From: Nocardia fluminea
Lineage (GTDB): Bacteria > Actinomycetota > Actinomycetes > Mycobacteriales > Mycobacteriaceae
Length of the DNA: 64,000 nucleotides
Assembly: GCF_002846365.1 (NCBI RefSeq)
Contig: NZ_PJMW01000001.1
Location: forward strand, 248,001-312,000
Reading direction: 5' to 3'
Under the pieces are notes generated by a model, which ran no database searches, was not told the origin of the DNA, and saw nothing but the letters and a program-made list of their open reading frames with translations. Below are positions 1-64,000 of this stretch, piece after piece. Made by a program: the position numbers and the translations under genes. How positions within the stretch are numbered: position 1 is the first letter of the stretch; the number at the start of each line of letters is the position of its first letter.

Positions 1-1194
1 GATCAGCAGCGGCGCGTCGGGGCCGGTGCGATAGAGGTTGATCTGCAGATCCTCGAGCGCGCCCGAGGTGAGCGCGTGATAGCGGCCGACGGCGTCGCCC
101 AGACGGATCTCGGAGTCGAAGAACAAGATGTTGACGACGGGCCCGAAAGTGTTGGCGGAGTTGTCGATCGAAGCCGACTCGCGACGCAGATCCTCGAAGC
201 GGTAGCGCTGATGACGCAGCGCGGAGATCAGTTCGCTGATCGATGCCGCGACCAGCTGCGACACCGTGGTCGTGTCGTCGATCGCGAAGCGGATCGGCAC
301 CATATTGGCCAGCATCGCCGCGGCATTGCGCAACTTCACGGTGACTCGGGCACTCATCGGAACCGAGAGCACCACCTCGTCGGCACCGGTCATCCGGGTG
401 AAGAAGGCCGCGAACGCCGCGACGACGACCTGCGCGGCCGAGGCGTCGAGTTCGGCCGAACGACGATCGAGCAGCGCGCACAGCTGCGCCGGAAGTTCGC
501 GCGCCGCAACCTCGTCCACGGTTCCCGCCCGCGCCGAGCGCCCGGACAGACCGGCGGGCGCGGGCAGATCGGCGACCTTGTCGAGCCAGTACCGGCGGTC
601 GGCCTCGAATCGCGAACCCTGGCGGTAGGCCTGCTCCTCCACGGCGATATCGCGCAGGTTCGCGGCCACCAGCCGAGCGGGTGGGCGCCCTTCCGACAGC
701 GCGTTGTAGTGCTCGGCGACCCTGCTCACCAGGTTGAACGCGCCGTACCCGTCGATGATGAGATGGTGCGCCCGCGCGTACCACAGGTGCAGGTCGTCGC
801 TGATCCGGATCAGCCGGGTCACCGCGAGTTGGTGCTGGGTGATGTCGACCCGTCGGGTGTAGTCGCCGCGCATCCATTCCAGCGCCGCCGCGATCGGATC
901 GCTGTGCGTGCCGAAGTCGAGCACGAGTTCGTTGAACGTGAGGCCGCGGTCGACGACCTGGTAGGGGCGCCCTTCCACCTCGACGACCCGCACCATGAGC
1001 GACTCGGTCTCTTCGGCCGCTTCGTGCACCGCCTTGTTGAACCGGGCGACGTCGATCCGGCCCTCGATCTCGACGTACTGCGCGATATTGGTCGCCGGTC
1101 CGCTGTGTGCGCTATCGGCGAACCACATACCATATTGCGCGGCGGAAAGCGGAATCAGATCCCTATCACCGGCACAGCTTTCGACAGACTCCAT
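1..1194 (-). CDS. Non-ribosomal peptide synthetase, N-terminal condensation domain (3' end outside window)
   Basis: Reading from an ATG at 1194 the frame stays open to the window edge (398 codons), so only the N-terminus is seen. The protein opens directly with a condensation domain: a C1-like stretch LSAAQYGMWFAD at residues 17-28 and the catalytic motif HHLIIDG at 143-149, followed by FNLVSRVAEHYNAL-type sequence. Condensation domains join an upstream acyl or aminoacyl donor to a downstream aminoacyl thioester. Starting with a C domain suggests either an elongation-type subunit or a starter C domain that takes a fatty acyl group. A GAGGGG ribosome-binding site lies about 10 bases before the ATG. 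The adenylation and carrier domains, if present, are beyond base 1. A stand-alone condensation protein cannot be excluded. Confidence 0.85.
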   Translation of the reverse strand, partial: MESVESCAGDRDLIPLSAAQYGMWFADSAHSGPATNIAQYVEIEGRIDVARFNKAVHEAAEETESLMVRVVEVEGRPYQVVDRGLTFNELVLDFGTHSDPIAAALEWMRGDYTRRVDITQHQLAVTRLIRISDDLHLWYARAHHLIIDGYGAFNLVSRVAEHYNALSEGRPPARLVAANLRDIAVEEQAYRQGSRFEADRRYWLDKVADLPAPAGLSGRSARAGTVDEVAARELPAQLCALLDRRSAELDASAAQVVVAAFAAFFTRMTGADEVVLSVPMSARVTVKLRNAAAMLANMVPIRFAIDDTTTVSQLVAASISELISALRHQRYRFEDLRRESASIDNSANTFGPVVNILFFDSEIRLGDAVGRYHALTSGALEDLQINLYRTGPDAPLLI

Positions 1195-2031
1195 GAATAA
1201 CCGACCCCTCGCATGGCTATCGACCTAGCACGAACTTCGAGTACAGAGATTCGTGCGCTTTCCTACCCCGCATATCCACGTGTACCACAGTCGCCGAATG
1301 CGGGTCCATTTACCGCCGAACAGCCATACCTACTCCCCTTGCCGTTTCAGGACTGATAAGGATTCCGGAAGACACCCGTCCGTCATACCGCGCGGTGCGG
1401 TACCCAACCGGTTCGTATCCGAAACCTCTCTCCGACATTAGCCTGACAGCAAACAACTGGCATACGATTTACAGGGAACACAGTAGTAACAATTCAAATC
1501 AAGTCGATCAGCAATACAGACATTCCACACGAAACCGAGATTCCCACATCACTGCAGGTGGAAGCGCTGGAGCCGTGAATCCGGTGCCTCCGGTCGCGAC
1601 GTGGACCACCCAGGGCCTCCACGATCTTCGACCTACATCATGCACATCCCCAGCATAACTGGCAATTTCCGCCACACGGCCGCTCGGAACCGATCAACTG
1701 ACCGAAACTTTCGATGACGAGTCATGTCGACATTCGGCGCACATCCCGAAGTGCCGAGAGCAATCCGTAGTCCGGATAAGCCGCCAGACATCCCCATGTC
1801 GAGTGTGTCTCGCGCGGATAAAACAATTCTCTTCCCACCACTATTCGGGGCTTGACTCAATTCCGGGCGCATTCGACCCGTGTAGACGTACTGGACATTC
1901 TCCGAATAGCTGCAAACAAGACATTCGGTATGTAACACGCCGTCGGTCCAGCGAATGAGAATTCGCTTTTGGCAACCCTGCCGCGACGGCAAGGCACACT
2001 CGGCCCACACATCGTCAGCACCGACGACAAC
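1195..2031. other. Long non-coding stretch upstream of the NRPS
   Basis: About 840 bases lie between the NRPS start and the terminator behind gcvP. The region is visibly richer in A and T than the rest of the window. Short open frames occur on both strands but none has family-like sequence, a good ribosome-binding site or the third-position GC bias of the neighbours. It probably contains the NRPS promoter; no specific operator, repeat or RNA could be recognised. Confidence 0.6.
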
Positions 2032-2060
2032 GGGCCCCGCCGACAAGGTCGGCGAGGCCC
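2032..2060 (-). terminator. Hairpin terminator behind gcvP
   Basis: A 13-bp stem (one G-U pair when read on the minus strand) with a 3-base loop lies 16 bases after the gcvP stop codon. There is no clear U-tract, which is common for actinobacterial terminators. Confidence 0.6.
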
Positions 2061-2076
2061 GGTGGGGAAGTACCGG

Positions 2077-4887
<2,811 letters not shown>

Positions 4888-4941
4888 GGCAGCTCCAGGT
4901 CGGGCGGGTCGACCTCGTGGCCGACGGGTACCAGCCCTCCC

Positions 4942-5144
4942 CCTCTGTCTGTGCGCCTGAGAGATTCGGAAACCCGGCCCCCGAAACGGGAGAACCGTGC
5001 CCCTTTCCCCGTGGGCGGGCAGCCGGATGCCACCGCTTTCCAGAGGCGTCGAATCACCGTGCGGTCCCTGTTGCCTGAGAGATTGACGGGGAGGTGCTGC
5101 TCCTTCGGCGCCCCGATTCTCACGAACCGAGGACTCTCCCGCAC
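4942..5144 (-). ncRNA. Tandem glycine riboswitch in the gcvP leader
   Basis: Two glycine aptamers lie head to tail on the minus strand, ending about 55 bases before the gcvP start. Aptamer 1 spans 5144-5059: its P1 pairs GTGCGG (5144-5139) with CCGCAC (5064-5059), and it carries GCCGAAGGAGCA and TCTCTCAGGCAACAG. Aptamer 2 spans 5046-4942: its P1 pairs CCTCTG with CAGAGG, and it carries GGGAAAGGGGCA and TCTCTCAGGCGCACAGA. The linker is 12 bases. Double aptamers of this class typically activate glycine catabolism genes when glycine is high, which fits gcvP. Confidence 0.95.
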
Positions 5145-5226
5145 TGCGGCGACGCACCACCGATTCTAGATGCAGCAAACCCCCGGTCGCGCCACCAGGG
5201 GCACGCCGGGGGTGTAGTACTGATCA

Positions 5227-5784
5227 CTAACCGGTCTTTCGGTTCTCCTTGACCTTGCGGCGGAAGGAGAGTTCGTCCTCGGGGCGGTCGGTGATGGCGG
5301 TGGCTCGTTCTGCCGGGAAGTCCGCGATCGCACCGGTCAGCTCACGCATGGCCCCACCCACCGCGATGCCGAAGACACCCTGGCCGCCCTGCAGTAAATC
5401 GACGACTTCCTCGGGCGAGGTGCACTCGTACACCGAGGTGCCGTCGGAGAACAGGGTGATCCCGGCCAGATCGCCCACGCCACGACTGCGCAGGTGATCG
5501 ACGGCGATCCGGATGTTCTGTAAAGAGATGCCCGCGTCCAGCAGCCGCTTCACGATCTTGAGGACCAGGATGTCCTTGAAGGAGTACAGGCGCTGACTGC
5601 CCGACCCCGCCGCACCACGGATCGACGGCACGACCAGCCCGGTGCGGGCCCAGTAGTCGAGCTGACGGTAGGTGATCCCGGCGACCTGACACGCGCTCGG
5701 CACTCGGTAGCCGACCAGATCATCCGGAACCGAGTCGTCCGGGAACAAGCCAGGCTGTACGACATCCTGCGTTTGTTCTTCCAC
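5227..5784 (-). CDS. MerR-family transcriptional regulator (Rv1830-like)
   Basis: 185-residue regulator with an N-terminal MerR helix-turn-helix (YRVPSACQVAGITYRQLDYW, then RLYSFKDILVLKIVKRLLDAGISLQNIR) and a C-terminal region unlike metal-sensing MerR proteins. The GTG start at 5784 is preceded by AAGGAG at a 6-base distance, which beats the longer frame to 5823. In mycobacteria the orthologue (Rv1830) sits in the same order between the DUF151 gene and gcvB, so the block is conserved. Its ligand and targets cannot be read from the sequence. Confidence 0.9.
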   Translation of the reverse strand: MEEQTQDVVQPGLFPDDSVPDDLVGYRVPSACQVAGITYRQLDYWARTGLVVPSIRGAAGSGSQRLYSFKDILVLKIVKRLLDAGISLQNIRIAVDHLRSRGVGDLAGITLFSDGTSVYECTSPEEVVDLLQGGQGVFGIAVGGAMRELTGAIADFPAERATAITDRPEDELSFRRKVKENRKTG

Positions 5785-5942
5785 TGATCGCTCCTTCTGC
5801 CGACGTTCTCGGGTCGGAGTCACGACGGATGTTGCCCGACTTTCGAGGTTACTCCTGCCATTGTCGGACCTGCGGTGTTGTCACACCAAGCACCAAACGC
5901 CGCGATTCCCTGGACCTCTACTTCAGGTTTAGAAGATCGTGG

Positions 5943-6416
5943 TCAGCTGTCGGTCGCCTTGAAGTCGTCGGGCGAGACCGACTCCAGGAACTCCTTGAAC
6001 TTCTCCACCTCGTCCTCGCGTTCGTCGGGCATCACCAGACCCGCCTCGGCGAGCACGGGTTCCTCGGCGTAGATCGGGCACCCCACGCGCAGGGCGATCG
6101 CCACCGAGTCCGACGGTCGCGCCGAGACCCGCAGGTCCCCGTCGAAGACCAGGTCGGCGTAAAAAGTGCCTTCCTGCAGATCCACGATCCGCACTTCCTT
6201 GAGTGTGTGTCCCAGCTCGGTGATCAGAATCTTGATCAGATCGTGAGTGAGCGGACGGATCGGCGTGACCCCCTCCTGCTCGAGCACGATCGCGGTGGCC
6301 TCGGCCTGCCCGATCCAGATCGGCAGATACCGCTCCCCCGAAGCCTCCCGCAGCAGCAGCACGGGCTGGTTCTGTGGCTGCTCGACACGGATGCCGATGA
6401 CACGCATCTCGCTCAT
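5943..6416 (-). CDS. Bifunctional nuclease family protein (DUF151, Rv1829-like)
   Basis: 157-residue protein covering the whole DUF151 fold (RVIGIRVEQPQNQPVLLL..., GERYLPIWIGQAEATAI, FYADLVFDG..., RPSDSVAIALR). Plant relatives were reported to have DNase/RNase activity; the bacterial role is unclear. The ATG at 6416 was chosen because the conserved domain starts two codons later and an AGGA lies upstream. The neighbours are both MerR regulators of the gcvH-garA block. The acidic C-terminal tail (residues 130-157) is lineage specific. Confidence 0.9.
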   Translation of the reverse strand: MSEMRVIGIRVEQPQNQPVLLLREASGERYLPIWIGQAEATAIVLEQEGVTPIRPLTHDLIKILITELGHTLKEVRIVDLQEGTFYADLVFDGDLRVSARPSDSVAIALRVGCPIYAEEPVLAEAGLVMPDEREDEVEKFKEFLESVSPDDFKATDS

Positions 6417-6575
6417 GAGTAAGTCCTGCCTCCCATACTCGGCCGCCGGCCGGCACGACAGCTGCACAGCTCGCCGTATCCACGAGTCTAGGCGAATTCT
6501 GGGGCGCGCAAGGAAGACGTTCGAGCCGAAATCGGTGTGGAGCCGGTGCGATAGCTGATCACCCGGCCGGGTGTG

Positions 6576-7397
6576 TCAGCCGCCGAGGGCTGTGCGCACC
6601 GCGGCTTTCACCAGCGCGGCGTGCAGGTTCAGCGACAGCGCCGCGAGTTCGCGCACGGTCTCCTCGGCGCGAGCGCGCGCGTCGGCGTCGCGGCTCTTCG
6701 CGATGGGCGCGGCGATCTGGGCGATCAGCGCTGCCTCGCGGTCGGCGGCGAGTTTGAAGGCGCGCAGATGACGTGCCTCCAAGCCGAATTCGGCCATCGC
6801 CTTCGCCGCGTGGGCGAGCGTCACCGCATCGGACTCGAAGAACCCGCCCGGCCCGGGGACGATGAGTCCCGCGCGCAGCAGATCGTCGAGGAAACGGTCG
6901 TCGATGTCGGCCTTGGCGAGCAGGTCTGCCCTGGTGAGCCGCACCGCGACGTCGACACGTAACTCCTCGGGCGTGATCGCGCCCGTGACGATTCCGAGGC
7001 GGCGCGGCGCGGGGCGGCCCGCCGCCTCGGAATCGGCGTCCGCGGAGCCGGACACACCGTGCCCGGCCTCCGCGGATCCGTGGTGGGAGTGAGCGCGGGC
7101 GCGCGCTTCGCGCACACCCAGCGTCGCCGCACCACTGTCGATCGCTTCCAACTGCTCCTTGATCACCTTCAACGGCAGGTACTGATCGCGTTGGGCGGTC
7201 AGTACGAAACGCAGCCGTTCGTAGTCGGCCACCGAGAACCGCCGGTATCCCGACGGTGTCCGTTCCGGCCGGATCAGGCCCTCGGATTCGAGGAACCGGA
7301 TCTTGGAGATGGTGATATCAGGAAAATCTGGTCGCAGCAGGTCGAGTACGGAGCCGATCGACATCCCTCCGCGCGCCCACTGCGCCGCCCCCGTCAC
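6576..7397 (-). CDS. MerR-family transcriptional regulator (Rv1828-like)
   Basis: 273-residue regulator. The winged helix-turn-helix is at about residues 12-75 (MSIGSVLDLLRPDFPDITIS, SGYRRFSVADYERLRF). A variable Ala/His/Ser-rich linker (about 95-130) is followed by a C-terminal effector-like domain. The gene ends the gcvH-garA stretch, with the garA stop only 37 bases upstream of its start, so it is probably co-transcribed with garA. The mycobacterial orthologue Rv1828 has the same position and length. Target promoters are unknown here. Confidence 0.9.
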   Translation of the reverse strand: MTGAAQWARGGMSIGSVLDLLRPDFPDITISKIRFLESEGLIRPERTPSGYRRFSVADYERLRFVLTAQRDQYLPLKVIKEQLEAIDSGAATLGVREARARAHSHHGSAEAGHGVSGSADADSEAAGRPAPRRLGIVTGAITPEELRVDVAVRLTRADLLAKADIDDRFLDDLLRAGLIVPGPGGFFESDAVTLAHAAKAMAEFGLEARHLRAFKLAADREAALIAQIAAPIAKSRDADARARAEETVRELAALSLNLHAALVKAAVRTALGG

Positions 7398-7434
7398 AGC
7401 ACTGTGCCCGTCACGGGCACCAGTACCGTTGGGG

Positions 7435-7920
7435 TCATCGCGACCCCGCGCCCGACGCCGACTCGTTGGCCTGCGTGCGCGGGCCGGTCAGGAAGACCAG
7501 CCGGAACTTGCCGATCTGGACCTCGTCGCCGTTCTGCAGCTCCGAGGAGTCCACCGGCTCCCGGTTGACGTAGGTGCCGTTGAGGCTGCCCACATCGACG
7601 ACCTGGAACGAGTCGTCGTCCTGACGGAACTCGGCATGCCGACGGCTGACGGTGACGTCATCCAGAAAAATGTCGCTGTCGGGATGGCGGCCGGCCGACG
7701 TGGTCGGCTGATCCAGCAGGAAACGCGAGCCCGCGTTCGGGCCACGCTTGACCACCAGGAGGGCCGCGCCGGCAGGCAGGCCCTCGACGCCCTGAACCGG
7801 CTGTTCGCCGGTCGGCTCTGCGGAGCGCGACGCGTCGACCTCGTTGAGGAAGTCCGCGCGGAAGACCGACGTCGTCTCGGCCGCGGTTTCCCCGTAACCC
7901 GGGTCCCTGTTCTCGCTCAC
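7435..7920 (-). CDS. garA: FHA-domain regulator of glutamate metabolism
   Basis: GarA/OdhI protein of 161 residues. A flexible N-terminus carries the kinase target motif ETTSVF at residues 15-20 with two adjacent threonines (T16, T17). The FHA domain follows (GRHPDSDIFLDD, SRRHAEF, GSLNGTYVN). In mycobacteria and corynebacteria the unphosphorylated form binds and inhibits 2-oxoglutarate dehydrogenase and adjusts glutamate enzymes. PknB/PknG-type phosphorylation of the threonines makes the FHA domain bind its own tail and releases the target. The GTG start is preceded by a strong GGAGGAGAG. Linkage to gcvH and gcvP ties it to glycine and nitrogen balance. Confidence 0.96.
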   Translation of the reverse strand: MSENRDPGYGETAAETTSVFRADFLNEVDASRSAEPTGEQPVQGVEGLPAGAALLVVKRGPNAGSRFLLDQPTTSAGRHPDSDIFLDDVTVSRRHAEFRQDDDSFQVVDVGSLNGTYVNREPVDSSELQNGDEVQIGKFRLVFLTGPRTQANESASGAGSR

Positions 7921-8097
7921 CGTTTCTCTCCTCCTCGAACCTGATTATCCATGCAAGCAGGTGCTGTATTCGGCGACACGACCGGCGCGATCACATCGCC
8001 AGGAAAAGATCCCGGCGTCGATTCCCCGACGTATCCGCTTGGCTTTGACCGTACCCTGCCGGGGCGTGCCCGTGCAGGGAGAACTGTGAAGGCTGCG

Positions 8098-8496
8098 TCA
8101 GCCCCCGATAACTCCTTGGTAACCCGCCGCATCCAGCAGTTCACCGAGGGCCGAATCGAGGGTTGCCTCATCGTCGAACGCGAGCTCGAACAGCCATCCC
8201 TCGTTGTAGGGATCTTCGTTGAGCGTCTCCGGCGTCTGCACCAGAACCTCGTTCACCGCAACGACTTTGCCGGTGAGCGGAGCGTAGATGTCGGACACGC
8301 TCTTGGTCGACTCGACCTCGGCGATGCTCTCGCCTTCGGTCACGTCCTTGTCGACGTCGGGAAGCTGGACGAACACGACGTCACCCAGCTGTGACTGGGC
8401 GTAGTCGGTGATGCCGACACGGACCGCCGTGGGGCTGGTCCGCCGCACCCATTCGTGCTCTTCGGTGTAGCGCAGTTCCTCAGGGGTCTGTGTCAC
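8098..8496 (-). CDS. gcvH: Glycine cleavage system H protein
   Basis: 132-residue lipoyl carrier that shuttles the aminomethyl group between P, T and L proteins. The lipoyl attachment lysine is K65 in AEVESTKSVSDIYAP, and the N-terminus RYTEEHEWV is typical. The GTG at 8496, with AAAGGA 7 bases upstream, is preferred over the ATG at 8511. A 177-base gap separates it from garA. The gene follows the phosphatidyltransferase by only 42 bases. Confidence 0.96.
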   Translation of the reverse strand: MTQTPEELRYTEEHEWVRRTSPTAVRVGITDYAQSQLGDVVFVQLPDVDKDVTEGESIAEVESTKSVSDIYAPLTGKVVAVNEVLVQTPETLNEDPYNEGWLFELAFDDEATLDSALGELLDAAGYQGVIGG

Positions 8497-8538
8497 TGGA
8501 CGTCCTTTCATCGTCGACGTTGCACGCAACAGTATCGA

Positions 8539-9174
8539 CTAGCTCCCACGGTGCGGCACAGGCGGTATCGATCGCGCGACCGCGACCGCGAGCCCCGCGT
8601 AGAGCAGGCCGGTCCACACGTAGAGTGCGGTGCCCCAGATCAGCAGTGCCCAGCCGAAGGCCCACCCGAAACTCGCCCCGGCCCAGTCCATCTCCCCGGT
8701 CAGAATCCACGGCAGCGCCGACATCAGCGCGAAAGTGGCCGCTTTTCCCAGGTAGATCACTTCCGGCGCCGGTAGCTCACGCCGCTTGTACACCGAAAGG
8801 GTCGCGGTGAGTACCAGATCGCGTGCGATCAAGATCACCGCCAGCCACCACGGCAGCAGACCGCGCACGACGAAGGCCACCAGGGTCGTCACCAGGTACA
8901 GCCGATCGACGAGCGGGTCGAGCAGCGCCCCCAGACGCGAGGACTGATCGAGCAGGCGGGCGAGTTTGCCGTCGAGGAAATCGGTGAAGCCGCTGGCGAT
9001 CAGCAAGGCGAAGGCCCAGCCGTCGGCGTGGCGGACCAGCAGAAGCCAGAGGAAGACGGGGATGCCGATCAACCGCACCACGCTCAGCGCGTTGGGCACG
9101 GTCAGGATGCGGTCGCTGAACACGCCACCGGATTCGGTGTCGTGCGTGCCCGGCGTTCCTGATTCGGTTGCCAC
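8539..9174 (-). CDS. CDP-alcohol phosphatidyltransferase (PgsA2-like)
   Basis: Integral membrane enzyme of about 211 residues with five to six hydrophobic segments. The complete CDP-alcohol phosphotransferase signature DGKLAR-x8-GALLDPLVD is present. It transfers a phosphatidyl group from CDP-diacylglycerol to an alcohol such as glycerol 3-phosphate; the exact acceptor cannot be told. The mycobacterial orthologue Rv1822 (pgsA2) lies in the same block. The GTG at 9174 was chosen because upstream residues look non-conserved; a longer frame from 9276 is possible but would leave only 19 bases to the divergent DUF2252 gene. Confidence 0.85.
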   Translation of the reverse strand: MATESGTPGTHDTESGGVFSDRILTVPNALSVVRLIGIPVFLWLLLVRHADGWAFALLIASGFTDFLDGKLARLLDQSSRLGALLDPLVDRLYLVTTLVAFVVRGLLPWWLAVILIARDLVLTATLSVYKRRELPAPEVIYLGKAATFALMSALPWILTGEMDWAGASFGWAFGWALLIWGTALYVWTGLLYAGLAVAVARSIPPVPHRGS

Positions 9175-9295
9175 GCCCCTGCTTACCGCACCGACCCCGT
9201 CCGGCGCCATCCGGCCACGCCGAAACGCCGTCAACTCCGCTGTGTCCCGAGTGTGACGCTGCTCGGAGCGCGGCAACCGGCTAACCTCGGCAATC

Positions 9296-10693
9296 GTGTC
9301 CGACAGTGGTATAGATCTGCGCTCCTACGCCTCCGCCGAGGACGCCCGCGAACGTGGCCGGGCCGCCCGGCAGCGGGTGCCTGTCACCGAGCGTGACCGC
9401 GCGGCGGCGAGCCCGGATCGGCCGACGGTGCGCGAGTTCATCGACATCAGCAACCGGGGCCGGATCGAGGCTCTGGTTCCCCTGCGGATCGGGCGGATGA
9501 TCGCCTCGCCGTTCACCTTCTTCCGCGGCGCCGCGGGTCTGATGGCCGCCGACCTGGCCGCCGGGCCCGACAGTGGCCTGGCCGCCCAGATCTGCGGTGA
9601 TGCCCACGCCGCCAATTTCGGCCTCTACGGCACCCAGCGTGGCGAGATCGTGATGGATATCAACGATTTCGACGAGACCGTGATGGGCCCGTGGGAATGG
9701 GATCTGGAACGGCTCGCGGCAAGCCTGGTGCTGGCGGGACGAGAGAGCGGGGTCGATGCGGACGACTGCCTGCGCGCGGCCCGCGACGCCGCCCGTTCCT
9801 ACCGCCACACCGCCGGCGAACTGGCCGACATGCCGTTCATGCAGTCCTGGACCGCGTTGCCCGACGAGTCGATCCTGACCAGCGCCAAAGCCGAGGATTT
9901 GCTCGACGACTTCAAGAAGGCCGCCAAGAAGGCCCGCAAGAACACCAGCGCGAAGGTGGTGGCGAAGTGGACCGAGCACCTCGACGACCACGAGACCGAC
10001 ATCCGCAAGCACCGTTTCGTCAGCGATCCGCCCGTGTTGACCGCGGTCGACACGCCGGTGGAGGAAGCGGTGATCGACGGCCTGGAACGCTACGCGAGCA
10101 CCATCCGGGAGTCCCGGCGCAATCTGCTGGCCCGGTTCGCGGTCTCCGATGTCGCGTTCCGCATCGTCGGCACGGGCAGCGTCGGCCTGCACAGCTACGT
10201 GGCGCTGTTGCACGGTAACGACGGCGAGGCGGTGGTGTTGCAGGTCAAGCAGGCGCGACCCTCCGCGCTCGCCCCGTTCCTGCCGCCCACCGAGCCCCGG
10301 CACGAGGGCGAGCGGATCGTGGTCGGCGCGCGGACCGTGCAGTCCGAGACCGATATCCTGCTCGGTTGGACGACCATCGAACTCGACGAGTCGCTGCCGT
10401 TCATCGTGCGGCAGTTCCGCAATCTGAAGGGCAGTATCGACCCGGCGGCCCTGTCCGCCGACGATCTCGACGACTACGGCAGGCTCGCGGGCGCGCTGCT
10501 GGCCCGCGCGCACGCCCGCTCCCTCGACCCGCGCGCGCTGGCGGGATATCTGGAAACCGACGATGACGACGACGACCGGTTCGAGGACTCGGTGGCCGCC
10601 TTCGCGGTGCGCTACGCCGACCGCACCGAGGCCGATCACGCCGAACTCGTCGCGGCCGTGGACGCGGGCACGATCGCCGCCGAACAGGATTGA
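9296..10693 (+). CDS. DUF2252 domain-containing protein
   Basis: 465-residue protein that fits the DUF2252 family over its full length. The family has features of an aminoglycoside-phosphotransferase or kinase-like fold, and here the short motifs GDAHAANFG (about residues 101-109) and DINDFDET resemble catalytic and metal-binding loops. The function is unknown. GTG start; the gene is divergent from the phosphatidyltransferase with a short shared promoter region. The very acidic DDDDDDR stretch near the C-terminus is notable. Confidence 0.85.
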   Translation: MSDSGIDLRSYASAEDARERGRAARQRVPVTERDRAAASPDRPTVREFIDISNRGRIEALVPLRIGRMIASPFTFFRGAAGLMAADLAAGPDSGLAAQICGDAHAANFGLYGTQRGEIVMDINDFDETVMGPWEWDLERLAASLVLAGRESGVDADDCLRAARDAARSYRHTAGELADMPFMQSWTALPDESILTSAKAEDLLDDFKKAAKKARKNTSAKVVAKWTEHLDDHETDIRKHRFVSDPPVLTAVDTPVEEAVIDGLERYASTIRESRRNLLARFAVSDVAFRIVGTGSVGLHSYVALLHGNDGEAVVLQVKQARPSALAPFLPPTEPRHEGERIVVGARTVQSETDILLGWTTIELDESLPFIVRQFRNLKGSIDPAALSADDLDDYGRLAGALLARAHARSLDPRALAGYLETDDDDDDRFEDSVAAFAVRYADRTEADHAELVAAVDAGTIAAEQD

Positions 10694-10777
10694 TCGAGCT
10701 ACGATGTACGCCAACGGTTCTCGGCACCGTCACCGTGTGCCGGGTACCGCGCCAACGACCAACGAAGGGCGGTCTCC

Positions 10778-11668
10778 ATGCTCGTGCGCGTGCAGAATGC
10801 GGCAGGCAGCGATGCCGAGGCGGCACTGATCGATTGGTTGCGCACGTGGAAGGACCCGTCGAGCCCGCACGGTGTCGCCACGATCAACTGCAGCCTGTTC
10901 CACCAGGATCGGCTGCACCAGTTCGACGCGGTGATCTGGACCCCGACCAGCTGTGTGATCATCGAGGCGGAGACCTTCACCGCCCCGCAGGACGGCGTGC
11001 TGGAGATCCCGCTCAACGGCCCGTGGATGGTCTCCGGCGAGCTCGCCCAGTTCGCGGGCGCGGAGAAGTCGACGCCGCTGGAGCGTTCGCGTGATCACAC
11101 CTTCGCCCTGCAGGACTATCTCGCCGCGCGCGGGCTCGGCCAGCGCGCGGTACACGGTCTCGGCCTGATCGTGCCGATGCGCGGCGCCCAGATCGACGTG
11201 CACCAGGGCTGGAGCGACCCGAGCTTCGATGTGATCGTCACCGACGACCCGCACCGGCTCGAGATGTACTTCGAGTTGCTGGCCGAGAAGGAACACAATC
11301 TCTGGACGGCCAACGACGTGGCCATCGCGTTCCGTGGCCTCGGCATCCTGCCGTTCCTGCCCGCACCGCAGGACCTGCTCAACGAGGGTTTCCTCGGCCC
11401 GATCGACGTGACGCTGTGGCACGGCGGGCCCACCCAGGCGGCCGCTGAGGCCTACGCCGAGGAACAGGCCGAACTCGAACGCCAGGCGCAGTCACGGGGC
11501 ATGATCGCGCCCTGGTACAGCCCGTGGAAGCTGTATCCGCGGGTCGGCGGCGATCTCGATTTCGGCCGCGCGTTCCTGCGGATCACCCTCGCCCTCGGCA
11601 TGATCGTGGCCATCGTGTGGGTGCTGTGGTTCCTGGTGACGGCGGTGCTCACCTACGGACCGGCCTGA
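10778..11668 (+). CDS. NERD-like membrane-anchored protein
   Basis: 296-residue protein. Residues about 8-120 resemble a nuclease-related domain (NERD): an early acidic helix (AEAALIDWL) and HQFDAVIWTPTSCVIIEAE, where the restriction-like core D...E-x-K reads D...E-A-E, so the usual lysine is replaced. One transmembrane helix sits near the C-terminus (about 268-290). This suggests a protein held at the inner membrane with its NERD-like domain in the cytosol. It lies 84 bases after the DUF2252 gene and 28 bases before the PAP2 gene, possibly one transcript. Catalytic activity is doubtful. Confidence 0.7.
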   Translation: MLVRVQNAAGSDAEAALIDWLRTWKDPSSPHGVATINCSLFHQDRLHQFDAVIWTPTSCVIIEAETFTAPQDGVLEIPLNGPWMVSGELAQFAGAEKSTPLERSRDHTFALQDYLAARGLGQRAVHGLGLIVPMRGAQIDVHQGWSDPSFDVIVTDDPHRLEMYFELLAEKEHNLWTANDVAIAFRGLGILPFLPAPQDLLNEGFLGPIDVTLWHGGPTQAAAEAYAEEQAELERQAQSRGMIAPWYSPWKLYPRVGGDLDFGRAFLRITLALGMIVAIVWVLWFLVTAVLTYGPA

Positions 11669-11696
11669 ACCCAGCCGACGGCTGCCCGCGCGTGCC

Positions 11697-12290
11697 GTGA
11701 TCCGCGCCGGTAGCGCCACCGCCGTCCGGGCGGCGGCGATCGGCGCCGGCGCCGCACTGACCGCGGTGATCCCGTTGACCTTCTCCGCGAACGGCGGCCC
11801 GAGCGAGCTGGATGCGGCGGTGCCGGCGGACACCGTCTCCCCCGGCCTCGCGCAGGTGCTCGTCGCACCGAGTAACGCGCCGGTGGTCGTGGCGCTGTTG
11901 CTGGTCGCGTGTGCCTTCTTCGCGCTGCGTCGGCAGTGGTGGCAGGCCGTGACCATGCTGGTGGTGCCCGAGATCGCGCTGGCGGTCAACACCTGGCTGC
12001 TCAAACCGCTGTGGGATCGGCAGCTGGACGACCATCTCGCCTACCCCAGCGGGCATACCGTCCACTTGGTCGCTGTCGCAACAACTTTCGCGTGTCTGGT
12101 GACCGACCTCCGGGCGCGGATCGCGATTGCCACCCTCACGGTGCTCGCCCTGATCGCGATCACTCCAGCGATGGCCGAACTCGGCTACCACCGCCCCACC
12201 GATGTGCTCGGTGGGGCGGCGGCGGCCGCGTCGATGGCGATCGGGCTGTGCTGGCTTTCCGAAGCCCTGCACGCCCGGCACGGTCCCTAG
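11697..12290 (+). CDS. PAP2-family phosphatase, membrane
   Basis: 197-residue integral membrane protein with the three PAP2 motifs in order: KPLWDRQ, YPSGH and GYHRPTDVLGG. These form the phosphohistidine active site of lipid phosphate phosphatases such as those acting on undecaprenyl diphosphate, phosphatidic acid or polyprenyl phosphates. Motif 1 is weak. Several hydrophobic helices surround the motifs. GTG start. The last four bases overlap the convergent acyl-CoA oxidase gene. The substrate is not predictable. Confidence 0.85.
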   Translation: MIRAGSATAVRAAAIGAGAALTAVIPLTFSANGGPSELDAAVPADTVSPGLAQVLVAPSNAPVVVALLLVACAFFALRRQWWQAVTMLVVPEIALAVNTWLLKPLWDRQLDDHLAYPSGHTVHLVAVATTFACLVTDLRARIAIATLTVLALIAITPAMAELGYHRPTDVLGGAAAAASMAIGLCWLSEALHARHGP

Positions 12291-14218
12291 CGGCGATCGA
12301 AAACGCTGGCGTCGTGCAGCATTTCGGCGCGCAGCATCGACTCGGGCACACCCATCGCCTCCACCAGGGTCAGCGCGTCGGGGCGCAGCCGGTCGACGAG
12401 TTCGTTCACCCCGCGCCGCACCGCCTTGGCCCGCTCCACCGACATGAACCGGTGCATGATGTACCAGGCCAGGTTCTCCTCCAGGGAGGCGTACACGTAG
12501 AGATCGCAGACGGTTTCGGCCAGCGCCTTGGCGTCCGGGTCCTCGATCTCGGCGATGCCGTCGACGAATTCCTCCAGCACGAGCCGGTCGATGTGCGCGG
12601 TTCCGGCGGCCAGGATGTGGTCCTGGGCATTGTTGAACGCCTCGAACGGGCCGGTGTCGGCGGCGCGGGCGCGCAGCCGGTGCGCGGCGGTGCGCAGCAG
12701 GTAGTCCTCGCGATCGGCGAACAGCTGAAGCTGGACGTCGCGTTTGGACAGGTCGCCTTCGTCGACGCTCTCGTCGTTGCGGTCGCGCAGGGTCTGGATC
12801 AGCTGCCGCACCCCCGAGCGTTTGCGCACCACGTCACCGGCCATGGTGGCGGCGAACCGCACCCAGCCCAGCGCGTCGAGGTCGCGAACCTCGTCGGAGT
12901 AGGCGGTGAGCAGTTCCTTCGCCACGAGCTGGGTCAAGACGACGTTGTCGCCTTCGAAGGTGGTGAACACATCGGTGTCGGCCTTGAGGGTCACCAGGCG
13001 GTTCTCGGTGAGGTAGCCCGCACCACCGCAGGCTTCGCGGCATTCCTGGATCGCGCGCGTGGCGTGGCGGGTCTGGGCGACCTTCAGACCGGCGGCGCGC
13101 TTCTCGAGCGCCCGCTGCGAGCTGGGTTCGGTGTCCTGCCCGCGCTGGATCAGGTCCATCCGGCGCACGAGGTCGTTCTGGGCGAAGGCCAGCGCGAACG
13201 ACTTCGCCACCAGCGGCAGCAGCCTGCGCTGGTGACTACGGTAGTCCATCAGCAGGGTCTCTTCGCCGGTGTCGGGATCGGCGAACTGCCGGCGTGCCAG
13301 CGCGTACCGCACGGCGATACTCAGCGCCACCCGCGCGCCCGCCGCGGCCGCGCCGCCGACGCTGACCCGGCCACGCACCAGCGTGCCGAGAGTCGTGAAG
13401 AAGCGGCGGCTCGGGTTCTCGATCTCCGAGGTGTAGAGGCCGTCCGGGGAGACGTCGGCGTAGCGATTGAGCAGGTTCTCGCGCGGGATGCGTACGTGGT
13501 CGAAGACGATCCGGCCGTTGTCGACGCCGGGCAGACCGCCTTTGAGACCGTCGTCGAAGGTGGTCACGCCGGGCAGGTCCGCACCGAGTTCGTCGCGGAT
13601 CGGCACCAGCAGGCAGTGCACCCCCTTGCTCTCGCCGCCGACGATCAGCTGGGCGAACACCGCGGCCATCCGCGCGTGATGCGCGGCGCCACCGATGTAG
13701 TCCTTGCGCGCCGACGGGGTGGGGGTGTTGATGACGAATTCCTGGGTGGCCAGGTCGTAGGTGGCCGTGGTCTCGAGATCGGAGACGTCGCTGCCGTGCC
13801 CCGACTCGGTCATCGCGAAACAGCCGAGCAGGTCGAGCGAGATGAGGCGCTTGATGAAGTCACGGTGACGTTCGGTGCCCAGGTTCTCCACCGCGCCGCC
13901 GAACAGCCCCCACTGCACACCGGATTTCACCCACAACGACAGGTCGGTGTAGGCCAGCATCTCCAGTCCGGTGACCGCGCCGCCCGGATCGCCGGTGCCG
14001 CCGTTCTCGGGCCGGAAGCCGCGCTCGGGGTAGCCCATGGTCGCGATGACCCGCATCTGTTCGAGTACGCGGGCCCTGGCGGCGTGGATGTCGAGTTCGG
14101 GGTCGTCGGTGAATTCCTCGCCGGCGAGCTGGGTGCGTGCTTGCTCCCTGACCGCGCGCCACGGTCCGTCGAGCGCTGAGCGGAGGTGTTCTGCCGTCGT
14201 CGATGTGCCGGTAGCCAT
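12287..14218 (-). CDS. Acyl-CoA oxidase/dehydrogenase-type flavoprotein
   Basis: 643-residue member of the long acyl-CoA oxidase-like branch of the acyl-CoA dehydrogenase superfamily (ordinary dehydrogenases are about 390 residues). Visible elements are CFAMTESGHGSDVSDLETTA in the flavin/substrate domain, the middle beta domain, and FEGDNVVLTQLVAKELL carrying the catalytic glutamate. A C-terminal helical extension follows. It should introduce the 2,3-double bond in fatty acyl-CoA; whether electrons go to oxygen or an electron-transfer flavoprotein is open. The ATG at 14218 fits the family N-terminus. Divergent from a TetR gene with palindromes between, so it is a likely TetR target. Confidence 0.88.
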   Translation of the reverse strand: MATGTSTTAEHLRSALDGPWRAVREQARTQLAGEEFTDDPELDIHAARARVLEQMRVIATMGYPERGFRPENGGTGDPGGAVTGLEMLAYTDLSLWVKSGVQWGLFGGAVENLGTERHRDFIKRLISLDLLGCFAMTESGHGSDVSDLETTATYDLATQEFVINTPTPSARKDYIGGAAHHARMAAVFAQLIVGGESKGVHCLLVPIRDELGADLPGVTTFDDGLKGGLPGVDNGRIVFDHVRIPRENLLNRYADVSPDGLYTSEIENPSRRFFTTLGTLVRGRVSVGGAAAAGARVALSIAVRYALARRQFADPDTGEETLLMDYRSHQRRLLPLVAKSFALAFAQNDLVRRMDLIQRGQDTEPSSQRALEKRAAGLKVAQTRHATRAIQECREACGGAGYLTENRLVTLKADTDVFTTFEGDNVVLTQLVAKELLTAYSDEVRDLDALGWVRFAATMAGDVVRKRSGVRQLIQTLRDRNDESVDEGDLSKRDVQLQLFADREDYLLRTAAHRLRARAADTGPFEAFNNAQDHILAAGTAHIDRLVLEEFVDGIAEIEDPDAKALAETVCDLYVYASLEENLAWYIMHRFMSVERAKAVRRGVNELVDRLRPDALTLVEAMGVPESMLRAEMLHDASVFDRR

Positions 14219-14293
14219 GGCTTCGACATTAGCCCGCGCGCGCGGGGTCACCCAGGCCCGAAACTCGGTTCCGGCGAAAGTCTTGCCAACGGA

Positions 14294-14328
14294 TTGAACG
14301 CGCGTTTAACATATTGAACATGCGTTCA
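14294..14328. promoter_or_regulatory. Double palindromic operator and leaderless promoter of the TetR gene
   Basis: Two similar inverted repeats, TTGAACGCGCGTTTAA (14294-14309) and TGAACATGCGTTCA (14315-14328), have centres 20 bp apart, about two helical turns. Both share GAAC-N4-GTT. The second contains the ATG of the TetR gene. A TAACAT hexamer at 14307-14312 ends 7 bases before that ATG, the right place for a -10 box if transcription starts at the A of the start codon. This fits an autoregulated, leaderless tetR whose product also controls the divergent flavoprotein. Confidence 0.7.
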
Positions 14329-14940
14329 GCCGATCTCACCACCGCCGCCAGGATTCGCGATGCCGCGATCGAATTGTTCGGTGAGCAGGGCTTCGGCGTC
14401 GGAGTCCGGGCGATCGCCGCCGCGGCCGGTGTCTCGCCCGGACTGGTGAACCACCACTTCGGTTCCAAGGACGGCCTGCGCGCGGTCTGCGACGACCGTG
14501 TGCTCGAGATCATCCGCGACGAGAAGTTGCGGGCGATCCAGTCGCCGGGTCCGACGGGGTTGCTGAACGCGATGGCCGAGATCGAGATGTACGCCCCGTT
14601 GGTGGCCTACATGCTGCGCAGCTTCCAGGCCGGCGGGGCGCTCTCGGAGTCGCTGCTCGAACACATGATCAGCGACGCCGAGCAGTACATGCAGACCGCC
14701 GTCGACGCGGGGCAGATCAAGCCGAGTCGCGATCACGGCGCCCGTGCCCGCTACATCGTGCTCTGCCATGTCGGCGCCATGAACCTCTACCTGCAGATGC
14801 GCATGCAACGCGAAGGAAAACTCGACTACCGCAAGGCGATTCGCGCTCTGTCCGACGAGATCACCTTTCCGGCGCTCGAGCTCTACACCCAAGGATTACT
14901 CACCGATTCCACCATGCTCGACACCCTTTTCGAGGAGTAG
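14320..14940 (+). CDS. TetR-family transcriptional regulator
   Basis: 206-residue repressor. The N-terminal helix-turn-helix is at about residues 8-50 (RIRDAAIELFGEQGFGVGVR, VSPGLVNHHFGSKDGL); a helical ligand domain follows. The ATG at 14320 has no ribosome-binding site and is probably leaderless; a TTG at 14314 is the alternative. It is 3 bases from the ABC transporter genes and divergent from the acyl-CoA oxidase gene, so both are candidate targets. The ligand is unknown; an acyl-CoA or an exported toxic compound would both make sense. Confidence 0.92.
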   Translation: MRSADLTTAARIRDAAIELFGEQGFGVGVRAIAAAAGVSPGLVNHHFGSKDGLRAVCDDRVLEIIRDEKLRAIQSPGPTGLLNAMAEIEMYAPLVAYMLRSFQAGGALSESLLEHMISDAEQYMQTAVDAGQIKPSRDHGARARYIVLCHVGAMNLYLQMRMQREGKLDYRKAIRALSDEITFPALELYTQGLLTDSTMLDTLFEE

Positions 14941-14943
14941 ACG

Positions 14944-15873
14944 ATGCCCTCCCCCACCACCGACCGGGTCATCGATGTCGCGGGCCTGCGCAAGACGTTC
15001 GGCCGCTTCACCGCGCTCGACGGACTGGACCTCCACGTCGGTACCGGCGAAATCCACGGTTTCCTCGGCCCCAACGGCTCGGGCAAATCCACCACCATCC
15101 GAGTCCTGCTCGGCGTGCTGCGCGCGACCGGGGGCGACGCCGCGGTTTTCGGCCGCGACCCGTGGACCGAAGCGGTCGCGCTGCATCGCCGGATCGCCTA
15201 TGTACCCGGCGATGTCACGTTGTGGCCGTCGCTGTCGGGCGGGGAGACGATCGACCTGCTCGCCCGCATGCGCGGAGGACTGGACGAGTCGCGGCGCGGT
15301 GAGCTCATCGAACGATTCGAACTCGATCCCACCAAGAAGGCGCGCACGTACTCCAAGGGCAACCGGCAGAAAGTCGCACTGGTGTCGGCCTTCTCGGCGC
15401 ACGCGGACCTGCTGATCCTCGACGAGCCGACCTCGGGTCTCGACCCGTTGATGGAGCAGGTCTTCCAGGACTGCGTTCGCGACGCGGCGGCTCGTGGAGC
15501 GACGGTGCTGCTGTCGAGCCACATCCTGTCCGAGGTCGAGCACCTGTGCGACCGGGTGACGATCATTCGCGCGGGGCGCACCGTCGAATCCGGTTCGCTC
15601 GACGACCTGCGCCATCTGAGTCGCACCGCCATCACCGCCGACCTGATCGGCGATCCCGGCGATCTGAGCTCGATGCCCGGTGTCGACGACGTCGAGCGCG
15701 ACGGTTCGACTCTGCGCTGCCAGGTCGACGCCGCCAATCTCGGCGCCCTGATCCGGGTACTCGGCGACGCGGGAGTCCGCAGCCTGACCAGCGCGCCACC
15801 GACACTGGAGGACCTGTTCCTTCGTCACTACCACGTAGACGGCGCCGAGACCGCGGAGAAGGTGCGGGCATGA
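14944..15873 (+). CDS. ABC transporter ATP-binding protein (efflux type)
   Basis: 309-residue ATPase of the drug/polyketide-antibiotic exporter class (ABC-2). Walker [10 protein letters not shown] is at 42-50, the signature is degenerate (YSKGNRQKV), Walker B is [13 protein letters not shown], and the H-loop lies in LLSSHIL. A C-terminal extension of about 80 residues is usual for this subfamily. It should power the membrane protein encoded next, with which it overlaps by ATGA. Co-transcribed with tetR. Confidence 0.95.
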
Positions 15874-17501
15874 CCGCGACAACCGCTCTCCCGCGCTTCA
15901 CCGCCACTTGCCGCCCCGCGGGCGAATTCGCGGGCACCGGTCAGATGCTGCGGCTGTACCTGCGGCGTGACCGCGTGGTCGCGCCGCTGTGGTCGCTGCT
16001 GATCGGGCTGATGCCCGCGTTGCAGATCGTGTCGATCAAGGACATCTACACCACCCAGGAACAGCTCGACCATTTCGCGACGACCACGGCGGCCAGCCCG
16101 GCGCTCATCGCCATGTACGGACCGGTTTTCAGCTCGGCACTCGGTTCCATCGGCACCTGGAAGGCCGGGGCGATGTACGCGATGATCGCGATCGCCGCGG
16201 TGCTCACGGTCATCCGTCATACCAGGGTCGAGGAGGAGACCGGCCGCGCGGAACTGGTCGGTGCCACCAGCATCGGCCGCTTCGCCGGCCTCACCGGAGC
16301 ACTGCTGCTCACCTACGGCGCTTCGGTGGTCGCCGGAATCGCCTGTGCCGCTTCACTCATGGCCACCGACCTCCCCCTCGGCGGGTCGGTCGCCTTCGGT
16401 GCCGCGCTCGCCGGGTCCGGCATCGTCTGGGGTGCGGTGGCCGCCGTCGCCGCGCAGGTCAGCACCGGTGCGCGGCTCGCCCGCGGCATCGCGCTGGGCG
16501 CATTGGGCGCGGCGTTCGCGGTGCGCGCGGTCGGTGACGCGGGAAACGGTGTGCTGTCCTGGTTTTCGCCGCTGGGGTGGTGCCTGCAGATCCGCCCGTT
16601 CGCCGACGAGCGCTGGTGGGTGCTCGTGCCGCTGGTTGCCGTCGCCGCCGGCGCGACCCTGCTCGCCTATCGGTTGCTGCGGACTCGCGACATCGGCGCG
16701 GGACTGCTCGCCGATCGTCCCGGACCGGCCGTCGCGGGCACCGCGCTGTCAGGTCCGGTGGGACTGGCCTGGCGGTTGCAGCGCGGTTCGCTGCTCGCCT
16801 GGACGACCGGTTTCGCCCTCTACGGACTGCTCATCGGCGGTGCGGTGAACAGCATCGGCGGCATGCTCGACGACAGCGGCTCGCTGCGCGACGTGGTCAC
16901 CTCGCTGGGCGGTTCCGCCGATCTGGAGAAGTCGTTCATCGCCTACGCCGTCACCATGCTGGCCGCGGCGGCCGCCGCCTACTCCGTGTCGGCTGTCCTG
17001 CGGCTACACGAGGAGGAGAACTCGGGGCGCGCGGAGACGGTCCTGGCCGCCGCGGTGGGGCGCGTGCGTTACGCGTCGAGCCACCTGGTGTTCGCGATCG
17101 GTGGTCCCGCCGTGGCGCTGCTGACCGCGGGCCTGGCGATCGGCATCGTCTGGGGTGCCACCGACGGCGATCTCCCCGGCAAGGTCGGTGAGTCCTCGAG
17201 CGCGGTCGCGGTGCAACTGCCCGCGGTCTGGGTGGTCACCGCCATCGCGATGCTGTTGTTCGGCGCGCTGCCCAAGTTCGCGGCCCTCGCGTGGGGCGTG
17301 CTGAGCGCGATGATCGTGATCTTCCTGCTCGGCTCGCTGGGCGGCCTCTCGCAGTGGATCCTGGATCTGGTCCCCTTCGTACATCCACCGAAGCTGCCGG
17401 GTGCGGCATTCGACCTCGCGCCGATCGCCTACCTGCTCGGGCTCGCGGGAACGGGAATCATTGTGGGGCTCTTCGCCTTCCGCCGACGCGACCTGCGCTG
17501 A
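15870..17501 (+). CDS. ABC-2 type exporter permease, polyketide-antibiotic family
   Basis: 543-residue membrane protein with about twelve hydrophobic segments in two similar halves. Each half contains a charged patch of the type [10 protein letters not shown] or [12 protein letters not shown] followed by membrane helices, as in the long permeases that accompany TetR-ABC sets in actinomycetes. It overlaps the ATPase gene by 4 bases (ATGA). The exported compound is unknown. Self-protection or lipid export would be reasonable guesses given the TetR and acyl-CoA oxidase neighbours. Confidence 0.9.
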
Positions 17502-17528
17502 CCGACGGCGCGCCACGCACAACCCGAG

Positions 17529-17558
17529 CCGGGGCGGTGAGTCGACTCACCGCCCCGG
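17529..17558. terminator. Bidirectional terminator, 30-base perfect palindrome
   Basis: A perfect 30-base palindrome centred at 17543/17544 lies between the convergent permease and sugar-transferase genes, one base from the latter's stop codon. Its GC-rich arms (CCGGGGCGGTGAGTC) can form the same hairpin on either transcript. No U-tract. Confidence 0.75.
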
Positions 17559-17559
17559 T

Positions 17560-19059
17560 TCAGTACGCGCCGTCGCCGCGCGTGACCGCCCCGACGGTGC
17601 GCGCGATCAACGCCAGATCCAGCACCATCGACCAGTTCTCGACATAGGACAGGTCGAGGCGCACCGAATCCTCCGGCGACAGATCCGACCGCCCGCTCAC
17701 CTGCCACAGCCCGGTGACACCCGGCTTGACCAGCAGCCGCCGTCGCATCTCCCCGTCGTAGCTGTCGACCTCACGCTGCACCTGCGGCCGTGGACCGACG
17801 ACACTCATATCACCGCGCAGCACGTTGAAGAACTGGGGCAGCTCGTCGAGGCTGTACTTGCGCAGGAACCGGCCCACGGCGGTCACCCGCGGATCGTCTT
17901 TGACTTTGAAGAACAACGGATTTCCACCGTGGCGCTCGATCAGCGCCTCCACCGCGCTGTCGGCGTCGACGAGCATGCTGCGGAACTTGATCATCCGGAA
18001 CGGAATCCCGTCGCGCCCGATGCGCTCCGACAGATAGAACACCGGCCCCGCGCTCGTCATCTTCACGGCGATCGCGATGGCGGCCAGCATCGGCGCGATG
18101 AGCACCAGCACCGCCATCGCGAAACACAGGTCGAACAACGCTTTACGGCTCGACTTCGCTCGCCCGTAGCGTGGTGGGTCGATGTGCAGCATCGGCATCC
18201 CCGCGACGAGCCGGTTGGTCAGGCGCGCCACCGCGATGTCGGCGACGCCGGGCGCCACGATCAGGTCGACGCCGAGGGGGTCCAAGGCCCATGCCATCCG
18301 CCGCAATTCGGCGGGTCCGAGGTGATCGGTCGCGGCCACGGCCACCGAATCGGCGCCGCTGCGGCGCACCGCCTCCAGCACCGAGCGATCGTCGCCGAGT
18401 ACCGACGGCCCGTCGGAGGCATCGAACTGTGCGCCGACCGAGCCCGCGGGCACGCAGACACCGACCACGCGATAGCCGGAGCCGGGATCGCCGGTGAACG
18501 CCGACGCCATCGCCTGCGCCGCTTCCGGTGACCCCACGACCAGCACAGAGATATGGCAACGCCCCTGTGCGCGCCACCGCCGCAACCGCCATCGCCACGC
18601 CAGCCGGCCTACGACCAGCGCTAACAGCCCGGCGGGCAACGCGATGGCGAGATAGCCCCGCGCGACCTCCACCCGCAACAGCAGCGCGAGGATCGCGAGC
18701 ACACCGAACAGCCGCAGAGTCGCCGACACCAGCCTGCGGAACTCCTCGGTCCCGGTGCCGACCACCTGCGGGCTGCGGCTGCCGTACCCGTGCAACAGCG
18801 CCAGCCACCCGGCGGCCAAGGCCAGCGACACCACCGAGTAGCCGACCTCGTAGGGCAGCGGCCAGGCCAGCGGCGGCGCGGCGGGGCCACCGAAGCGGAT
18901 GATCTGTGCCGCCGCGACCGCACCGAACACCGCGATCACATCGGTCACCGCCAGCCGCTGCACCAACGCGGTCTGCCAACTCTCGCGCTGCGTACGGCGC
19001 AGCACCTCCACACCGTTGACAACATCGAGGTCGCCACTGCCGGTGAGCTCGTAGCTCAT
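17560..19059 (-). CDS. Priming sugar-phosphate transferase for polysaccharide synthesis (polyprenyl glycosylphosphotransferase)
   Basis: 499-residue enzyme of the WbaP/CpsE type. It moves a sugar phosphate from a nucleotide sugar to the polyprenyl phosphate carrier and so starts repeat-unit assembly. Several N-terminal membrane helices (about 30-150) precede a Rossmann-like CoA-binding-type region. A further helix (about 305-330) is followed by the cytosolic transferase domain with MIKFRSM, DDPRVTAVGRFLRKYSLDEL, PQFFNVLRGDMSVVGPRP and KPGVTGLWQVSGRS. The ATG at 19059 follows a GGGGAGGG site. The gene diverges from the sugar-modification operon at 19547 and is the logical first enzyme for the whole locus. 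Confidence 0.95.
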   Translation of the reverse strand: MSYELTGSGDLDVVNGVEVLRRTQRESWQTALVQRLAVTDVIAVFGAVAAAQIIRFGGPAAPPLAWPLPYEVGYSVVSLALAAGWLALLHGYGSRSPQVVGTGTEEFRRLVSATLRLFGVLAILALLLRVEVARGYLAIALPAGLLALVVGRLAWRWRLRRWRAQGRCHISVLVVGSPEAAQAMASAFTGDPGSGYRVVGVCVPAGSVGAQFDASDGPSVLGDDRSVLEAVRRSGADSVAVAATDHLGPAELRRMAWALDPLGVDLIVAPGVADIAVARLTNRLVAGMPMLHIDPPRYGRAKSSRKALFDLCFAMAVLVLIAPMLAAIAIAVKMTSAGPVFYLSERIGRDGIPFRMIKFRSMLVDADSAVEALIERHGGNPLFFKVKDDPRVTAVGRFLRKYSLDELPQFFNVLRGDMSVVGPRPQVQREVDSYDGEMRRRLLVKPGVTGLWQVSGRSDLSPEDSVRLDLSYVENWSMVLDLALIARTVGAVTRGDGAY

Positions 19060-19546
19060 GAACCCACACCCTCCCCTTCGGGAGACGAATCGTTTTCCGA
19101 TCCCCGTCGACCGGAACACGGTCTCTGCGACCGTCCTGCTTCCCGTCGATTCGATACCCGCCCGCTGATTGTTACAGACCACCAGCAGGGGTTCTTTCCG
19201 AAGATTCACCGCCACAAGGGATTCCAATAGTTAGCCGCCTCACAGCGCAATCCGACAGCTATCACCGAGCCGTAATTGCCTTTCGATATGAATGCAGGAC
19301 AATCACTTTCGCAAGTGAGTGGCATCACAGACAAAGGAGGAGCGGTCGCCCTCGCCGACAGTTAGCCAGTGCGGATTCGACCTGGTTCGACGCCGAAAAA
19401 TACCATGAATCTATTTATGCTCCGGACCTTCGAAAAGCCTCATCGCGCTCACCGCTGTAACGTCTGGGTTCGCTGCTCCGACTTCCGCCATGACCGGCAC
19501 GAGCCGCGACAGCTCGGGTGAACAGGGATGAAGGTGGGGACTCCAC
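19060..19546. promoter_or_regulatory. Divergent promoter region of the polysaccharide locus
   Basis: This AT-richer 487-base gap separates the priming transferase (-) from the methyltransferase operon (+) and must hold both promoters. A perfect inverted repeat TCACTT-TCGC-AAGTGA lies at 19303-19318 near its middle and is a possible regulator site. No regulator gene is adjacent, and no convincing small gene or RNA was found. Confidence 0.5.
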
Positions 19547-20803
19547 GTGCAATGTCGACTCTGTGATTCCGGGCGGCTCACGAGCGTGCTCGACCTCGGC
19601 GCCACCCCACCGTGCGAGAGCTTTCTCTCCGCCGCCGAACTCGACCTGCCCGAAGCGACATATCCGCTGCACCTGCGATTGTGCGAGGACTGTCTGCTGT
19701 TGCAGATCCCGGCGCTGATCACTCCCGAGGACACCTTCACCGAGTACGCGTACTTCTCTTCCTTCTCCGACAGCTGGGTCCGGCACGCCGAACACTTCGT
19801 GACCACCACCGCCGAACGACTCGGCCTCGGCGGCGATTCGTTCATCGTCGAGGTGGCCAGCAACGACGGCTACCTGTTGCGTCATGCGGTCGCGCGTGGC
19901 ATCCCATGCCTCGGCATCGAGCCCTCGGTCAACGTCGGGCGCGCGGCCCGCGAGGCCGGCGTCCCGACGGAAACGGCGTTCCTGGAACAGGATTCGGCCG
20001 CACGGATCCGCGCCGAGCACGGGCCCGCCGACCTGGTGGTCGCCAACAACGTCTACGCCCACGTGCCCGACCTGCGCGGGTTCACCCACGCGCTGCGCAC
20101 CCTGCTCAGCGACGACGGCTGGTGCAGCATCGAAGTGCACCACGCGCTGAACCTGGTCCAGCTGGGCCAATTCGACACCATCTATCACGAACACTTCCAG
20201 TACTACACCGTCCATTCGGCCCAGCGCGCGCTGGCGATCGCCGGGCTGACCGTCGTCGACGTGGAACTGCTCGACACCCACGGCGGCTCGATCCGGCTGT
20301 GGGCACGCCCCGACGCGGTAGCCGAACCCAGCGCCCGCGTCGGCGAGATCCTCGACCTCGAGCGCGCGGCGGGCCTGCACGAGCCCGCCGGTTACGCCGC
20401 GCTGGGTGCCCGCGCCGAATCGGTGCGCCAGGAATTGCTGCGTTTCCTGCTCGACTGCCGCGCGGCGGGCAAACGGGTGGTCGGCTACGGCGCGCCGGGC
20501 AAGGGCAACACGCTGCTCAACTACTGCGGCATCCGGCCCGACCTGCTCGAATACACCGTGGACCGTAACCCCTACAAGCACGGCCGCTACACGCCCGGCA
20601 CCCGGATTCCGATCCATCCGCCCGAGCGCATCGACGCCGACGAGCCCGATGTGGTGCTGGTCCTGCCGTGGAATCTGGAAACCGAGATCACCGCCCAGCT
20701 CAGCCACGTCGGCGAGTGGGGCGGCGAACTGATCTACCCGCTGCCGGTGCTGCATCGCGCCACGGCAGGCGAACCGGTCGCGGCCGGCGCACTCTCCGAA
20801 TGA
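19547..20803 (+). CDS. SAM-dependent sugar C-methyltransferase with N-terminal zinc domain
   Basis: 418-residue three-part protein as in NDP-sugar C-methyltransferases. The N-terminal zinc-binding fold uses C3, C6, C46 and C49. The central SAM domain has VEVASNDGYLL (about 99-109) and GIEPS. A C-terminal Rossmann-like methyltransferase domain contains VGYGAPGKGNTLLNYCGI. GTG start with AAGGTGGGGA upstream. It begins an operon in which each gene overlaps or touches the next. The family methylates C3 of keto-deoxysugars, so the likely substrate is a nucleotide-bound sugar; the exact position is not readable from sequence. Confidence 0.88.
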   Translation: MQCRLCDSGRLTSVLDLGATPPCESFLSAAELDLPEATYPLHLRLCEDCLLLQIPALITPEDTFTEYAYFSSFSDSWVRHAEHFVTTTAERLGLGGDSFIVEVASNDGYLLRHAVARGIPCLGIEPSVNVGRAAREAGVPTETAFLEQDSAARIRAEHGPADLVVANNVYAHVPDLRGFTHALRTLLSDDGWCSIEVHHALNLVQLGQFDTIYHEHFQYYTVHSAQRALAIAGLTVVDVELLDTHGGSIRLWARPDAVAEPSARVGEILDLERAAGLHEPAGYAALGARAESVRQELLRFLLDCRAAGKRVVGYGAPGKGNTLLNYCGIRPDLLEYTVDRNPYKHGRYTPGTRIPIHPPERIDADEPDVVLVLPWNLETEITAQLSHVGEWGGELIYPLPVLHRATAGEPVAAGALSE

Positions 20804-20817
20804 AGGTGAACGAACCG

Positions 20818-21594
20818 ATGAAGGTCGTCCTGTTCTGCGGCGGATACGGCATGCGCATGCGCGGCGGATCCGACGACATCGTCCCCAAGCCGATGCAGCT
20901 GGTCGGTCCGCGCCCGCTGCTGTGGCACGTGATGCGCTACTACGCGCACTACGGGCACAAGGAGTTCGTGCTGTGCCTGGGTTACGGCGCCGAGCACATC
21001 AAGAACTTCTTCCTCACCTACCAGGAGTCCGCGTCCAACGACTTCGTGATCCGCAACGGCGCGGTGGAACTGCTGGGCAGCGACATCAGCGACTGGTCGA
21101 TCACCTTCGTCGACACCGGGGTCGAATCCGCGATCGGGGAGCGACTGCGCCGCGTGCGTGAGCACCTCGACGGAGACGAGCACTTCCTGGCCAACTACGC
21201 CGACGTGCTCACCGACGCGCCGCTGGACACCATGATCGAACGCTTCCACGCCTCGGGTGCGGCCGCGTCGATGATGGTGGTGCCGCCGCAGTCCTCGTTC
21301 CACTGCGTGGACATCTCGCCCACCGGTGAGGTGAAGGACATCGTGCCGGTGGCGCAGATGCCGCTGTGGGAGAACGGCGGATACTTCGTGCTCAGCCAGG
21401 AGATCTTCGATCTGCTGCCGCCCGGCGGCGATCTGGTGGCCGACGCGTGCGGCGCGCTCGCCGGGCAGGGCCGGCTCTTCGGATATCAGCACATGGGCTT
21501 CTGGAAACCGGCCGACACCTTCAAGGAACGCGCCGAACTCGACGACGCCTACCGCAACGGCACCCGGCCGTGGATGGTGTGGGACCGAGGGTGA
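20818..21594 (+). CDS. Glucose-1-phosphate cytidylyltransferase-like nucleotidyltransferase
   Basis: 258-residue sugar-nucleotide transferase closest to RfbF-type cytidylyltransferases: MKVVLFCGGYGMRM, PKPMQLVG and LLWHVMRYYAHYGHKEFVLC. The usual GxGTR loop reads GYGMRM. Activation of a sugar 1-phosphate with CTP or another NTP would supply the donor for the neighbouring modifying enzymes. The ATG at 20818 has AAGGTGA 8 bases upstream. An in-frame ATG at 20800 would instead overlap the methyltransferase stop as ATGA and adds six residues. No CDP-glucose 4,6-dehydratase (rfbG) follows, so the classical CDP-deoxysugar route is incomplete here. Confidence 0.82.
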   Translation: MKVVLFCGGYGMRMRGGSDDIVPKPMQLVGPRPLLWHVMRYYAHYGHKEFVLCLGYGAEHIKNFFLTYQESASNDFVIRNGAVELLGSDISDWSITFVDTGVESAIGERLRRVREHLDGDEHFLANYADVLTDAPLDTMIERFHASGAAASMMVVPPQSSFHCVDISPTGEVKDIVPVAQMPLWENGGYFVLSQEIFDLLPPGGDLVADACGALAGQGRLFGYQHMGFWKPADTFKERAELDDAYRNGTRPWMVWDRG

Positions 21595-22241
21595 TCGGGC
21601 TGTTCACCACCCCACCGCGGCGGATCGCGGTGCTCGGCGCGCACTGCGACGACATCGCGATCGGGATGGGGGCAACGCTTCTCGCGCTCACCGGCGCCGA
21701 TCCCGAGGTCGAGGTGCGAGCCCTTGTCCTCTCCGGCGGCGGCACCGCCCGCGAGGAGGAGGAGCGCGCGGCGCTCACCGCGTTCTGCTCGGGTAACAAG
21801 CCGGACTTGCACGTGCTCGATGTGCCGGACGGCCGCGCGCCCGCGCACTGGGATCGGATCAAGGACGCACTGGCGGACTTCCGTCGTGGCGGTGAACCCG
21901 AGGTGGTGTTCGCGCCGCATCGTGGCGACGCCCACCAGGACCACCGCCTGCTCGCCGAGTTGGTGCCCACCGAGTTCCGTGACCACCTGACCTTGGGTTA
22001 CGAAATCCTCAAGTGGGAGACCGACGCCCCGGCTACCACCCTCTACCACCCACTGAGTCATGCACTCGTGCAACAGAAGTCGCGTCTGCTGCACGAACAC
22101 TATCCGTCGCAGACGGGCCGCGACTGGTTCGACGAACAGGCCTTCCTCGGGCTGGCCCGGATGCGTGGCGTGCAGTGCCACGCGCCGTATGCCGAGGCGT
22201 TCGTGCTCGACAAAGCGATCATCAGATGGGAACAGACGTGA
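21591..22241 (+). CDS. PIG-L/LmbE-family deacetylase
   Basis: 216-residue zinc-dependent deacetylase of the LmbE/MshB fold. The motif AHCDD at 17-21 stands for the usual AHPDDE, and PHRGDAHQDHR supplies further metal and catalytic residues. Family members remove N-acetyl groups from amino sugars such as GlcNAc conjugates. The GTG start overlaps the cytidylyltransferase stop by 4 bases. Its place in the operon suggests deacetylation of a nucleotide-linked or assembled N-acetyl sugar, possibly linked to the GNAT and aminotransferase genes further down the locus. Confidence 0.88.
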   Translation: MIGLFTTPPRRIAVLGAHCDDIAIGMGATLLALTGADPEVEVRALVLSGGGTAREEEERAALTAFCSGNKPDLHVLDVPDGRAPAHWDRIKDALADFRRGGEPEVVFAPHRGDAHQDHRLLAELVPTEFRDHLTLGYEILKWETDAPATTLYHPLSHALVQQKSRLLHEHYPSQTGRDWFDEQAFLGLARMRGVQCHAPYAEAFVLDKAIIRWEQT

Positions 22242-23278
22242 ACATGCGGGTACTGGTCACCGGGCACCAGGGCTATCTCGGCACCGTGATGGTGCCGGTG
22301 CTGCGGGCGGCGGGGCACCAGGTCACCGGCCTGGACGTCGGTTACTTCGCCGACTGCGTGCTCGGCGAATTCGCCGGTGACCCCGAGGGTTCGGCGGTGG
22401 ACCTGCGTGAGGTGACCGTCGAGCAGTTGCGTGGTTTCGACGCGGTGATCCACCTCGCGGCGTTGTCGAACGACCCGCTCGGCGCCTTGGCGCCACAGAT
22501 CACCTACGACATCAACCACCATGCGTCGGTGCGTCTGGCTCGCCTCGCCAAAGAGGCCGGGGTGTCGCGGTTCCTGTACGCCTCGACCTGCTCGGTCTAC
22601 GGCGCCGCCGGTGCCGACCTCGTCACCGAGGACGCCCCGCTGCGCCCGATCACCCCGTACGCCGAGAGCAAGGTCCGCGTCGAAGACGATGTGGCCGCGC
22701 TGGCCGACGACGACTTCGTTCCGGTATTCCTGCGCAACGCGACAGCTTTCGGGTTCTCCCCCCGTTTGCGCGCCGATATCGTGCTCAACAATCTCGTCGG
22801 TTACGCGGTGCTCACCGGCGAGGTGAAGGTGCTCTCCGACGGCACCCCGTGGCGACCCCTGGTGCACGCGGCCGACATCGCCGCCGCGTTCGCCACCTGC
22901 CTCACCGCGCCCGCCGCCGACATCTCGTGCCGGGCGTTCAATATCGGCACCGAGGTCAACAACCTGACCGTCGCCGAGATCGCGGCCTCGGTGGTCGACG
23001 CGGTGCCCGGCTCACGGCTGCTGATCACCGGTGAGAACGGCGCCGACCCACGGTCCTACCGGGTCGACTTCTCCGCCGCGCGTGAAGTTCTCGGCTTCGA
23101 GGCGCAGTGGACGGTCCCCGCGGGCGCGGCCGAGCTGTTCACCGAGTACACCGCGCGCGGACTCACCTCCGAGGCGTTCTTCCGCCGCTTCACCCGGCTG
23201 CCGCACCTGCAGGGCCTGTGCGACTCGGGCGTGCTCGACGCACAGCTGCGCCGGATCAGTGCGTCGGCGTCAGCGTAG
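22238..23278 (+). CDS. NAD-dependent sugar epimerase/dehydratase (extended SDR)
   Basis: 346-residue extended short-chain dehydrogenase. The NAD loop GHQGYLG is at 9-15 and the catalytic pair is Y141/K145 in YAESK, with serine in LYASTCSVYG. The GTG start overlaps the PIG-L stop (GTGA); an ATG at 22244 is the alternative. It acts on a nucleotide sugar, as an epimerase, dehydratase or reductase. The 3' end overlaps the convergent RmlC-like gene by 23 bases. Confidence 0.88.
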   Translation: MNMRVLVTGHQGYLGTVMVPVLRAAGHQVTGLDVGYFADCVLGEFAGDPEGSAVDLREVTVEQLRGFDAVIHLAALSNDPLGALAPQITYDINHHASVRLARLAKEAGVSRFLYASTCSVYGAAGADLVTEDAPLRPITPYAESKVRVEDDVAALADDDFVPVFLRNATAFGFSPRLRADIVLNNLVGYAVLTGEVKVLSDGTPWRPLVHAADIAAAFATCLTAPAADISCRAFNIGTEVNNLTVAEIAASVVDAVPGSRLLITGENGADPRSYRVDFSAAREVLGFEAQWTVPAGAAELFTEYTARGLTSEAFFRRFTRLPHLQGLCDSGVLDAQLRRISASASA

Positions 23279-23819
23279 CCAGCAGCGCGGCCCAGCTCCC
23301 GGCCCGCGCGTCACGCGCGGAGACCGGGCCGACCGGCAGCGGCCATCCGATGGCCAGTTCGGGGTCGTCATAGGCGACCCCGAGGTCCTCGGCGGGATCG
23401 TGCGGACGGTCGATGCGGTAGCAGACGTCGGCGATCTCGGTGAGTGCCTGGAATCCGTGCAGGAAACCCGGCGGCACGTAGAGGTGGTGGAACTGCTCGT
23501 CGTCGAGCCGAAATGCTTGGCGCGCACCGAAAGTCGGCGACTCCGGGCGGATGTCGACGAGCACGTCGTGGACGGCACCGTGGGCGCAGCGCACCAGTTT
23601 GGCCTCGCCGCGCCCACCCCGACCGTGCATGCCACGGATCACCCCGCGCACCGACCGCGACTGCGAATCCTGCACGAAGCTCGCCGCGGCGCCCGCTACG
23701 CCGAGATGGGCGTCGAACTCGCTCGCGTCGAAAGTGCGGGTGAACAACCCCCGCTCGTCCCGGAACGGTTCGGGCACGAGGACCACCACGTCGGCCAATT
23801 CGGTCCGCTCGATACGCAC
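23256..23819 (-). CDS. dTDP-4-dehydrorhamnose 3,5-epimerase-like protein
   Basis: 187-residue RmlC-type cupin: FRDERGLFTRTFDASEF, SQSRSVRGVIRGMH, KLVRCAHGAVHDVLVDIR and LYVPPGFLHGFQAL. The catalytic His-Asp elements of RmlC appear to be in place (RGMH and the DVLVDIR strand). It would epimerise C3 and/or C5 of a 4-keto sugar nucleotide. The GTG at 23819 gives a family-like N-terminus (VRIERTELADVVV); a GTG at 23840 would overlap the divergent methyltransferase start. It is encoded on the opposite strand inside the sugar operon, so it needs its own promoter within neighbouring coding sequence. Confidence 0.85.
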   Translation of the reverse strand: MRIERTELADVVVLVPEPFRDERGLFTRTFDASEFDAHLGVAGAAASFVQDSQSRSVRGVIRGMHGRGGRGEAKLVRCAHGAVHDVLVDIRPESPTFGARQAFRLDDEQFHHLYVPPGFLHGFQALTEIADVCYRIDRPHDPAEDLGVAYDDPELAIGWPLPVGPVSARDARAGSWAALLATLTPTH

Positions 23820-23833
23820 CAGGACATCTTCGC

Positions 23834-24922
23834 ATGACACGCCGATGCCGCGGGTGCGCGCACACCGCGCTCACAACCCTTCTCGATCTCGGGCCGGTCC
23901 CCGCGGCGGATCACTTTCCGCCACGTGACGCTCCGGTCGCCGCCACCGAATCCGGGCACCCTTTGCGGATGGACCGGTGCGCGGCCTGCGGCCTGGCCCA
24001 GCTGGCCGACGACGACACCGTCACCGCGGAGCCCCGTGGTGTCGAGCCACTGGCCCTGCGCGACCAGGCCGCCGAGGCGGTGCGGCGGGTGCACGGAGCC
24101 GGGCTGCTGCGCGGATCGACGGTCACCGAATTCGGTAGCCCACACGGCGGCACCTGGTTGCCCCTGCTCGCTGAGCACGGCTTCACCGAGAGCACCGGCG
24201 GGCCGGCCGATGTGGTGCTCGATTGCTTCGGGATCATGCACGAACCCGATCAGCGCGCGGCCTTCGCGGCACGTGCCGCGGCGACCGCTCCCGACGGGGT
24301 GCTGCTGGTGCAATACCACTCGCTGGCGGCCATCGTCGCGCAGGGACAGTGGAACGCGCTGCGGCACGGGCACTTCGCGTACTACTCGCTGTCGACTCTG
24401 CGTACGCTGCTGCGGGCGGCGGGGATGAGCGTGGTCACCGCGTGGGAGTTCGACCTCTACGGCGGCACGGTGCTGCTGGCAGCGCGCCACGGCGACCACA
24501 CCCCCGACGCCACGACAGACAGCGTTCTCGTCGCCGAGGCCGAGGCGCTGAGCTCGGCCGCCGAGTTGCAGCACACGGTCGACCGTCACGTCCGCGCCCT
24601 GCGCCGTTGGCTCGATGCCGGGGCCGCACACGGCCATCGGGTCTATGCCTACGGTGCCGCGTCCCGGGCGGTGGCCCTGCTGAGCATGGCGGGCGCGCAC
24701 CGCGGCCTGCTCGCCGGGGTCGCCGACGCCTCGCCGGGAAAGCAGGGTCGCCGGATGCCCGGCACCGATGTACCGATCATCTCCCCCACCGACCTGCTCG
24801 CCGCCGAACCCGACGTCGTGCTGCTGACACTGCCGGATCTGCTCGCCGAAGTGCGCGCCGCCCTGCCCGAACTCGAGGGCCGGTGGATGATCGACGACCC
24901 GGCGGGCCCACGGGCACGATAG
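23834..24922 (+). CDS. Degenerate C-methyltransferase-like protein
   Basis: 362-residue relative of the protein at 19547. The N-terminal zinc cysteines are kept (C5, C8, C49, C52), and the C-terminal domain is recognisable (VYAYGAASRAVALLSMAG, TDVPIISPTDLL). The SAM region is shortened and altered: motif I reads VTEFGSPHGGTW and the segment that normally ends in GIEPS is missing. It may bind SAM poorly or not at all, or act on a different substrate. ATG start; its 5' end lies 14 bases from the RmlC-like start on the other strand. Confidence 0.78.
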   Translation: MTRRCRGCAHTALTTLLDLGPVPAADHFPPRDAPVAATESGHPLRMDRCAACGLAQLADDDTVTAEPRGVEPLALRDQAAEAVRRVHGAGLLRGSTVTEFGSPHGGTWLPLLAEHGFTESTGGPADVVLDCFGIMHEPDQRAAFAARAAATAPDGVLLVQYHSLAAIVAQGQWNALRHGHFAYYSLSTLRTLLRAAGMSVVTAWEFDLYGGTVLLAARHGDHTPDATTDSVLVAEAEALSSAAELQHTVDRHVRALRRWLDAGAAHGHRVYAYGAASRAVALLSMAGAHRGLLAGVADASPGKQGRRMPGTDVPIISPTDLLAAEPDVVLLTLPDLLAEVRAALPELEGRWMIDDPAGPRAR

Positions 24923-25133
24923 GCGAGAGCTGAGACTGTGGCATAACCGACCACCTGTCGATCGGCGCATCACCGGCGGGCGTGGGATACTCGGAATGCC
25001 CAGCGCCGCATCATGATCGAGTTCAGGTCACTGCTGGACCGTCGCAGTGTCGCGGTGGCCGGCGCCCGGATCGCCAGGGGGAACGCGGCGCCGAACGCAG
25101 CGTTCGACGGGCGAGTAGCCAGGGGAAGAATTC

Positions 25134-25769
25134 ATGAGGGGAACCACCGTGCTCGCACCACGCGCGCTGCGGATCGCAGCGATGGCATCGGCCGTCGCTG
25201 TCGGTCTCGCCATGGGAGCGGGCTCCGCCGCTGCCGAAATCGACAGCAGCAGCATTGTTCTCGACGGCAAGAACCGCACCGTCGAGGCGATCCAGTCCGA
25301 CACCCGGATCGACTTCGTCGCACCACTCGACGGCAATCCGCTCACCCGTGAGTGGTTCCACAGCGGCGCGGCCTCCTACCTGGTCACCGGTCCCGAGGCC
25401 GAGGCCTGGTCGGGCCGCATCACGCTCGGTTATCAGGTCGGCTACCCCGCCACACTCGACGGCAGGATCAAGTTCGAGTGGTCGACCCCGAGCCTGGGCC
25501 TCGAGGTCGGTGCCGACGGCCCCACGGTCAAGCTCGACGGGATCATCCCGCGCGCGGGCATCGAACTCGCCGCGGGCTTCGGACCCGGCATCCGGGAGGT
25601 CGAGGTCGCCGGTGGTGAGATCGCCGGAGCCGAAGGCGTACTGCGCCTTTCGGGTTTCCACGGCACGGTCACCGGCGTGCTCGGCCGGACCAACGTGCGC
25701 CCGTTCGTACGGATCGTCGGCGCCGCCGGCGACACCGTGGTCACCTACGGTAAGACCTTCTCGATCTGA
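25134..25769 (+). CDS. MspA-family porin
   Basis: 211-residue precursor with a typical signal peptide (positive start, hydrophobic core, cut near AGSAAAEI at about residue 35). The mature part has the MspA pattern: QSDTRIDFVAPLDGNPLTRE, REWFHSG and SGRITLGYQVGYP. MspA proteins form goblet-shaped octameric channels in the mycolate outer membrane for small hydrophilic solutes. AGGGGAAG precedes the ATG. It sits alone in the polysaccharide locus with its own upstream region (24923-25133), convergent with the GT2 gene. Confidence 0.93.
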   Translation: MRGTTVLAPRALRIAAMASAVAVGLAMGAGSAAAEIDSSSIVLDGKNRTVEAIQSDTRIDFVAPLDGNPLTREWFHSGAASYLVTGPEAEAWSGRITLGYQVGYPATLDGRIKFEWSTPSLGLEVGADGPTVKLDGIIPRAGIELAAGFGPGIREVEVAGGEIAGAEGVLRLSGFHGTVTGVLGRTNVRPFVRIVGAAGDTVVTYGKTFSI

Positions 25770-25791
25770 TCCACGTCGCCACGGCGGGCGT

Positions 25792-26646
25792 TCACTCGCC
25801 GGGGCGCACCGCGGCGACCGCACCCAGCGTCCGCACCCGGACCCGCTCCATGATCTGGCCGACCAAGCGCAAGTCGCCGGTGAGAACGTCGGCGCGCGTC
25901 ACCAATTCGGGATGGTCGGCGACGAGGCGATGGTGGAAGCGGTACATGTCGGTGAGCTTGGACCGGGTGGTGGTGCGACTGCACAGGTTGAACGAGGAGT
26001 TGCGCCACGCGGCGACGATCCGTTCCATGCCGACGAAGTGACCGCCGGTGGCCACGCGGGCGAAGAGGTCGACATCCATCGGGAACACCAGGTCGGGGCG
26101 GAGACCGCCCACGCGCCGATAATCGGCCAGCCGGAACATCGCCGCGGCCGTCGGGCCGAACTCGGCCGGACCGCGACGCACGATGACCTTGGCCAATTCT
26201 CGTGGTGTGCGGCGACCGAGCAATCCGGGCAGACCGAGGTCGGTCTCGAGCAGAGCGCCCTGCTCGTCGATCACATCGAACCGCCCCGCGCAGATCGCGA
26301 TCGACGAGTCGGCCATCAGCGCCCACTGCTCGGTCAGCGCACCGGGGCGCAGAATGTCGTCGGCGCACACCACTTTCACCAGATCACCGGACGCGGCCCG
26401 GATCACCCGGTCCCAGTTGGCTCCGATCGGCAGCACCGACTCGTTGCGCAGCACCCGCACCCGGGGATCGCCGGTGGAGCGGGCGATCTCGCCGGTGCGA
26501 TCGACACTGGCGTTGTCGAGGACGAGCAGTTCGAAGTCGGCGTCCTCGGCGAGCACCGACTCCAACGTCACCGCGAGCGTGCGCTCGGCGTCGTAGGCAG
26601 GCACACACACCGTCAACGCGGAAACCATCGTCGCACTCTCTGTCAC
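25792..26646 (-). CDS. Glycosyltransferase family 2
   Basis: 284-residue GT-A enzyme: VCVPAYDAERTLAVTLESVL, LLVLDNASVDRTGEI, and the metal-binding CADDILRPG in place of DxD. It transfers a sugar from a nucleotide donor on the cytosolic face; no membrane helix is visible. GTG at 26646, with an ATG at 26628 as the alternative start. Encoded against the direction of its neighbours and divergent from the overlapping operon starting at 26809. Confidence 0.9.
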   Translation of the reverse strand: MTESATMVSALTVCVPAYDAERTLAVTLESVLAEDADFELLVLDNASVDRTGEIARSTGDPRVRVLRNESVLPIGANWDRVIRAASGDLVKVVCADDILRPGALTEQWALMADSSIAICAGRFDVIDEQGALLETDLGLPGLLGRRTPRELAKVIVRRGPAEFGPTAAAMFRLADYRRVGGLRPDLVFPMDVDLFARVATGGHFVGMERIVAAWRNSSFNLCSRTTTRSKLTDMYRFHHRLVADHPELVTRADVLTGDLRLVGQIMERVRVRTLGAVAAVRPGE

Positions 26647-26808
26647 CGGGGTAGCCCTGTTGCGCCCCCGCCTACCCCCGCGACGAATCTACCCCACCTC
26701 CGTCGCTGTCTTCCCGCCCGGTGGGCCCGGATCTCGCTACTCCCCTAGACTGTGGGCTGATAGCGAATTCGCCGGTCGGGACGCACTTCGCGGGACACAT
26801 GATGAAGG

Positions 26809-27912
26809 GTGCGAGGGTTGACGACTGCGACCGCACCGGTTGGTGTGCACATGACCGGATCGGAATGGTTCGGCGCCACACCGGGCGGGCTCAACCGGTA
26901 TTTCACCGACCTGTACCGAGCACTGGTGCGGCAGCCGGGGATGACGGTGACCGCCGCCGCGTTCGGCACCGCCGACGACGCGAGCGCCGGATCGTGGGGG
27001 CCGACGGGCGGTTCGACACTGCACCGCGCCCGCACCGCGCTGCTCGCGCGCGCCGAGCTCGCCCCCGGCACGGTCCTGGATCGGCACTTCTGCCTGTACG
27101 GCCCGCTCGCGCGGACCACGACGACGAAGCTGCCGCTGGTCGTCCACTTCCACGGGCCGTGGGCGCAGGAGAGCGCGATGGCAGGCGAATCCTCGCGTGC
27201 CGTGCGCGCGAAGTACCTGTTCGAACGACTGCGCTACCGCGGCGCCGACCGATTCATCGTGCTGTCCGGCCACTTCCGTGACGTGCTCGAACGCGACTAC
27301 CACGTGCCCGCCGACCGGATCTCGATCATCGCGCCCGGCGTCGACCTGGACCGGTTCCGGGTCGCGCCGCTCGACGCCGCCGCACCGACCCGGACCGTGC
27401 TGTGCGTACGCAGGCTGGAGCGACGCATGGGCATCGACGTGCTGTTGCGGGCGTGGCCGCGGGTAACGGCCGCGCACCCCGACGCCCGTCTGGTCGTCGT
27501 CGGTACCGGCACCGCCGAGGCGGAGCTGCGCGCCGAGGCGGCCGGGCTCGCGGGCACCGTCGAGTTCACCGGCCGGGTCGGCGACGACGAGCTCACCGAT
27601 CTCTATGCCGCGGCTGCCGTGTCTGTCGTCCCGACGGTCGCGCTCGAGGGGTTCGGCCTGATCGCGCTCGAATCCCTGGCGGCGGGCCGGGCGCCGATCG
27701 TCACCGATTGCGGCGGATTGCCCGACGCCGTGCGTGGCCTCGATCCCACCCTCGTCGTGCCCGCGGGCGAGCCCGACGCGCTCGCTGCCCGGTTGGTGGC
27801 CGCCCTCGACGGCACGATTCCCGACCCGGCCACCTGCCGCGCGCACGCGCGGACCTTCAGCTGGGACATCGCCGCCGAGCGGCACGCTGCCCTGTACCGG
27901 GAACTGCGATGA
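26809..27912 (+). CDS. Glycosyltransferase family 4
   Basis: 367-residue GT-B retaining glycosyltransferase. The C-terminal donor-binding half carries the E-x7-E element in ALEGFGLIALESLAAG; the N-terminal half has GGLNRYFTDLYRAL and VVHFHGPWAQES. It likely adds a sugar to the polyprenyl-linked repeat unit. It is the first gene of a ten-gene run without any intergenic base. GTG at 26809 or TTG at 26818 could be the start. Confidence 0.9.
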   Translation: MRGLTTATAPVGVHMTGSEWFGATPGGLNRYFTDLYRALVRQPGMTVTAAAFGTADDASAGSWGPTGGSTLHRARTALLARAELAPGTVLDRHFCLYGPLARTTTTKLPLVVHFHGPWAQESAMAGESSRAVRAKYLFERLRYRGADRFIVLSGHFRDVLERDYHVPADRISIIAPGVDLDRFRVAPLDAAAPTRTVLCVRRLERRMGIDVLLRAWPRVTAAHPDARLVVVGTGTAEAELRAEAAGLAGTVEFTGRVGDDELTDLYAAAAVSVVPTVALEGFGLIALESLAAGRAPIVTDCGGLPDAVRGLDPTLVVPAGEPDALAARLVAALDGTIPDPATCRAHARTFSWDIAAERHAALYRELR

Positions 27913-29045
27913 CGCGCGCTGTTTTCCTCGCGCATACAGCGGCACCGTCGGGCGCCGAGCTCGCCACGCTGCGACTGCTCGACGCGCTGCGGGCCACCGG
28001 GCGCTATCAGGTCACCATGATCTATACCGAGGACGGGCCGATGGTGGCCCGGATGCGGGGTCGCGATATCGAAACCCAGGTCATAACAGCGCAATTCGAC
28101 TCGCGTGCCATGCGGATCGGCACCGGGTTGTTCGGTCTGGTCACCGGTTTCCTCGCCTTGCTGCGGTTGGGCTGGGCCGTCGGCGCGGCGGTGCGGGAGG
28201 CCGAAGCCGAGGTCGTCGTCGCCGAGAGCACCAAGGCCTTGGTCCTCGGGGTCGTGGCGGCCCGCCGTGCGCGAGTTCCTCTGGTGTGGCAGGTCCACGA
28301 CCGGGTCACCGCGGAGTATTTCGGCAGGGTGCCCGCCCTGGCGATCCGCGTGCTGGCCCGGCTCGCGTGCCGCGGACAGCTGGCCAACAGCCATGCGACC
28401 GCGGCCACTCTGCCCACGGGTCTGCCCACCGCGATCGCGTACCCGGGTGTCGAGTTGCCGGCGGTGCAAGCGGATCCGCGGCGCCGGCCGGCTGCGGAGG
28501 CGGTAGTCGTGATGGTCGGCCGACTCAGCCCGTGGAAAGGCCAGGATGTCTTCCTGCGCGCGATCGCCGCGCTGCGGGTGCGCCCTGCCCGGGTGATCCT
28601 GGTGGGCGGCACGTTCTTCGGCGAGGAACCCTATCGCGCACAGCTGGAAGAGCTCGCGGCCGAGTTGGGCGTGGCCGCCGAGTTCACCGGCCATGTCGAC
28701 GACCCCGCCGCATATCTCGGCGACGCCGACATTCTCGTGCACTGCTCGGTGCTGCCCGAACCCTTCGGACAGGTCGTCGTCGAGGGGATGGCCGCGGGTT
28801 GCGCGGTGGTCGCCGCGACACCGGGCGGTCCCGCCGAGATCATCCACACCGGGGTCGACGGCCTGCTCGTGCCCGGCGGCGAAGTCACCGCCCTCACCGC
28901 GGCCCTGGACACCCTGCTCGACGACCCCGCCGCCCGTGCCCGCCTCGCCGTGGCGGGCCGGGACCGCGCGCACGACTTCGACATCCACGCCGGCGCCCGT
29001 GCGGTCGCCGGCTTCCTCGACACCATGGTGACCCGTGGTGTCTGA
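27909..29045 (+). CDS. Glycosyltransferase family 4
   Basis: 378-residue GT-B enzyme beginning MTRAVFLAHTAAPSGAELAT. Donor-site elements are VGRLSPWKGQDVFLRAI and PEPFGQVVVEGMAAG (E-x7-E like). A hydrophobic stretch at about 75-95 may make it membrane associated. The ATG overlaps the previous stop as ATGA. One of at least four glycosyltransferases in this operon, giving an estimate of four to five sugars per repeat unit when the priming enzyme is counted. Confidence 0.9.
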   Translation: MTRAVFLAHTAAPSGAELATLRLLDALRATGRYQVTMIYTEDGPMVARMRGRDIETQVITAQFDSRAMRIGTGLFGLVTGFLALLRLGWAVGAAVREAEAEVVVAESTKALVLGVVAARRARVPLVWQVHDRVTAEYFGRVPALAIRVLARLACRGQLANSHATAATLPTGLPTAIAYPGVELPAVQADPRRRPAAEAVVVMVGRLSPWKGQDVFLRAIAALRVRPARVILVGGTFFGEEPYRAQLEELAAELGVAAEFTGHVDDPAAYLGDADILVHCSVLPEPFGQVVVEGMAAGCAVVAATPGGPAEIIHTGVDGLLVPGGEVTALTAALDTLLDDPAARARLAVAGRDRAHDFDIHAGARAVAGFLDTMVTRGV

Positions 29046-30426
29046 GCACGACCGCTACCTGGCCACTGTCACCACCGACGTCTTCCCGCACGTGCAGGCG
29101 GTCCCCCGCGAAACCGGCCCACCGCACCGACCCGACGACGACGAATCCGGCGGCAAACACGTCAAGTCCAGCCCGCTGGCGGTGCTGCGCGATATCGGGT
29201 TCGTGAGCTTCGGTAAGTATGGGCAGTACCTCGTCACCTTCATCACGGTGCCGCTGATCGCCCGGGTGCTCGGGGCGCACGGGCTGGGACTGCTCGCGAT
29301 GGCGATGTCGGCCTACTTCATCGGCTCGCTGATCGTGGACCTCGGCATCACCTCCTTCATGGCGGCGCGGGTACCCGAGGCCGAGGGCGCCCACGGTGCC
29401 GGGCCACGATTCGCGGCCGTCAACCAGCTGCGCGGCGACTACCTCGCCGTGCGGCTGAGCCTGCTCGTCACACTCGGGCTGGCACTCGGAGTCGGGCTGG
29501 TGTTCGGCGTCCCCGAACCGGTGCAGATGATCCTGCTCGGACTGTTCGCGGGTGGATTCTGGTCGATGTCGGAGGACTGGCTGCTGATCGGGCAGGGGCG
29601 CTTCGGCGCGTCGACGCTCTATCAGGGCATCGGGCGGCTCGGCTACCTCGCCTTGCTGGTCGGGGTCCTGCCACGGATCCCGAGTGCGCAAGTCGCCGTG
29701 TTGTGTCTGCTGGTGTCGTCGGTACCGACGGTGGTGGCCACCTGGATCGACACGTCCCGGCGATACGGCCGGCCGTCCCGGCCGCGTGATGTCGGTGCGT
29801 TGCTACGCACGGGTGCGCCGGTCTTCACCTCCCGCTTGCTGATCACCACCTACGGACAAGGTGCCGCCGCGATCTACTCGGTGGTGCTCGACGCGGCCGC
29901 CCTCGGCCTGTACTCCGCGGGCGATCGCCTCGTGCGGGCCCTGCAGTCACTGCTCGACCCGATCGGTTTCGCCCTGCTGCCGCGCATGGCGCGACGCAGC
30001 ACCGACGGCAACTTCTGGCGCGACAGTGTGCGGGTGCTCGCGGCCTGTGTCGCGCTGGCCGCGCTGGTCAGTGCGATGGTGTGGGTCACCGCGCCGTTCC
30101 TGATCGAGGTGATCTTCGGCACCGAATTCCTCGGCGCGACATCACTGCTGCGGATCGAGGTCCTGATCCTGCCCGCTACCACCATCACCTCGTTCGTCAC
30201 CACCGCGATCCTGCCCGTGCGCCAGGACACCTTCGGCGTGCTCGCCGGCGCGGTGATCGGCACGGTGATCGCGGCCTGCGCGCTCGGGTTGACCTTCCGC
30301 ACCCACTCGGTGCACACCCTCGTCTACGGCAGCGTGCTGGTCGAATACACCGTCGCTGCCTGGTATCTCGCGCGCGTCAGAATGCTGGTGCTGCGCGACC
30401 GGCGGAGCAAGGACCTCCACGCATGA
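29035..30426 (+). CDS. Wzx-type polysaccharide flippase (MATE/MOP superfamily)
   Basis: 463-residue protein. A hydrophilic head of about 45 residues precedes roughly twelve membrane helices, starting with FGKYGQYLVTFITVPLIARV, the usual opening of the polysaccharide transporter family. It should flip the lipid-linked repeat unit across the inner membrane. The GTG at 29035 overlaps the previous gene by 11 bases, and a GTG at 29038 is also possible. With the Wzy- and Wzz-like genes just downstream it completes the assembly set. Confidence 0.9.
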   Translation: MVSEHDRYLATVTTDVFPHVQAVPRETGPPHRPDDDESGGKHVKSSPLAVLRDIGFVSFGKYGQYLVTFITVPLIARVLGAHGLGLLAMAMSAYFIGSLIVDLGITSFMAARVPEAEGAHGAGPRFAAVNQLRGDYLAVRLSLLVTLGLALGVGLVFGVPEPVQMILLGLFAGGFWSMSEDWLLIGQGRFGASTLYQGIGRLGYLALLVGVLPRIPSAQVAVLCLLVSSVPTVVATWIDTSRRYGRPSRPRDVGALLRTGAPVFTSRLLITTYGQGAAAIYSVVLDAAALGLYSAGDRLVRALQSLLDPIGFALLPRMARRSTDGNFWRDSVRVLAACVALAALVSAMVWVTAPFLIEVIFGTEFLGATSLLRIEVLILPATTITSFVTTAILPVRQDTFGVLAGAVIGTVIAACALGLTFRTHSVHTLVYGSVLVEYTVAAWYLARVRMLVLRDRRSKDLHA

Positions 30427-31439
30427 AAATCCTCTTCCTCGGCGACGACTGGATCGGCAGCAATGCGCGCTCGCTGGCCGACGGTTTCCGCCAGGCCGGC
30501 CACGACGTGCTCGTCGTGGACTCGACCGCGATCACTGTGCCGAGCCGTTTGTCACCACCCTGGGTCTATGCCAAAGCGCGCGGGGCACGGGCGCCGTGGC
30601 AGGTGCGCGCATTACACGAACGAATCGAACGTAGCGCTGCGGCCTTCGATCCCGATATGGTGTTCGTGTTCAAGGGAATCCATCTCGACCAGCGCAGATT
30701 GCTCGATCTGCCTGCCGCGCTGCACGTGCATTACAGCGCCGACGATGTGGCGAACCCGGAAAATCTCACCTCCGCCTACCTCGCGCACGAGCCCGAGTGG
30801 GACCTCGTGGTCACCACCAAACGCCACAATGTGCCCGAGTTGCGCGCACGCGGCGCCCGCGCCGTCGGGTTCGTGCGCAGCGCCTACGATCCCGCGTGGC
30901 ACCACCCCACCGCCCGTCGCGACGGGCGGGACTATCTGGTCGGCTTCATCGGTGTGTGCCGCCCCGATCGCCGCGCGGCGATGGTCGAACTGGCCGGGCG
31001 CTACGGCGAACGGATGCTCGTCCGTGGCCCCGGCTGGCGCCGGGTGCCCGAGCTGCGCGTGACCGGCGCCCACGTGGGTGGAGCCGTCTACGGCGCCGAG
31101 TACTCGGCCGCGATCGCCCAGGTCGGCGCGAACCTGGTGCTGCTGAACTCGGACAACCGCGACACCCATACCTGCCGCACATTCGAAGTGCCGGCCGCTG
31201 GTGGGCTTTTCGTCGGCGAACGCACCGACGAGCACGCCGAACTGCTCGACGACACCACCGAGTGCTTCCTGTTCTCCGGCACCGACGAACTCCACGACAT
31301 CCTCGACCGGTGCGCGGCCGAACCGGACAAGGTCGCCGCGGTGGCCGCCGCCGGGCACCGCCGTGTCGTGGCCGACGGGCACCGCTATGTGGATCGGGCG
31401 CGCGAGATCGTCGCGCTGGCACAGGAGGTCAGGCCCTGA
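30423..31439 (+). CDS. CgeB-like glycosyltransferase
   Basis: 338-residue protein starting MKILFLGDDWIGSNARSLAD. The C-terminal half resembles glycosyl transferases group 1_2 (CgeB-type): SADDVANPENL, VVTTKRHNVPELRARGA and DTHTCRTFEVPAAGG. The group is found in spore-coat and surface polysaccharide clusters and is thought to transfer sugars. The start overlaps the flippase stop (ATGA). Donor and acceptor are unknown. Confidence 0.82.
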   Translation: MKILFLGDDWIGSNARSLADGFRQAGHDVLVVDSTAITVPSRLSPPWVYAKARGARAPWQVRALHERIERSAAAFDPDMVFVFKGIHLDQRRLLDLPAALHVHYSADDVANPENLTSAYLAHEPEWDLVVTTKRHNVPELRARGARAVGFVRSAYDPAWHHPTARRDGRDYLVGFIGVCRPDRRAAMVELAGRYGERMLVRGPGWRRVPELRVTGAHVGGAVYGAEYSAAIAQVGANLVLLNSDNRDTHTCRTFEVPAAGGLFVGERTDEHAELLDDTTECFLFSGTDELHDILDRCAAEPDKVAAVAAAGHRRVVADGHRYVDRAREIVALAQEVRP

Positions 31440-32782
31440 ACGGTTCTGCCACCGTCGCCGGCGTCGCCGCCGCGCTGCTCGTCATCGCGGTCGCCGCGCT
31501 CTGGGTGCCCGGCGTCGCCCGGGTGTTCCTCATCGCGCAGGCCGTGTTCTGGTCGCTGTCGTATGTGGCGCGACCGCTGGTGCTGCTCGCGGTGCGGCCC
31601 GAACCGCACTTCGGCGACAATGTGCCCGATCCGCGGCTGGCCGAGCTGGGCTACGACCGTGGGATCGCGCTGGCGTTGCAGCATGTGGTGTTCGGGCTGT
31701 GGGTGTACGCGGCCCTGGTTGTCGCCTACGCGATCTGGGCGCACCGCAGGCCGCTGCGCCGCGCCGCCGCCCTCGACGACCCGGATTTCGTGCCCGCGCT
31801 GGTCGCGCTGTACGTACTCGGCATGCTCGGCCGGGCAGCCGGGACGGCGTCCGGGTCGGCGGGCACCGCGGGCGAGGTCGACAGCGCCAACCCGATGCTG
31901 GCGTTCCTCGCTGTCCCGGCATCGATCGCCGCGATCGGCCTGATCATCTTTTTGCGCCCACCCGACCCGCGCCGCACCGCCGTCGTCCTCGGCGCTCTGC
32001 TCGTGGGTGAGCTGTGGTGGTCGTCGGTGGTGCAGTCCAAGACTCCGATTCTGGGTGCCGCGCTGGCACTGGCCATCCGGTTCTCGATGATCGGCTGGAA
32101 CCGGCGCACCGCGCTCGGTGTCGCGGGCATCGGTGTGCTCGGCGTGGTCGGGTTCGGCTGGTTGCAGTCGTTCAAGTCCACCGGCACCGCGGCACGCGAC
32201 GCGGCGTCGGTCGATGCGATCTACCCCGAGAACGTCCAGCCGTTCTTGAGCATCCTGCGCCGGTTCGATCTGCTCGAAGCCGCGACCGATGCCTTGTTCT
32301 ACGGTCCCGGCGGTTGGCTGACGCCGAGCGAGGTGGCCCAGCACGCGAGCCTGAGCCTCATCCCGGCGCCGCTGCTCGGGCTCGAGAAGTTCCAGTCCGG
32401 CACGGCGTGGGCCGACGAGGTGCGCGGCGCGTCGGTGGACATGAGCACCGTGACGGTGTCCCTCGCCGAGGGAAACTTCAACGAGGGCTATGTGCTCGGC
32501 GGATACCCCGGCGTTGTCGTGTGCGCGGTGTTCACCTTCGCGCTGCTGCTGGCCTGGTCGTATTCGCTGTATTCGCGGTGGTTCCCGGTGGTCGTGCTCG
32601 GTCTGGCGATCACCGGGGCCTCGACACTGTTCGAGCGCGGGATTCTCGGCAGCATGGAGAATCTCGGCAAGTTCGTACAGACCGCCGTGCTGGCGTGGCT
32701 GGTGTATCTGGTCGTCGAGGAGTTCCGGCGCACCGAATCATGTGTGGTAACAGGGGAAATGGAGTCCCAGCGATGGGTTTGA
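31436..32782 (+). CDS. O-antigen polymerase-like (Wzy) membrane protein, apparent CTG start
   Basis: About 448 residues with ten or more hydrophobic segments and one large loop in the second half (about 275-345), the general layout of Wzy polymerases, which join repeat units outside the membrane. There is no ATG, GTG or TTG at a suitable place. The frame opens at CTG 31436, which overlaps the upstream stop as CTGA and has a perfect AGGAGG at 31423-31428, 7 bases before it. The next usable start, GTG 31505, would remove most of the first helix. Family assignment rests on topology and context, since Wzy proteins share little sequence. Confidence 0.78.
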   Translation: MNGSATVAGVAAALLVIAVAALWVPGVARVFLIAQAVFWSLSYVARPLVLLAVRPEPHFGDNVPDPRLAELGYDRGIALALQHVVFGLWVYAALVVAYAIWAHRRPLRRAAALDDPDFVPALVALYVLGMLGRAAGTASGSAGTAGEVDSANPMLAFLAVPASIAAIGLIIFLRPPDPRRTAVVLGALLVGELWWSSVVQSKTPILGAALALAIRFSMIGWNRRTALGVAGIGVLGVVGFGWLQSFKSTGTAARDAASVDAIYPENVQPFLSILRRFDLLEAATDALFYGPGGWLTPSEVAQHASLSLIPAPLLGLEKFQSGTAWADEVRGASVDMSTVTVSLAEGNFNEGYVLGGYPGVVVCAVFTFALLLAWSYSLYSRWFPVVVLGLAITGASTLFERGILGSMENLGKFVQTAVLAWLVYLVVEEFRRTESCVVTGEMESQRWV

Positions 32783-34053
32783 TCGATATCTGGCGCATCG
32801 TACGACAGCGATGGCTGTTGATCGTGGGAGTCGTGCTGGTGTGCACGGCGGCCGCGTGGGCTTACGCGCAAACGCTGCCGAACATCTATTCGGCGTCGAG
32901 TTCGATGTATGTGTCGATGGCCACGGGCACCTCGGTCAACGACTCGTACCAGGGCGGTCTGGCCGCCCAACAGCGGGTGCGGTCCTATCTCGACCTGGCG
33001 GCCTCGACGACAGTCGCGGCACGCGTTGTCGACGACAAGGGTCTGAAGATCACACCGGAGCAGATGCGCGCGAAGATCACTGCCAGTTCACCCCCCGCGA
33101 CCTCGGTGATCATGATCACGGTGCAGGATTCGACCCCGACCGGCGCGCGCGATCTCACCGACGCCGCGGTAGCCCAGTTCCGCAGACTCGTCGACGAACT
33201 CGAGTCCATCCAGCGTGACGCGGCCCCGGCCGCGCGGGTGGCCGTGGTCGACCGGGCGCAGGTACCGAGCGCCCCGCTCGGCCCGCCGCCGGGCCGGATC
33301 GTGCTGCTGGGTCTGATCGCCGGGCTCGCCCTCGGAGGCGGCGCGGCACTGCTGCGCGAGCGCACCGACCGTTCGCTGCGTACCCCGGACGCCGTGTCGG
33401 CGGCGCTGCCCGTCCCGGTGCTCGGGGTGATCGAAGCGGGCACACCCGCCGCCGCGGGTGAGACGCGGCGGTTGCGCAGCCGGTTGCTCCAGCACGACCC
33501 CGCGAAGTCGGTGCAGCTGACGAGTCTGTCGGCGCGCTCGGAACCGGATGTGGCGATGGCACTGGCCCGTTCGCTGTCCGACAGTGGACAGCACGTGGTG
33601 CTCGTCGACGCCGACACCAGCGGCGGCGGCAGCACCGAATTCATCACCAGCGACAGCCCCGGCCTGGCGGCGGTGCTGCGCGCCACCCTGCCCGTCGCCA
33701 AGGCGCTCACGCCGTGGTCGGAGACCGGAATCGCGTTCCTGCCGCTCGGCGCCGCCGATCAGCAGACCCCCGACCTGCTCGTGTCGGCGCGATTCGCCGA
33801 TCTGATCACCGACCTGGCCTCGCGCTTCGATCACGTCATCGTCGAGACCGCACCGGTCACCGTCGCCGCGGACGCGATCGGGGTGGCACCGCTGTGCGAT
33901 GTCACGCTCGGCATCGTCGAACTGGGCGCGCTGTCCGGACCCGGATTGCGCGGCGCGCTGGCGACGCTCGGCGCCGCGAAACTCACCGGAGCGGTGGTGT
34001 ACAGCAGACCTTCGGCTCCTCTGGCCCGTTTCCTGGAACGGCTGCCACTGTGA
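32773..34053 (+). CDS. Wzz/BY-kinase-like chain-length protein lacking the P-loop
   Basis: 426-residue protein. Two membrane helices (about 15-33 and 176-195) frame a periplasmic Wzz-like domain, with the proline-rich VPSAPLGPPPGRIVLLGLIA before helix 2. The cytosolic half has the layout of a tyrosine autokinase with VVLVDADTSGGGS as Walker A', but the Walker A site reads SLSARSEPDVA instead of a GxGKT loop. No tyrosine cluster is present at the C-terminus. It probably sets chain length structurally, without ATP hydrolysis or autophosphorylation. It overlaps the polymerase gene by 10 bases. Confidence 0.85.
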   Translation: MGLIDIWRIVRQRWLLIVGVVLVCTAAAWAYAQTLPNIYSASSSMYVSMATGTSVNDSYQGGLAAQQRVRSYLDLAASTTVAARVVDDKGLKITPEQMRAKITASSPPATSVIMITVQDSTPTGARDLTDAAVAQFRRLVDELESIQRDAAPAARVAVVDRAQVPSAPLGPPPGRIVLLGLIAGLALGGGAALLRERTDRSLRTPDAVSAALPVPVLGVIEAGTPAAAGETRRLRSRLLQHDPAKSVQLTSLSARSEPDVAMALARSLSDSGQHVVLVDADTSGGGSTEFITSDSPGLAAVLRATLPVAKALTPWSETGIAFLPLGAADQQTPDLLVSARFADLITDLASRFDHVIVETAPVTVAADAIGVAPLCDVTLGIVELGALSGPGLRGALATLGAAKLTGAVVYSRPSAPLARFLERLPL

Positions 34054-35408
34054 ACGAACAATCGGTGGGGCGGCGGCGTCTGCTCGCCGCCACCTTCGGC
34101 GCGGCGGCCGTGCTGCCCTTGGCCGCGGCCTGCGCCGCCGACCCGGAGCCCGGTGCCGAGTTCCGCTCACCCCACGTCAGTGATTCGCCCGCTGCCCGCA
34201 ACGTGCGCGATTTCGGTGCCGTCGGCGACGGCAAGGCCGACGACACGGCGGCCGTCGCCGCGGCCGCGGCGGCCAGGGACCGGCCGGTGGTGCTGTACTT
34301 TCCCGCGGGCACCTACCGGGTGCGGTCGTGGCCCGACATGCCGGACTTCGCCACGGTTCTCGGCGACGGCGGGGACTCCAGTGTGGTGTTCTGTGAGGAC
34401 GACGTCACGCTGATCCGCTTGGAGAAGCGCAGCCGGGTGCGCTTCTCCCGCATCGGTTTCTATCTCACCGGTCCGCGCGCCACCGGTTTCGTCCTGTCGG
34501 AGTGCTTCCGCTGTTCCTTCGACGGTGTCGTGATCCGGGGAAATCACCTCAGCGACAATCACCCTCGTTTCCTCGCCCAGCGCGGTGTCGTGCTGGACCG
34601 CAATACCGGCGGCACCGCGTTCATCAACTGCGACATCAACAATTTCGGCGTCGGCCTCGAAACGCAGTGCATCCAGAACTACGTCACCTCGTCGAAGTTC
34701 ACCAGCAATTACGTCGGCGTGCTCGGTACCGGCAACGACCACAACGCCGGCTTGGCGCTGACCAACGTGGAATTCGTCTCCGATCGCGATCCGCGAACCA
34801 CCGACCGCCACCTCCTGGTCGACGGCGCGGCGAATGACTGGTGGCTCACCAATATCTGGTTCGAGGGCGCCGATATCGCGGTGTCGGTCGGGACCCGGGG
34901 CAAAGGCGGGCCCGCCCAGTTCGGCATGGTCAATTGCAAGGTGGCTGCCCGCTCGGTCGGGGTCGACCTCGTGTACTGCAGACAGCCGTATCTGGCGAAC
35001 GTGGTCTTCGACCAGGAATCCGACCGTCCCGGCGTCGAATTGCGCATCGACCCCACCGACTGCGCGGAAGGCACCGCGATCAATCTGATCTCCGGTTCCG
35101 CCGACGATCTGCGCGCGGGCGTCTTTCCCGACGGGTGGCAGGTGATCGGGCGCAGCGGAATGCGCACGTCGCGCTTCACCGGCACGGTGATCACCCGGGC
35201 CGGGCAAGGCGACGCCGACCTGTTCCAGGCGCAGGGCAACGACGGCGCTGTCCGCTCGGCGGTGTTGTCCAGCGGCGCGTGGTTATCCGATCACGCCGAC
35301 GCCGGACTGGTACTGAAGGACCCCGCCGGCGGCTACTGGCGGCTGGCCGTCGGTACCGACGGCGCGTTACGGACCGTGGCCATGGGCAAACAACGGCCAC
35401 GGCAATGA
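34050..35408 (+). CDS. Secreted beta-helix (pectate-lyase-superfamily) lipoprotein
   Basis: 452-residue protein. The start RRRLLAATFG is Tat-like and LAAACAADP is a lipobox with the cysteine at about residue 28, so it should be an exported lipoprotein. NVRDFGAVGDGKADDTAAV is the hallmark opening of the pectate-lyase-3 / right-handed parallel beta-helix superfamily and is followed by repeated helix rungs. Such proteins bind, cut or epimerise polysaccharides. Inside this operon the likely substrate is the exported polymer itself, for trimming, release or editing. GTG start overlapping the Wzz-like stop. Confidence 0.85.
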   Translation: MNEQSVGRRRLLAATFGAAAVLPLAAACAADPEPGAEFRSPHVSDSPAARNVRDFGAVGDGKADDTAAVAAAAAARDRPVVLYFPAGTYRVRSWPDMPDFATVLGDGGDSSVVFCEDDVTLIRLEKRSRVRFSRIGFYLTGPRATGFVLSECFRCSFDGVVIRGNHLSDNHPRFLAQRGVVLDRNTGGTAFINCDINNFGVGLETQCIQNYVTSSKFTSNYVGVLGTGNDHNAGLALTNVEFVSDRDPRTTDRHLLVDGAANDWWLTNIWFEGADIAVSVGTRGKGGPAQFGMVNCKVAARSVGVDLVYCRQPYLANVVFDQESDRPGVELRIDPTDCAEGTAINLISGSADDLRAGVFPDGWQVIGRSGMRTSRFTGTVITRAGQGDADLFQAQGNDGAVRSAVLSSGAWLSDHADAGLVLKDPAGGYWRLAVGTDGALRTVAMGKQRPRQ

Positions 35409-36736
35409 GCTCGTCGTATGCCACTGTGACGCTGGGACCCGTCCGCCTGCACGGTGTCACCGTGCGGCTGCGACCGCCGGCGTTCGGTGATTTCGCCGAG
35501 TGGCGGCGGATTCGCCTGCGTGATCGGGATTGTCTCGAACCGTACTGGTTTCGATCCCCGTTGACCTGGGACCAGCGGCACACTCCGAGCCGCTGGGTAG
35601 GTGAATGTCTGGCTGCCCGCGCCGAAGCCAGGGCCGGACGGCGGGTGAGCACGGTCCTCGAGATCGATGGCAGGTTCGCCGGGCAGCTCGAGCTGGTCGG
35701 TGTCGGCTCCGGCACCGCCGAACTCAGCGTCTGGGTCGACGCCGAGGTCGCCCGACGCGGAGCGAGCGGGCTCGCCGGGTCGCTGCTGCTCGACTTCGGG
35801 TTCGGCACCGTCGGCCTGGAGCGGATCACCGCGCCGATCGCCGTGACGAACGCCGGTGCGCGGCGCGCGGTCCGGCAGCGCTGGACGCTGGAGGCGGTCA
35901 TGGCCGGGTACTTCGACGTCGGAGGTGGGCGCGTCGACCACGAACTGTGGTCGGTGACCAGCGATCGGATACCCGCGGGCGGGTTCGCCGCCGATTGGCT
36001 GGCGGGCTATCTCGCGACTCATCCCACCGCCGACAGCCTTCCCGGCGACACGACCTCCTCGACCGGCGCCACGGTGTCGGCCTGCACGATTCTGCGAGCC
36101 CGCGCACGCCATCGCCTCGGCAGGGTGCGGCACATGGCCGACCCGTTGCGCACCGCGACGCCCGGCACGGCGCACAGCGGTTCGATAGAGTTACGTCCTT
36201 GGCGCAGTGGCGATTTCAAATCTCGCCGCGCCGCACGCATCGCCGCCGGCCCACTGCTCGCACCGACTGCGCTGCCCGAGGACTGGGCTCGGCGGCACAC
36301 GCGCCGGGAGTGGTGGCGGTCGAGGGCGGCGTCTCGGATGGGGCTGCGCGGTAAGCACGGCGCGGTCCTCGTCATCGAGGAAGCAGGCCGCTACCTCGGC
36401 GAATGCCGCCTCTTCGATCGGGACATGTTCGACCGCAATGTCCGTGCGGCCGTGTGGGTTCGCCCGGACGCGCCCACCGAGACCGCGGTCGACGCACTAC
36501 GCCTGCTGATCACCCACGCTACCGAGCGTCTCGGTATCTGGCGGGTGTCGCTGGCCGTGCCGTCCGCCGACCGGAGGGGTGCGGCCCTCGCCCTCGACGC
36601 CGGCCTGCGCCACGAAGGCACCATGCACCACTACCGCGGTATCGACGGCGCACTCGCCGATCACGAGCTGTGGGCTTTCAGCACCGCGCGCACCACCGCG
36701 ACGTGCGCGTCCGGCGGCGAAGGAGAACACCCATGA
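35405..36736 (+). CDS. Tandem GNAT acetyltransferase
   Basis: 443-residue protein with two GNAT (RimJ-like) halves, at about 10-200 and 262-435, joined by a basic linker. The first half keeps an acetyl-CoA loop (ARRGASGLAG) and the family ending VDHELWSV. The second ends ADHELWAF but its acetyl-CoA loop is replaced by PDAPTETAVDALR, so only the first may be catalytic. It likely acetylates an amino sugar on a nucleotide or lipid carrier. The ATG overlaps the upstream stop and the gene's stop overlaps the aminotransferase start. Confidence 0.82.
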   Translation: MSSSYATVTLGPVRLHGVTVRLRPPAFGDFAEWRRIRLRDRDCLEPYWFRSPLTWDQRHTPSRWVGECLAARAEARAGRRVSTVLEIDGRFAGQLELVGVGSGTAELSVWVDAEVARRGASGLAGSLLLDFGFGTVGLERITAPIAVTNAGARRAVRQRWTLEAVMAGYFDVGGGRVDHELWSVTSDRIPAGGFAADWLAGYLATHPTADSLPGDTTSSTGATVSACTILRARARHRLGRVRHMADPLRTATPGTAHSGSIELRPWRSGDFKSRRAARIAAGPLLAPTALPEDWARRHTRREWWRSRAASRMGLRGKHGAVLVIEEAGRYLGECRLFDRDMFDRNVRAAVWVRPDAPTETAVDALRLLITHATERLGIWRVSLAVPSADRRGAALALDAGLRHEGTMHHYRGIDGALADHELWAFSTARTTATCASGGEGEHP

Positions 36737-38073
36737 CAGCCCATCGCGGATTCGCTCGCAGCAACGAGCTGCAAGCGCGCCTGCACGACCTCGTGCCCGG
36801 GGGCGCGCACACCTACGCCCGCGGCGCCGACCAGTATCCCGAGTCGATGGCGCCGATCCTGCTGCGCGGCAAGGGTGCTCACGTCTGGGATGCCGACGGC
36901 AATCGCTACGTCGAGTACGGGATGGGCCTGCGCGCGGTGACGCTCGGGCACGGCTACGGCCCCGTTCTCACCGCGGTATCGGAAGCCGTCGCCGACGGTG
37001 TCAGCTTCAGCAGACCCACCGAACTGGAATTGCTCGCCGCACAAGACTTCCTGTCGCTGGTGCCCGGCGCCGACATGGTGAAGTTCGCCAAGAACGGCTC
37101 CGACGCCACCACTGCCGCGGTCCGCCTGGCCAGAGCGGTGACCGGCCGCAGCGCCATCGCTGTCTGCGATCAGCCGTTCTTCTCCGTCGACGACTGGTTC
37201 ATCGGCACCACCGAGATGGCGGGCGGCATCCCCGCCGTCGACACCGTGAAGTTCCCGTACAACGACCTCGACTCCCTCGACGCGACACTCGCGGACGGCT
37301 CCGTGGCCGCGGTGTTCCTGGAGGCCGCGACCGCCATGGCCGAACCACTGCCCGGATACCTGGACGGTGTTCGCGCACTGTGTGATCGGTACGGCACCCT
37401 GCTGGTGTTCGACGAGATGATCACCGGTTTTCGCTGGTCGGCGGGCGGCGCCCAGGCGGTCTACGGCGTGACACCGGACCTGTCGTGCTGGGGCAAGGCG
37501 ATGGGCAACGGCTTCCCGATCTCCGCGCTCGCGGGCAAGCGCGAGTACATGGAGCGGGGCGGGCTGCGCACCGATCAGGAGCGGGTATTCCTGCTCTCGA
37601 CGACGCACGGCCCGGAAACGTCCGCGCTGGCGGCGTTGCGGGCGGTGGTCCACGCCTACCGCACCGAAGACCCCGTCGGGCGGATGGAACAGGCGGGCCG
37701 CGTGCTCGCCGACGGCGTGAACACGATCGCCGCCGACCTCGGCATCGCCGATTTCCTGCAGGTACTCGGTAGGCCGTCCTGCCTGATCTTCCGCACCTCG
37801 GACGCCGAAGGCGCACCCTCGCAAGCCTTTCGAACGCTGTTTCTGCAAGAGCTCCTGATGCGCGGCGTGCTCGGCCAGTCGTTCGTCACCTCCGCCGCCC
37901 ACGACCCGGACGCCATCGCCACCACGGTCGCCGCGTGTGCCGAGGCAGCCGAGGTCTATCGCCGCGCGATCGAGCGCGGCACCGTCGACGGACTGCTGCG
38001 CGGCCGTCCCGTCGCTCCCGCACTGCGTCGCACCGCGGCGCCCCGACAGATCGAAGCGAGCACCCCGCGATGA
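36733..38073 (+). CDS. Class III PLP aminotransferase (glutamate-1-semialdehyde aminomutase-like)
   Basis: 446-residue PLP enzyme of the HemL-like branch. Seen are GGAHTYARG, KNGSDATTAAVRLAR, FDEMITGFRW and the PLP lysine K255 in CWGKAMGNGFP. True HemL is unlikely in a glycan operon. Placement next to acetyltransferases and glycosyltransferases suggests amination of a keto-sugar or of a small decoration. AGGAGA lies 6 bases before the ATG, which overlaps the GNAT stop. Residues after 420 form a non-conserved tail. Confidence 0.85.
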   Translation: MTAHRGFARSNELQARLHDLVPGGAHTYARGADQYPESMAPILLRGKGAHVWDADGNRYVEYGMGLRAVTLGHGYGPVLTAVSEAVADGVSFSRPTELELLAAQDFLSLVPGADMVKFAKNGSDATTAAVRLARAVTGRSAIAVCDQPFFSVDDWFIGTTEMAGGIPAVDTVKFPYNDLDSLDATLADGSVAAVFLEAATAMAEPLPGYLDGVRALCDRYGTLLVFDEMITGFRWSAGGAQAVYGVTPDLSCWGKAMGNGFPISALAGKREYMERGGLRTDQERVFLLSTTHGPETSALAALRAVVHAYRTEDPVGRMEQAGRVLADGVNTIAADLGIADFLQVLGRPSCLIFRTSDAEGAPSQAFRTLFLQELLMRGVLGQSFVTSAAHDPDAIATTVAACAEAAEVYRRAIERGTVDGLLRGRPVAPALRRTAAPRQIEASTPR

Positions 38074-39182
38074 CCCGTGTCGCCATCGTCCACGAACGTT
38101 TCACCGAGTTCGGCGGCTCCGAGGCCGTCGTCGGCGAGTTCGTCGAAACCTGGCCCGACGCCGAGGTTTTCGCACCGATCGTCGCCCCGGGTGGCCTGCG
38201 AGAACCGGTGCGTACCGTGCACGACACCTGGCTGAGCACCGCGCACACCTACACCGGCGGCAGGCACGCTCCGCTGCTTCCGCTGGTTCCTCGCGCGCTG
38301 CGCCGAATGCCGTTGCGCGACTTCGATGTCGTCGTGATCAGCCATCACGCCTTCGCCACCCAGGCCGCCCTGGCCACCGACGCGCCTGTCGTCGCCTACG
38401 TGCACTCCCCCGCCCGGTGGGCCTGGGATCGCGAGTTCCGCGCACAGGAGGCCGGCGGCCGGGTGGGCCAACTGGCGCTCGGCGCGCTGGGCGCGCTGGC
38501 TCGACGTGGCGAGCTGCGCGCCGCGCCGCGACTGACGCACGTGATCGCCAACTCGCATGCCGTCGCCGAGCGGGTCACCGAGTGGTGGGGGCTGCCGGCC
38601 ACGGTCGTCAGCCCGCCCGTGCAGGTCGGCCACTTCACTCCCGACCCGGCGGTGGAGCGCGAGGACTTCTTCCTCTGCGCGGGCAGGCTCGTGCCGTACA
38701 AGCGCGCCGACCTCGCCATCCGCGCCGCACAGCGGGCCGGGGTTCGCCTGGTGGTCCTCGGCGAAGGCCGGTTCCGCGCGCAGCTCGACGAGATCGCCGG
38801 CGCGGAGACGACCTTCCTCGGCGCTACCTCCGGCGAGCTGCTGCAGGACATGTACCGGCGCTGCCGCGCACTGCTCATGCCCGGCATCGAGGACTTCGGG
38901 ATCGTCCCGGTGGAGGCGATGGCCTGCGGCACGCCGGTGCTCGCGGTCGGCGCCGGCGGCGCCCTCGACACGGTGCGCCCGGGCGTCACCGGCGAATACG
39001 TACCGGCCGGAACCGATGCGGACGTGGTCGCGGCGCTGGCCGACCTGATGCGCGAATTCCGCTCGGCGTCCTACGATCCCGCCAAGATCCGCGAGCACGC
39101 AGGCACCTTCGCCCCCGAGGTGTTCCGCTCCAGGATTGCGGGCACTGTCGACGAGGTCCTGGCGGGGCGTACGCCGCGATAG
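38070..39182 (+). CDS. Glycosyltransferase family 4
   Basis: 370-residue GT-B enzyme: MTRVAIVHERFTEFGGSEAV, YVHSPARWAWD, CAGRLVPYKRADLAIRAA and GIEDFGIVPVEAMACG. These resemble mannosyltransferases of the WbaZ/MtfB kind, but the sugar is not certain. Last gene of the overlapping operon; the ATG overlaps the aminotransferase stop. The 273 bases after it (39183-39455) are AT-richer and lead to a new transcription unit. Confidence 0.9.
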   Translation: MTRVAIVHERFTEFGGSEAVVGEFVETWPDAEVFAPIVAPGGLREPVRTVHDTWLSTAHTYTGGRHAPLLPLVPRALRRMPLRDFDVVVISHHAFATQAALATDAPVVAYVHSPARWAWDREFRAQEAGGRVGQLALGALGALARRGELRAAPRLTHVIANSHAVAERVTEWWGLPATVVSPPVQVGHFTPDPAVEREDFFLCAGRLVPYKRADLAIRAAQRAGVRLVVLGEGRFRAQLDEIAGAETTFLGATSGELLQDMYRRCRALLMPGIEDFGIVPVEAMACGTPVLAVGAGGALDTVRPGVTGEYVPAGTDADVVAALADLMREFRSASYDPAKIREHAGTFAPEVFRSRIAGTVDEVLAGRTPR

Positions 39183-39455
39183 CGACAAGTTGTCTGAAAC
39201 TCGAAGTTACTGAAAATATCTGTCACACATACCCTTTGACCTGCGGTGATAGGTGACAATTCCCACACGGTGATACCACGACATTGGCTTGCCCGCCAAG
39301 GTTACTGACGAGTACGGTAAGCGTAGCCGAGACGACGATGTGCCCGGTTTCTTTCCAGCCATTTGCCGCTGGACCTCAACCGTTGATTTCGCATCCACCG
39401 CCGCATGCCGATCACTGTTGCGCGACATTGTGTTTCGAGATTTTCAGGAGGGGCG

Positions 39456-41468
39456 ATGGTTTCCTACATCGTGACAGGCGGTACCGGATTTCTCGGTCGA
39501 CGCGTGGTGCGGGGGCTGCTCGCAGCCGACCCCACGGCGATCGTGCACGTGCTGGTGCGGGCCGAGTCGCTACCCAAGTTCACCGCGCACAATGCGCAAC
39601 ATCCCGACAGCGACCGCGTGTTCGCGCTGGTCGGGGACCTGACCGCCGAAGGCCTCGGGCTCGGCGACGGCGCGCCGCGCGCCGATCACGTGCTGCACCT
39701 CGGCGCGGTCTACGACATGACCGCCGACGAGGAGACAGCCCACGCGGCCAACGTCGCGGGCACGCGCTCGGTGATCGAGTTGGCCCGCAGCCTCGACGCC
39801 ACCCTGCACCACGTGTCCTCGGTGGCGGTGGCAGGCGATCATCGCGGCAAGTTCTTCGAGGAGGACTTCGACCTCGGGCAGAACCTGACCTCGCCGTATC
39901 ACCGCACCAAGTTCGCGGCGGAGAAACTGGTGCGCGAGGCCACCGACGTGCGCTGGCGGGTGTACCGCCCGGCGATCGTCGTCGGCGATTCGCGGACCGG
40001 CGAGATGGACAAGATCGACGGCCCGTACTACTTCTTCTCGGCCATTTCGGCGCTGGCCGGCCTGCCGTCGGAACTGCCGTTGCCGCTGCCCGATCTGGGT
40101 GCGACCAATGTGGTGCCGGTCGACTACGTCGCCGAGGCGATGGTGCGACTGGTGCGGCGCAACGGCCTCGACGGGCGCACGTTCCACCTGGTCAACCCGC
40201 GCCCGCAGCCGTTCGGCGAGATCTACCGCGCGCTGGCCGCCGCCGCGGGTGGTCCGGTGGGTATCGGTACCGTGCCCGGCAGCGCACGTGCACTGAGTGG
40301 GCTCGGCCACGTTCCCGGCGCGAACACGGTGCGCGACTTCCTGTTCGAACAGGCGGGCATTCCCGCCGAGGTCGCACCCCACGTCGGATTCACCGCCGAC
40401 TTCATCTCCGACTCCACCCGGGCGTTGCTGCCCGGCCTCACCGTGCCCGCCTTCGATACCTACGCCGAGCGTCTCTGGGATTTCTGGCGCGTCAACCTCG
40501 ACCCGCATCGCGGCCGTCCCGCCGCCGACGCGCACCCGCTGTCGGGCCGCACGGTGCTGATCACCGGGGCGTCCTCGGGCATCGGTCTGGCCACGGCGCA
40601 TGCCGTCGCCCGCCGTGGCGCGATCGTGCTGATGATCGCGCGCGGCGTCGAAGATCTCGAGGCCGCGGCGGACTCCGTGCGCGCCGAGGGCGGGAGCGCG
40701 TTCGCCTATCCCTGCGACATCACCGACGCGGAGTCGGTGGATCTGCTGGTCAAGACCGTGCTGACCGAGCACCACCATGTCGACTACCTGATCAACAACG
40801 CGGGCCGCTCCATCCGCCGTTCGGTGGCCAACTCGGTGGACCGGATGCACGACTTCGAACGCACCATGGCGGTCAACTACTTCGGTGCCGTGCGCCTCAT
40901 CCTGGGGCTGCTTCCCTCGATGCGCGAACGTCACTTCGGCCACATCGTCAACATCTCCTCCATCGCCGTGCAGACCAAGGTCCCCCGCTTCGCCGCCTAC
41001 GCGGCGAGCAAGTCCGCACTGGACAACTTCAGCGACATCGCCGCGGTCGAAAACCGTGGCGACGGGGTGACTTTCACCTCCATCCGGATGCCACTGGTCC
41101 GCACTCCCATGATCGCGCCGACCGAACTCTATCGATCCCTGCCGCTGCCGGACCCGGACCGCGCCGCCGATATCGTGGTCCGCGCGCTGCTGGAACGCCC
41201 CGACCGCATCGACACCCCCGTGGGCACCTTCGCCCAGGCGGTCGAGATGTTCCTTCCGTCACTCAAGCGCACCATCCTGCACACCGGCTTCCGCTTCTTC
41301 GGTGAATCCACCGCGGCGCAAGGAAAGTCGGTTCCGCGGGTGGTCACCGAGCCTGCCGAGCCGACACGCAACGCGCTCACCGTGCTCGGTCCGGTCCTCG
41401 CACCACTGATGGTGATGCCCGGCTCCGCGGCCCGCATGAGCCGGGTGCTCCCCGGCGTGCACTGGTGA
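39456..41468 (+). CDS. Two-domain fatty acyl-CoA reductase
   Basis: 670-residue fusion of an extended SDR (GGTGFLG at 8-14, SPYHRTKFAAEKL as the YxxxK element) and a classical SDR (TVLITGASSGIG from about 366, catalytic Y515 and K519 in YAASK). This arrangement matches long fatty acyl reductases such as Marinobacter Maqu_2507 and mycobacterial Rv3391-type proteins, which reduce acyl-CoA via the aldehyde to the alcohol. The product would feed wax ester or mycolate-ester synthesis. AGGAGGGG lies right before the ATG at 39456; the longer frame from 39405 lacks support. Confidence 0.88.
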   Translation: MVSYIVTGGTGFLGRRVVRGLLAADPTAIVHVLVRAESLPKFTAHNAQHPDSDRVFALVGDLTAEGLGLGDGAPRADHVLHLGAVYDMTADEETAHAANVAGTRSVIELARSLDATLHHVSSVAVAGDHRGKFFEEDFDLGQNLTSPYHRTKFAAEKLVREATDVRWRVYRPAIVVGDSRTGEMDKIDGPYYFFSAISALAGLPSELPLPLPDLGATNVVPVDYVAEAMVRLVRRNGLDGRTFHLVNPRPQPFGEIYRALAAAAGGPVGIGTVPGSARALSGLGHVPGANTVRDFLFEQAGIPAEVAPHVGFTADFISDSTRALLPGLTVPAFDTYAERLWDFWRVNLDPHRGRPAADAHPLSGRTVLITGASSGIGLATAHAVARRGAIVLMIARGVEDLEAAADSVRAEGGSAFAYPCDITDAESVDLLVKTVLTEHHHVDYLINNAGRSIRRSVANSVDRMHDFERTMAVNYFGAVRLILGLLPSMRERHFGHIVNISSIAVQTKVPRFAAYAASKSALDNFSDIAAVENRGDGVTFTSIRMPLVRTPMIAPTELYRSLPLPDPDRAADIVVRALLERPDRIDTPVGTFAQAVEMFLPSLKRTILHTGFRFFGESTAAQGKSVPRVVTEPAEPTRNALTVLGPVLAPLMVMPGSAARMSRVLPGVHW

Positions 41469-41484
41469 CACAGCACTGAACGCC

Positions 41485-41519
41485 CGGCCGGTCACGATGT
41501 TCGTCGTCGTGACCGGCCG
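41485..41519. terminator. Bidirectional terminator
   Basis: A perfect 13-bp stem (CGGCCGGTCACGA and its complement) with a 9-base loop lies between the convergent reductase and NmrA-like genes, with a short T-rich stretch after it on the plus strand. Confidence 0.75.
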
Positions 41520-41526
41520 ATTCTGT

Positions 41527-42411
41527 TCACCGCAGGGCCGTGCTGGCCCAGGCCTCGAGGGTCGTCGGCGTCGTGGTGAGCACCGTTCGCGGGTTCTCCG
41601 GAACGAAGCCGGAACTCAGCCCCGCCGACATACCGGCGATTCCGTCGATCTGGCTCCGGCCGAGGCCCGCTGATCGCAGCACTTCCCGGAACTCGTTGTC
41701 GGCGAGGTGGATCGGGGTGACCTCATGTCCCAGCTGTCGGCCGAGGATCGCGGCGACCTCGGTGAAGGTCAGATCCCGCGGCCCGTGCACGGCTTGCACG
41801 ACCCGCCCGGACCACGCGTCCGACAGCAGCCGGGCAGCCGCCACCTCACCGATGTCGCGCGGATCCACCCAGGCCATCGCATGGTCCAGCGGCCACGGCG
41901 TGGACAGCGTGCCCGCCCGGATCTCGTCGAGCTGGGTCAGCAGATTGGTGAAGAAGTAGCCGCATCGCAGGTGCACCACGTTCGCCCCGGTCTCGTCGAG
42001 CAATTCCTCGGTCCGCGCGAGCCCGTCGATCTCCCCCGCTCCACCCCGCTTCTCGGCGCCCCCGCTGCTGAGAAACACGGTCGCCTCGATCCCGTTCTCG
42101 GCGACAGCACGTGCCGCCGACGCCCCCATCCGCGCATACCCCGCCGCCGGATCACCGTCCACCAGGGCGGGCGGATCCACCCAGAACAACCGATCCGCGC
42201 CCACGGTCGCCCGCACCACGGCCTCCGAATCCCCCTGATCGACCCGCACGACATCGACGAACTCCCGCATCGCGCCATCGAGCCGCCCCGGATCGCGCAT
42301 CAGGACAGTCGGCCGAACCCCCGCCTGCACCAGCAACTGCACAACCCGAGCGCCCACATGCCCGACCGGTGTGGTGACAACAATCTTCTTCGCGTCCTCT
42401 CCAGATTCCAT
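41527..42411 (-). CDS. NmrA-like NAD(P)-binding oxidoreductase
   Basis: 294-residue atypical SDR: VVTTPVGHVGARVV in place of the usual GATGxxG, VFLSSGGAEKRGG, and no YxxxK. Such proteins sense or use NAD(P)H, for example in azoreductase-like or regulatory roles. Transcribed alone, convergent with the reductase gene and 80 bases after the rubredoxin reductase start region of the opposite-side neighbour. The specific function is unknown. Confidence 0.8.
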   Translation of the reverse strand: MESGEDAKKIVVTTPVGHVGARVVQLLVQAGVRPTVLMRDPGRLDGAMREFVDVVRVDQGDSEAVVRATVGADRLFWVDPPALVDGDPAAGYARMGASAARAVAENGIEATVFLSSGGAEKRGGAGEIDGLARTEELLDETGANVVHLRCGYFFTNLLTQLDEIRAGTLSTPWPLDHAMAWVDPRDIGEVAAARLLSDAWSGRVVQAVHGPRDLTFTEVAAILGRQLGHEVTPIHLADNEFREVLRSAGLGRSQIDGIAGMSAGLSSGFVPENPRTVLTTTPTTLEAWASTALR

Positions 42412-42490
42412 GCCCCCACGCTAAAACTCATCGCGGCCAGTTCCTGACCGCAACAACCGACCGATGTCGCAGAATTCGCCGGCTCGCGGT

Positions 42491-43684
42491 TCAGCGTGCG
42501 CGAACCACCGCGAGGGAACGATTCGGTGACCACGGCTCCCCCGCGGCGATGAGGGTGCGGGTGGCTCGGAGTTCTCTCGGTCTCGCCATGGCCACGGCGC
42601 CGACGGGGTGGCCGTCGTGCAGGGCGATCGCGAGGAAGTCCCGGGAGTTCGGGGCGCCGTCGACGATCAGGTCGTCGTGGGGGTGGAGCCAACCGGCGAA
42701 TTGCATCGACAGACCGTGCTGGTCGGTCCAGCCCCAGGGGATCTCGGCCGGGGCGGCGGGGTGGCCGAGGATGGCTTTCGCGGCCGCGGCACCGTCCGCC
42801 ATCGCAGTGTTCCAGTGTTGACCGCGCTCGAATTCGCCACGGCGGGGGTTGAATGCGGTGGTGGCGTCGCCCGCGGCGAAGACTGCCGGGGCCGAGGTGC
42901 GGTAGTGCTGGTCGATGATGATGCCGTCGTTCACCGCGATGCCCGCGGATTCGGCCAGGGCGGTGTCGGGGACCGACCCGATGGCGACCAGGGCGGCGGC
43001 CGCGGTGAACGTTCGGCCGTCGGTGGCGGTAGCGGTGACCCCGGCGGCGGTGTCGACGAGTTGTGTTGTGGTGACGCTGTTCTCGACGACGACACCGTGC
43101 TGGATATGGATGTCGCGGACCAGGTCCGACACCGTCGGCGGCACCACCCGATCGAGCAACCCGGGCCCGGCGTTCAACAGTGTCACCTCGGCACCCAGAC
43201 CGCGGGCGGTGGCGGCGACTTCGCAGCCGATGAGCCCGCCACCGATGATGAGCAGCGAGCCACCGACGTCGATCGCGGCTTGCAGTGCGACGACATCGGA
43301 CTGCCTGCGCAAGGTGTGCGCGCGAGTGGATGCGGTGTCGATCGTGCGCGCGGTGGCTCCGGTGGCGAGCAGCAAGCTGTCGTAGCCGAGCACCTCGCCG
43401 GTGCTCAATCGCACTGTCGCGCTGTCGGTGTCGATCGCGCGCACCAGCGTGGCCGGGCGCAGATCGATCGCGTTGTCGGCCCAGAACTTCACCGGTTTCA
43501 GCACCGCGCGCTGAAACGGCGTCGTGCCCGCGAGCAGTTCCTTGGACACCGCCGGTCGGCGATAGGGCAGGTCGGGTTCCGCCCCGACGAGCACGATCTC
43601 ACCGGTGTAGCCCTCCCGTCGCAGGGTCTGCGCCGCGGTGGCCCCGGCGACACCGGTGCCGGCGATAACGATCCGCCCACTCAT
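42491..43684 (-). CDS. rubB: Rubredoxin reductase
   Basis: 397-residue NAD(P)/FAD oxidoreductase: FAD loop [10 protein letters not shown] near the start, NAD loop [12 protein letters not shown] at about 150-162, and VFAAGDATT near 285. It passes electrons from NAD(P)H to the rubredoxins encoded just upstream, which feed AlkB. The ATG overlaps the rubredoxin stop (ATGA). Last gene of the alkane operon. Confidence 0.92.
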
Positions 43685-43863
43685 CCGCGGCTCACCTCCC
43701 GCATGTCGAAATCGGCCTTGGCGGCACCACAGTCGGGGCAGGACCAGTCGTCGGGAATGTCGTCCCAGCGGGTGCCCGCCTCGATTCCGTCCTCGGGCCA
43801 GCCGAGCGCCTCGTCGTATTCGAAGCCGCACTGGACACACTGGAACAGTCGGTAATCGCTCAT
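43681..43863 (-). CDS. rubA2: Rubredoxin, second copy
   Basis: 60-residue rubredoxin with two CxxC iron ligands ([12 protein letters not shown] and [13 protein letters not shown]). It carries single electrons from the reductase to the hydroxylase. Its ATG overlaps the first rubredoxin stop and its stop overlaps the rubB ATG, each by 4 bases. The two rubredoxins differ clearly, as in Rhodococcus alk operons, where only one type supports AlkB. Confidence 0.95.
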
Positions 43864-44033
43864 CGGGACGCGTCCTGCCTCGGTTCGAAATCGACCTTCT
43901 CGCGCACCCCGCAGTCGGGGCAGCACCAGTCGTCGGGTATCTGCGACCAGGCCGTGCCGGGTGCGAAACCCTCACGGGGAGCGCCGGATCGCTCGTCGTA
44001 GACGTAATCGCAGATCGGGCAGAGGTAAGCCAT
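43860..44033 (-). CDS. rubA1: Rubredoxin, first copy
   Basis: 57-residue rubredoxin, [10 protein letters not shown] and CCPDCG, with an extra cysteine before the second CxxC. The start codon shares one base with the alkB stop (TGATG), so translation is coupled. Electron carrier for alkane hydroxylation. Confidence 0.95.
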
Positions 44034-45259
44034 CAGTGCACTCCGTATTTCGCCAGAACCCGCGCCCGCTTGCTGGGCTGAATGTTCACCCGGGTGATGT
44101 CGCCGTTGTAGTGGGCCAGCACGCGGTGGTCCATCACCTTGCGCCACAGCGGCGTCACGTAGGCCAGACCGATCAGGCTCGCGTACCCGCTGGGCAGCTC
44201 GGGCGCACCGTCCATGTGCCGCAGGATCTGGTAGCGGCGGGTGGGGTTGGCGTGATGGTCGCTGTGGCGCTGCAGGTGGTAGAGGAAGATGTTGGTGACG
44301 ATGTGGTCGGAGTTCCAGCTGTGCTCGGGGGTGCAGCGCTCGTAGCGGCCCGAGGCGGTCTTCTGCCGGAGCAGACCGTAGTGCTCGAGGTAGTTCACCG
44401 TCTCCAGCAGCGAGAAACCGTAGATCGCCTGGATTACCAGGAACGGCAGAATCGACGGACCGAACACCGCGACCAGCCCCACCCACAGCACGACCGACAT
44501 GAGCCAGGCGTTGAGCACGTCGTTCTGCAGCGAGAACGTGGACTTGCCCAGCCGCTGCATGCGGGTGCGCTCGAGGTCCCACGACGACGTCAAGCTGCCC
44601 CACACGCTGCGCGGCAAAAAGCTCCAGAACGATTCGGCGAACCGTGCGCTGGCCGGATCCTCCGGCGTCGCGACGCGCACGTGGTGGCCACGGTTGTGCT
44701 CGATGTAGAAGTGGCCGTAGAAGGTCTGGGCCAGGGTGATCTTCGACAGCCAGCGCTCGAGTTCGTCCTTCTTGTGGCCGAGTTCGTGCGCGGTGTTGAT
44801 GCCGACACCGCCCATCGCGCCGATCGTGAACGCCAGGCCGATCTTGGAGATCATGCCGAGACCGCCGTCGATGCCGAGCCAGGACAGGTTGTCCGCAGTC
44901 CACAGGTAGCAGGCGAACACCAGGCTGACCAGCTGTAACGGAATGTAGGCGTAGGTGCAGTAGCGGTAGTACTTGTCGTTCTCCAGCTGCTCCATCACCT
45001 CTTCGGGCGGGTTCTTGCCATCGGGACCGAAGAACCGGTCGAGGGTCGGCAGCAGCACGTACAACAGGATCGGCCCGAGCCACCACCACACGGGTGCGAC
45101 AGCCTGCCAGCCGAATTGGTTGAAGGCCCACACGAACCCGCTCGCCAGCAGCGTCGCGCTGGGGGCGACGAGGCCGAACAGCCACAGGTATCGCTGGGGA
45201 TCTCGCCACTGCGGCGGTGCCGTCGATCCTGCGTGGTCACCGATTCGAGATGTCGTCAT
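44033..45259 (-). CDS. alkB: Alkane 1-monooxygenase
   Basis: 408-residue integral membrane non-haem di-iron enzyme that hydroxylates medium-chain n-alkanes at the terminal carbon. The histidine boxes are H158/H162 in HELGHKK, H188/H192/H193 in EHNRGHH and H332/H335/H336 in RHSDHH, plus the conserved NYLEHYG at 289-295. Six hydrophobic segments are visible. The ATG at 45259 follows AGGAG at 7 bases, preferred over 45265 and 45292. It starts the alkB-rubA1-rubA2-rubB operon and is divergent from a TetR gene. Alcohols formed could enter the wax and mycolate pathways encoded nearby. Confidence 0.97.
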   Translation of the reverse strand: MTTSRIGDHAGSTAPPQWRDPQRYLWLFGLVAPSATLLASGFVWAFNQFGWQAVAPVWWWLGPILLYVLLPTLDRFFGPDGKNPPEEVMEQLENDKYYRYCTYAYIPLQLVSLVFACYLWTADNLSWLGIDGGLGMISKIGLAFTIGAMGGVGINTAHELGHKKDELERWLSKITLAQTFYGHFYIEHNRGHHVRVATPEDPASARFAESFWSFLPRSVWGSLTSSWDLERTRMQRLGKSTFSLQNDVLNAWLMSVVLWVGLVAVFGPSILPFLVIQAIYGFSLLETVNYLEHYGLLRQKTASGRYERCTPEHSWNSDHIVTNIFLYHLQRHSDHHANPTRRYQILRHMDGAPELPSGYASLIGLAYVTPLWRKVMDHRVLAHYNGDITRVNIQPSKRARVLAKYGVH

Positions 45260-45318
45260 TGCCATTCTCCTGATCACCGAGACTTCGGACATTCACTCGC
45301 CCGAAGTCGCCTTCGTTT

Positions 45319-45353
45319 ACACATTAGCGTGTGTTGTTCCGATTGGATACACA
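45319..45353. promoter_or_regulatory. Candidate operator between alkB and its TetR regulator
   Basis: The 149-base divergent gap contains ACACA-N6-TGTGT-N14-ACACA, two overlapping inverted repeats that share the central TGTGT. This is a reasonable TetR-type site for joint control of alkB and the regulator, but half-sites are short and no second copy was found. Confidence 0.4.
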
Positions 45354-45408
45354 ATGACGAAGATTGTCAATGAACGAGCACATCGACGGGCACATGTAGG
45401 ATGATCAC

Positions 45409-46011
45409 GTGGCCGAACCACCGAACTTTCAGGCAGAGATGCGCCAACTGCTGCGCGACCGGATGATCGACGCCGCGCGCACGATGGTCGTCAGCGAGGG
45501 CTGGGGCGCGGTCAACATGTCGCGGGTGGCCAAGGAAGTCGGCATCAGCAGGCCGGTGCTCTACAAGGAGATCGGCACCAAGCAGGCACTCGCGGATGCG
45601 CTGATCGAGCGCGAGACCGGCATCTACCTGACCGGCATCGCCGAGACGCTGGCCCGGCATCCGGGCGACCCCCTCGCCGGCATGACCGCCGCCGCTGAGT
45701 ACACGCTGCGCGCCGCAGGCGACAACACCCTGATCAAGGCGGTGCTCTCAGCTCGCCAGGACGGCGACACCGCCCTGCTGCCCGCCCTGATGAGCGACCC
45801 GGAACCGGTCCTCGGGCGGGCCGTCGCCGCGCTCAGTGCCACCGTCCGCGAGCAGTACGAATTCGCGTCGCTCACCGACGACGAGCTGACCTCGGTCGTG
45901 GAGATCATGGTCCGGCTGACGCTGAGTCATCTGTTCCAGCCGACAGGCAGCGTCGACCGCGCGGTCGCGCAGGTCGGCGCTGTCCTGTCGGGGGTCATGC
46001 CCGGCCTCTGA
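45409..46011 (+). CDS. TetR-family regulator of the alkane operon (AlkU/AlkX-like)
   Basis: 200-residue TetR protein. Helix-turn-helix at about 14-60 (MIDAARTMVVSEGWGAVNMS, GISRPVLYKEIGTKQAL), C-terminal helical ligand domain. In rhodococci a similar regulator is the last gene of the alk operon; here it is divergent. GTG start with AGGAT upstream. It probably represses alkB until an alkane-derived ligand binds. Confidence 0.88.
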   Translation: MAEPPNFQAEMRQLLRDRMIDAARTMVVSEGWGAVNMSRVAKEVGISRPVLYKEIGTKQALADALIERETGIYLTGIAETLARHPGDPLAGMTAAAEYTLRAAGDNTLIKAVLSARQDGDTALLPALMSDPEPVLGRAVAALSATVREQYEFASLTDDELTSVVEIMVRLTLSHLFQPTGSVDRAVAQVGAVLSGVMPGL

Positions 46012-46018
46012 GTACGCG

Positions 46019-46672
46019 TTACAACCGCGCGCTCACCTGTCCGGCCGCGTTCACGAACGCCCACTCGTAGCTGCCGTGCGCGGCCGGGAACACCCCGCCC
46101 GCGCACACCGGATCGCCTGCGGCGCAATAGTTCGCGGTGCGGTCGGCATACATCGGGCCGACCGTGCCACCGATCAGTCGCAGGGGGTCACCGAAGAGCA
46201 GGACGGCGACCACGCGCGAGGACAGCTCGGGCGGCAGTACCCACGCGCCGGGCAGCGGGGCGGAGCCGAGGACACCGTGGGTGACCACCGCGCCCTGCGA
46301 ATAGCCGACGAGGACGAAACGCTGGTCGGGACAGGCGGCGGCCTGGTGGATCAGGTGACCGGTCATGGCCCGGGTGCCGTCGATCATCGAAGTCGGCACC
46401 AGCAGATCCGCGGGGTACTCCACGCGATGAGCGGTGGTGTCCACCGGTAGTTGCGCACTCAGCACCGCGTAGAGCGGGTCGCCGATCGCGGCTCCCAGAT
46501 AGCCGGGTTCCACTGTGCCGCGGGCGATCACGACGTCGAGAGTGGCGCAATTCTGCGCCCACGCTGTCAGCCCGGGGGACATCGCTGTCCCGATTCCCGC
46601 GGCCAGTAGCAACACCGACAGCGTTCGCGCTGTATGCCTTGCGACGATACGAACTGCCTTCCGATAGGTCAT
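46019..46672 (-). CDS. Cutinase-family secreted esterase (Culp-like)
   Basis: 217-residue precursor with a signal peptide cut near TAWAQ-NC (about residue 40). The catalytic triad is S125 in GYSQGA, D187 in GDPVC and H199 in AAHGSYEW, with cysteines at 42/114 and 183/190 placed as cutinase disulfides. Mycobacterial Culp proteins hydrolyse esters or phospholipids at the cell surface. The ATG at 46672 gives a normal signal peptide. Convergent with the TetR gene at an 8-base distance. Confidence 0.92.
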   Translation of the reverse strand: MTYRKAVRIVARHTARTLSVLLLAAGIGTAMSPGLTAWAQNCATLDVVIARGTVEPGYLGAAIGDPLYAVLSAQLPVDTTAHRVEYPADLLVPTSMIDGTRAMTGHLIHQAAACPDQRFVLVGYSQGAVVTHGVLGSAPLPGAWVLPPELSSRVVAVLLFGDPLRLIGGTVGPMYADRTANYCAAGDPVCAGGVFPAAHGSYEWAFVNAAGQVSARL

Positions 46673-46855
46673 CGTGACCACCCACTCACGCCGTTGTGAG
46701 AAATAGAGAAAGAGCGATTCACCTCCTGCCCAACAGCATTCGGTGTGCTCAGTGGTGGAATACCCGCTGACCTGCATCGGCACGGCACGAACTCGGCATC
46801 GGCTGCGCCACGGTTACATCTCGGATCGCCTGCGGCACAACGCCGCTGCGAGATC

Positions 46856-47068
46856 TCAGTGCTTCTTGGGCTTCTTCTTGTACTTGGGCTTGTCGTTATC
46901 GGGCTCCCACTCGTAACCCGCGACACCACGCTCGCAGTAGGAGTCGGCGACGTGCACGTCGCCCTGATCACGCTCACACCAGCGCGACTTCGAGCAGGAG
47001 GTGGCGCCGAGGCCCGCCACGACGGCGAGCGTGAGGACGGCGGCGCCGGTACGGGTTCGGACGTTCAT
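46856..47068 (-). CDS. Small putative lipoprotein with lysine-rich tail
   Basis: 70 residues: a signal sequence ending in LGATSC (lipobox-like, lipidated cysteine at about 25), two further cysteines (31, 45) that could form a disulfide, and a strongly basic end (KPKYKKKPKKH). AAAGG lies 11 bases before the ATG. No family recognised. The basic tail might touch acidic cell-wall polymers. Confidence 0.65.
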   Translation of the reverse strand: MNVRTRTGAAVLTLAVVAGLGATSCSKSRWCERDQGDVHVADSYCERGVAGYEWEPDNDKPKYKKKPKKH

Positions 47069-47165
47069 GAGCTTGTCGAGCCTTTCATCGAATGAAATAT
47101 CGCTGGTCAGGGCGTTTTCCAGGACTTGCCCCCACCTGCCGACGAACCAATGCTACGTTCCAGGC

Positions 47166-48854
47166 ATGCCGAGCACAGCGCCTGAGCCCACCGAAGATTT
47201 CACCCCCGACGCGATCGTCGTCGGGGCCGGACTGGCCGGGCTGGTCGCCGCGCACGAGCTGGTGCTCGCCGGACGCAGGGTACTGGTGCTCGACCAGGAG
47301 AATCGCGCCAACCTCGGCGGGCAGGCGTTCTGGTCGCTGGGTGGGCTGTTCGTTGTCGACAGTCCGGAGCAGCGCAGGATGGGCATCAAGGATTCCTACG
47401 AACTGGCACTACAGGATTGGCTGGGTTCGGCCGGTTTCGACCGCGAGGACGAGGACCGGATGGGCCGCGAATGGGCGAAGGCCTACGTGCGGTTCGCCAC
47501 CGACGAGAAGCGAAATTACCTGCACGCCTTGGGTTTGCGCTTCACCCCGCTGGTCGGCTGGGCCGAGCGGGGCGGCGGCCTGGCGGGCGGGCACGGCAAC
47601 TCGGTGCCGCGGTTCCACCTCACCTGGGGTACCGGGCCCGAAGTACTGCGGGTGTTCCGCGATCCGGTCCTGGCCGGTGAGGCGAAAGGGTTGGTCCGCT
47701 TCGCCTTCCGGCACCGCGTCGACGAGCTGATCGTCGACGACGGCGCGGTGACCGGTGTGCGCGGTAGCGTCCTCGCCCCCTCCGACACCGAGCGCGGTCA
47801 GGCTTCGAACCGGGATGTGGTGGGCGAGTTCACCTTCGAAGCCCCCGCGGTTCTGGTGAGTTCGGGTGGCATCGGGCACGCGCACGACCTCATCCGCCGC
47901 AACTGGCCCACCGAACGTCTCGGCCCGTGCCCGGAGCACATGATCTCCGGTGTCCCCGCCTATGTCGACGGCCGGATGCTCGGGATCTCCGAGGTGGCGG
48001 GCGCGGCGCTGGTCAACCGTGATCGGATGTGGCACTACACCGAAGGCATCCACAACTGGGATCCGATCTGGCCCGATCACGCCATCCGCATCATCCCCGG
48101 CCCGTCCTCGCTGTGGTTCGACGCCAACGGAAACCGCATGCCCGCACCGTGTTTCCCCGGTTTCGACACCAACGAGACCATGCGCCAGATCCTGTCGACG
48201 GGCCACGACTACTCGTGGTTCGTGTTGAACCAGTCGATCATCGAGAAGGAGTTCGCGCTGTCGGGGTCGGAGCAGAACCCCGACATCACCGGCAAGGACT
48301 TGAAGTTCACCGTGCGCAGCAGGCTCGCCAAGGGCGCGCCGGGTCCGGTGGAGGCGTTCAAGCAGCACGGCGTGGACTTCGTGGTCGCCGAATCGCTGGC
48401 CGAGCTCGTCGACGGCATGAACGAGATCTCGCGTGGACCGCGACTGGACGTGGCCGCCCTCGAGCACCAGATCGTGGGCCGCGACCGCGAAGTCGCCAAC
48501 TCCTTCTCCAAGGACGCGCAGGTGACCGCGATCAACAGTGCCCGCAAATACCTCGGCGACAAGGTCCGCGTCGTCAAACCGCACCGCATCCTCGATCCCG
48601 CCCACGGTCCGCTCATCGCGGTGCGGCTCAATGTGCTGACCCGCAAAACCCTCGGCGGGTTGCAGACCGACCTGGATTCGCAGGTGCTGCGCCCGGACGG
48701 CTCGGTGTTCCCCGGGCTGTACGCGGCCGGTGAGGTCGCCGGGTTCGGCGGGGGCGGCGTGCATGGTTACAACGCGTTGGAGGGCACGTTCCTGGGCGGG
48801 TGCATCTTCTCGGGTCGGGCGGCCGGTCGGGCGATCGCGCGGCGCAAGCCCTAG
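47166..48854 (+). CDS. FAD-binding dehydrogenase (Rv0785/KstD-like)
   Basis: 562-residue flavoprotein of the fumarate-reductase/3-ketosteroid-dehydrogenase superfamily. FAD dinucleotide loop VVGAGLAGLVAAHEL at about 18-32, GGQAFWSLGGLF, and the C-terminal FAD motif LYAAGEVAGFGGGGVHGYNA. It should oxidise or reduce a C-C double bond. The nearest mycobacterial type is Rv0785, whose substrate is unknown, so a steroid cannot be assumed. The ATG at 47166 matches the conserved N-terminus. Confidence 0.88.
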   Translation: MPSTAPEPTEDFTPDAIVVGAGLAGLVAAHELVLAGRRVLVLDQENRANLGGQAFWSLGGLFVVDSPEQRRMGIKDSYELALQDWLGSAGFDREDEDRMGREWAKAYVRFATDEKRNYLHALGLRFTPLVGWAERGGGLAGGHGNSVPRFHLTWGTGPEVLRVFRDPVLAGEAKGLVRFAFRHRVDELIVDDGAVTGVRGSVLAPSDTERGQASNRDVVGEFTFEAPAVLVSSGGIGHAHDLIRRNWPTERLGPCPEHMISGVPAYVDGRMLGISEVAGAALVNRDRMWHYTEGIHNWDPIWPDHAIRIIPGPSSLWFDANGNRMPAPCFPGFDTNETMRQILSTGHDYSWFVLNQSIIEKEFALSGSEQNPDITGKDLKFTVRSRLAKGAPGPVEAFKQHGVDFVVAESLAELVDGMNEISRGPRLDVAALEHQIVGRDREVANSFSKDAQVTAINSARKYLGDKVRVVKPHRILDPAHGPLIAVRLNVLTRKTLGGLQTDLDSQVLRPDGSVFPGLYAAGEVAGFGGGGVHGYNALEGTFLGGCIFSGRAAGRAIARRKP

Positions 48855-48875
48855 GGCCGGTGCCGAAGTAGCGGG

Positions 48876-49553
48876 TCAGTGTTCCGCGTCGCGGACCAAC
48901 AACGCGATCTGGACCCGGTTGGCGACGCCCAACTTGGTGAACAGATTGCCGGTGTGCGCCTTGACGGTGGCGACGGTGACCCGTAATCGCGCGGCGATCT
49001 CCGGGTTGCCCAGTCCGTCCGCGACGGCTCGCGCGGTGTCGAGTTCGCGTTCGGACAGCGCGGCCAGTCGTTTCCGCGCGGCGTCGCGGGAGGCGCTGCG
49101 GGCTTCGGCCGAACCCGGCCCGGTGGCCGCGGCGATCACCCGCGCCGTGACCGTGGGTGAGAGCACCGGGTTGCCGGCCGCGACGGCGCGCACCGCGTCG
49201 GCGATCCGGGCGGGCGGGGTGTCCTTGAGGACGAAGCCGAGGGCACCGGCGCGCAGGGCACCGAGTACCAGCTCGTCGGAGTCGAAGGTGGTCAGCACGA
49301 GTACCGCAGGCGCGGCCGGTTCGGCGCGCAGGTACCGGGTGGTGTCGACGCCGTCGCGGCCGGGCATCCGCACATCCATCAGGACGACGTCCGGTCGCTG
49401 TTCGTCCACCACCGTGATCGCGGTGTCCCCGTCGGCGGCCTCCCCGACGACGATCAGATCCGGCTCGCCGTCGATGACGAGTCGTAGCGCCATCCGCACC
49501 AGCTGGTCGTCGTCGACGATGACAACGCGCACCGTCTCCTGATCACTGTGCAC
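48876..49553 (-). CDS. NarL/LuxR-type response regulator
   Basis: 225 residues. Receiver domain with acidic pocket DDD (14-16) and phosphorylated D60 in VVLMDVRMPG; LuxR DNA-binding helix-turn-helix at about 165-225 (LSERELDTARAVADGLGNPE, VATVKAHTGNLFTKL). The GTG start directly follows the kinase stop (TGAGTG), so both are made together. Targets may include the divergent secreted hydrolase gene at 50966. Confidence 0.93.
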   Translation of the reverse strand: MHSDQETVRVVIVDDDQLVRMALRLVIDGEPDLIVVGEAADGDTAITVVDEQRPDVVLMDVRMPGRDGVDTTRYLRAEPAAPAVLVLTTFDSDELVLGALRAGALGFVLKDTPPARIADAVRAVAAGNPVLSPTVTARVIAAATGPGSAEARSASRDAARKRLAALSERELDTARAVADGLGNPEIAARLRVTVATVKAHTGNLFTKLGVANRVQIALLVRDAEH

Positions 49554-50738
49554 TCAAGCTCTTTTCTCGGGGTCGTGCTGCGGCCAGGGAAGCTGCGCGG
49601 TGAGAACGTACCCGTTGTCGGTCGTGCGATGGTGGTCGAGAGTTCCGCCGGCGAGGGAGATTCGTTCGGCGAGGCCGAGGAGACCGAAGCCCGAGGCCGG
49701 CGGCCGGGCGACGGCGAGGGCGGCCGCCGAATTGCGGACGCTGACGTGCAGTTCGCCGCCGGGCGTCCCGTCCACGGTGATGTGGACCTGCGCGGCCGGA
49801 GCGTGTTTCGCGGCATTGGTGAGCCCTTCCTGAATTACCCGATAGCCGGTCCGTCCTACGGTCTCGGGTGGCGTGGCGGTCACCGTGGTGGCGAGCGTGA
49901 CATCCAGGCCCGACGACCGGGCGTCGGCGACCAGCTCCGGGATCCGGTCCAGGGTGGGTTGCGGCGGCTCGGGCCGGTCCGGGTCGGCGCGCAGGACACC
50001 GAGGACGTCGCGGAGTTCTTCCAGCGCTCGGCGGGAACCGTCGGCGATCCCCTGGATCAGCGTGCGCTTCTCCTCGGCCGAGAGGTCGTCGCGGTGATCC
50101 AGGACGCCGGCTTGCATGGCCACCAGCGAGATCCGGTGCGCGAGTACATCGTGCATTTCTCGGGCGATCCGGTTGCGTTCGGTGGCCTGTGCCTGTGCCG
50201 CCCTGGCGGCCTGTTCGCGTTCGGCGCTGTCGGCGCGGTCCCGCAGCGATCGCACTTCGACGCGACGGGCGTCGATGGCCACGCCGGTTGCCACCGCGAT
50301 CCCGGCGCTCGACAGCGGCAGCGCCAGTTGCAGCCAGATCGGGGCGGGCAGCGTGGCGATCGGGTACAGGTCTTCGGTGAACTGCGCCGCGGTCACATAC
50401 GCCACGACGACAACTCCGATCTCGACCGGACGGCGGCGAGTGGACAGCGAACACAGTGCCAGCAGCGCGGCGCCGGTGGCGAGCGCCGATGCGGCCGAGG
50501 CGATCACGACCAGCAGGGCGACAGTGAACGGGAACCGCCGCCGCCACAGCAGCACTGTCAGGCAGCCGAGTGCGATCAGCGGATCACCGGTGACCAACCA
50601 GGAACACGTATCGGCCGCGCAGCCCGGCGGCAGCGTCGCGGCGACAGTGAGCCAGAATACTGCGCCGAGTCCCGCGGCCGCCGTCAGCCGCCAGGTCTGC
50701 TGCCATGCCCCGAGTCGTGCGGCGCCGTCGGTGTCCAC
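49554..50738 (-). CDS. Sensor histidine kinase, HisKA_3 (DesK/NarX-like)
   Basis: 394 residues: four to five N-terminal membrane helices (20-150), a short coiled coil, the HisKA_3 box with H196 in REMHDVLAHRIS, and a HATPase domain with TNAAKHAPA and GFGLLGLAERI. The sensing part has no large extracellular domain, so it may read the membrane itself or a small molecule within it. The GTG at 50738 was chosen by domain limits; 50777 is an alternative. Partner of the regulator encoded immediately downstream. Confidence 0.9.
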   Translation of the reverse strand: MDTDGAARLGAWQQTWRLTAAAGLGAVFWLTVAATLPPGCAADTCSWLVTGDPLIALGCLTVLLWRRRFPFTVALLVVIASAASALATGAALLALCSLSTRRRPVEIGVVVVAYVTAAQFTEDLYPIATLPAPIWLQLALPLSSAGIAVATGVAIDARRVEVRSLRDRADSAEREQAARAAQAQATERNRIAREMHDVLAHRISLVAMQAGVLDHRDDLSAEEKRTLIQGIADGSRRALEELRDVLGVLRADPDRPEPPQPTLDRIPELVADARSSGLDVTLATTVTATPPETVGRTGYRVIQEGLTNAAKHAPAAQVHITVDGTPGGELHVSVRNSAAALAVARPPASGFGLLGLAERISLAGGTLDHHRTTDNGYVLTAQLPWPQHDPEKRA

Positions 50739-50965
50739 CCGGCCATTATCGCGGCACCGATCGGCCTCGAGCAGCACCCCAGCGGCTGAGCTGCGCTCGA
50801 CCGAAGGCCAATCGCCGCCTCGACTTTCGTCGAACCCGATTGCCGCCGCCGGAGCGATGTGCCGGCCGGCCGGACTCGACAGACTCGTTCGTGTACCAGC
50901 CGGACACGAGCCCCAGCGGACGGTGTGCTCGTGGTCGGCGCCATTTCGTCGGGGAGTAGCAGCGT

Positions 50966-52465
50966 ATGAATCGACAACGGAACCTGAGCCTGCTGGCCGT
51001 GCTCGGTCTCACCGGAGCACTGGCCGGGGCGCCCATCGTGGGGGCGGAACCGGCCGAAGACCCTCCAGCGCAGGTGCGGTGGGGCGCATGTCCGGAGGGG
51101 GTCGAAGATCCTGCGACGGGGCCGGCCCAGTTGCAGTGCGCCACCGTGCCGGTGCCCTTGAACTACAGCGAGCCGGAGGGCTCGCAGATCGAGATCATGA
51201 TCTCGCGGCTCGCGAGTAAGAACCCGGACAAGCGTCGTGGAGTGTTGTTGCTCAACCCCGGCGGTCCGGGTGGTGCGGGGTTGGACCAGCCCGCGTTCCT
51301 GGCTGCTCAGGGGCTGCCCGCCGATGTGCTGGACAGCTATGACGTGATCGGGATGGATACGCGCGGAGTAGGGCATTCGGCACCGGTGAGCTGCGGGTTC
51401 ACCGATGATCAAGCGTACTTCGGCAATATCCCGCCCTATGCGGTGAACGATGCGGCGGTCACCGAGCGAGCCGCGGTCGCCCAGGGGGTCGCCGAGCAGT
51501 GCGCGGCCAACGACCACGAGGGCCGGTTGCGCTTCGTGTCGACGGCGAACATGGCCCGTGACCTGGACCGGATCCGGGCGGCGCTGGGTGAGGACAAGGC
51601 CAGTTTCCTCGGTTACTCCTACGGCACCGCGCTGGGCGCCGCCTACGCCTCGATGTTCCCGCGGCAGGCCGACCGCATCGTGCTCGACAGCAATATCGGC
51701 GACACCTACCTCGACCACGAGGGGATGCGCCTGTACGGCCTCGGCATGGAGGAGACGTTTCCCGATTTCGCGAAGTGGGCTGCCGACCGCCACGACACCT
51801 ACGGGCTCGGCCGCACACCGGAACAGGTGCGGCGGACGTACCTCACCCTCGCCGAGCGCCTCGACGCGAACCCCGTGGACGGGATGGACGGCAACCTCTT
51901 CCGGTTCGGCACCTTCTTCACGCTCTACCGCCCGGCGTTGTACGCGCCCGCGGCCGAAAGCTGGAGATCGCTGCTCGAAACCGGTCATCCCGGGCCCGCG
52001 GGCGGCCGTCCGCCGGGCACCGGCGCGGCTTCGCCGAACGATAACGCCTGGTCGGTCTTTTTGGCGGTGACCTGCAACGACGCCGAGTGGCCGGAGGACA
52101 TCGGGACCTACCAGCGTGCCGTCGCCGAGGACCGGGAACGGCACCCGCTCTACGGCGCGGCCGCCGCGAACGTCATGCCCTGTGCCTACTGGAAGCTCGG
52201 GCCGTCCGAGCCGCCGGTGCGCATCGACGACACCGGCCCGGCCGATGTGCTGATCGTGCAGAACCAGCGCGACCCGGTCACCCCGCTACGCGGCGGCGAA
52301 CTGCTCGACGAGAAGTTCGGTCAGCGGTCCCGGCTGGTCTCTGTCGACGGCAGCGGGCACGGGGTCTATGTTCTCGGCGCCAACTCCTGCGTGTCCGACG
52401 TCGTCACCGGCTACCTGGTGGACGGCACCATGCTTGAGAACGACATGACCTGTCGCGCGAACTAG
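50966..52465 (+). CDS. Secreted alpha/beta hydrolase, tripeptidyl aminopeptidase-like
   Basis: 499-residue exported enzyme with a signal peptide (cut near GAPIVGAEP, about residue 27). The oxyanion element NPGGPGGAG is at 97-105, nucleophile S218 in GYSYGT, acid in NQRDPVTPL and H in GSGHGVY. A TAP-like C-terminal domain is present. Relatives are the Streptomyces tripeptidyl aminopeptidases and the mycobacterial hydrolases Rv2223c/Rv2224c (CaeA/Hip1). It probably cuts peptides or esters outside the membrane. The 3' end overlaps the convergent IclR gene by 4 bases. Confidence 0.9.
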   Translation: MNRQRNLSLLAVLGLTGALAGAPIVGAEPAEDPPAQVRWGACPEGVEDPATGPAQLQCATVPVPLNYSEPEGSQIEIMISRLASKNPDKRRGVLLLNPGGPGGAGLDQPAFLAAQGLPADVLDSYDVIGMDTRGVGHSAPVSCGFTDDQAYFGNIPPYAVNDAAVTERAAVAQGVAEQCAANDHEGRLRFVSTANMARDLDRIRAALGEDKASFLGYSYGTALGAAYASMFPRQADRIVLDSNIGDTYLDHEGMRLYGLGMEETFPDFAKWAADRHDTYGLGRTPEQVRRTYLTLAERLDANPVDGMDGNLFRFGTFFTLYRPALYAPAAESWRSLLETGHPGPAGGRPPGTGAASPNDNAWSVFLAVTCNDAEWPEDIGTYQRAVAEDRERHPLYGAAAANVMPCAYWKLGPSEPPVRIDDTGPADVLIVQNQRDPVTPLRGGELLDEKFGQRSRLVSVDGSGHGVYVLGANSCVSDVVTGYLVDGTMLENDMTCRAN

Positions 52466-53289
52466 TGCGGGTGCCGGGGGGCCAGCGTGCGCGACGCTTC
52501 CTTGGCCACCTCGGCCAGCGCCCGGGCCAGCCGTGCGGTGTCGAGCGCGGTGCGCTCACCGTTGACCGTGCCCGACAACGAGATCGCCGCCACCGCGACA
52601 CCGCGCCCCCGGATCGGCACTGCCACGCAACCCACGCCGGGCAGTGACTCCTCGGTGTCCACAGCCACGCCCTGACGATTGCGGATGCGGGCGAGTTCGC
52701 GATGCAGCTCGGCACGGTCGACGATCGTGCGCGCGGTCCGTGCCACGGCATTGCCACGGAGCGCGGCCTCGGCGATGCCGGGCTCCAGCGTGGCCAGCAG
52801 CGCCTTGCCCACCGCCGTGGAATGCGCGGGCAACCTGCCGCCGACACGGGTCGGAATGAGCACCCGGCTGCGGCCGCCCGACCGATCCAGGAACAGAACC
52901 TCACGCCCGTCCAGCACCGCGAGATGTCCCACCAGCCCGGTGCGCTGACTGAGTTCGTAGAGCAGCGGGCCCACCACTTCGCGCAGTTCGTTCTGCTCGG
53001 CCGCGAGCCCGCCGAGTTCGAGCACCCGCAGCCCGAGCCGATAGCCGCCGGGAGTGTGCGCGAGCCAGCGCAGCCGGATCATCTGATCGAGGATGCGATG
53101 CACGGTCGAGCGCGGCAGCCCGGTGCGCTCGGCGAGCCCGAGCAGCGTCAGCGTGGGTGTGGCGGCGTCGAACGCGTCCAGGATGAGCGTCATCCGCTCG
53201 ATCATCGACGTCGGCGGTGCCCCGGTCGCCCGGCCCGATCCGGTCCACAGGTTCTCGGGCGCCGGCTCGGTCACGATCTCGACCGTCAT
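52462..53289 (-). CDS. IclR-family transcriptional regulator
   Basis: 275 residues: winged helix-turn-helix at about 30-85 (GLAERTGLPRSTVHRILDQM) and the C-terminal effector domain (AHSTAVGKALLATL, GVGCVAVPIRGRG). The ATG at 53289 has GGAGG 9 bases upstream. No metabolic gene is adjacent in a divergent position, so its target is unclear. The 206 bases upstream of it (53290-53495) contain no gene. Confidence 0.92.
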   Translation of the reverse strand: MTVEIVTEPAPENLWTGSGRATGAPPTSMIERMTLILDAFDAATPTLTLLGLAERTGLPRSTVHRILDQMIRLRWLAHTPGGYRLGLRVLELGGLAAEQNELREVVGPLLYELSQRTGLVGHLAVLDGREVLFLDRSGGRSRVLIPTRVGGRLPAHSTAVGKALLATLEPGIAEAALRGNAVARTARTIVDRAELHRELARIRNRQGVAVDTEESLPGVGCVAVPIRGRGVAVAAISLSGTVNGERTALDTARLARALAEVAKEASRTLAPRHPH

Positions 53290-53495
53290 GTGATCCAACC
53301 TCCACAGTACGTAGCGCTAACAGACTAGAGCCGTCAGCTCCGCTTACGCACTATTTCGCCTCGATCGCAGGCCGTCACCGAGCTGATCGGCGTCACAGAC
53401 GGTTCGGCGGCGCGCAGGCCGTCGGATCGACGAAATGCCGCCGATGACCGGGCAACAAGTCGCGAACAGGACGAACGTTACGGCAGTTGCCGCTT

Positions 53496-54470
53496 TTATC
53501 GGGCGCCCTCGACCGGTGACGGGGCGGTCTCCGTGGTGAGTTCCACCACCGCGCCACGGGCGATTTCCAAGCGCGCGGCTCGGTCCACGAGCAGTTCACC
53601 GGGCCCGGACGGTGGGGTGTTGCGGCGCCAGATCGCGCGAAATTTGCGGGTCAGGCGGACGGCGTCGGCAGAGGGGACCTCCACCAGGGTGCCGGTGACG
53701 AGGTCCGGTGCGGCGATCAAGCGGCTCAGGACCGCGGGTGCCATGCCGGTGCGGGCAGCGGCCACGATCGCGCCGGTCGACCCGAGTTCCGCGGCCGGGC
53801 TCGCGGGTGGGGCCGCGGTGGCCAGCAGATCCCACACGGTCTCGCGAGTGCCCGAGCCGGGTTCGCGCCACAGCAAGGCGGTGCGTGCCAGTTCGGTGAG
53901 CGTGACCGGGGACTTGCGGTTCGCCCACGGATGTTCGGGTGCCACGACGACGACGAGGTCGTCGGCGCCGAGCACGCGGCTGCCGAGGCCCGCCGGCGGG
54001 TGCGGGCCTTCGACGAAGCCGAGATCCGCGGTGCCGTCCCGCACGAGGTCGGCGACCTGGGTGGAGTTCTCCACTTCGAGGGAGATCACGACTTCGGGGT
54101 GATCGGTGCGCAGGGCGGCGAGCCAATGGGGAATGCGGTGGTCGGCAATGGTTTTGGAGGCGGCGATGCGCAGGCGCGGGGCTTGCGCGGCACGCAGCCG
54201 GTCGACGTCGTTCACGAGGTCGGTGACGGCGGCCAGGACGGTGCGCGCATGGGCGACGACGGCGCGACCGGCGTCGGTGAGTTGGGAACCGGTCGGCGCG
54301 CGGTCGAGCAGTTTCACCTGCAGGCGGCGTTCCAGCGCGCTGATCCGCATGCTCGCGGCCGGCTGGCTGACCCCGTGTCTGCGGGCGGCGGCGCCCAGAC
54401 TGCCCAGCTCGGCCACCGACACGAGCAGATCGAGGACCTCCAGGTCGGGGGTTCCGGGCGGCAGGGTCAT
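53496..54470 (-). CDS. LysR-family transcriptional regulator
   Basis: 324 residues: N-terminal helix-turn-helix (LGAAARRHGVSQPAASMRIS) and a substrate-binding-type C-terminal domain (LRIAASKTIADHRIPHWLAA). It resembles CysB/CbbR-group regulators that accompany YeiH-type exporters, and a yeiH gene lies 0.7 kb upstream on the other strand. YdcF is inserted between them, only 36 bases before this start, so LysR may be co-transcribed with ydcF. Confidence 0.92.
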   Translation of the reverse strand: MTLPPGTPDLEVLDLLVSVAELGSLGAAARRHGVSQPAASMRISALERRLQVKLLDRAPTGSQLTDAGRAVVAHARTVLAAVTDLVNDVDRLRAAQAPRLRIAASKTIADHRIPHWLAALRTDHPEVVISLEVENSTQVADLVRDGTADLGFVEGPHPPAGLGSRVLGADDLVVVVAPEHPWANRKSPVTLTELARTALLWREPGSGTRETVWDLLATAAPPASPAAELGSTGAIVAAARTGMAPAVLSRLIAAPDLVTGTLVEVPSADAVRLTRKFRAIWRRNTPPSGPGELLVDRAARLEIARGAVVELTTETAPSPVEGAR

Positions 54471-54506
54471 GGCCCGATTATGGGCGACAGGCGACGCGAC
54501 GCCACG

Positions 54507-55136
54507 TCAGGCACCGCGATCGGGACCGAAGCGGGCGCGCAGTTTCTTCGCCACGCCGTAGAGGGCGAACACCGGTTTCAGGGGCATCCATTCGCCGAAG
54601 CGGTACTCGCGGCCAGGGACCAGACGGGCGGCCAGTTCCGGGCTCTGTTCGGCGAGGTAGGCGCGTGCGGTCTCGGCGTGGGTCGGCAACGAGATGATCT
54701 TGATCCGGTCGACGTCCTTCAGGTACGGGATCGCGAAGGCGATGTTCTCCCAGGTGGATCGGCTCGACTCCTCCAACACGAGTTCGCCCTCGTACCCGCG
54801 GGTTTCCACGGCGTAGCGGCCCATCAGCGCGGCTTCGGTCTCCGGGCCCGCGCACGCGCCCCCGCACAGGACCAGGCGCGTCTCGGCGCGCGGATCGATG
54901 GAACGGAGACCGGCACGCACACGCCACCGGTTCATGCCGTTGGCACGCGCACCGGTGTTGCGGTACCCGAGGACCACCACGGCCTCCTGCCCTGAGCGCG
55001 GGGGGCCGACGCCCCGACGGGAGGCGCGCCAGTTCGCCCATTCGCCCCACAGCATCAGTCCGACACCGGTGGCGAGAGTCAGCCGGGTTCGTTTCCGCAC
55101 GTCTCCAGCAAACCACACACCCAGCGTCACGGCCAT
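54507..55136 (-). CDS. YdcF-family protein (DUF218/ElyC-like)
   Basis: 209 residues with an N-terminal hydrophobic segment and the DUF218 core: AVVVLGYRN, LVLCGGACAGPETEAALM and EESSRSTWENIAFAI. ElyC and SanA relatives affect envelope and lipid-carrier metabolism in other bacteria, but the biochemical activity is unsettled. It lies between the lysR and yeiH genes, which is unusual for that pair. Confidence 0.85.
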   Translation of the reverse strand: MAVTLGVWFAGDVRKRTRLTLATGVGLMLWGEWANWRASRRGVGPPRSGQEAVVVLGYRNTGARANGMNRWRVRAGLRSIDPRAETRLVLCGGACAGPETEAALMGRYAVETRGYEGELVLEESSRSTWENIAFAIPYLKDVDRIKIISLPTHAETARAYLAEQSPELAARLVPGREYRFGEWMPLKPVFALYGVAKKLRARFGPDRGA

Positions 55137-55206
55137 AAGCCGCGATTATGAGCACCTCCGAATTCGGTCTCTACCCCGCGATCCCGCCGACCGCGAAAGT
55201 GAAGGA

Positions 55207-56214
55207 GTGAACCGCGCACCCGCTCTGGCTCCCGGCCTGATCCTCGCCGCGCTCCTGGCTACCCTGGCCACTCCGTTCGGCAAGGCGCTGCCGATGATCG
55301 GTGCCCCGGTGCTCGCGCTCGGTGCGGGTGCCGTGGCCGGGACGGTGCTGCGACGCAAGGACGCGACGGGCGCGACGTTCGGCCCCGGGCTCGAGGTCGC
55401 CCGGCAGCGTCTACTCGGACTGGCGATCGTGCTGCTGGGACTCGGACTGCCGCTCGGGTCGGTGATGAGTGTGGGGCGCGAGACGGCGGCAGTGCTGATC
55501 GGGACGCTGATCGTGGGCGGTGTGGCGGCGTTCTTCGTCGGGCGGATGCTCGCGGTCGACAAAGAGTCGGCGACTCTCATCGCCGTGGGCACGACGATCT
55601 GCGGGGCGTCCGCGATCGCCGCCGCCACCGCGGTCCTGCGCCCCGACAAGCAACGGGTCGCGTACGCGCTGTGCACCATCTTCGTCTTCAATGTCACCGC
55701 TGTGCTGGTGTATCCGCCGCTGGGCCACGCTCTCGGGCTGTCGCAGGAGGCGTTCGGGCTCTGGGCGGGTACCGCGATCAACGACACCTCGTCGGTGCTG
55801 GCCGCAGGCGTCATCTTCGGCGCGGGCGCGGCACAGTTCGCGGTGATCGTGAAAATGGTTCGCAGCCTGGCCATCATCCCGCTCTGTGTCGGCCTGCACG
55901 TCGGCCGCCGTCAGATCGCCGAGGAGACCGAGCTTGCCCCGACTTCCCTGCGCCAGGCAGTACCCCTGTTCGTGATCCTGTTCCTGGCCGCCTCCGTCAT
56001 CGCGGGCCTCGGCATCGTCCCGGCCGAACTGACCGCCCCGCTCGCCACCCTCAGCGGCTGGCTCATCGCCGCCGTGCTCGCCGCCATCGGCACCTCACTG
56101 AGCATCGCCCGCCTGCGCACCGCCGGCCTCCGGCCTTTGATCCTCGGTGGCACCCTCGGCCTGATCCTCGGCACCACCAGCCTCGGCCTCATGTACCTGA
56201 CCGGTTGGTGCTGA
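55207..56214 (+). CDS. YeiH-type putative sulfate exporter family membrane protein
   Basis: 335 residues with about ten membrane helices and the family signature GTTICGASAIAAATAVL and GTAINDTSSVLAAG. Members are linked to sulfite, taurine or cysteate metabolism, but transport has rarely been tested. The GTG at 55207 is the only suitable in-frame start; GAAGGA touches it, so initiation may be weak or leaderless. Divergent from ydcF-lysR, which probably controls it. Confidence 0.85.
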   Translation: MNRAPALAPGLILAALLATLATPFGKALPMIGAPVLALGAGAVAGTVLRRKDATGATFGPGLEVARQRLLGLAIVLLGLGLPLGSVMSVGRETAAVLIGTLIVGGVAAFFVGRMLAVDKESATLIAVGTTICGASAIAAATAVLRPDKQRVAYALCTIFVFNVTAVLVYPPLGHALGLSQEAFGLWAGTAINDTSSVLAAGVIFGAGAAQFAVIVKMVRSLAIIPLCVGLHVGRRQIAEETELAPTSLRQAVPLFVILFLAASVIAGLGIVPAELTAPLATLSGWLIAAVLAAIGTSLSIARLRTAGLRPLILGGTLGLILGTTSLGLMYLTGWC

Positions 56215-56364
56215 CGGCGGTGATATCGGCTCAGCGGGGTATAGCCTTCGCGACGAACCCGATCAGCCGACAGTCACTGCCGCGGCCCTACGGCTGCCCC
56301 GCCACGCGATCGCGCGGAGCTGGGATTGCTGCTCATCACATGTCGGCGCGGACAGGAGGATGTT

Positions 56365-56625
56365 ATGAACAGCGTTTGCCGGATCATCGCCACCGCGGGT
56401 GCCGCGACGGCATTGTCCCTGGCCACCGCGGGTATCGCGGGGGCCGAGGAAGCCGAGCCGCCGTCGTCGCCGTTGGTCGAGTACATCGAGTCGTGGCCAC
56501 CGGCCCCCGAGTGGTGCAACGCGAGGTGGGAGCCGATCGAGGACGCCATCGAGGACTCGATCCCACCCCAGTACGAGCCGGAGTTCGACGCGTTCGACGA
56601 CTGGTGCGAGGGCGACGCGGACTGA
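56365..56625 (+). CDS. Small acidic secreted protein
   Basis: 86-residue precursor: signal peptide cut after ATAGIAGAEE (about residue 27), then a mature part of about 59 residues that is very acidic, proline- and tryptophan-rich, with two cysteines (WCNARW and WCEGD) that may form one disulfide. GGAGGATGTT precedes the ATG at 56365. No family recognised. Confidence 0.7.
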   Translation: MNSVCRIIATAGAATALSLATAGIAGAEEAEPPSSPLVEYIESWPPAPEWCNARWEPIEDAIEDSIPPQYEPEFDAFDDWCEGDAD

Positions 56626-56635
56626 CTCGCCCAGC

Positions 56636-56671
56636 GATGCGGGACGGTCGACAGCACGACCGCCCCGCATC
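56636..56671. terminator. Bidirectional terminator
   Basis: A stem of 8 bp (GATGCGGG with CCCGCATC), one mismatch, then 6 more bp and a 6-base loop, placed between the convergent small secreted protein and leuA, 3 bases from the leuA stop codon. Confidence 0.7.
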
Positions 56672-56674
56672 GAT

Positions 56675-58420
56675 TCATTCCGGCGCGTTGGCGGCGTTCA
56701 TCACCGCTGCCAGCGACGCCGCGACGATTGATGTGTCGCGCCCGAATGCCCAGCCGGTGCGCTCCGCCGCCCGGTATTCGACGTAGCTCGCGGCAGTGCT
56801 GCCCGCACCCTGGTCCACCGAGTGCTGGGTCAGGCCGAGGATCTCGATGGGATGACCGGCCTCGGCGAGTGCGGCGACCACGGCCTCGACCGGGCCCACC
56901 TCGCGGTGCTCCGAATGCCGTCGGCTGCCGTGCGCGTCGAGGACGATCTCGGTGGCGCCGCCGGCGATCTGCCACCGCACCAGCGTGATCCGCTGATCGG
57001 GGGCGGTGTAGGACTGCTCGAACAGCGTGAACAGTTCCTTGGCGGTGATCTCCGCGCCGGTGTCGTCGGTGTGTCGCTGCACCCGCTTCGCGAGGTCGAT
57101 CTGCAGGCGGCGGGGCAGGTCCAGACCGTATTCGGTGCGCAGCAGGTAGGCGATACCGCCCTTGCCGGACTGTGAGTTGACCCGGATCACCGCGTCGTAG
57201 GAGCGGCCGAGGTCGGCGGGGTCGATGGGCAGATAGGGCACCCGCCACTGTGATGCACGCTCGGCGATGCCCTGGGCGGCTGCCCGCTCGCGATGTTCGG
57301 CCATGCCCTTGCCGATCGCGTCCTGATGCGTACCGGAGAACGCGGTATGGACGAGATCGCCCACATAGGGATGCCTGTCGTGCACGGGCAGCCGGGTGCA
57401 GTGCTCGACGGTGCGGCGGATCTCGTCGATGTCGGAGAAGTCGATCATCGGGTCCACGCCTTGGGCGTGCAGATTCAGGGCCAGTGTGGCGATGTCGACG
57501 TTGCCGGTGCGTTCGCCGTTGCCGAAGACGCAGCCTTCCACGCGTTGGGCGCCCGCCAGCACGGCCAGCTCGGCGCACGCGATTCCGGTCCCCCGGTCGT
57601 TGTGTGGGTGCACCGACAGGATCACCCCGTCGCGGCGAGCCAGGTTGCGGTGCATGTATTCGATCTGGTCGGCGTAGACGTTCGGGGTCGCGACCTCCAC
57701 TGTCGCAGGCAGATTCAGCGTCACCGGGCGCTGCGCGCTCGCCTGCCACAGCTCGGTGACCGCGTCGCAGATCTCGAGGGCGAAATCCGGTTCGGTCAGG
57801 TTGAACACCTCCGGCGAGAACTGGAAGCGCACGTGGGGCAGATCGCCCGCCAGTTCCAGGACATCGCGGGCACCGGCGACGATCAACTCGCGCAGTTGCG
57901 CACGATCCTTGCCGAGGACTACCTCGCGCCAGACCGGCGCGGTGGCGGTGTACAGGTGGATCACCACCTCGTTGGTGATGCCGCGCACCGACTCGACGGT
58001 CCGTTCGATCAGGTCGCGCCGCGCCGGCGTGAACACCACGACGGTGACGTCCGGCGCGGCGATCGCGGTTCCGGCCAGCAGACGCACGAAATCGAAATCG
58101 GTCTGTGAGGCGGACGGATAGCCGACCTCGATCTCCTTGTAGCCCATGGCGATCAGCAGTTCGAAGAACCGGCGTTTGCGCGCCGGGTCCATCGGCTCGG
58201 CCAGTGCCTGATTGCCGTCACGCAGGTCGACGGGGACCCACAGGGGCGCGGTGGTCATCCGCGCGTTCGGCCAGTCACGATGTCCGACAGGGACATCGAC
58301 GCGCTGATGGACATCGCGGTATCGATACGACGGCATTGCCGAGTGGCGCTGCCGATTCCATCCGGGCGCGCCGTCGGCGACAGCGCCCGAGGGGGTGGTC
58401 AAAGTGGGGAATTCGGTCAT
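56675..58420 (-). CDS. leuA: 2-isopropylmalate synthase
   Basis: 581 residues, first committed step of leucine synthesis (2-ketoisovalerate plus acetyl-CoA). The TIM-barrel domain has RDGNQAL (67-73), SVHPHNDRG with the metal-binding HxH, and NGERTGNVD. The C-terminal LeuA dimer/regulatory domain (about 440-581, ending in [20 protein letters not shown]) is complete, so leucine feedback is likely. The chain is somewhat shorter than mycobacterial LeuA because the usual insert before the regulatory domain is small. ATG at 58420. The leader carries a Leu peptide and a pseudoknot. Confidence 0.96.
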
Positions 58421-58464
58421 GACCTGCTCTGCTTCCCGGCCCATCGCGGGCCACGAGACGACGG

Positions 58465-58522
58465 CGACCGGCCATGACGGAGCCCCACGGCGGGGCGGCC
58501 GGTCGGTCAGGCCCCGCCGTGG
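58465..58522 (-). promoter_or_regulatory. Pseudoknot in the leuA leader (LEU element)
   Basis: On the leuA transcript a perfect 12-bp hairpin forms between 58522-58511 and 58496-58485. Nine bases of its 14-base loop (58505-58497, CGACCGGCC) are exactly complementary to 58473-58465, giving an H-type pseudoknot. The 5' arm overlaps the last codons of a leader peptide. This matches the conserved LEU pseudoknot described upstream of actinobacterial leuA. It ends 44 bases before the leuA ATG. Whether it acts on transcription or on translation is not clear from the sequence. Confidence 0.8.
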
Positions 58523-58551
58523 CGGCCGAGAAGAAGCGCGGTGTAGGTCAT
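58507..58551 (-). CDS. leuA leader peptide
   Basis: A 14-codon frame reads [14 protein letters not shown] and stops inside the loop of the pseudoknot hairpin. Three consecutive leucine codons (58536-58528, CTT CTT CTC) lie just before the hairpin's 5' arm. A ribosome waiting for leucyl-tRNA there would cover part of that arm and change the fold, so leuA output would follow leucine supply. The ribosome-binding site is weak (GAAGTG). Confidence 0.78.
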
Positions 58552-58601
58552 GATGGGTACACTTCTACCACAACTCCTCAGACAAGTAGAGAGGTTTGCC
58601 A

Positions 58602-59273
58602 GTGGTATCGCAGGTACGACGTCAGCCGTTGGGCGCCCAAGCGGCCGAGCTCCTGCTCGCGCGGATCCGCGCGGGCGAGTGGCCACTGGGTCATCGACTA
58701 CCGGGTGAGACGCTCCTCGCCGCCCAACTGGGCGTCGGCCGATCGACGCTGCGCGAGGCGATCCGGGAACTCGCGGGCAAAGGCGTGCTCGACAGCAGGC
58801 AGGGCGCCGGAGTGTTCGTCACCGCCCTCGATGTTTCCGAGGACTGGGATGTCGTGCTGCGTGGCGCCACCATCGCCGCGGTGATCGAGGCACGCATCGC
58901 GATCGAAGCCGAGGCCGCGGCTCTGGCCGCGCAACGGCGCACGCCTGCCGATCTACGGGCCATCCGGCGCGCGCTCGCCGGCCGACGCGCCGAAGGCCAG
59001 ACCGTCGCCGCGCACGTCGATGCCGATATGGCCTTTCACCGCGCGGTCATCGTGGCCGCGCACAACGACGTGCTCACCCAGCTGTTCGACAGCTTCCTGC
59101 CGCGCCTGCGCCTGGCCATGATCGACATGCTCGAGTTGCGCCCGGTCCGCTCCGAGGAGGCCGACCACTGCGCGCACGAGCAGCTCGCCCAGGCGATCGC
59201 CGACCGAACCCCCACGGCCGCCGCGGAATTCAGCCGCACGCACCTGTCCGCGCTGAAAGAGGCCTTCACGTGA
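58602..59273 (+). CDS. FadR/GntR-family transcriptional regulator
   Basis: 223 residues: winged helix-turn-helix at about 8-72 (GAQAAELLLARIRAGEWPLG, LGVGRSTLREAIRELAGKGV) and a helical FCD effector domain with candidate metal ligands (DADMAFHRAVI, H in DHCAHEQL). The GTG at 58602 has GAGAGG 7 bases upstream; a TTG at 58596 is less likely. Divergent from leuA. The stop overlaps the start of an ABC ATPase remnant, so it once headed an operon with an ABC system. Confidence 0.9.
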   Translation: MVSQVRRQPLGAQAAELLLARIRAGEWPLGHRLPGETLLAAQLGVGRSTLREAIRELAGKGVLDSRQGAGVFVTALDVSEDWDVVLRGATIAAVIEARIAIEAEAAALAAQRRTPADLRAIRRALAGRRAEGQTVAAHVDADMAFHRAVIVAAHNDVLTQLFDSFLPRLRLAMIDMLELRPVRSEEADHCAHEQLAQAIADRTPTAAAEFSRTHLSALKEAFT

Positions 59274-59561
59274 TCGGTGTCCCCGTGATCGAACTCGACG
59301 ACGTGACTTTCCGTCGTGACGGCAAGAAGATCATCAACGGCATCTCTCGACCGCACCCACCCCGAGGTCGCCTCGATCCTGGTCACCCATCACCTCGAGG
59401 AACTCCCGAGCACCACCACCCACGCCCTGCTCATCGCCGACGGCCACACCGTCGCCGCGGGCCCTGCCACCGAGGTGATCACCACCGACCACGTTTCCAG
59501 CGCCTTCGCCCACCCGATCGAAGTCCGCTACGACGGCCGCTGGAGCGCCCGCGCCCGCTGA
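59270..59561 (+). pseudogene. ABC transporter ATPase remnant, internal deletion with frame change
   Basis: The first 26 or so codons (VIGVPVIELDDVTFRRDGKK, then IINGIS) are a normal ABC ATPase N-terminus, starting at a GTG that overlaps the fadR-like stop. At about 59343-59350 the reading switches by one frame into LDRTHPEVASILVTHHLEEL and a normal C-terminus to 59561. Walker A, the signature and Walker B are all gone. Compared with an intact ATPase of this kind (about 260-270 residues) about 165 codons are missing. Non-functional. Confidence 0.85.
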
Positions 59562-60478
59562 GCACCGAATACCCACCCGGGCAACGCTTCTCGTGCCGCG
59601 AGCCACTCCTGGGGAATTCCGCGGGTCGCGCCGCCCTTTTCGAGACCGGTGTGAGCGGCCACGATTCCGCCGACGATCGCGGCGGTGGTGTCGACGTCGC
59701 CACCGGCTTCCACACAAGCGGTGACCGCGCGCGGAAAGTCCCCCAGGTAGGTGGCGGCGGCCCACAAGGTGAAGGGCACCGTGTCCTGAGCGCTGACCTG
59801 GGCGCCGTTGCCGAGTTCGTAGGCGGCTTCGGCGACCGTGCAACCGAGCAGCTCGCCAGCTCGACGGATCCCGCGCGCGGTGAGCCCGTCGACCAGATAC
59901 GGCTCGACTACCCGCAGCAATTGATCTGGCGCACAGCTCTTTTCCCGCGTTTTCGCAGCGTGGGCGGCGGCCACCGCCACTGCCATCGCCCCTACGATCG
60001 CTTCCGGATGCCGGTGGGTGATCTCGGCGGACAGCGCCGCCTGCGCCGCGGCCCGATCCAGGTCATCGGCGAAATGCGCTCCGAGCGGCGCGACTCGCAT
60101 CGCGGCTCCGTTCCCCCACGACCCGAGCCCGCCGAAGACCGCACCGGCCGCCTCGCTCCAGGGACGCCCATCCCGAATCTCGTGCAGCACAACAACTGTG
60201 CCGGGCCCGTAGCCACGATACGGTTCGCACCGCTGTGCGAACGCGCGCGCGAGTGCGTCACGATCCACGCTGCCACGCTCGTAGATTTCCGCGTACACCG
60301 AACACGCCATTTCGGTGTCGTCGGTCCATGGCCACGGCGCCGATGGCAGTCGACCTGCGAGAAGGTCAGGAACGGAACTGCCGGGAACGAAGAACTGCGC
60401 ACCCAGCGCATCACCGACGGAGAGCCCTTGAAGACTGTCGAAAGCGGGATCGGAATTCAGCATGCCGGGTGCGATCAT
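59528..60478 (-). CDS. ADP-ribosylglycohydrolase family protein
   Basis: 316 residues of the DraG/ARH fold: GLSVGDALGA, the metal-binding WTDDTEMA, SWGNGAAMRVAP, and EAGGDVDTTAAIVGGIVAAH with the second metal site. All visible metal ligands are kept, so the enzyme should remove ADP-ribose from proteins or nucleic acids. ATG at 60478 chosen; 60463 is also possible. Last gene of a four-gene minus-strand cluster; its 3' end runs into the ABC remnant by 34 bases. No ART partner is visible in the window. Confidence 0.9.
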   Translation of the reverse strand: MIAPGMLNSDPAFDSLQGLSVGDALGAQFFVPGSSVPDLLAGRLPSAPWPWTDDTEMACSVYAEIYERGSVDRDALARAFAQRCEPYRGYGPGTVVVLHEIRDGRPWSEAAGAVFGGLGSWGNGAAMRVAPLGAHFADDLDRAAAQAALSAEITHRHPEAIVGAMAVAVAAAHAAKTREKSCAPDQLLRVVEPYLVDGLTARGIRRAGELLGCTVAEAAYELGNGAQVSAQDTVPFTLWAAATYLGDFPRAVTACVEAGGDVDTTAAIVGGIVAAHTGLEKGGATRGIPQEWLAAREALPGWVFGAQRARALQRPS

Positions 60479-60518
60479 CGTCCATTCGGGCAGACGCCGC
60501 AAGACGATCTCCGGTCGG

Positions 60519-60758
60519 TCAGACCAGTTCGACCTCGTCGAATCCGACCGTCAGCTTGTGCCGGCGCTCGCGCAGGACATTCCCTTCACGATGGACGGTG
60601 CCCTCGCCGAACTCGATCCGCAGCTCGGCCCGGCGCGCGTCGACCTCCCGGACGACCCCACAGATGCCACTGAACGGGCCCGCCGGAAAATAGACGACGT
60701 CGCCCGGGCTGTAGTCGGTAAACCCCACGGCGCCACTGTAATCCAGGTCAGCGCACAT
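60519..60758 (-). CDS. Small KOW-like domain protein
   Basis: 79 residues. The core YSPGDVVYFPAGPFSGICGV, followed by VREVDARRAELRIEF and ending FDEVELV, strongly resembles the KOW domain of NusG and ribosomal proteins, an RNA- or protein-binding barrel. The ATG at 60758 overlaps the upstream MepB-like gene by 11 bases. No NGN domain is attached, so it is not NusG. Role unknown. Confidence 0.7.
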   Translation of the reverse strand: MCADLDYSGAVGFTDYSPGDVVYFPAGPFSGICGVVREVDARRAELRIEFGEGTVHREGNVLRERRHKLTVGFDEVELV

Positions 60759-61278
60759 CGCCGTTGTGTGATGGGACAGCGGAGGGGAGGATCGGTTCGT
60801 AAAGGCTGCGTGCGAGCCGCGGGTCGGCGTTTTCGAGGTCGAGGAAGTAGGCGGACTGCCACTTCTGCGAGTTCTGGGCTTGCTTGTTCTGGGTCGCGGA
60901 CCACGGCGGGTAGAGGCGGAACCCGCGCTTGCCGCCGCGACCGGCGACGGAGACGATTCCGTGTTCGACGAGGGCGTGTCGCGGGAAGACGAACTGCCCG
61001 ACCCGCGAGTGCTCACCGACTGTGATGACCAGGAGATCGACATCGTCCTCCGCGGCGAACGGCTCCGTCGAGCCGTCCTCGGCGCGCTGCCATACCGCCA
61101 CGAACAGACCCGGCTTCGCCGGAGTCCGCTTGCCCACGCGAAATCTCACCTTGCCGCAGCCGACCTCGGACACCGAGGCTCCGTATGCGGCATTCTGCGT
61201 TTCGGACTCGGTGGCCGAAATATGCAGTCCCAGAGAGACAATGAGGTCTCGGGCCGAAAGAAGGTCAGGGTGCGTCAT
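60748..61278 (-). CDS. MepB-family protein
   Basis: 176 residues that fit the MepB family: VRFRVGKRTPAKPGLFVAVW, GQFVFPRHALVEHGI, GKRGFRLYPPWS and SQKWQSAYFLDL. MepB accompanies the MepRA multidrug system in Staphylococcus but its function is unknown. The ATG at 61278 overlaps the upstream gene by 14 bases and the stop overlaps the KOW-like gene, so the three are translated together. Conserved Arg/Lys/Trp residues hint at nucleic-acid binding; this is inference. Confidence 0.82.
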   Translation of the reverse strand: MTHPDLLSARDLIVSLGLHISATESETQNAAYGASVSEVGCGKVRFRVGKRTPAKPGLFVAVWQRAEDGSTEPFAAEDDVDLLVITVGEHSRVGQFVFPRHALVEHGIVSVAGRGGKRGFRLYPPWSATQNKQAQNSQKWQSAYFLDLENADPRLARSLYEPILPSAVPSHNGDVR

Positions 61279-61759
61279 CCGCAGCTTCGGAATCGAGGTC
61301 GAAGTAGTCGAGGAGTTCGTCGGCTCGGGAGAGGGCTCGGTCCAGCTCGTCGGCGACACCGTCCATCAGGGACATGCCGTCGAGCATGCCGGAGAGTTCG
61401 GTGTGCAGGGCGTGGAGTTCGGCGATCGCGGGGTCGACGGTGGTCCAGGCGACAGTGTCGGACCACCAGGTGTCGCGTTGAATCCAGGACCAGACGATGT
61501 CGCGGACCAGCAAGGCGTCGGTGGTGAACAGCTGACGATGCTCGGCCCCGGTGGTGTGCTCGAGTTCGTAGGTGCCGTCGTCGAGGTAGCGCGCCTGGAT
61601 GCGGTCGGTCGCGGTGCGCGTGAGGAGCAGGAAGGGGTGCTCGGGCGCCGGATCGGCGGCAGAGGCGCCGGGTCGCGCAGGGTCGACGGGGTGTGGCTCC
61701 TGCGAGCCGTCACCGACGTGGACTACGACTTCGGGCTGGTCGTCGCGCTGGGCACCCAT
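61265..61759 (-). CDS. Protein of unknown function
   Basis: 164 residues, acidic, no signal peptide or membrane helix. The middle (DDGTYELEHTTGAEHRQLFT, VRDIVWSWIQRDTWW) recalls the beta-strand/helix pattern of some small immunity-type proteins, but no family is assigned. It is the first gene of the cluster with MepB-like, KOW-like and ADP-ribosylglycohydrolase genes and overlaps the MepB-like start by 14 bases. Confidence 0.6.
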   Translation of the reverse strand: MGAQRDDQPEVVVHVGDGSQEPHPVDPARPGASAADPAPEHPFLLLTRTATDRIQARYLDDGTYELEHTTGAEHRQLFTTDALLVRDIVWSWIQRDTWWSDTVAWTTVDPAIAELHALHTELSGMLDGMSLMDGVADELDRALSRADELLDYFDLDSEAADDAP

Positions 61760-61870
61760 CGGGCCAGTGTGCCGGACCGGCGAACGTCCCGAACAGCCGG
61801 ACCGATGAATCGGTGACGCGTACAGCGTCTACATCGACAGCAGGTTTTCTGTCGACAGAGAGGCTTCACA

Positions 61871-62238
61871 GTGCGCGAACACGAGGTCAGGGCCGAGACC
61901 GCACGGCAGCGCGCCGAGACGGCGGAGTTCTTGGCGGAGTTGGACGAGGCCGACTGGGATGCGCCGACGCTGTGCGCCGGTTGGCGGGTGCGCGAGGTCG
62001 CCGCCCACCTGAGCATGCCGTACCGGACCTCGCTACCGCGGTTCGTCCTCGGCATGATCACCGCGCGCGGCAACTTCGACCGCCTGGCCGACCGCGCGGC
62101 TCGCGAGGATGCCGCACGGCTGAGCAGCGCCGAATTGGTCGCGGCCATCGGCGACAATACCGAGCATCCGTGGAAGCCACCGACGGCCACGCCGACCTGC
62201 TGCGCGAGCGGATCGACGGCGTCACGGGCAGCTTCTGA
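61871..62238 (+). pseudogene. Maleylpyruvate isomerase N-terminal-type gene, truncated
   Basis: The first 100 codons read as a DinB/mycothiol-dependent maleylpyruvate isomerase N-terminal domain (RAETAEFLAELDEADWDAPT, LCAGWRVREVAAHLSMPYR). After about 62170 the frame turns to nonsense and stays open into the next gene. In the neighbouring frame a clean ending, ATDGHADLLRERIDGVTGSF, stops at 62238. A frameshift or small deletion has fused two pieces, and the total is about half the usual 200 or more residues. GTG start with GAGAGG upstream. Confidence 0.65.
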
Positions 62239-62239
62239 G

Positions 62240-62896
62240 TCAGGCGTCGCCGGTCACGACGCCGGGGGTGAGCTGGTCGAGATCGTCGATGACGACCTCG
62301 GCCAGGGCGAGCGCGTCGGGCAGTGGCGGGAATTCCGGGCGCGGCGCCGCGATCAGGCGCATCCCGGCGTTGTGGGCGGAACGCAGCCCGTTGGTCGAAT
62401 CCTCCACGGCCGTACAGTTTTTCGGCTCCACACCGAGGCGCTGCGCGACGGTGAGATAGACGTCGGGTGCGGGCTTGCCGCGACCGACCTCCTCCGTGGA
62501 CAGCACCACGGTGAAACAGTCGAGCAACCCGGACTTCGCGAGCACCAGATCGATCAAGGTGGCCGGTGAGGAGCTGGCCAGGCCGAGTTTCCAGGAACCC
62601 GCGCACCGCCGCACCGCCTCGACCGCACCGGGCAGCAGCGGGACGTGGTGGGCGTACTTGTCGGCCATCAGATCGATGACGGCGGCAGCCACCTCGCCGG
62701 CCGGTTCGGCCACACCCAGGTCGTCGGCCAGGTACGCCGACCACTCGGGGGTGCTCATCCCCATCATCTTCTTCTGCGAATCCGGTTGCCACCGGCCCCC
62801 TTTGAGGACCACGTACTCGTGCCTGACCTGTTCCCAGATCGGCTCGGAATCGATCAGCACGCCGTCCATGTCGAACACAACCGCCGCGATACCCAT
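62240..62896 (-). CDS. HAD-superfamily phosphatase (beta-phosphoglucomutase-like)
   Basis: 218 residues with the four HAD motifs: FDMDGVLIDSEP (nucleophile D9, acid D11), GLASSSPA, K in EVGRGKPAPDVYL, and VEDSTNGLRSAHNAGM. The helical cap after motif I is of the phosphoglucomutase/phosphoglycolate type. It removes phosphate from a small metabolite; the substrate is not predictable. Confidence 0.92.
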   Translation of the reverse strand: MGIAAVVFDMDGVLIDSEPIWEQVRHEYVVLKGGRWQPDSQKKMMGMSTPEWSAYLADDLGVAEPAGEVAAAVIDLMADKYAHHVPLLPGAVEAVRRCAGSWKLGLASSSPATLIDLVLAKSGLLDCFTVVLSTEEVGRGKPAPDVYLTVAQRLGVEPKNCTAVEDSTNGLRSAHNAGMRLIAAPRPEFPPLPDALALAEVVIDDLDQLTPGVVTGDA

Positions 62897-63052
62897 GCGC
62901 TCAGCCTTTCGCCGCTCACCCGGACGGGCACCACCAGTGGTGTGCCGGCGCTCCGGTACGTAGGACCTTCTCGGTGATCGGGACCCAGCCTAGTTGACCT
63001 GACACCGATCCCCGTCGCGAACATCCAGCTCGGCAGCGATAACGTGTTGCAT

Positions 63053-63727
63053 ATGGACGATACACAGGTCGGCAGCTCGCTTCCGGACGAGAAGCATCAC
63101 GAAGGCGGATTCCGGCCGGTTGCCGAGCTGATCCAGGCACGCAAGGACCGCGGTGCCGACAACACGGTGGGCGGACCGCACTACGGCGAGCTGATCGACC
63201 AGGTCCGCGCGCTGATGGACCGGGCGCGGCTGGTGAACCCCTCCGACGAGCTCGCCAAGGAGGCCATCGCCACCCTCGAGCAGCTCAATGCCCGCCTCGA
63301 CGAGGCAGTGGTGGACGAGTGGTCCTCGCCCAGCTGGACCCGCACCGACCTGCCCGCGCGCGGCAACATCACGCTGCCGCCGTACACCGTGGTCAGCGGC
63401 GACCGCGAGGGCGTCACCGCGAAGGTCACCTTCCGCACCTTCCACCTGGGCGGCAACAACGCGGCCCACGGTGGGCACATCGCCCTCGCCTTCGACGACA
63501 TCATCGGCATGACCGCCGCGCTGGCCACCCGGTCGGTGACCCGCACGGCTTCGCTGACCCTCGACTATCGGTCGATCACACCGCTCAATCGGGAGCTGAC
63601 GGTGCGCGCGTGGACCGAACGCATCGAAGGCCGCAAGGTGTACCTGCGGGCGACCCTGCACGACGACGAACGCCTGTGCGCCGAGGCGAAGGGTCTGTTC
63701 ATCGTGCTCAACCCCGGCCAGCCGTGA
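63053..63727 (+). CDS. PaaI-type hotdog thioesterase
   Basis: 224 residues. An N-terminal helical extension of about 90 residues precedes a hotdog domain with GNNAAHGGHIALAFDDIIG on the long central helix, TASLTLDYRSITPLNRELTV and VYLRATLHDDERLCAEAKG. The helix aspartates fit an acyl-CoA thioesterase active site. The ATG at 63053 was chosen; TTG 63044 is an alternative. Likely substrate is a fatty or aromatic acyl-CoA. Confidence 0.88.
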   Translation: MDDTQVGSSLPDEKHHEGGFRPVAELIQARKDRGADNTVGGPHYGELIDQVRALMDRARLVNPSDELAKEAIATLEQLNARLDEAVVDEWSSPSWTRTDLPARGNITLPPYTVVSGDREGVTAKVTFRTFHLGGNNAAHGGHIALAFDDIIGMTAALATRSVTRTASLTLDYRSITPLNRELTVRAWTERIEGRKVYLRATLHDDERLCAEAKGLFIVLNPGQP

Positions 63728-63733
63728 CCCTTC

Positions 63734-63768
63734 GCCGACATTGCGATCGACGTGATCGCAATGTCGGC
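63734..63768 (+). terminator. Hairpin terminator behind the thioesterase gene
   Basis: A perfect 15-bp stem (GCCGACATTGCGATC and its complement) with a 5-base loop begins 6 bases after the stop codon. It is the strongest single hairpin in this part of the window; no U-tract. Confidence 0.8.
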
Positions 63769-63915
63769 CGCACGGTCCGGGGTGGCGCAATAGCGCTTTC
63801 TCCGCGGATACCCGCAGGTCGCGTGAACCGCTACCCGGCGTAGAAACATCCGCTGAATTCGCCCCGGAAGCACGGCGGACGAGGTGCCGCGTGATCGCCG
63901 CTATCGTCGCTGTTC

Positions 63916-64000
63916 ATGCAGGTCAGCGAGAAAACAGGGGCTACCGAGCCCACCCCGATCCGCGGTCAGCGCGCCGATCGGGCGCGCCGGGTCGCCGACA
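63916..64000 (+). CDS. Start of an unidentified gene (3' end outside window)
   Basis: An ATG at 63916 opens a frame that reaches the edge (28 codons: MQVSEKTGATEPTPIRGQ, then RADRARRVAD). The basic stretch would suit the lead-in to a TetR-type DNA-binding domain, but too little is visible to name it. Confidence 0.4.
   Translation, partial: MQVSEKTGATEPTPIRGQRADRARRVAD

Follow-up and report, generated by a model that had tools for sequence, protein, structure and literature searches.

The window, a stretch of 64,000 nucleotides of the Nocardia fluminea genome, harbors at positions 17560-39182 the genes compiled in Table 1. Every gene type that the initial annotation had listed for a polysaccharide locus is present here, and only for Wzy does the identity derive from gene context and a weak fold likeness. 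The polyprenyl-phosphate priming transferase, the Wzx-type flippase and the Wzz/PCP co-polymerase of a Wzx/Wzy pathway were recognized by profiles above cut-off (TIGR03025, PF01943 and PF02706, the latter with a cut-off of 25.5 bits). Alternative starts of the priming transferase gene reach as far as position 19227, and the Wzy-like reading frame begins with a CTG at 31436, the first in-frame GTG being located at 31505.

Table 1. Genes of the polysaccharide locus, with their positions in the window and the evidence for each assignment.
Gene product	Position	Strand	Evidence
Priming polyprenyl-phosphate sugar-phosphate transferase	17560..19059	-	Bac_transf PF02397 222.6 bits, CoA_binding_3; TIGR03025 406.7 bits, over cut-off
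Sugar C-methyltransferase 1 (3-C-methyltransferase type)	19547..20803	+	PF08484/PF08421; PDB 4rv9 (D-mycarose 3-C-methyltransferase) E 3.2e-80
Sugar-1-phosphate nucleotidyltransferase, closest to glucose-1-phosphate cytidylyltransferase	20800..21594	+	TIGR02623 183.9 bits, under cut-off 300.25
PIG-L type deacetylase	21591..22241	+	PF02585 54.1 bits
NAD-dependent sugar epimerase/dehydratase	22226..23278	+	PF01370 141.2 bits
RmlC-type 3,5-epimerase	23256..23840	-	PF00908 178.8 bits; TIGR01221 157.3 bits, over cut-off
Sugar C-methyltransferase 2	23834..24922	+	PF08484 82.2 bits
MspA-family porin, N-terminal signal-like sequence	25134..25769	+	PF09203 93.2 bits (curated cut-off 22.9); PDB 1uun E 8.9e-40; model matches 1uun and rim domain 2v9u; site conserved
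GT2 glycosyltransferase	25792..26646	-	PF00535 73.2 bits
GT4 glycosyltransferase	26809..27912	+	PF13692 108.9 bits
GT4 glycosyltransferase	27909..29045	+	PF00534 116.7 bits; ATG start at 27909
Wzx-type flippase, start uncertain	29035..30426	+	PF01943 85.6 bits
CgeB-like glycosyltransferase	30423..31439	+	PF13524 84 bits
Wzy-like polytopic polymerase candidate	31436..32782	+	Context; orthologs in Nocardia genomes; weak FtsW/WaaL fold likeness
Wzz-type co-polymerase fused to BY-kinase-like domain without recognizable Walker A	32773..34053	+	PF02706 34.9 bits, GNVR; Wzc PDB matches, residues 260-379
Exported right-handed beta-helix protein, twin-arginine and lipobox motifs	34050..35408	+	PF12708 68.8 bits; weak PDB likeness including mannuronan C5-epimerases
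Tandem GNAT acetyltransferase	35405..36736	+	PF13302, 2 stretches
Class-III aminotransferase, glutamate-1-semialdehyde aminomutase-like	36733..38073	+	PF00202 125.3 bits; NF004856 660 bits, over cut-off
GT4 glycosyltransferase	38070..39182	+	PF00534 87.1 bits

The polymerase candidate yielded no family match in profile searches, and its model gave no PDB match by Foldseek; VIA-align indicated a weak likeness to FtsW and WaaL. Its designation as Wzy is thus context-based. Orthologs are present in 78 of 150 Nocardia genomes, the genome studied here included, and orthologs of the nucleotidyltransferase in 98. The initial annotation had named scattering of the genes in relatives as the sequence-based one of two observations that would speak against the locus. 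The genes are co-conserved and their order is largely kept in Nocardia; consequently, this objection does not refute the assignment. As judged from the enzyme set and its co-conservation, there is good support for assigning these genes of a mycolate actinomycete, a Nocardia, to a Wzx/Wzy-type surface-polysaccharide locus. The earlier description needs correction in one respect, the apparent lack of any exit for the polymer: an MspA-family porin gene within the locus, conserved with it in many Nocardia, had been overlooked.

The AlphaFold2 model of the porin (mean pLDDT 82.3) adopts the MspA fold, with 1uun_A as the best Foldseek match followed by 2v9u_A, and direct reading of the translation reveals a hydrophobic N-terminus ending in AAA-E. 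The score against the mycobacterial MspA equivalog model NF053716 is 168.3 bits, below the cut-off of 280. Moreover, the locus porins form one group, separate from seven Nocardia MspAs encoded elsewhere, and the same genome contains eight other MspA-family matches. From the alignment, a shorter constriction loop was suspected to reflect an export pore of greater width; this idea was dropped, as the feature is not locus-specific: the stretch from TP to GPG comprises 29-32 residues in locus porins versus 36 in MspA of Mycobacterium smegmatis, 31 in six of the seven Nocardia MspAs encoded outside the locus (the pattern did not fit the remaining one), and 21 to 42 in other genera, where 19 of 22 sequences fitted. 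In line with the initial annotation, a Wza-type (OPX) exporter was not detected, as the whole genome gave no match to PF02563 (Poly_export); in the control, a match was obtained in 4 of 14 cases. In the absence of a Wza-type gene from the genome, the locus porin is a candidate exit for the polymer.

A porin of the locus type was found in 63 of the 150 Nocardia genomes. All 63 contain the sugar cassette, none of the 52 cassette-less genomes encodes this porin, and it is missing from 35 of the 98 genomes with the cassette. In 58 of the 63 cases the gene lies within 2 kb of that for C-methyltransferase 2, and in all 58 measured loci it is located 90-334 bp downstream on the same strand. Three further porins adjoin RmlC and the priming transferase. 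For the remaining two (genomes G086 and G113) the stretch examined stops at the porin, leaving GT2 as the sole visible neighbor, and the coordinates place the nucleotidyltransferase about 3.4 kb upstream. What the sequences show directly is the set of enzymes, how it is conserved within the genus, and this tight linkage.

The linkage also persists where the locus has been rearranged. The porin is kept with the cassette where the polymerase block has been swapped, in 12 genomes that lack the Wzy ortholog, and in loci L092 and L131-L133, where the cassette is inverted relative to the polymerase block. In L112-L114 it still adjoins the genes for the priming transferase and RmlC, although much of the locus is gone from the site. 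Where GT2 is encoded on the same strand as the polymerase, only 1 of 27 loci contains the porin within the stretch examined, and two clades of such loci (7 and 18 rows) contain none. Some Nocardia possess both locus types in one cell. In close relatives of the window the porin is lost or broken.

Beyond Nocardia, 22 family genomes contain a Wzy ortholog, and an MspA-family gene was found near the polysaccharide genes in 2 of them. One is Segniliparus rugosus, in which a different gene of the MspA family precedes the priming transferase gene of the orthologous locus by 76 bp; in the other, G163, the gene is next to the cassette on a separate contig. In a mycobacteriaceal metagenome-assembled genome, the porin adjoins the same cassette. 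A GNAT gene neighbors MspA in 13 of the 20 stretches from other genera, which represents a different context. Ten Rhodococcus/Rhodococcoides loci with an orthologous Wzy-like protein contained no MspA gene within about 10 kb; the idea that every such locus in mycolates includes MspA was therefore rejected.

These Rhodococcus loci indicate that the polymer is evidently manageable without a locus-encoded pore. They are consistent with an LCP-type transferase, encoded at another site, that would ligate the polymer to the wall below or inside the mycolic layer; no free chain would then have to cross the outer membrane, and the porin would be incidental. The genome yielded five matches to LytR_cpsA_psr (PF03816) above cut-off, all on contig C2, the locus being on C1, and LCP transferases are described as attaching wall glycopolymers in Gram-positives (PMC7831098). 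However, profile searches revealed no LCP gene inside the locus and the conserved position of the porin is left unexplained, rendering this possibility improbable.

On the C-methyltransferase 2 tree, the presence of the porin is clade-stable with at least eight changes, most of which can be read as losses. This pattern would also be expected if the gene had landed once in an ancestral locus by chance and had since been inherited as a passenger. Against this, dN/dS is well below 1 (0.059-0.236) in all 11 pairs, which were chosen by hand, the porin has been kept in the depleted loci L112-L114, and the linkage in Segniliparus involves another MspA subfamily. We consequently regard a chance passenger as quite improbable.

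Alternatively, the porin might serve uptake and not export: a capsule would slow diffusion, and capsulate lineages would keep an extra general porin beside the capsule genes for nutrient permeability. MspA of M. smegmatis and related channels are characterized as cell-wall permeability channels (PMC9233653); furthermore, the porin is missing from many locus-bearing genomes, as would be an accessory, and its central loop is not specialized. However, eight other MspA-family matches are already present in the genome, uptake alone does not predict that the porin follows the cassette through rearrangements and polymerase swaps, and a second MspA subfamily adjoins the priming transferase in Segniliparus. 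On balance, uptake appears somewhat unlikely.

Taken together, we tentatively propose, at a little under an even chance, that this Wzx/Wzy-type locus of Nocardia supplies its own MspA-type outer-membrane pore for the exit of the polymer. The priming transferase would begin the repeat unit on a polyprenyl carrier, and the glycosyltransferases would lengthen it, with a C-methyl-branched deoxysugar probably among its sugars. Wzx would then flip the unit, the Wzy-like protein would polymerize it under the Wzz-like protein, and the exported beta-helix protein may trim or modify the chain. In the least certain step, the chain would leave through the locus-encoded pore, which would take the place of Wza of Gram-negative bacteria, to which it is unrelated. 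If an MspA pore can pass a polysaccharide at all, the eight other MspA-family matches of the genome could serve as well. The 35 of 98 cassette genomes, the Rhodococcus loci and the near relatives without an intact porin argue against a strict role of the porin. It is a more doubtful generalization that octameric MspA-type porins were recruited in mycolic-acid bacteria as dedicated Wzx/Wzy outer-membrane channels, analogs of Wza of unrelated origin, at least twice, once with the locus type of MspA in Nocardia and once with another MspA subfamily in Segniliparus.

To our knowledge, the passage of polysaccharides across the mycolic outer membrane has not been explained. Among the titles and abstract openings listed by searches of openly licensed PMC full texts, none describes a polysaccharide locus that encodes an MspA porin. 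A porin gene that accompanies such loci across a genus renders the question of outer-membrane crossing testable, and natural comparison groups are provided by Nocardia with locus and porin, those with the locus but not the porin, and those in which both locus types coexist in a single cell. If the porin exports the polymer, MspA pores, described as permeability channels (PMC9233653), would gain a second natural role.

In Gram-negative bacteria, the Wzx/Wzy-dependent pathway of group 1 capsules uses Wza, Wzb and Wzc. The Nocardia locus resembles this pathway in its priming transferase, flippase, polymerase candidate and Wzz-type co-polymerase with a kinase-like domain. It differs in that the genome lacks Wza and the locus contains an MspA-family porin instead, and in that, as judged by a crude pattern, no GK[ST] Walker A motif is present in the kinase-like domain of 74 of 80 loci. 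The orthologous loci of Rhodococcus opacus, R. ruber, R. gordoniae and relatives largely share the order GT4, Wzx, CgeB-like, Wzy-like, Wzz and beta-helix, with 53-58% identity in the Wzy-like protein, but differ by the lack of a nearby MspA-family gene noted above. The nocardial hetero-oligomeric channel NfpA/NfpB is assigned to the MspA superfamily (PMC4827864). Against the profile of the locus porins, the remaining MspA-family genes of the genome hardly score (at best 25.6 versus 340.5 bits), and these may be NfpA/B-like. Finally, the locus porin shares a common fold with M. smegmatis MspA (1uun; Foldseek E 4.3e-19, TM 0.76 by target length) and with the rim domain 2v9u (TM 0.95), and is distinguished from M. 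smegmatis MspA by being encoded within a polysaccharide locus.

Within the span of the Wzx/Wzy-type polysaccharide locus of Nocardia fluminea (genome size 8.06 Mb), 19 genes were called. Pfam or NCBIfam searches confirmed every gene type named in the initial annotation except the Wzy-like protein, whose gene is present and matched no Pfam or NCBIfam family. With the chosen starts, each gene between the flippase and the last glycosyltransferase, both included, overlaps its neighbour by 4-10 bases, as would be seen in an operon. The closest solved structure to C-methyltransferase 1 is D-mycarose 3-C-methyltransferase (E 3.2e-80), which suggests that the polymer may carry a branched deoxysugar. 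The BY-kinase-like domain fused to the Wzz-like protein lacks a recognisable Walker A motif, and its kinase activity is doubtful because a crude pattern search found no GK[ST] in this protein in 74 of 80 loci. A gene for a fused fatty-acyl reductase/short-chain dehydrogenase flanks the locus; several other Nocardia stretches have related genes close to the locus.

Features of the polysaccharide locus and of related stretches
Feature	Stretch	Position	Strand	Remark
Wzx/Wzy-type locus	window	17560-39182		
MspA-family porin	window	25134-25769		211 aa; between C-methyltransferase 2 and GT2
GT2 glycosyltransferase	window	25792-26646	-	directly after porin
Wzy-like gene, start	window	31436 (CTG) or 31505 (first GTG)		start unsure
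Wzz-like/BY-kinase-like fusion	window	32773-34053		
Fatty-acyl reductase/short-chain dehydrogenase	window	39405-41468		flanking gene
Fragmented porin to GT2, N. salmonicida	L128	2617-16038		separated by ~13 kb of other genes
GT4, lipoprotein-like protein, different flippase	L187	1616-5418		adjoin the cassette
MspA-family gene, Segniliparus rugosus	L264	72-698		PF09203, 146.1 bits
Priming transferase, S. rugosus	L264	775-2430		same strand, 76 bp after MspA-family gene

The initial annotation had overlooked the porin gene, which begins 211 bp after C-methyltransferase 2. Its product matches PF09203 with 93.2 bits (cut-off 22.9), the closest named protein (95%) is from Nocardia fluminea, and among solved structures M. 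smegmatis MspA is the closest (1uun, E 8.9e-40). The structure predicted by AlphaFold2 (mean pLDDT 82.3, pTM 0.65) likewise gave 1uun as first structural match (rmsd 5.9; TM 0.76, normalised to the target length) and also matched the rim domain of MspA (2v9u; TM 0.95, rmsd 1.0). The genome contains nine MspA-family matches; with a profile of the locus porins only the porin of the window scored strongly (340.5 bits, next 25.6). A Wza-type gene (PF02563) was not found in this genome.

Gene order proved largely conserved within the 80 stretches fetched around the Wzy-like gene. Of 150 Nocardia genomes, 78 have a Wzy-like ortholog, counting the genome of the window and three fragmented matches (G015, G054, G103); the most similar one (96%) is that of N. 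salmonicida (G097). Two architectures were observed. In 43 of the 80 stretches GT2 and the Wzy-like gene are on opposite strands, with the porin within the stretch in 30; in 27 the two genes share a strand, with the porin in one and a GNAT gene in two. GT2 was not seen in the remaining 10. Seven genomes (G029, G030, G031, G032, G080, G127, G143) harbor two complete loci each.

The porin is linked to this locus. Homologs were detected in 68 of the 150 Nocardia genomes (E <= 1e-15), and 40 more stretches were fetched, most of them around porins outside the first set of 80. Five genomes (G021, G055, G061, G073, G102) have an MspA only at sites with none of these locus genes within ~10 kb; in G061 the distance to the locus is about 25 kb, and in G055 there is a weak GT2-like match 3 kb from the MspA. 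In the remaining 63 the porin stands beside locus genes, G093 having a second MspA away from them. It lies less than 2 kb from C-methyltransferase 2 in 58 of these genomes and beside RmlC and the priming transferase in three (G024, G028, G128), where loss has removed much of the locus from its site, while the stretches of G086 and G113 show GT2 only, with the nucleotidyltransferase ~3.4 kb upstream by coordinates. In 58 of 58 measured loci (57 genomes; the broken copy of N. salmonicida included, the window itself left out) the porin gene follows C-methyltransferase 2 on its strand, 90-334 bp downstream. The porin is under selection, with dN/dS of 0.059-0.236 in 11 sister pairs hand-picked from the tree.

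The nucleotidyltransferase of the sugar cassette occurs in 98 of the 150 genomes and in all 63 with a locus-type porin, and none of the 52 genomes without it has such a porin (Fisher p 4e-17, relatedness ignored). Any porin homolog (E <= 1e-15) was found in 2 of these 52 (G055, G102) versus 66 of the 98. As 12 of the 63 genomes lack a Wzy ortholog, a different polymerase block does not separate the porin from the cassette. A near relative without Wzy ortholog (L187) carries the genes listed in the table next to the same cassette, which reads as a swapped polymer block; its lipoprotein-like protein has a glycosyl hydrolase 10 match below threshold, and L189 and L190 resemble it by eye. The three genomes in which much of the locus is lost from the porin's site (stretches L112, L113, L114) retain there RmlC, the priming transferase and a porin frame free of interruptions, L112 additionally the nucleotidyltransferase, beta-helix and GNAT genes, and have a second-type locus with Wzx/Wzy genes elsewhere (L080, L073, L076).

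A quick maximum-likelihood tree, calculated from 92 MspA sequences without bootstrap, unites 61 locus porins and the porin of a mycobacteriaceal MAG in a single group (SH-aLRT 90), to which seven non-locus Nocardia MspAs, 22 from other genera and MspA itself do not belong. Locus-type porins are absent from 35 of the 98 cassette genomes. Porin presence requires at least 8 changes on a quick C-methyltransferase 2 tree (104 rows, 102 of known state), and thus the porin is stable within clades and was probably lost several times. The porin of N. salmonicida is fragmented, G035 retains a remnant after C-methyltransferase 2 (residues 114-189, E 1.5e-10), and G095 only a 16-residue match (E 0.004). 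No remnant was detected in G006 and G073 at E <= 1, and a clade of nine relatives (L018-L025, L096) is without porin.

Outside Nocardia (12 of 76 loci in the named scan), the gene order GT4, GT4, Wzx, CgeB-like, Wzy, Wzz, beta-helix is for the most part kept in the 10 Rhodococcus and Rhodococcoides loci; none of these has an MspA-family gene within ~10 kb on either side (two profiles, E <= 1e-4). In Segniliparus rugosus, with 7 MspA-family matches listed, some partial, such a gene precedes the priming transferase of the orthologous locus. It scores 24.8 bits with the locus-porin profile versus 82.9 with that of the other MspA-family genes of the N. fluminea genome, and belongs to another MspA subfamily. 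In the MAG (G163) the porin sits at the opposite end of the same cassette. Of the 22 non-Nocardia genomes that have a Wzy ortholog, the remaining 20 have their MspA-family genes on separate contigs or, by coordinates, at distances above 60 kb; in drafts, contig breaks could hide linkage. In L167-L186, stretches of other genera, the MspAs most like the locus porin have other surroundings, and 13 of the 20 show a GNAT-like match 5-9 kb downstream.

The sequences establish which enzymes are encoded, the linkage of the porin and the selection on it. From family knowledge, the encoded enzymes would prime, flip and polymerise the chain and control its length. We further infer that the chain may leave through the MspA-type pore; this export role is the most interesting reading and directly testable. 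Nanopore studies have passed single-stranded DNA through engineered MspA pores, and a linear glycan would therefore fit an MspA-type pore by size. The porin losses and the porin-less Rhodococcus loci stand against a strict export role; other porins may replace the locus porin where it is absent. Ligation of the polymer to the cell wall is a possible rival to export through the pore, because five LCP-family genes lie elsewhere in the genome.

An MspA porin in a polysaccharide locus was not described in the titles and abstract openings of the literature searched. A passage on the Rhodococcus equi genome mentions a horizontally acquired region with genes potentially for extracellular polysaccharide (PMC2947987). 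The N. farcinica channel subunits are called only distant relatives of MspA in part of a paper whose reference list includes a mutant-MspA study (PMC9233653), and an excerpt of another places MspA and NfpA/B in one superfamily (PMC4827864). Taken together, the locus is real, belongs to the Wzx/Wzy kind and is widely conserved in Nocardia; the MspA-family porin encoded within it sets it apart as a new variant.
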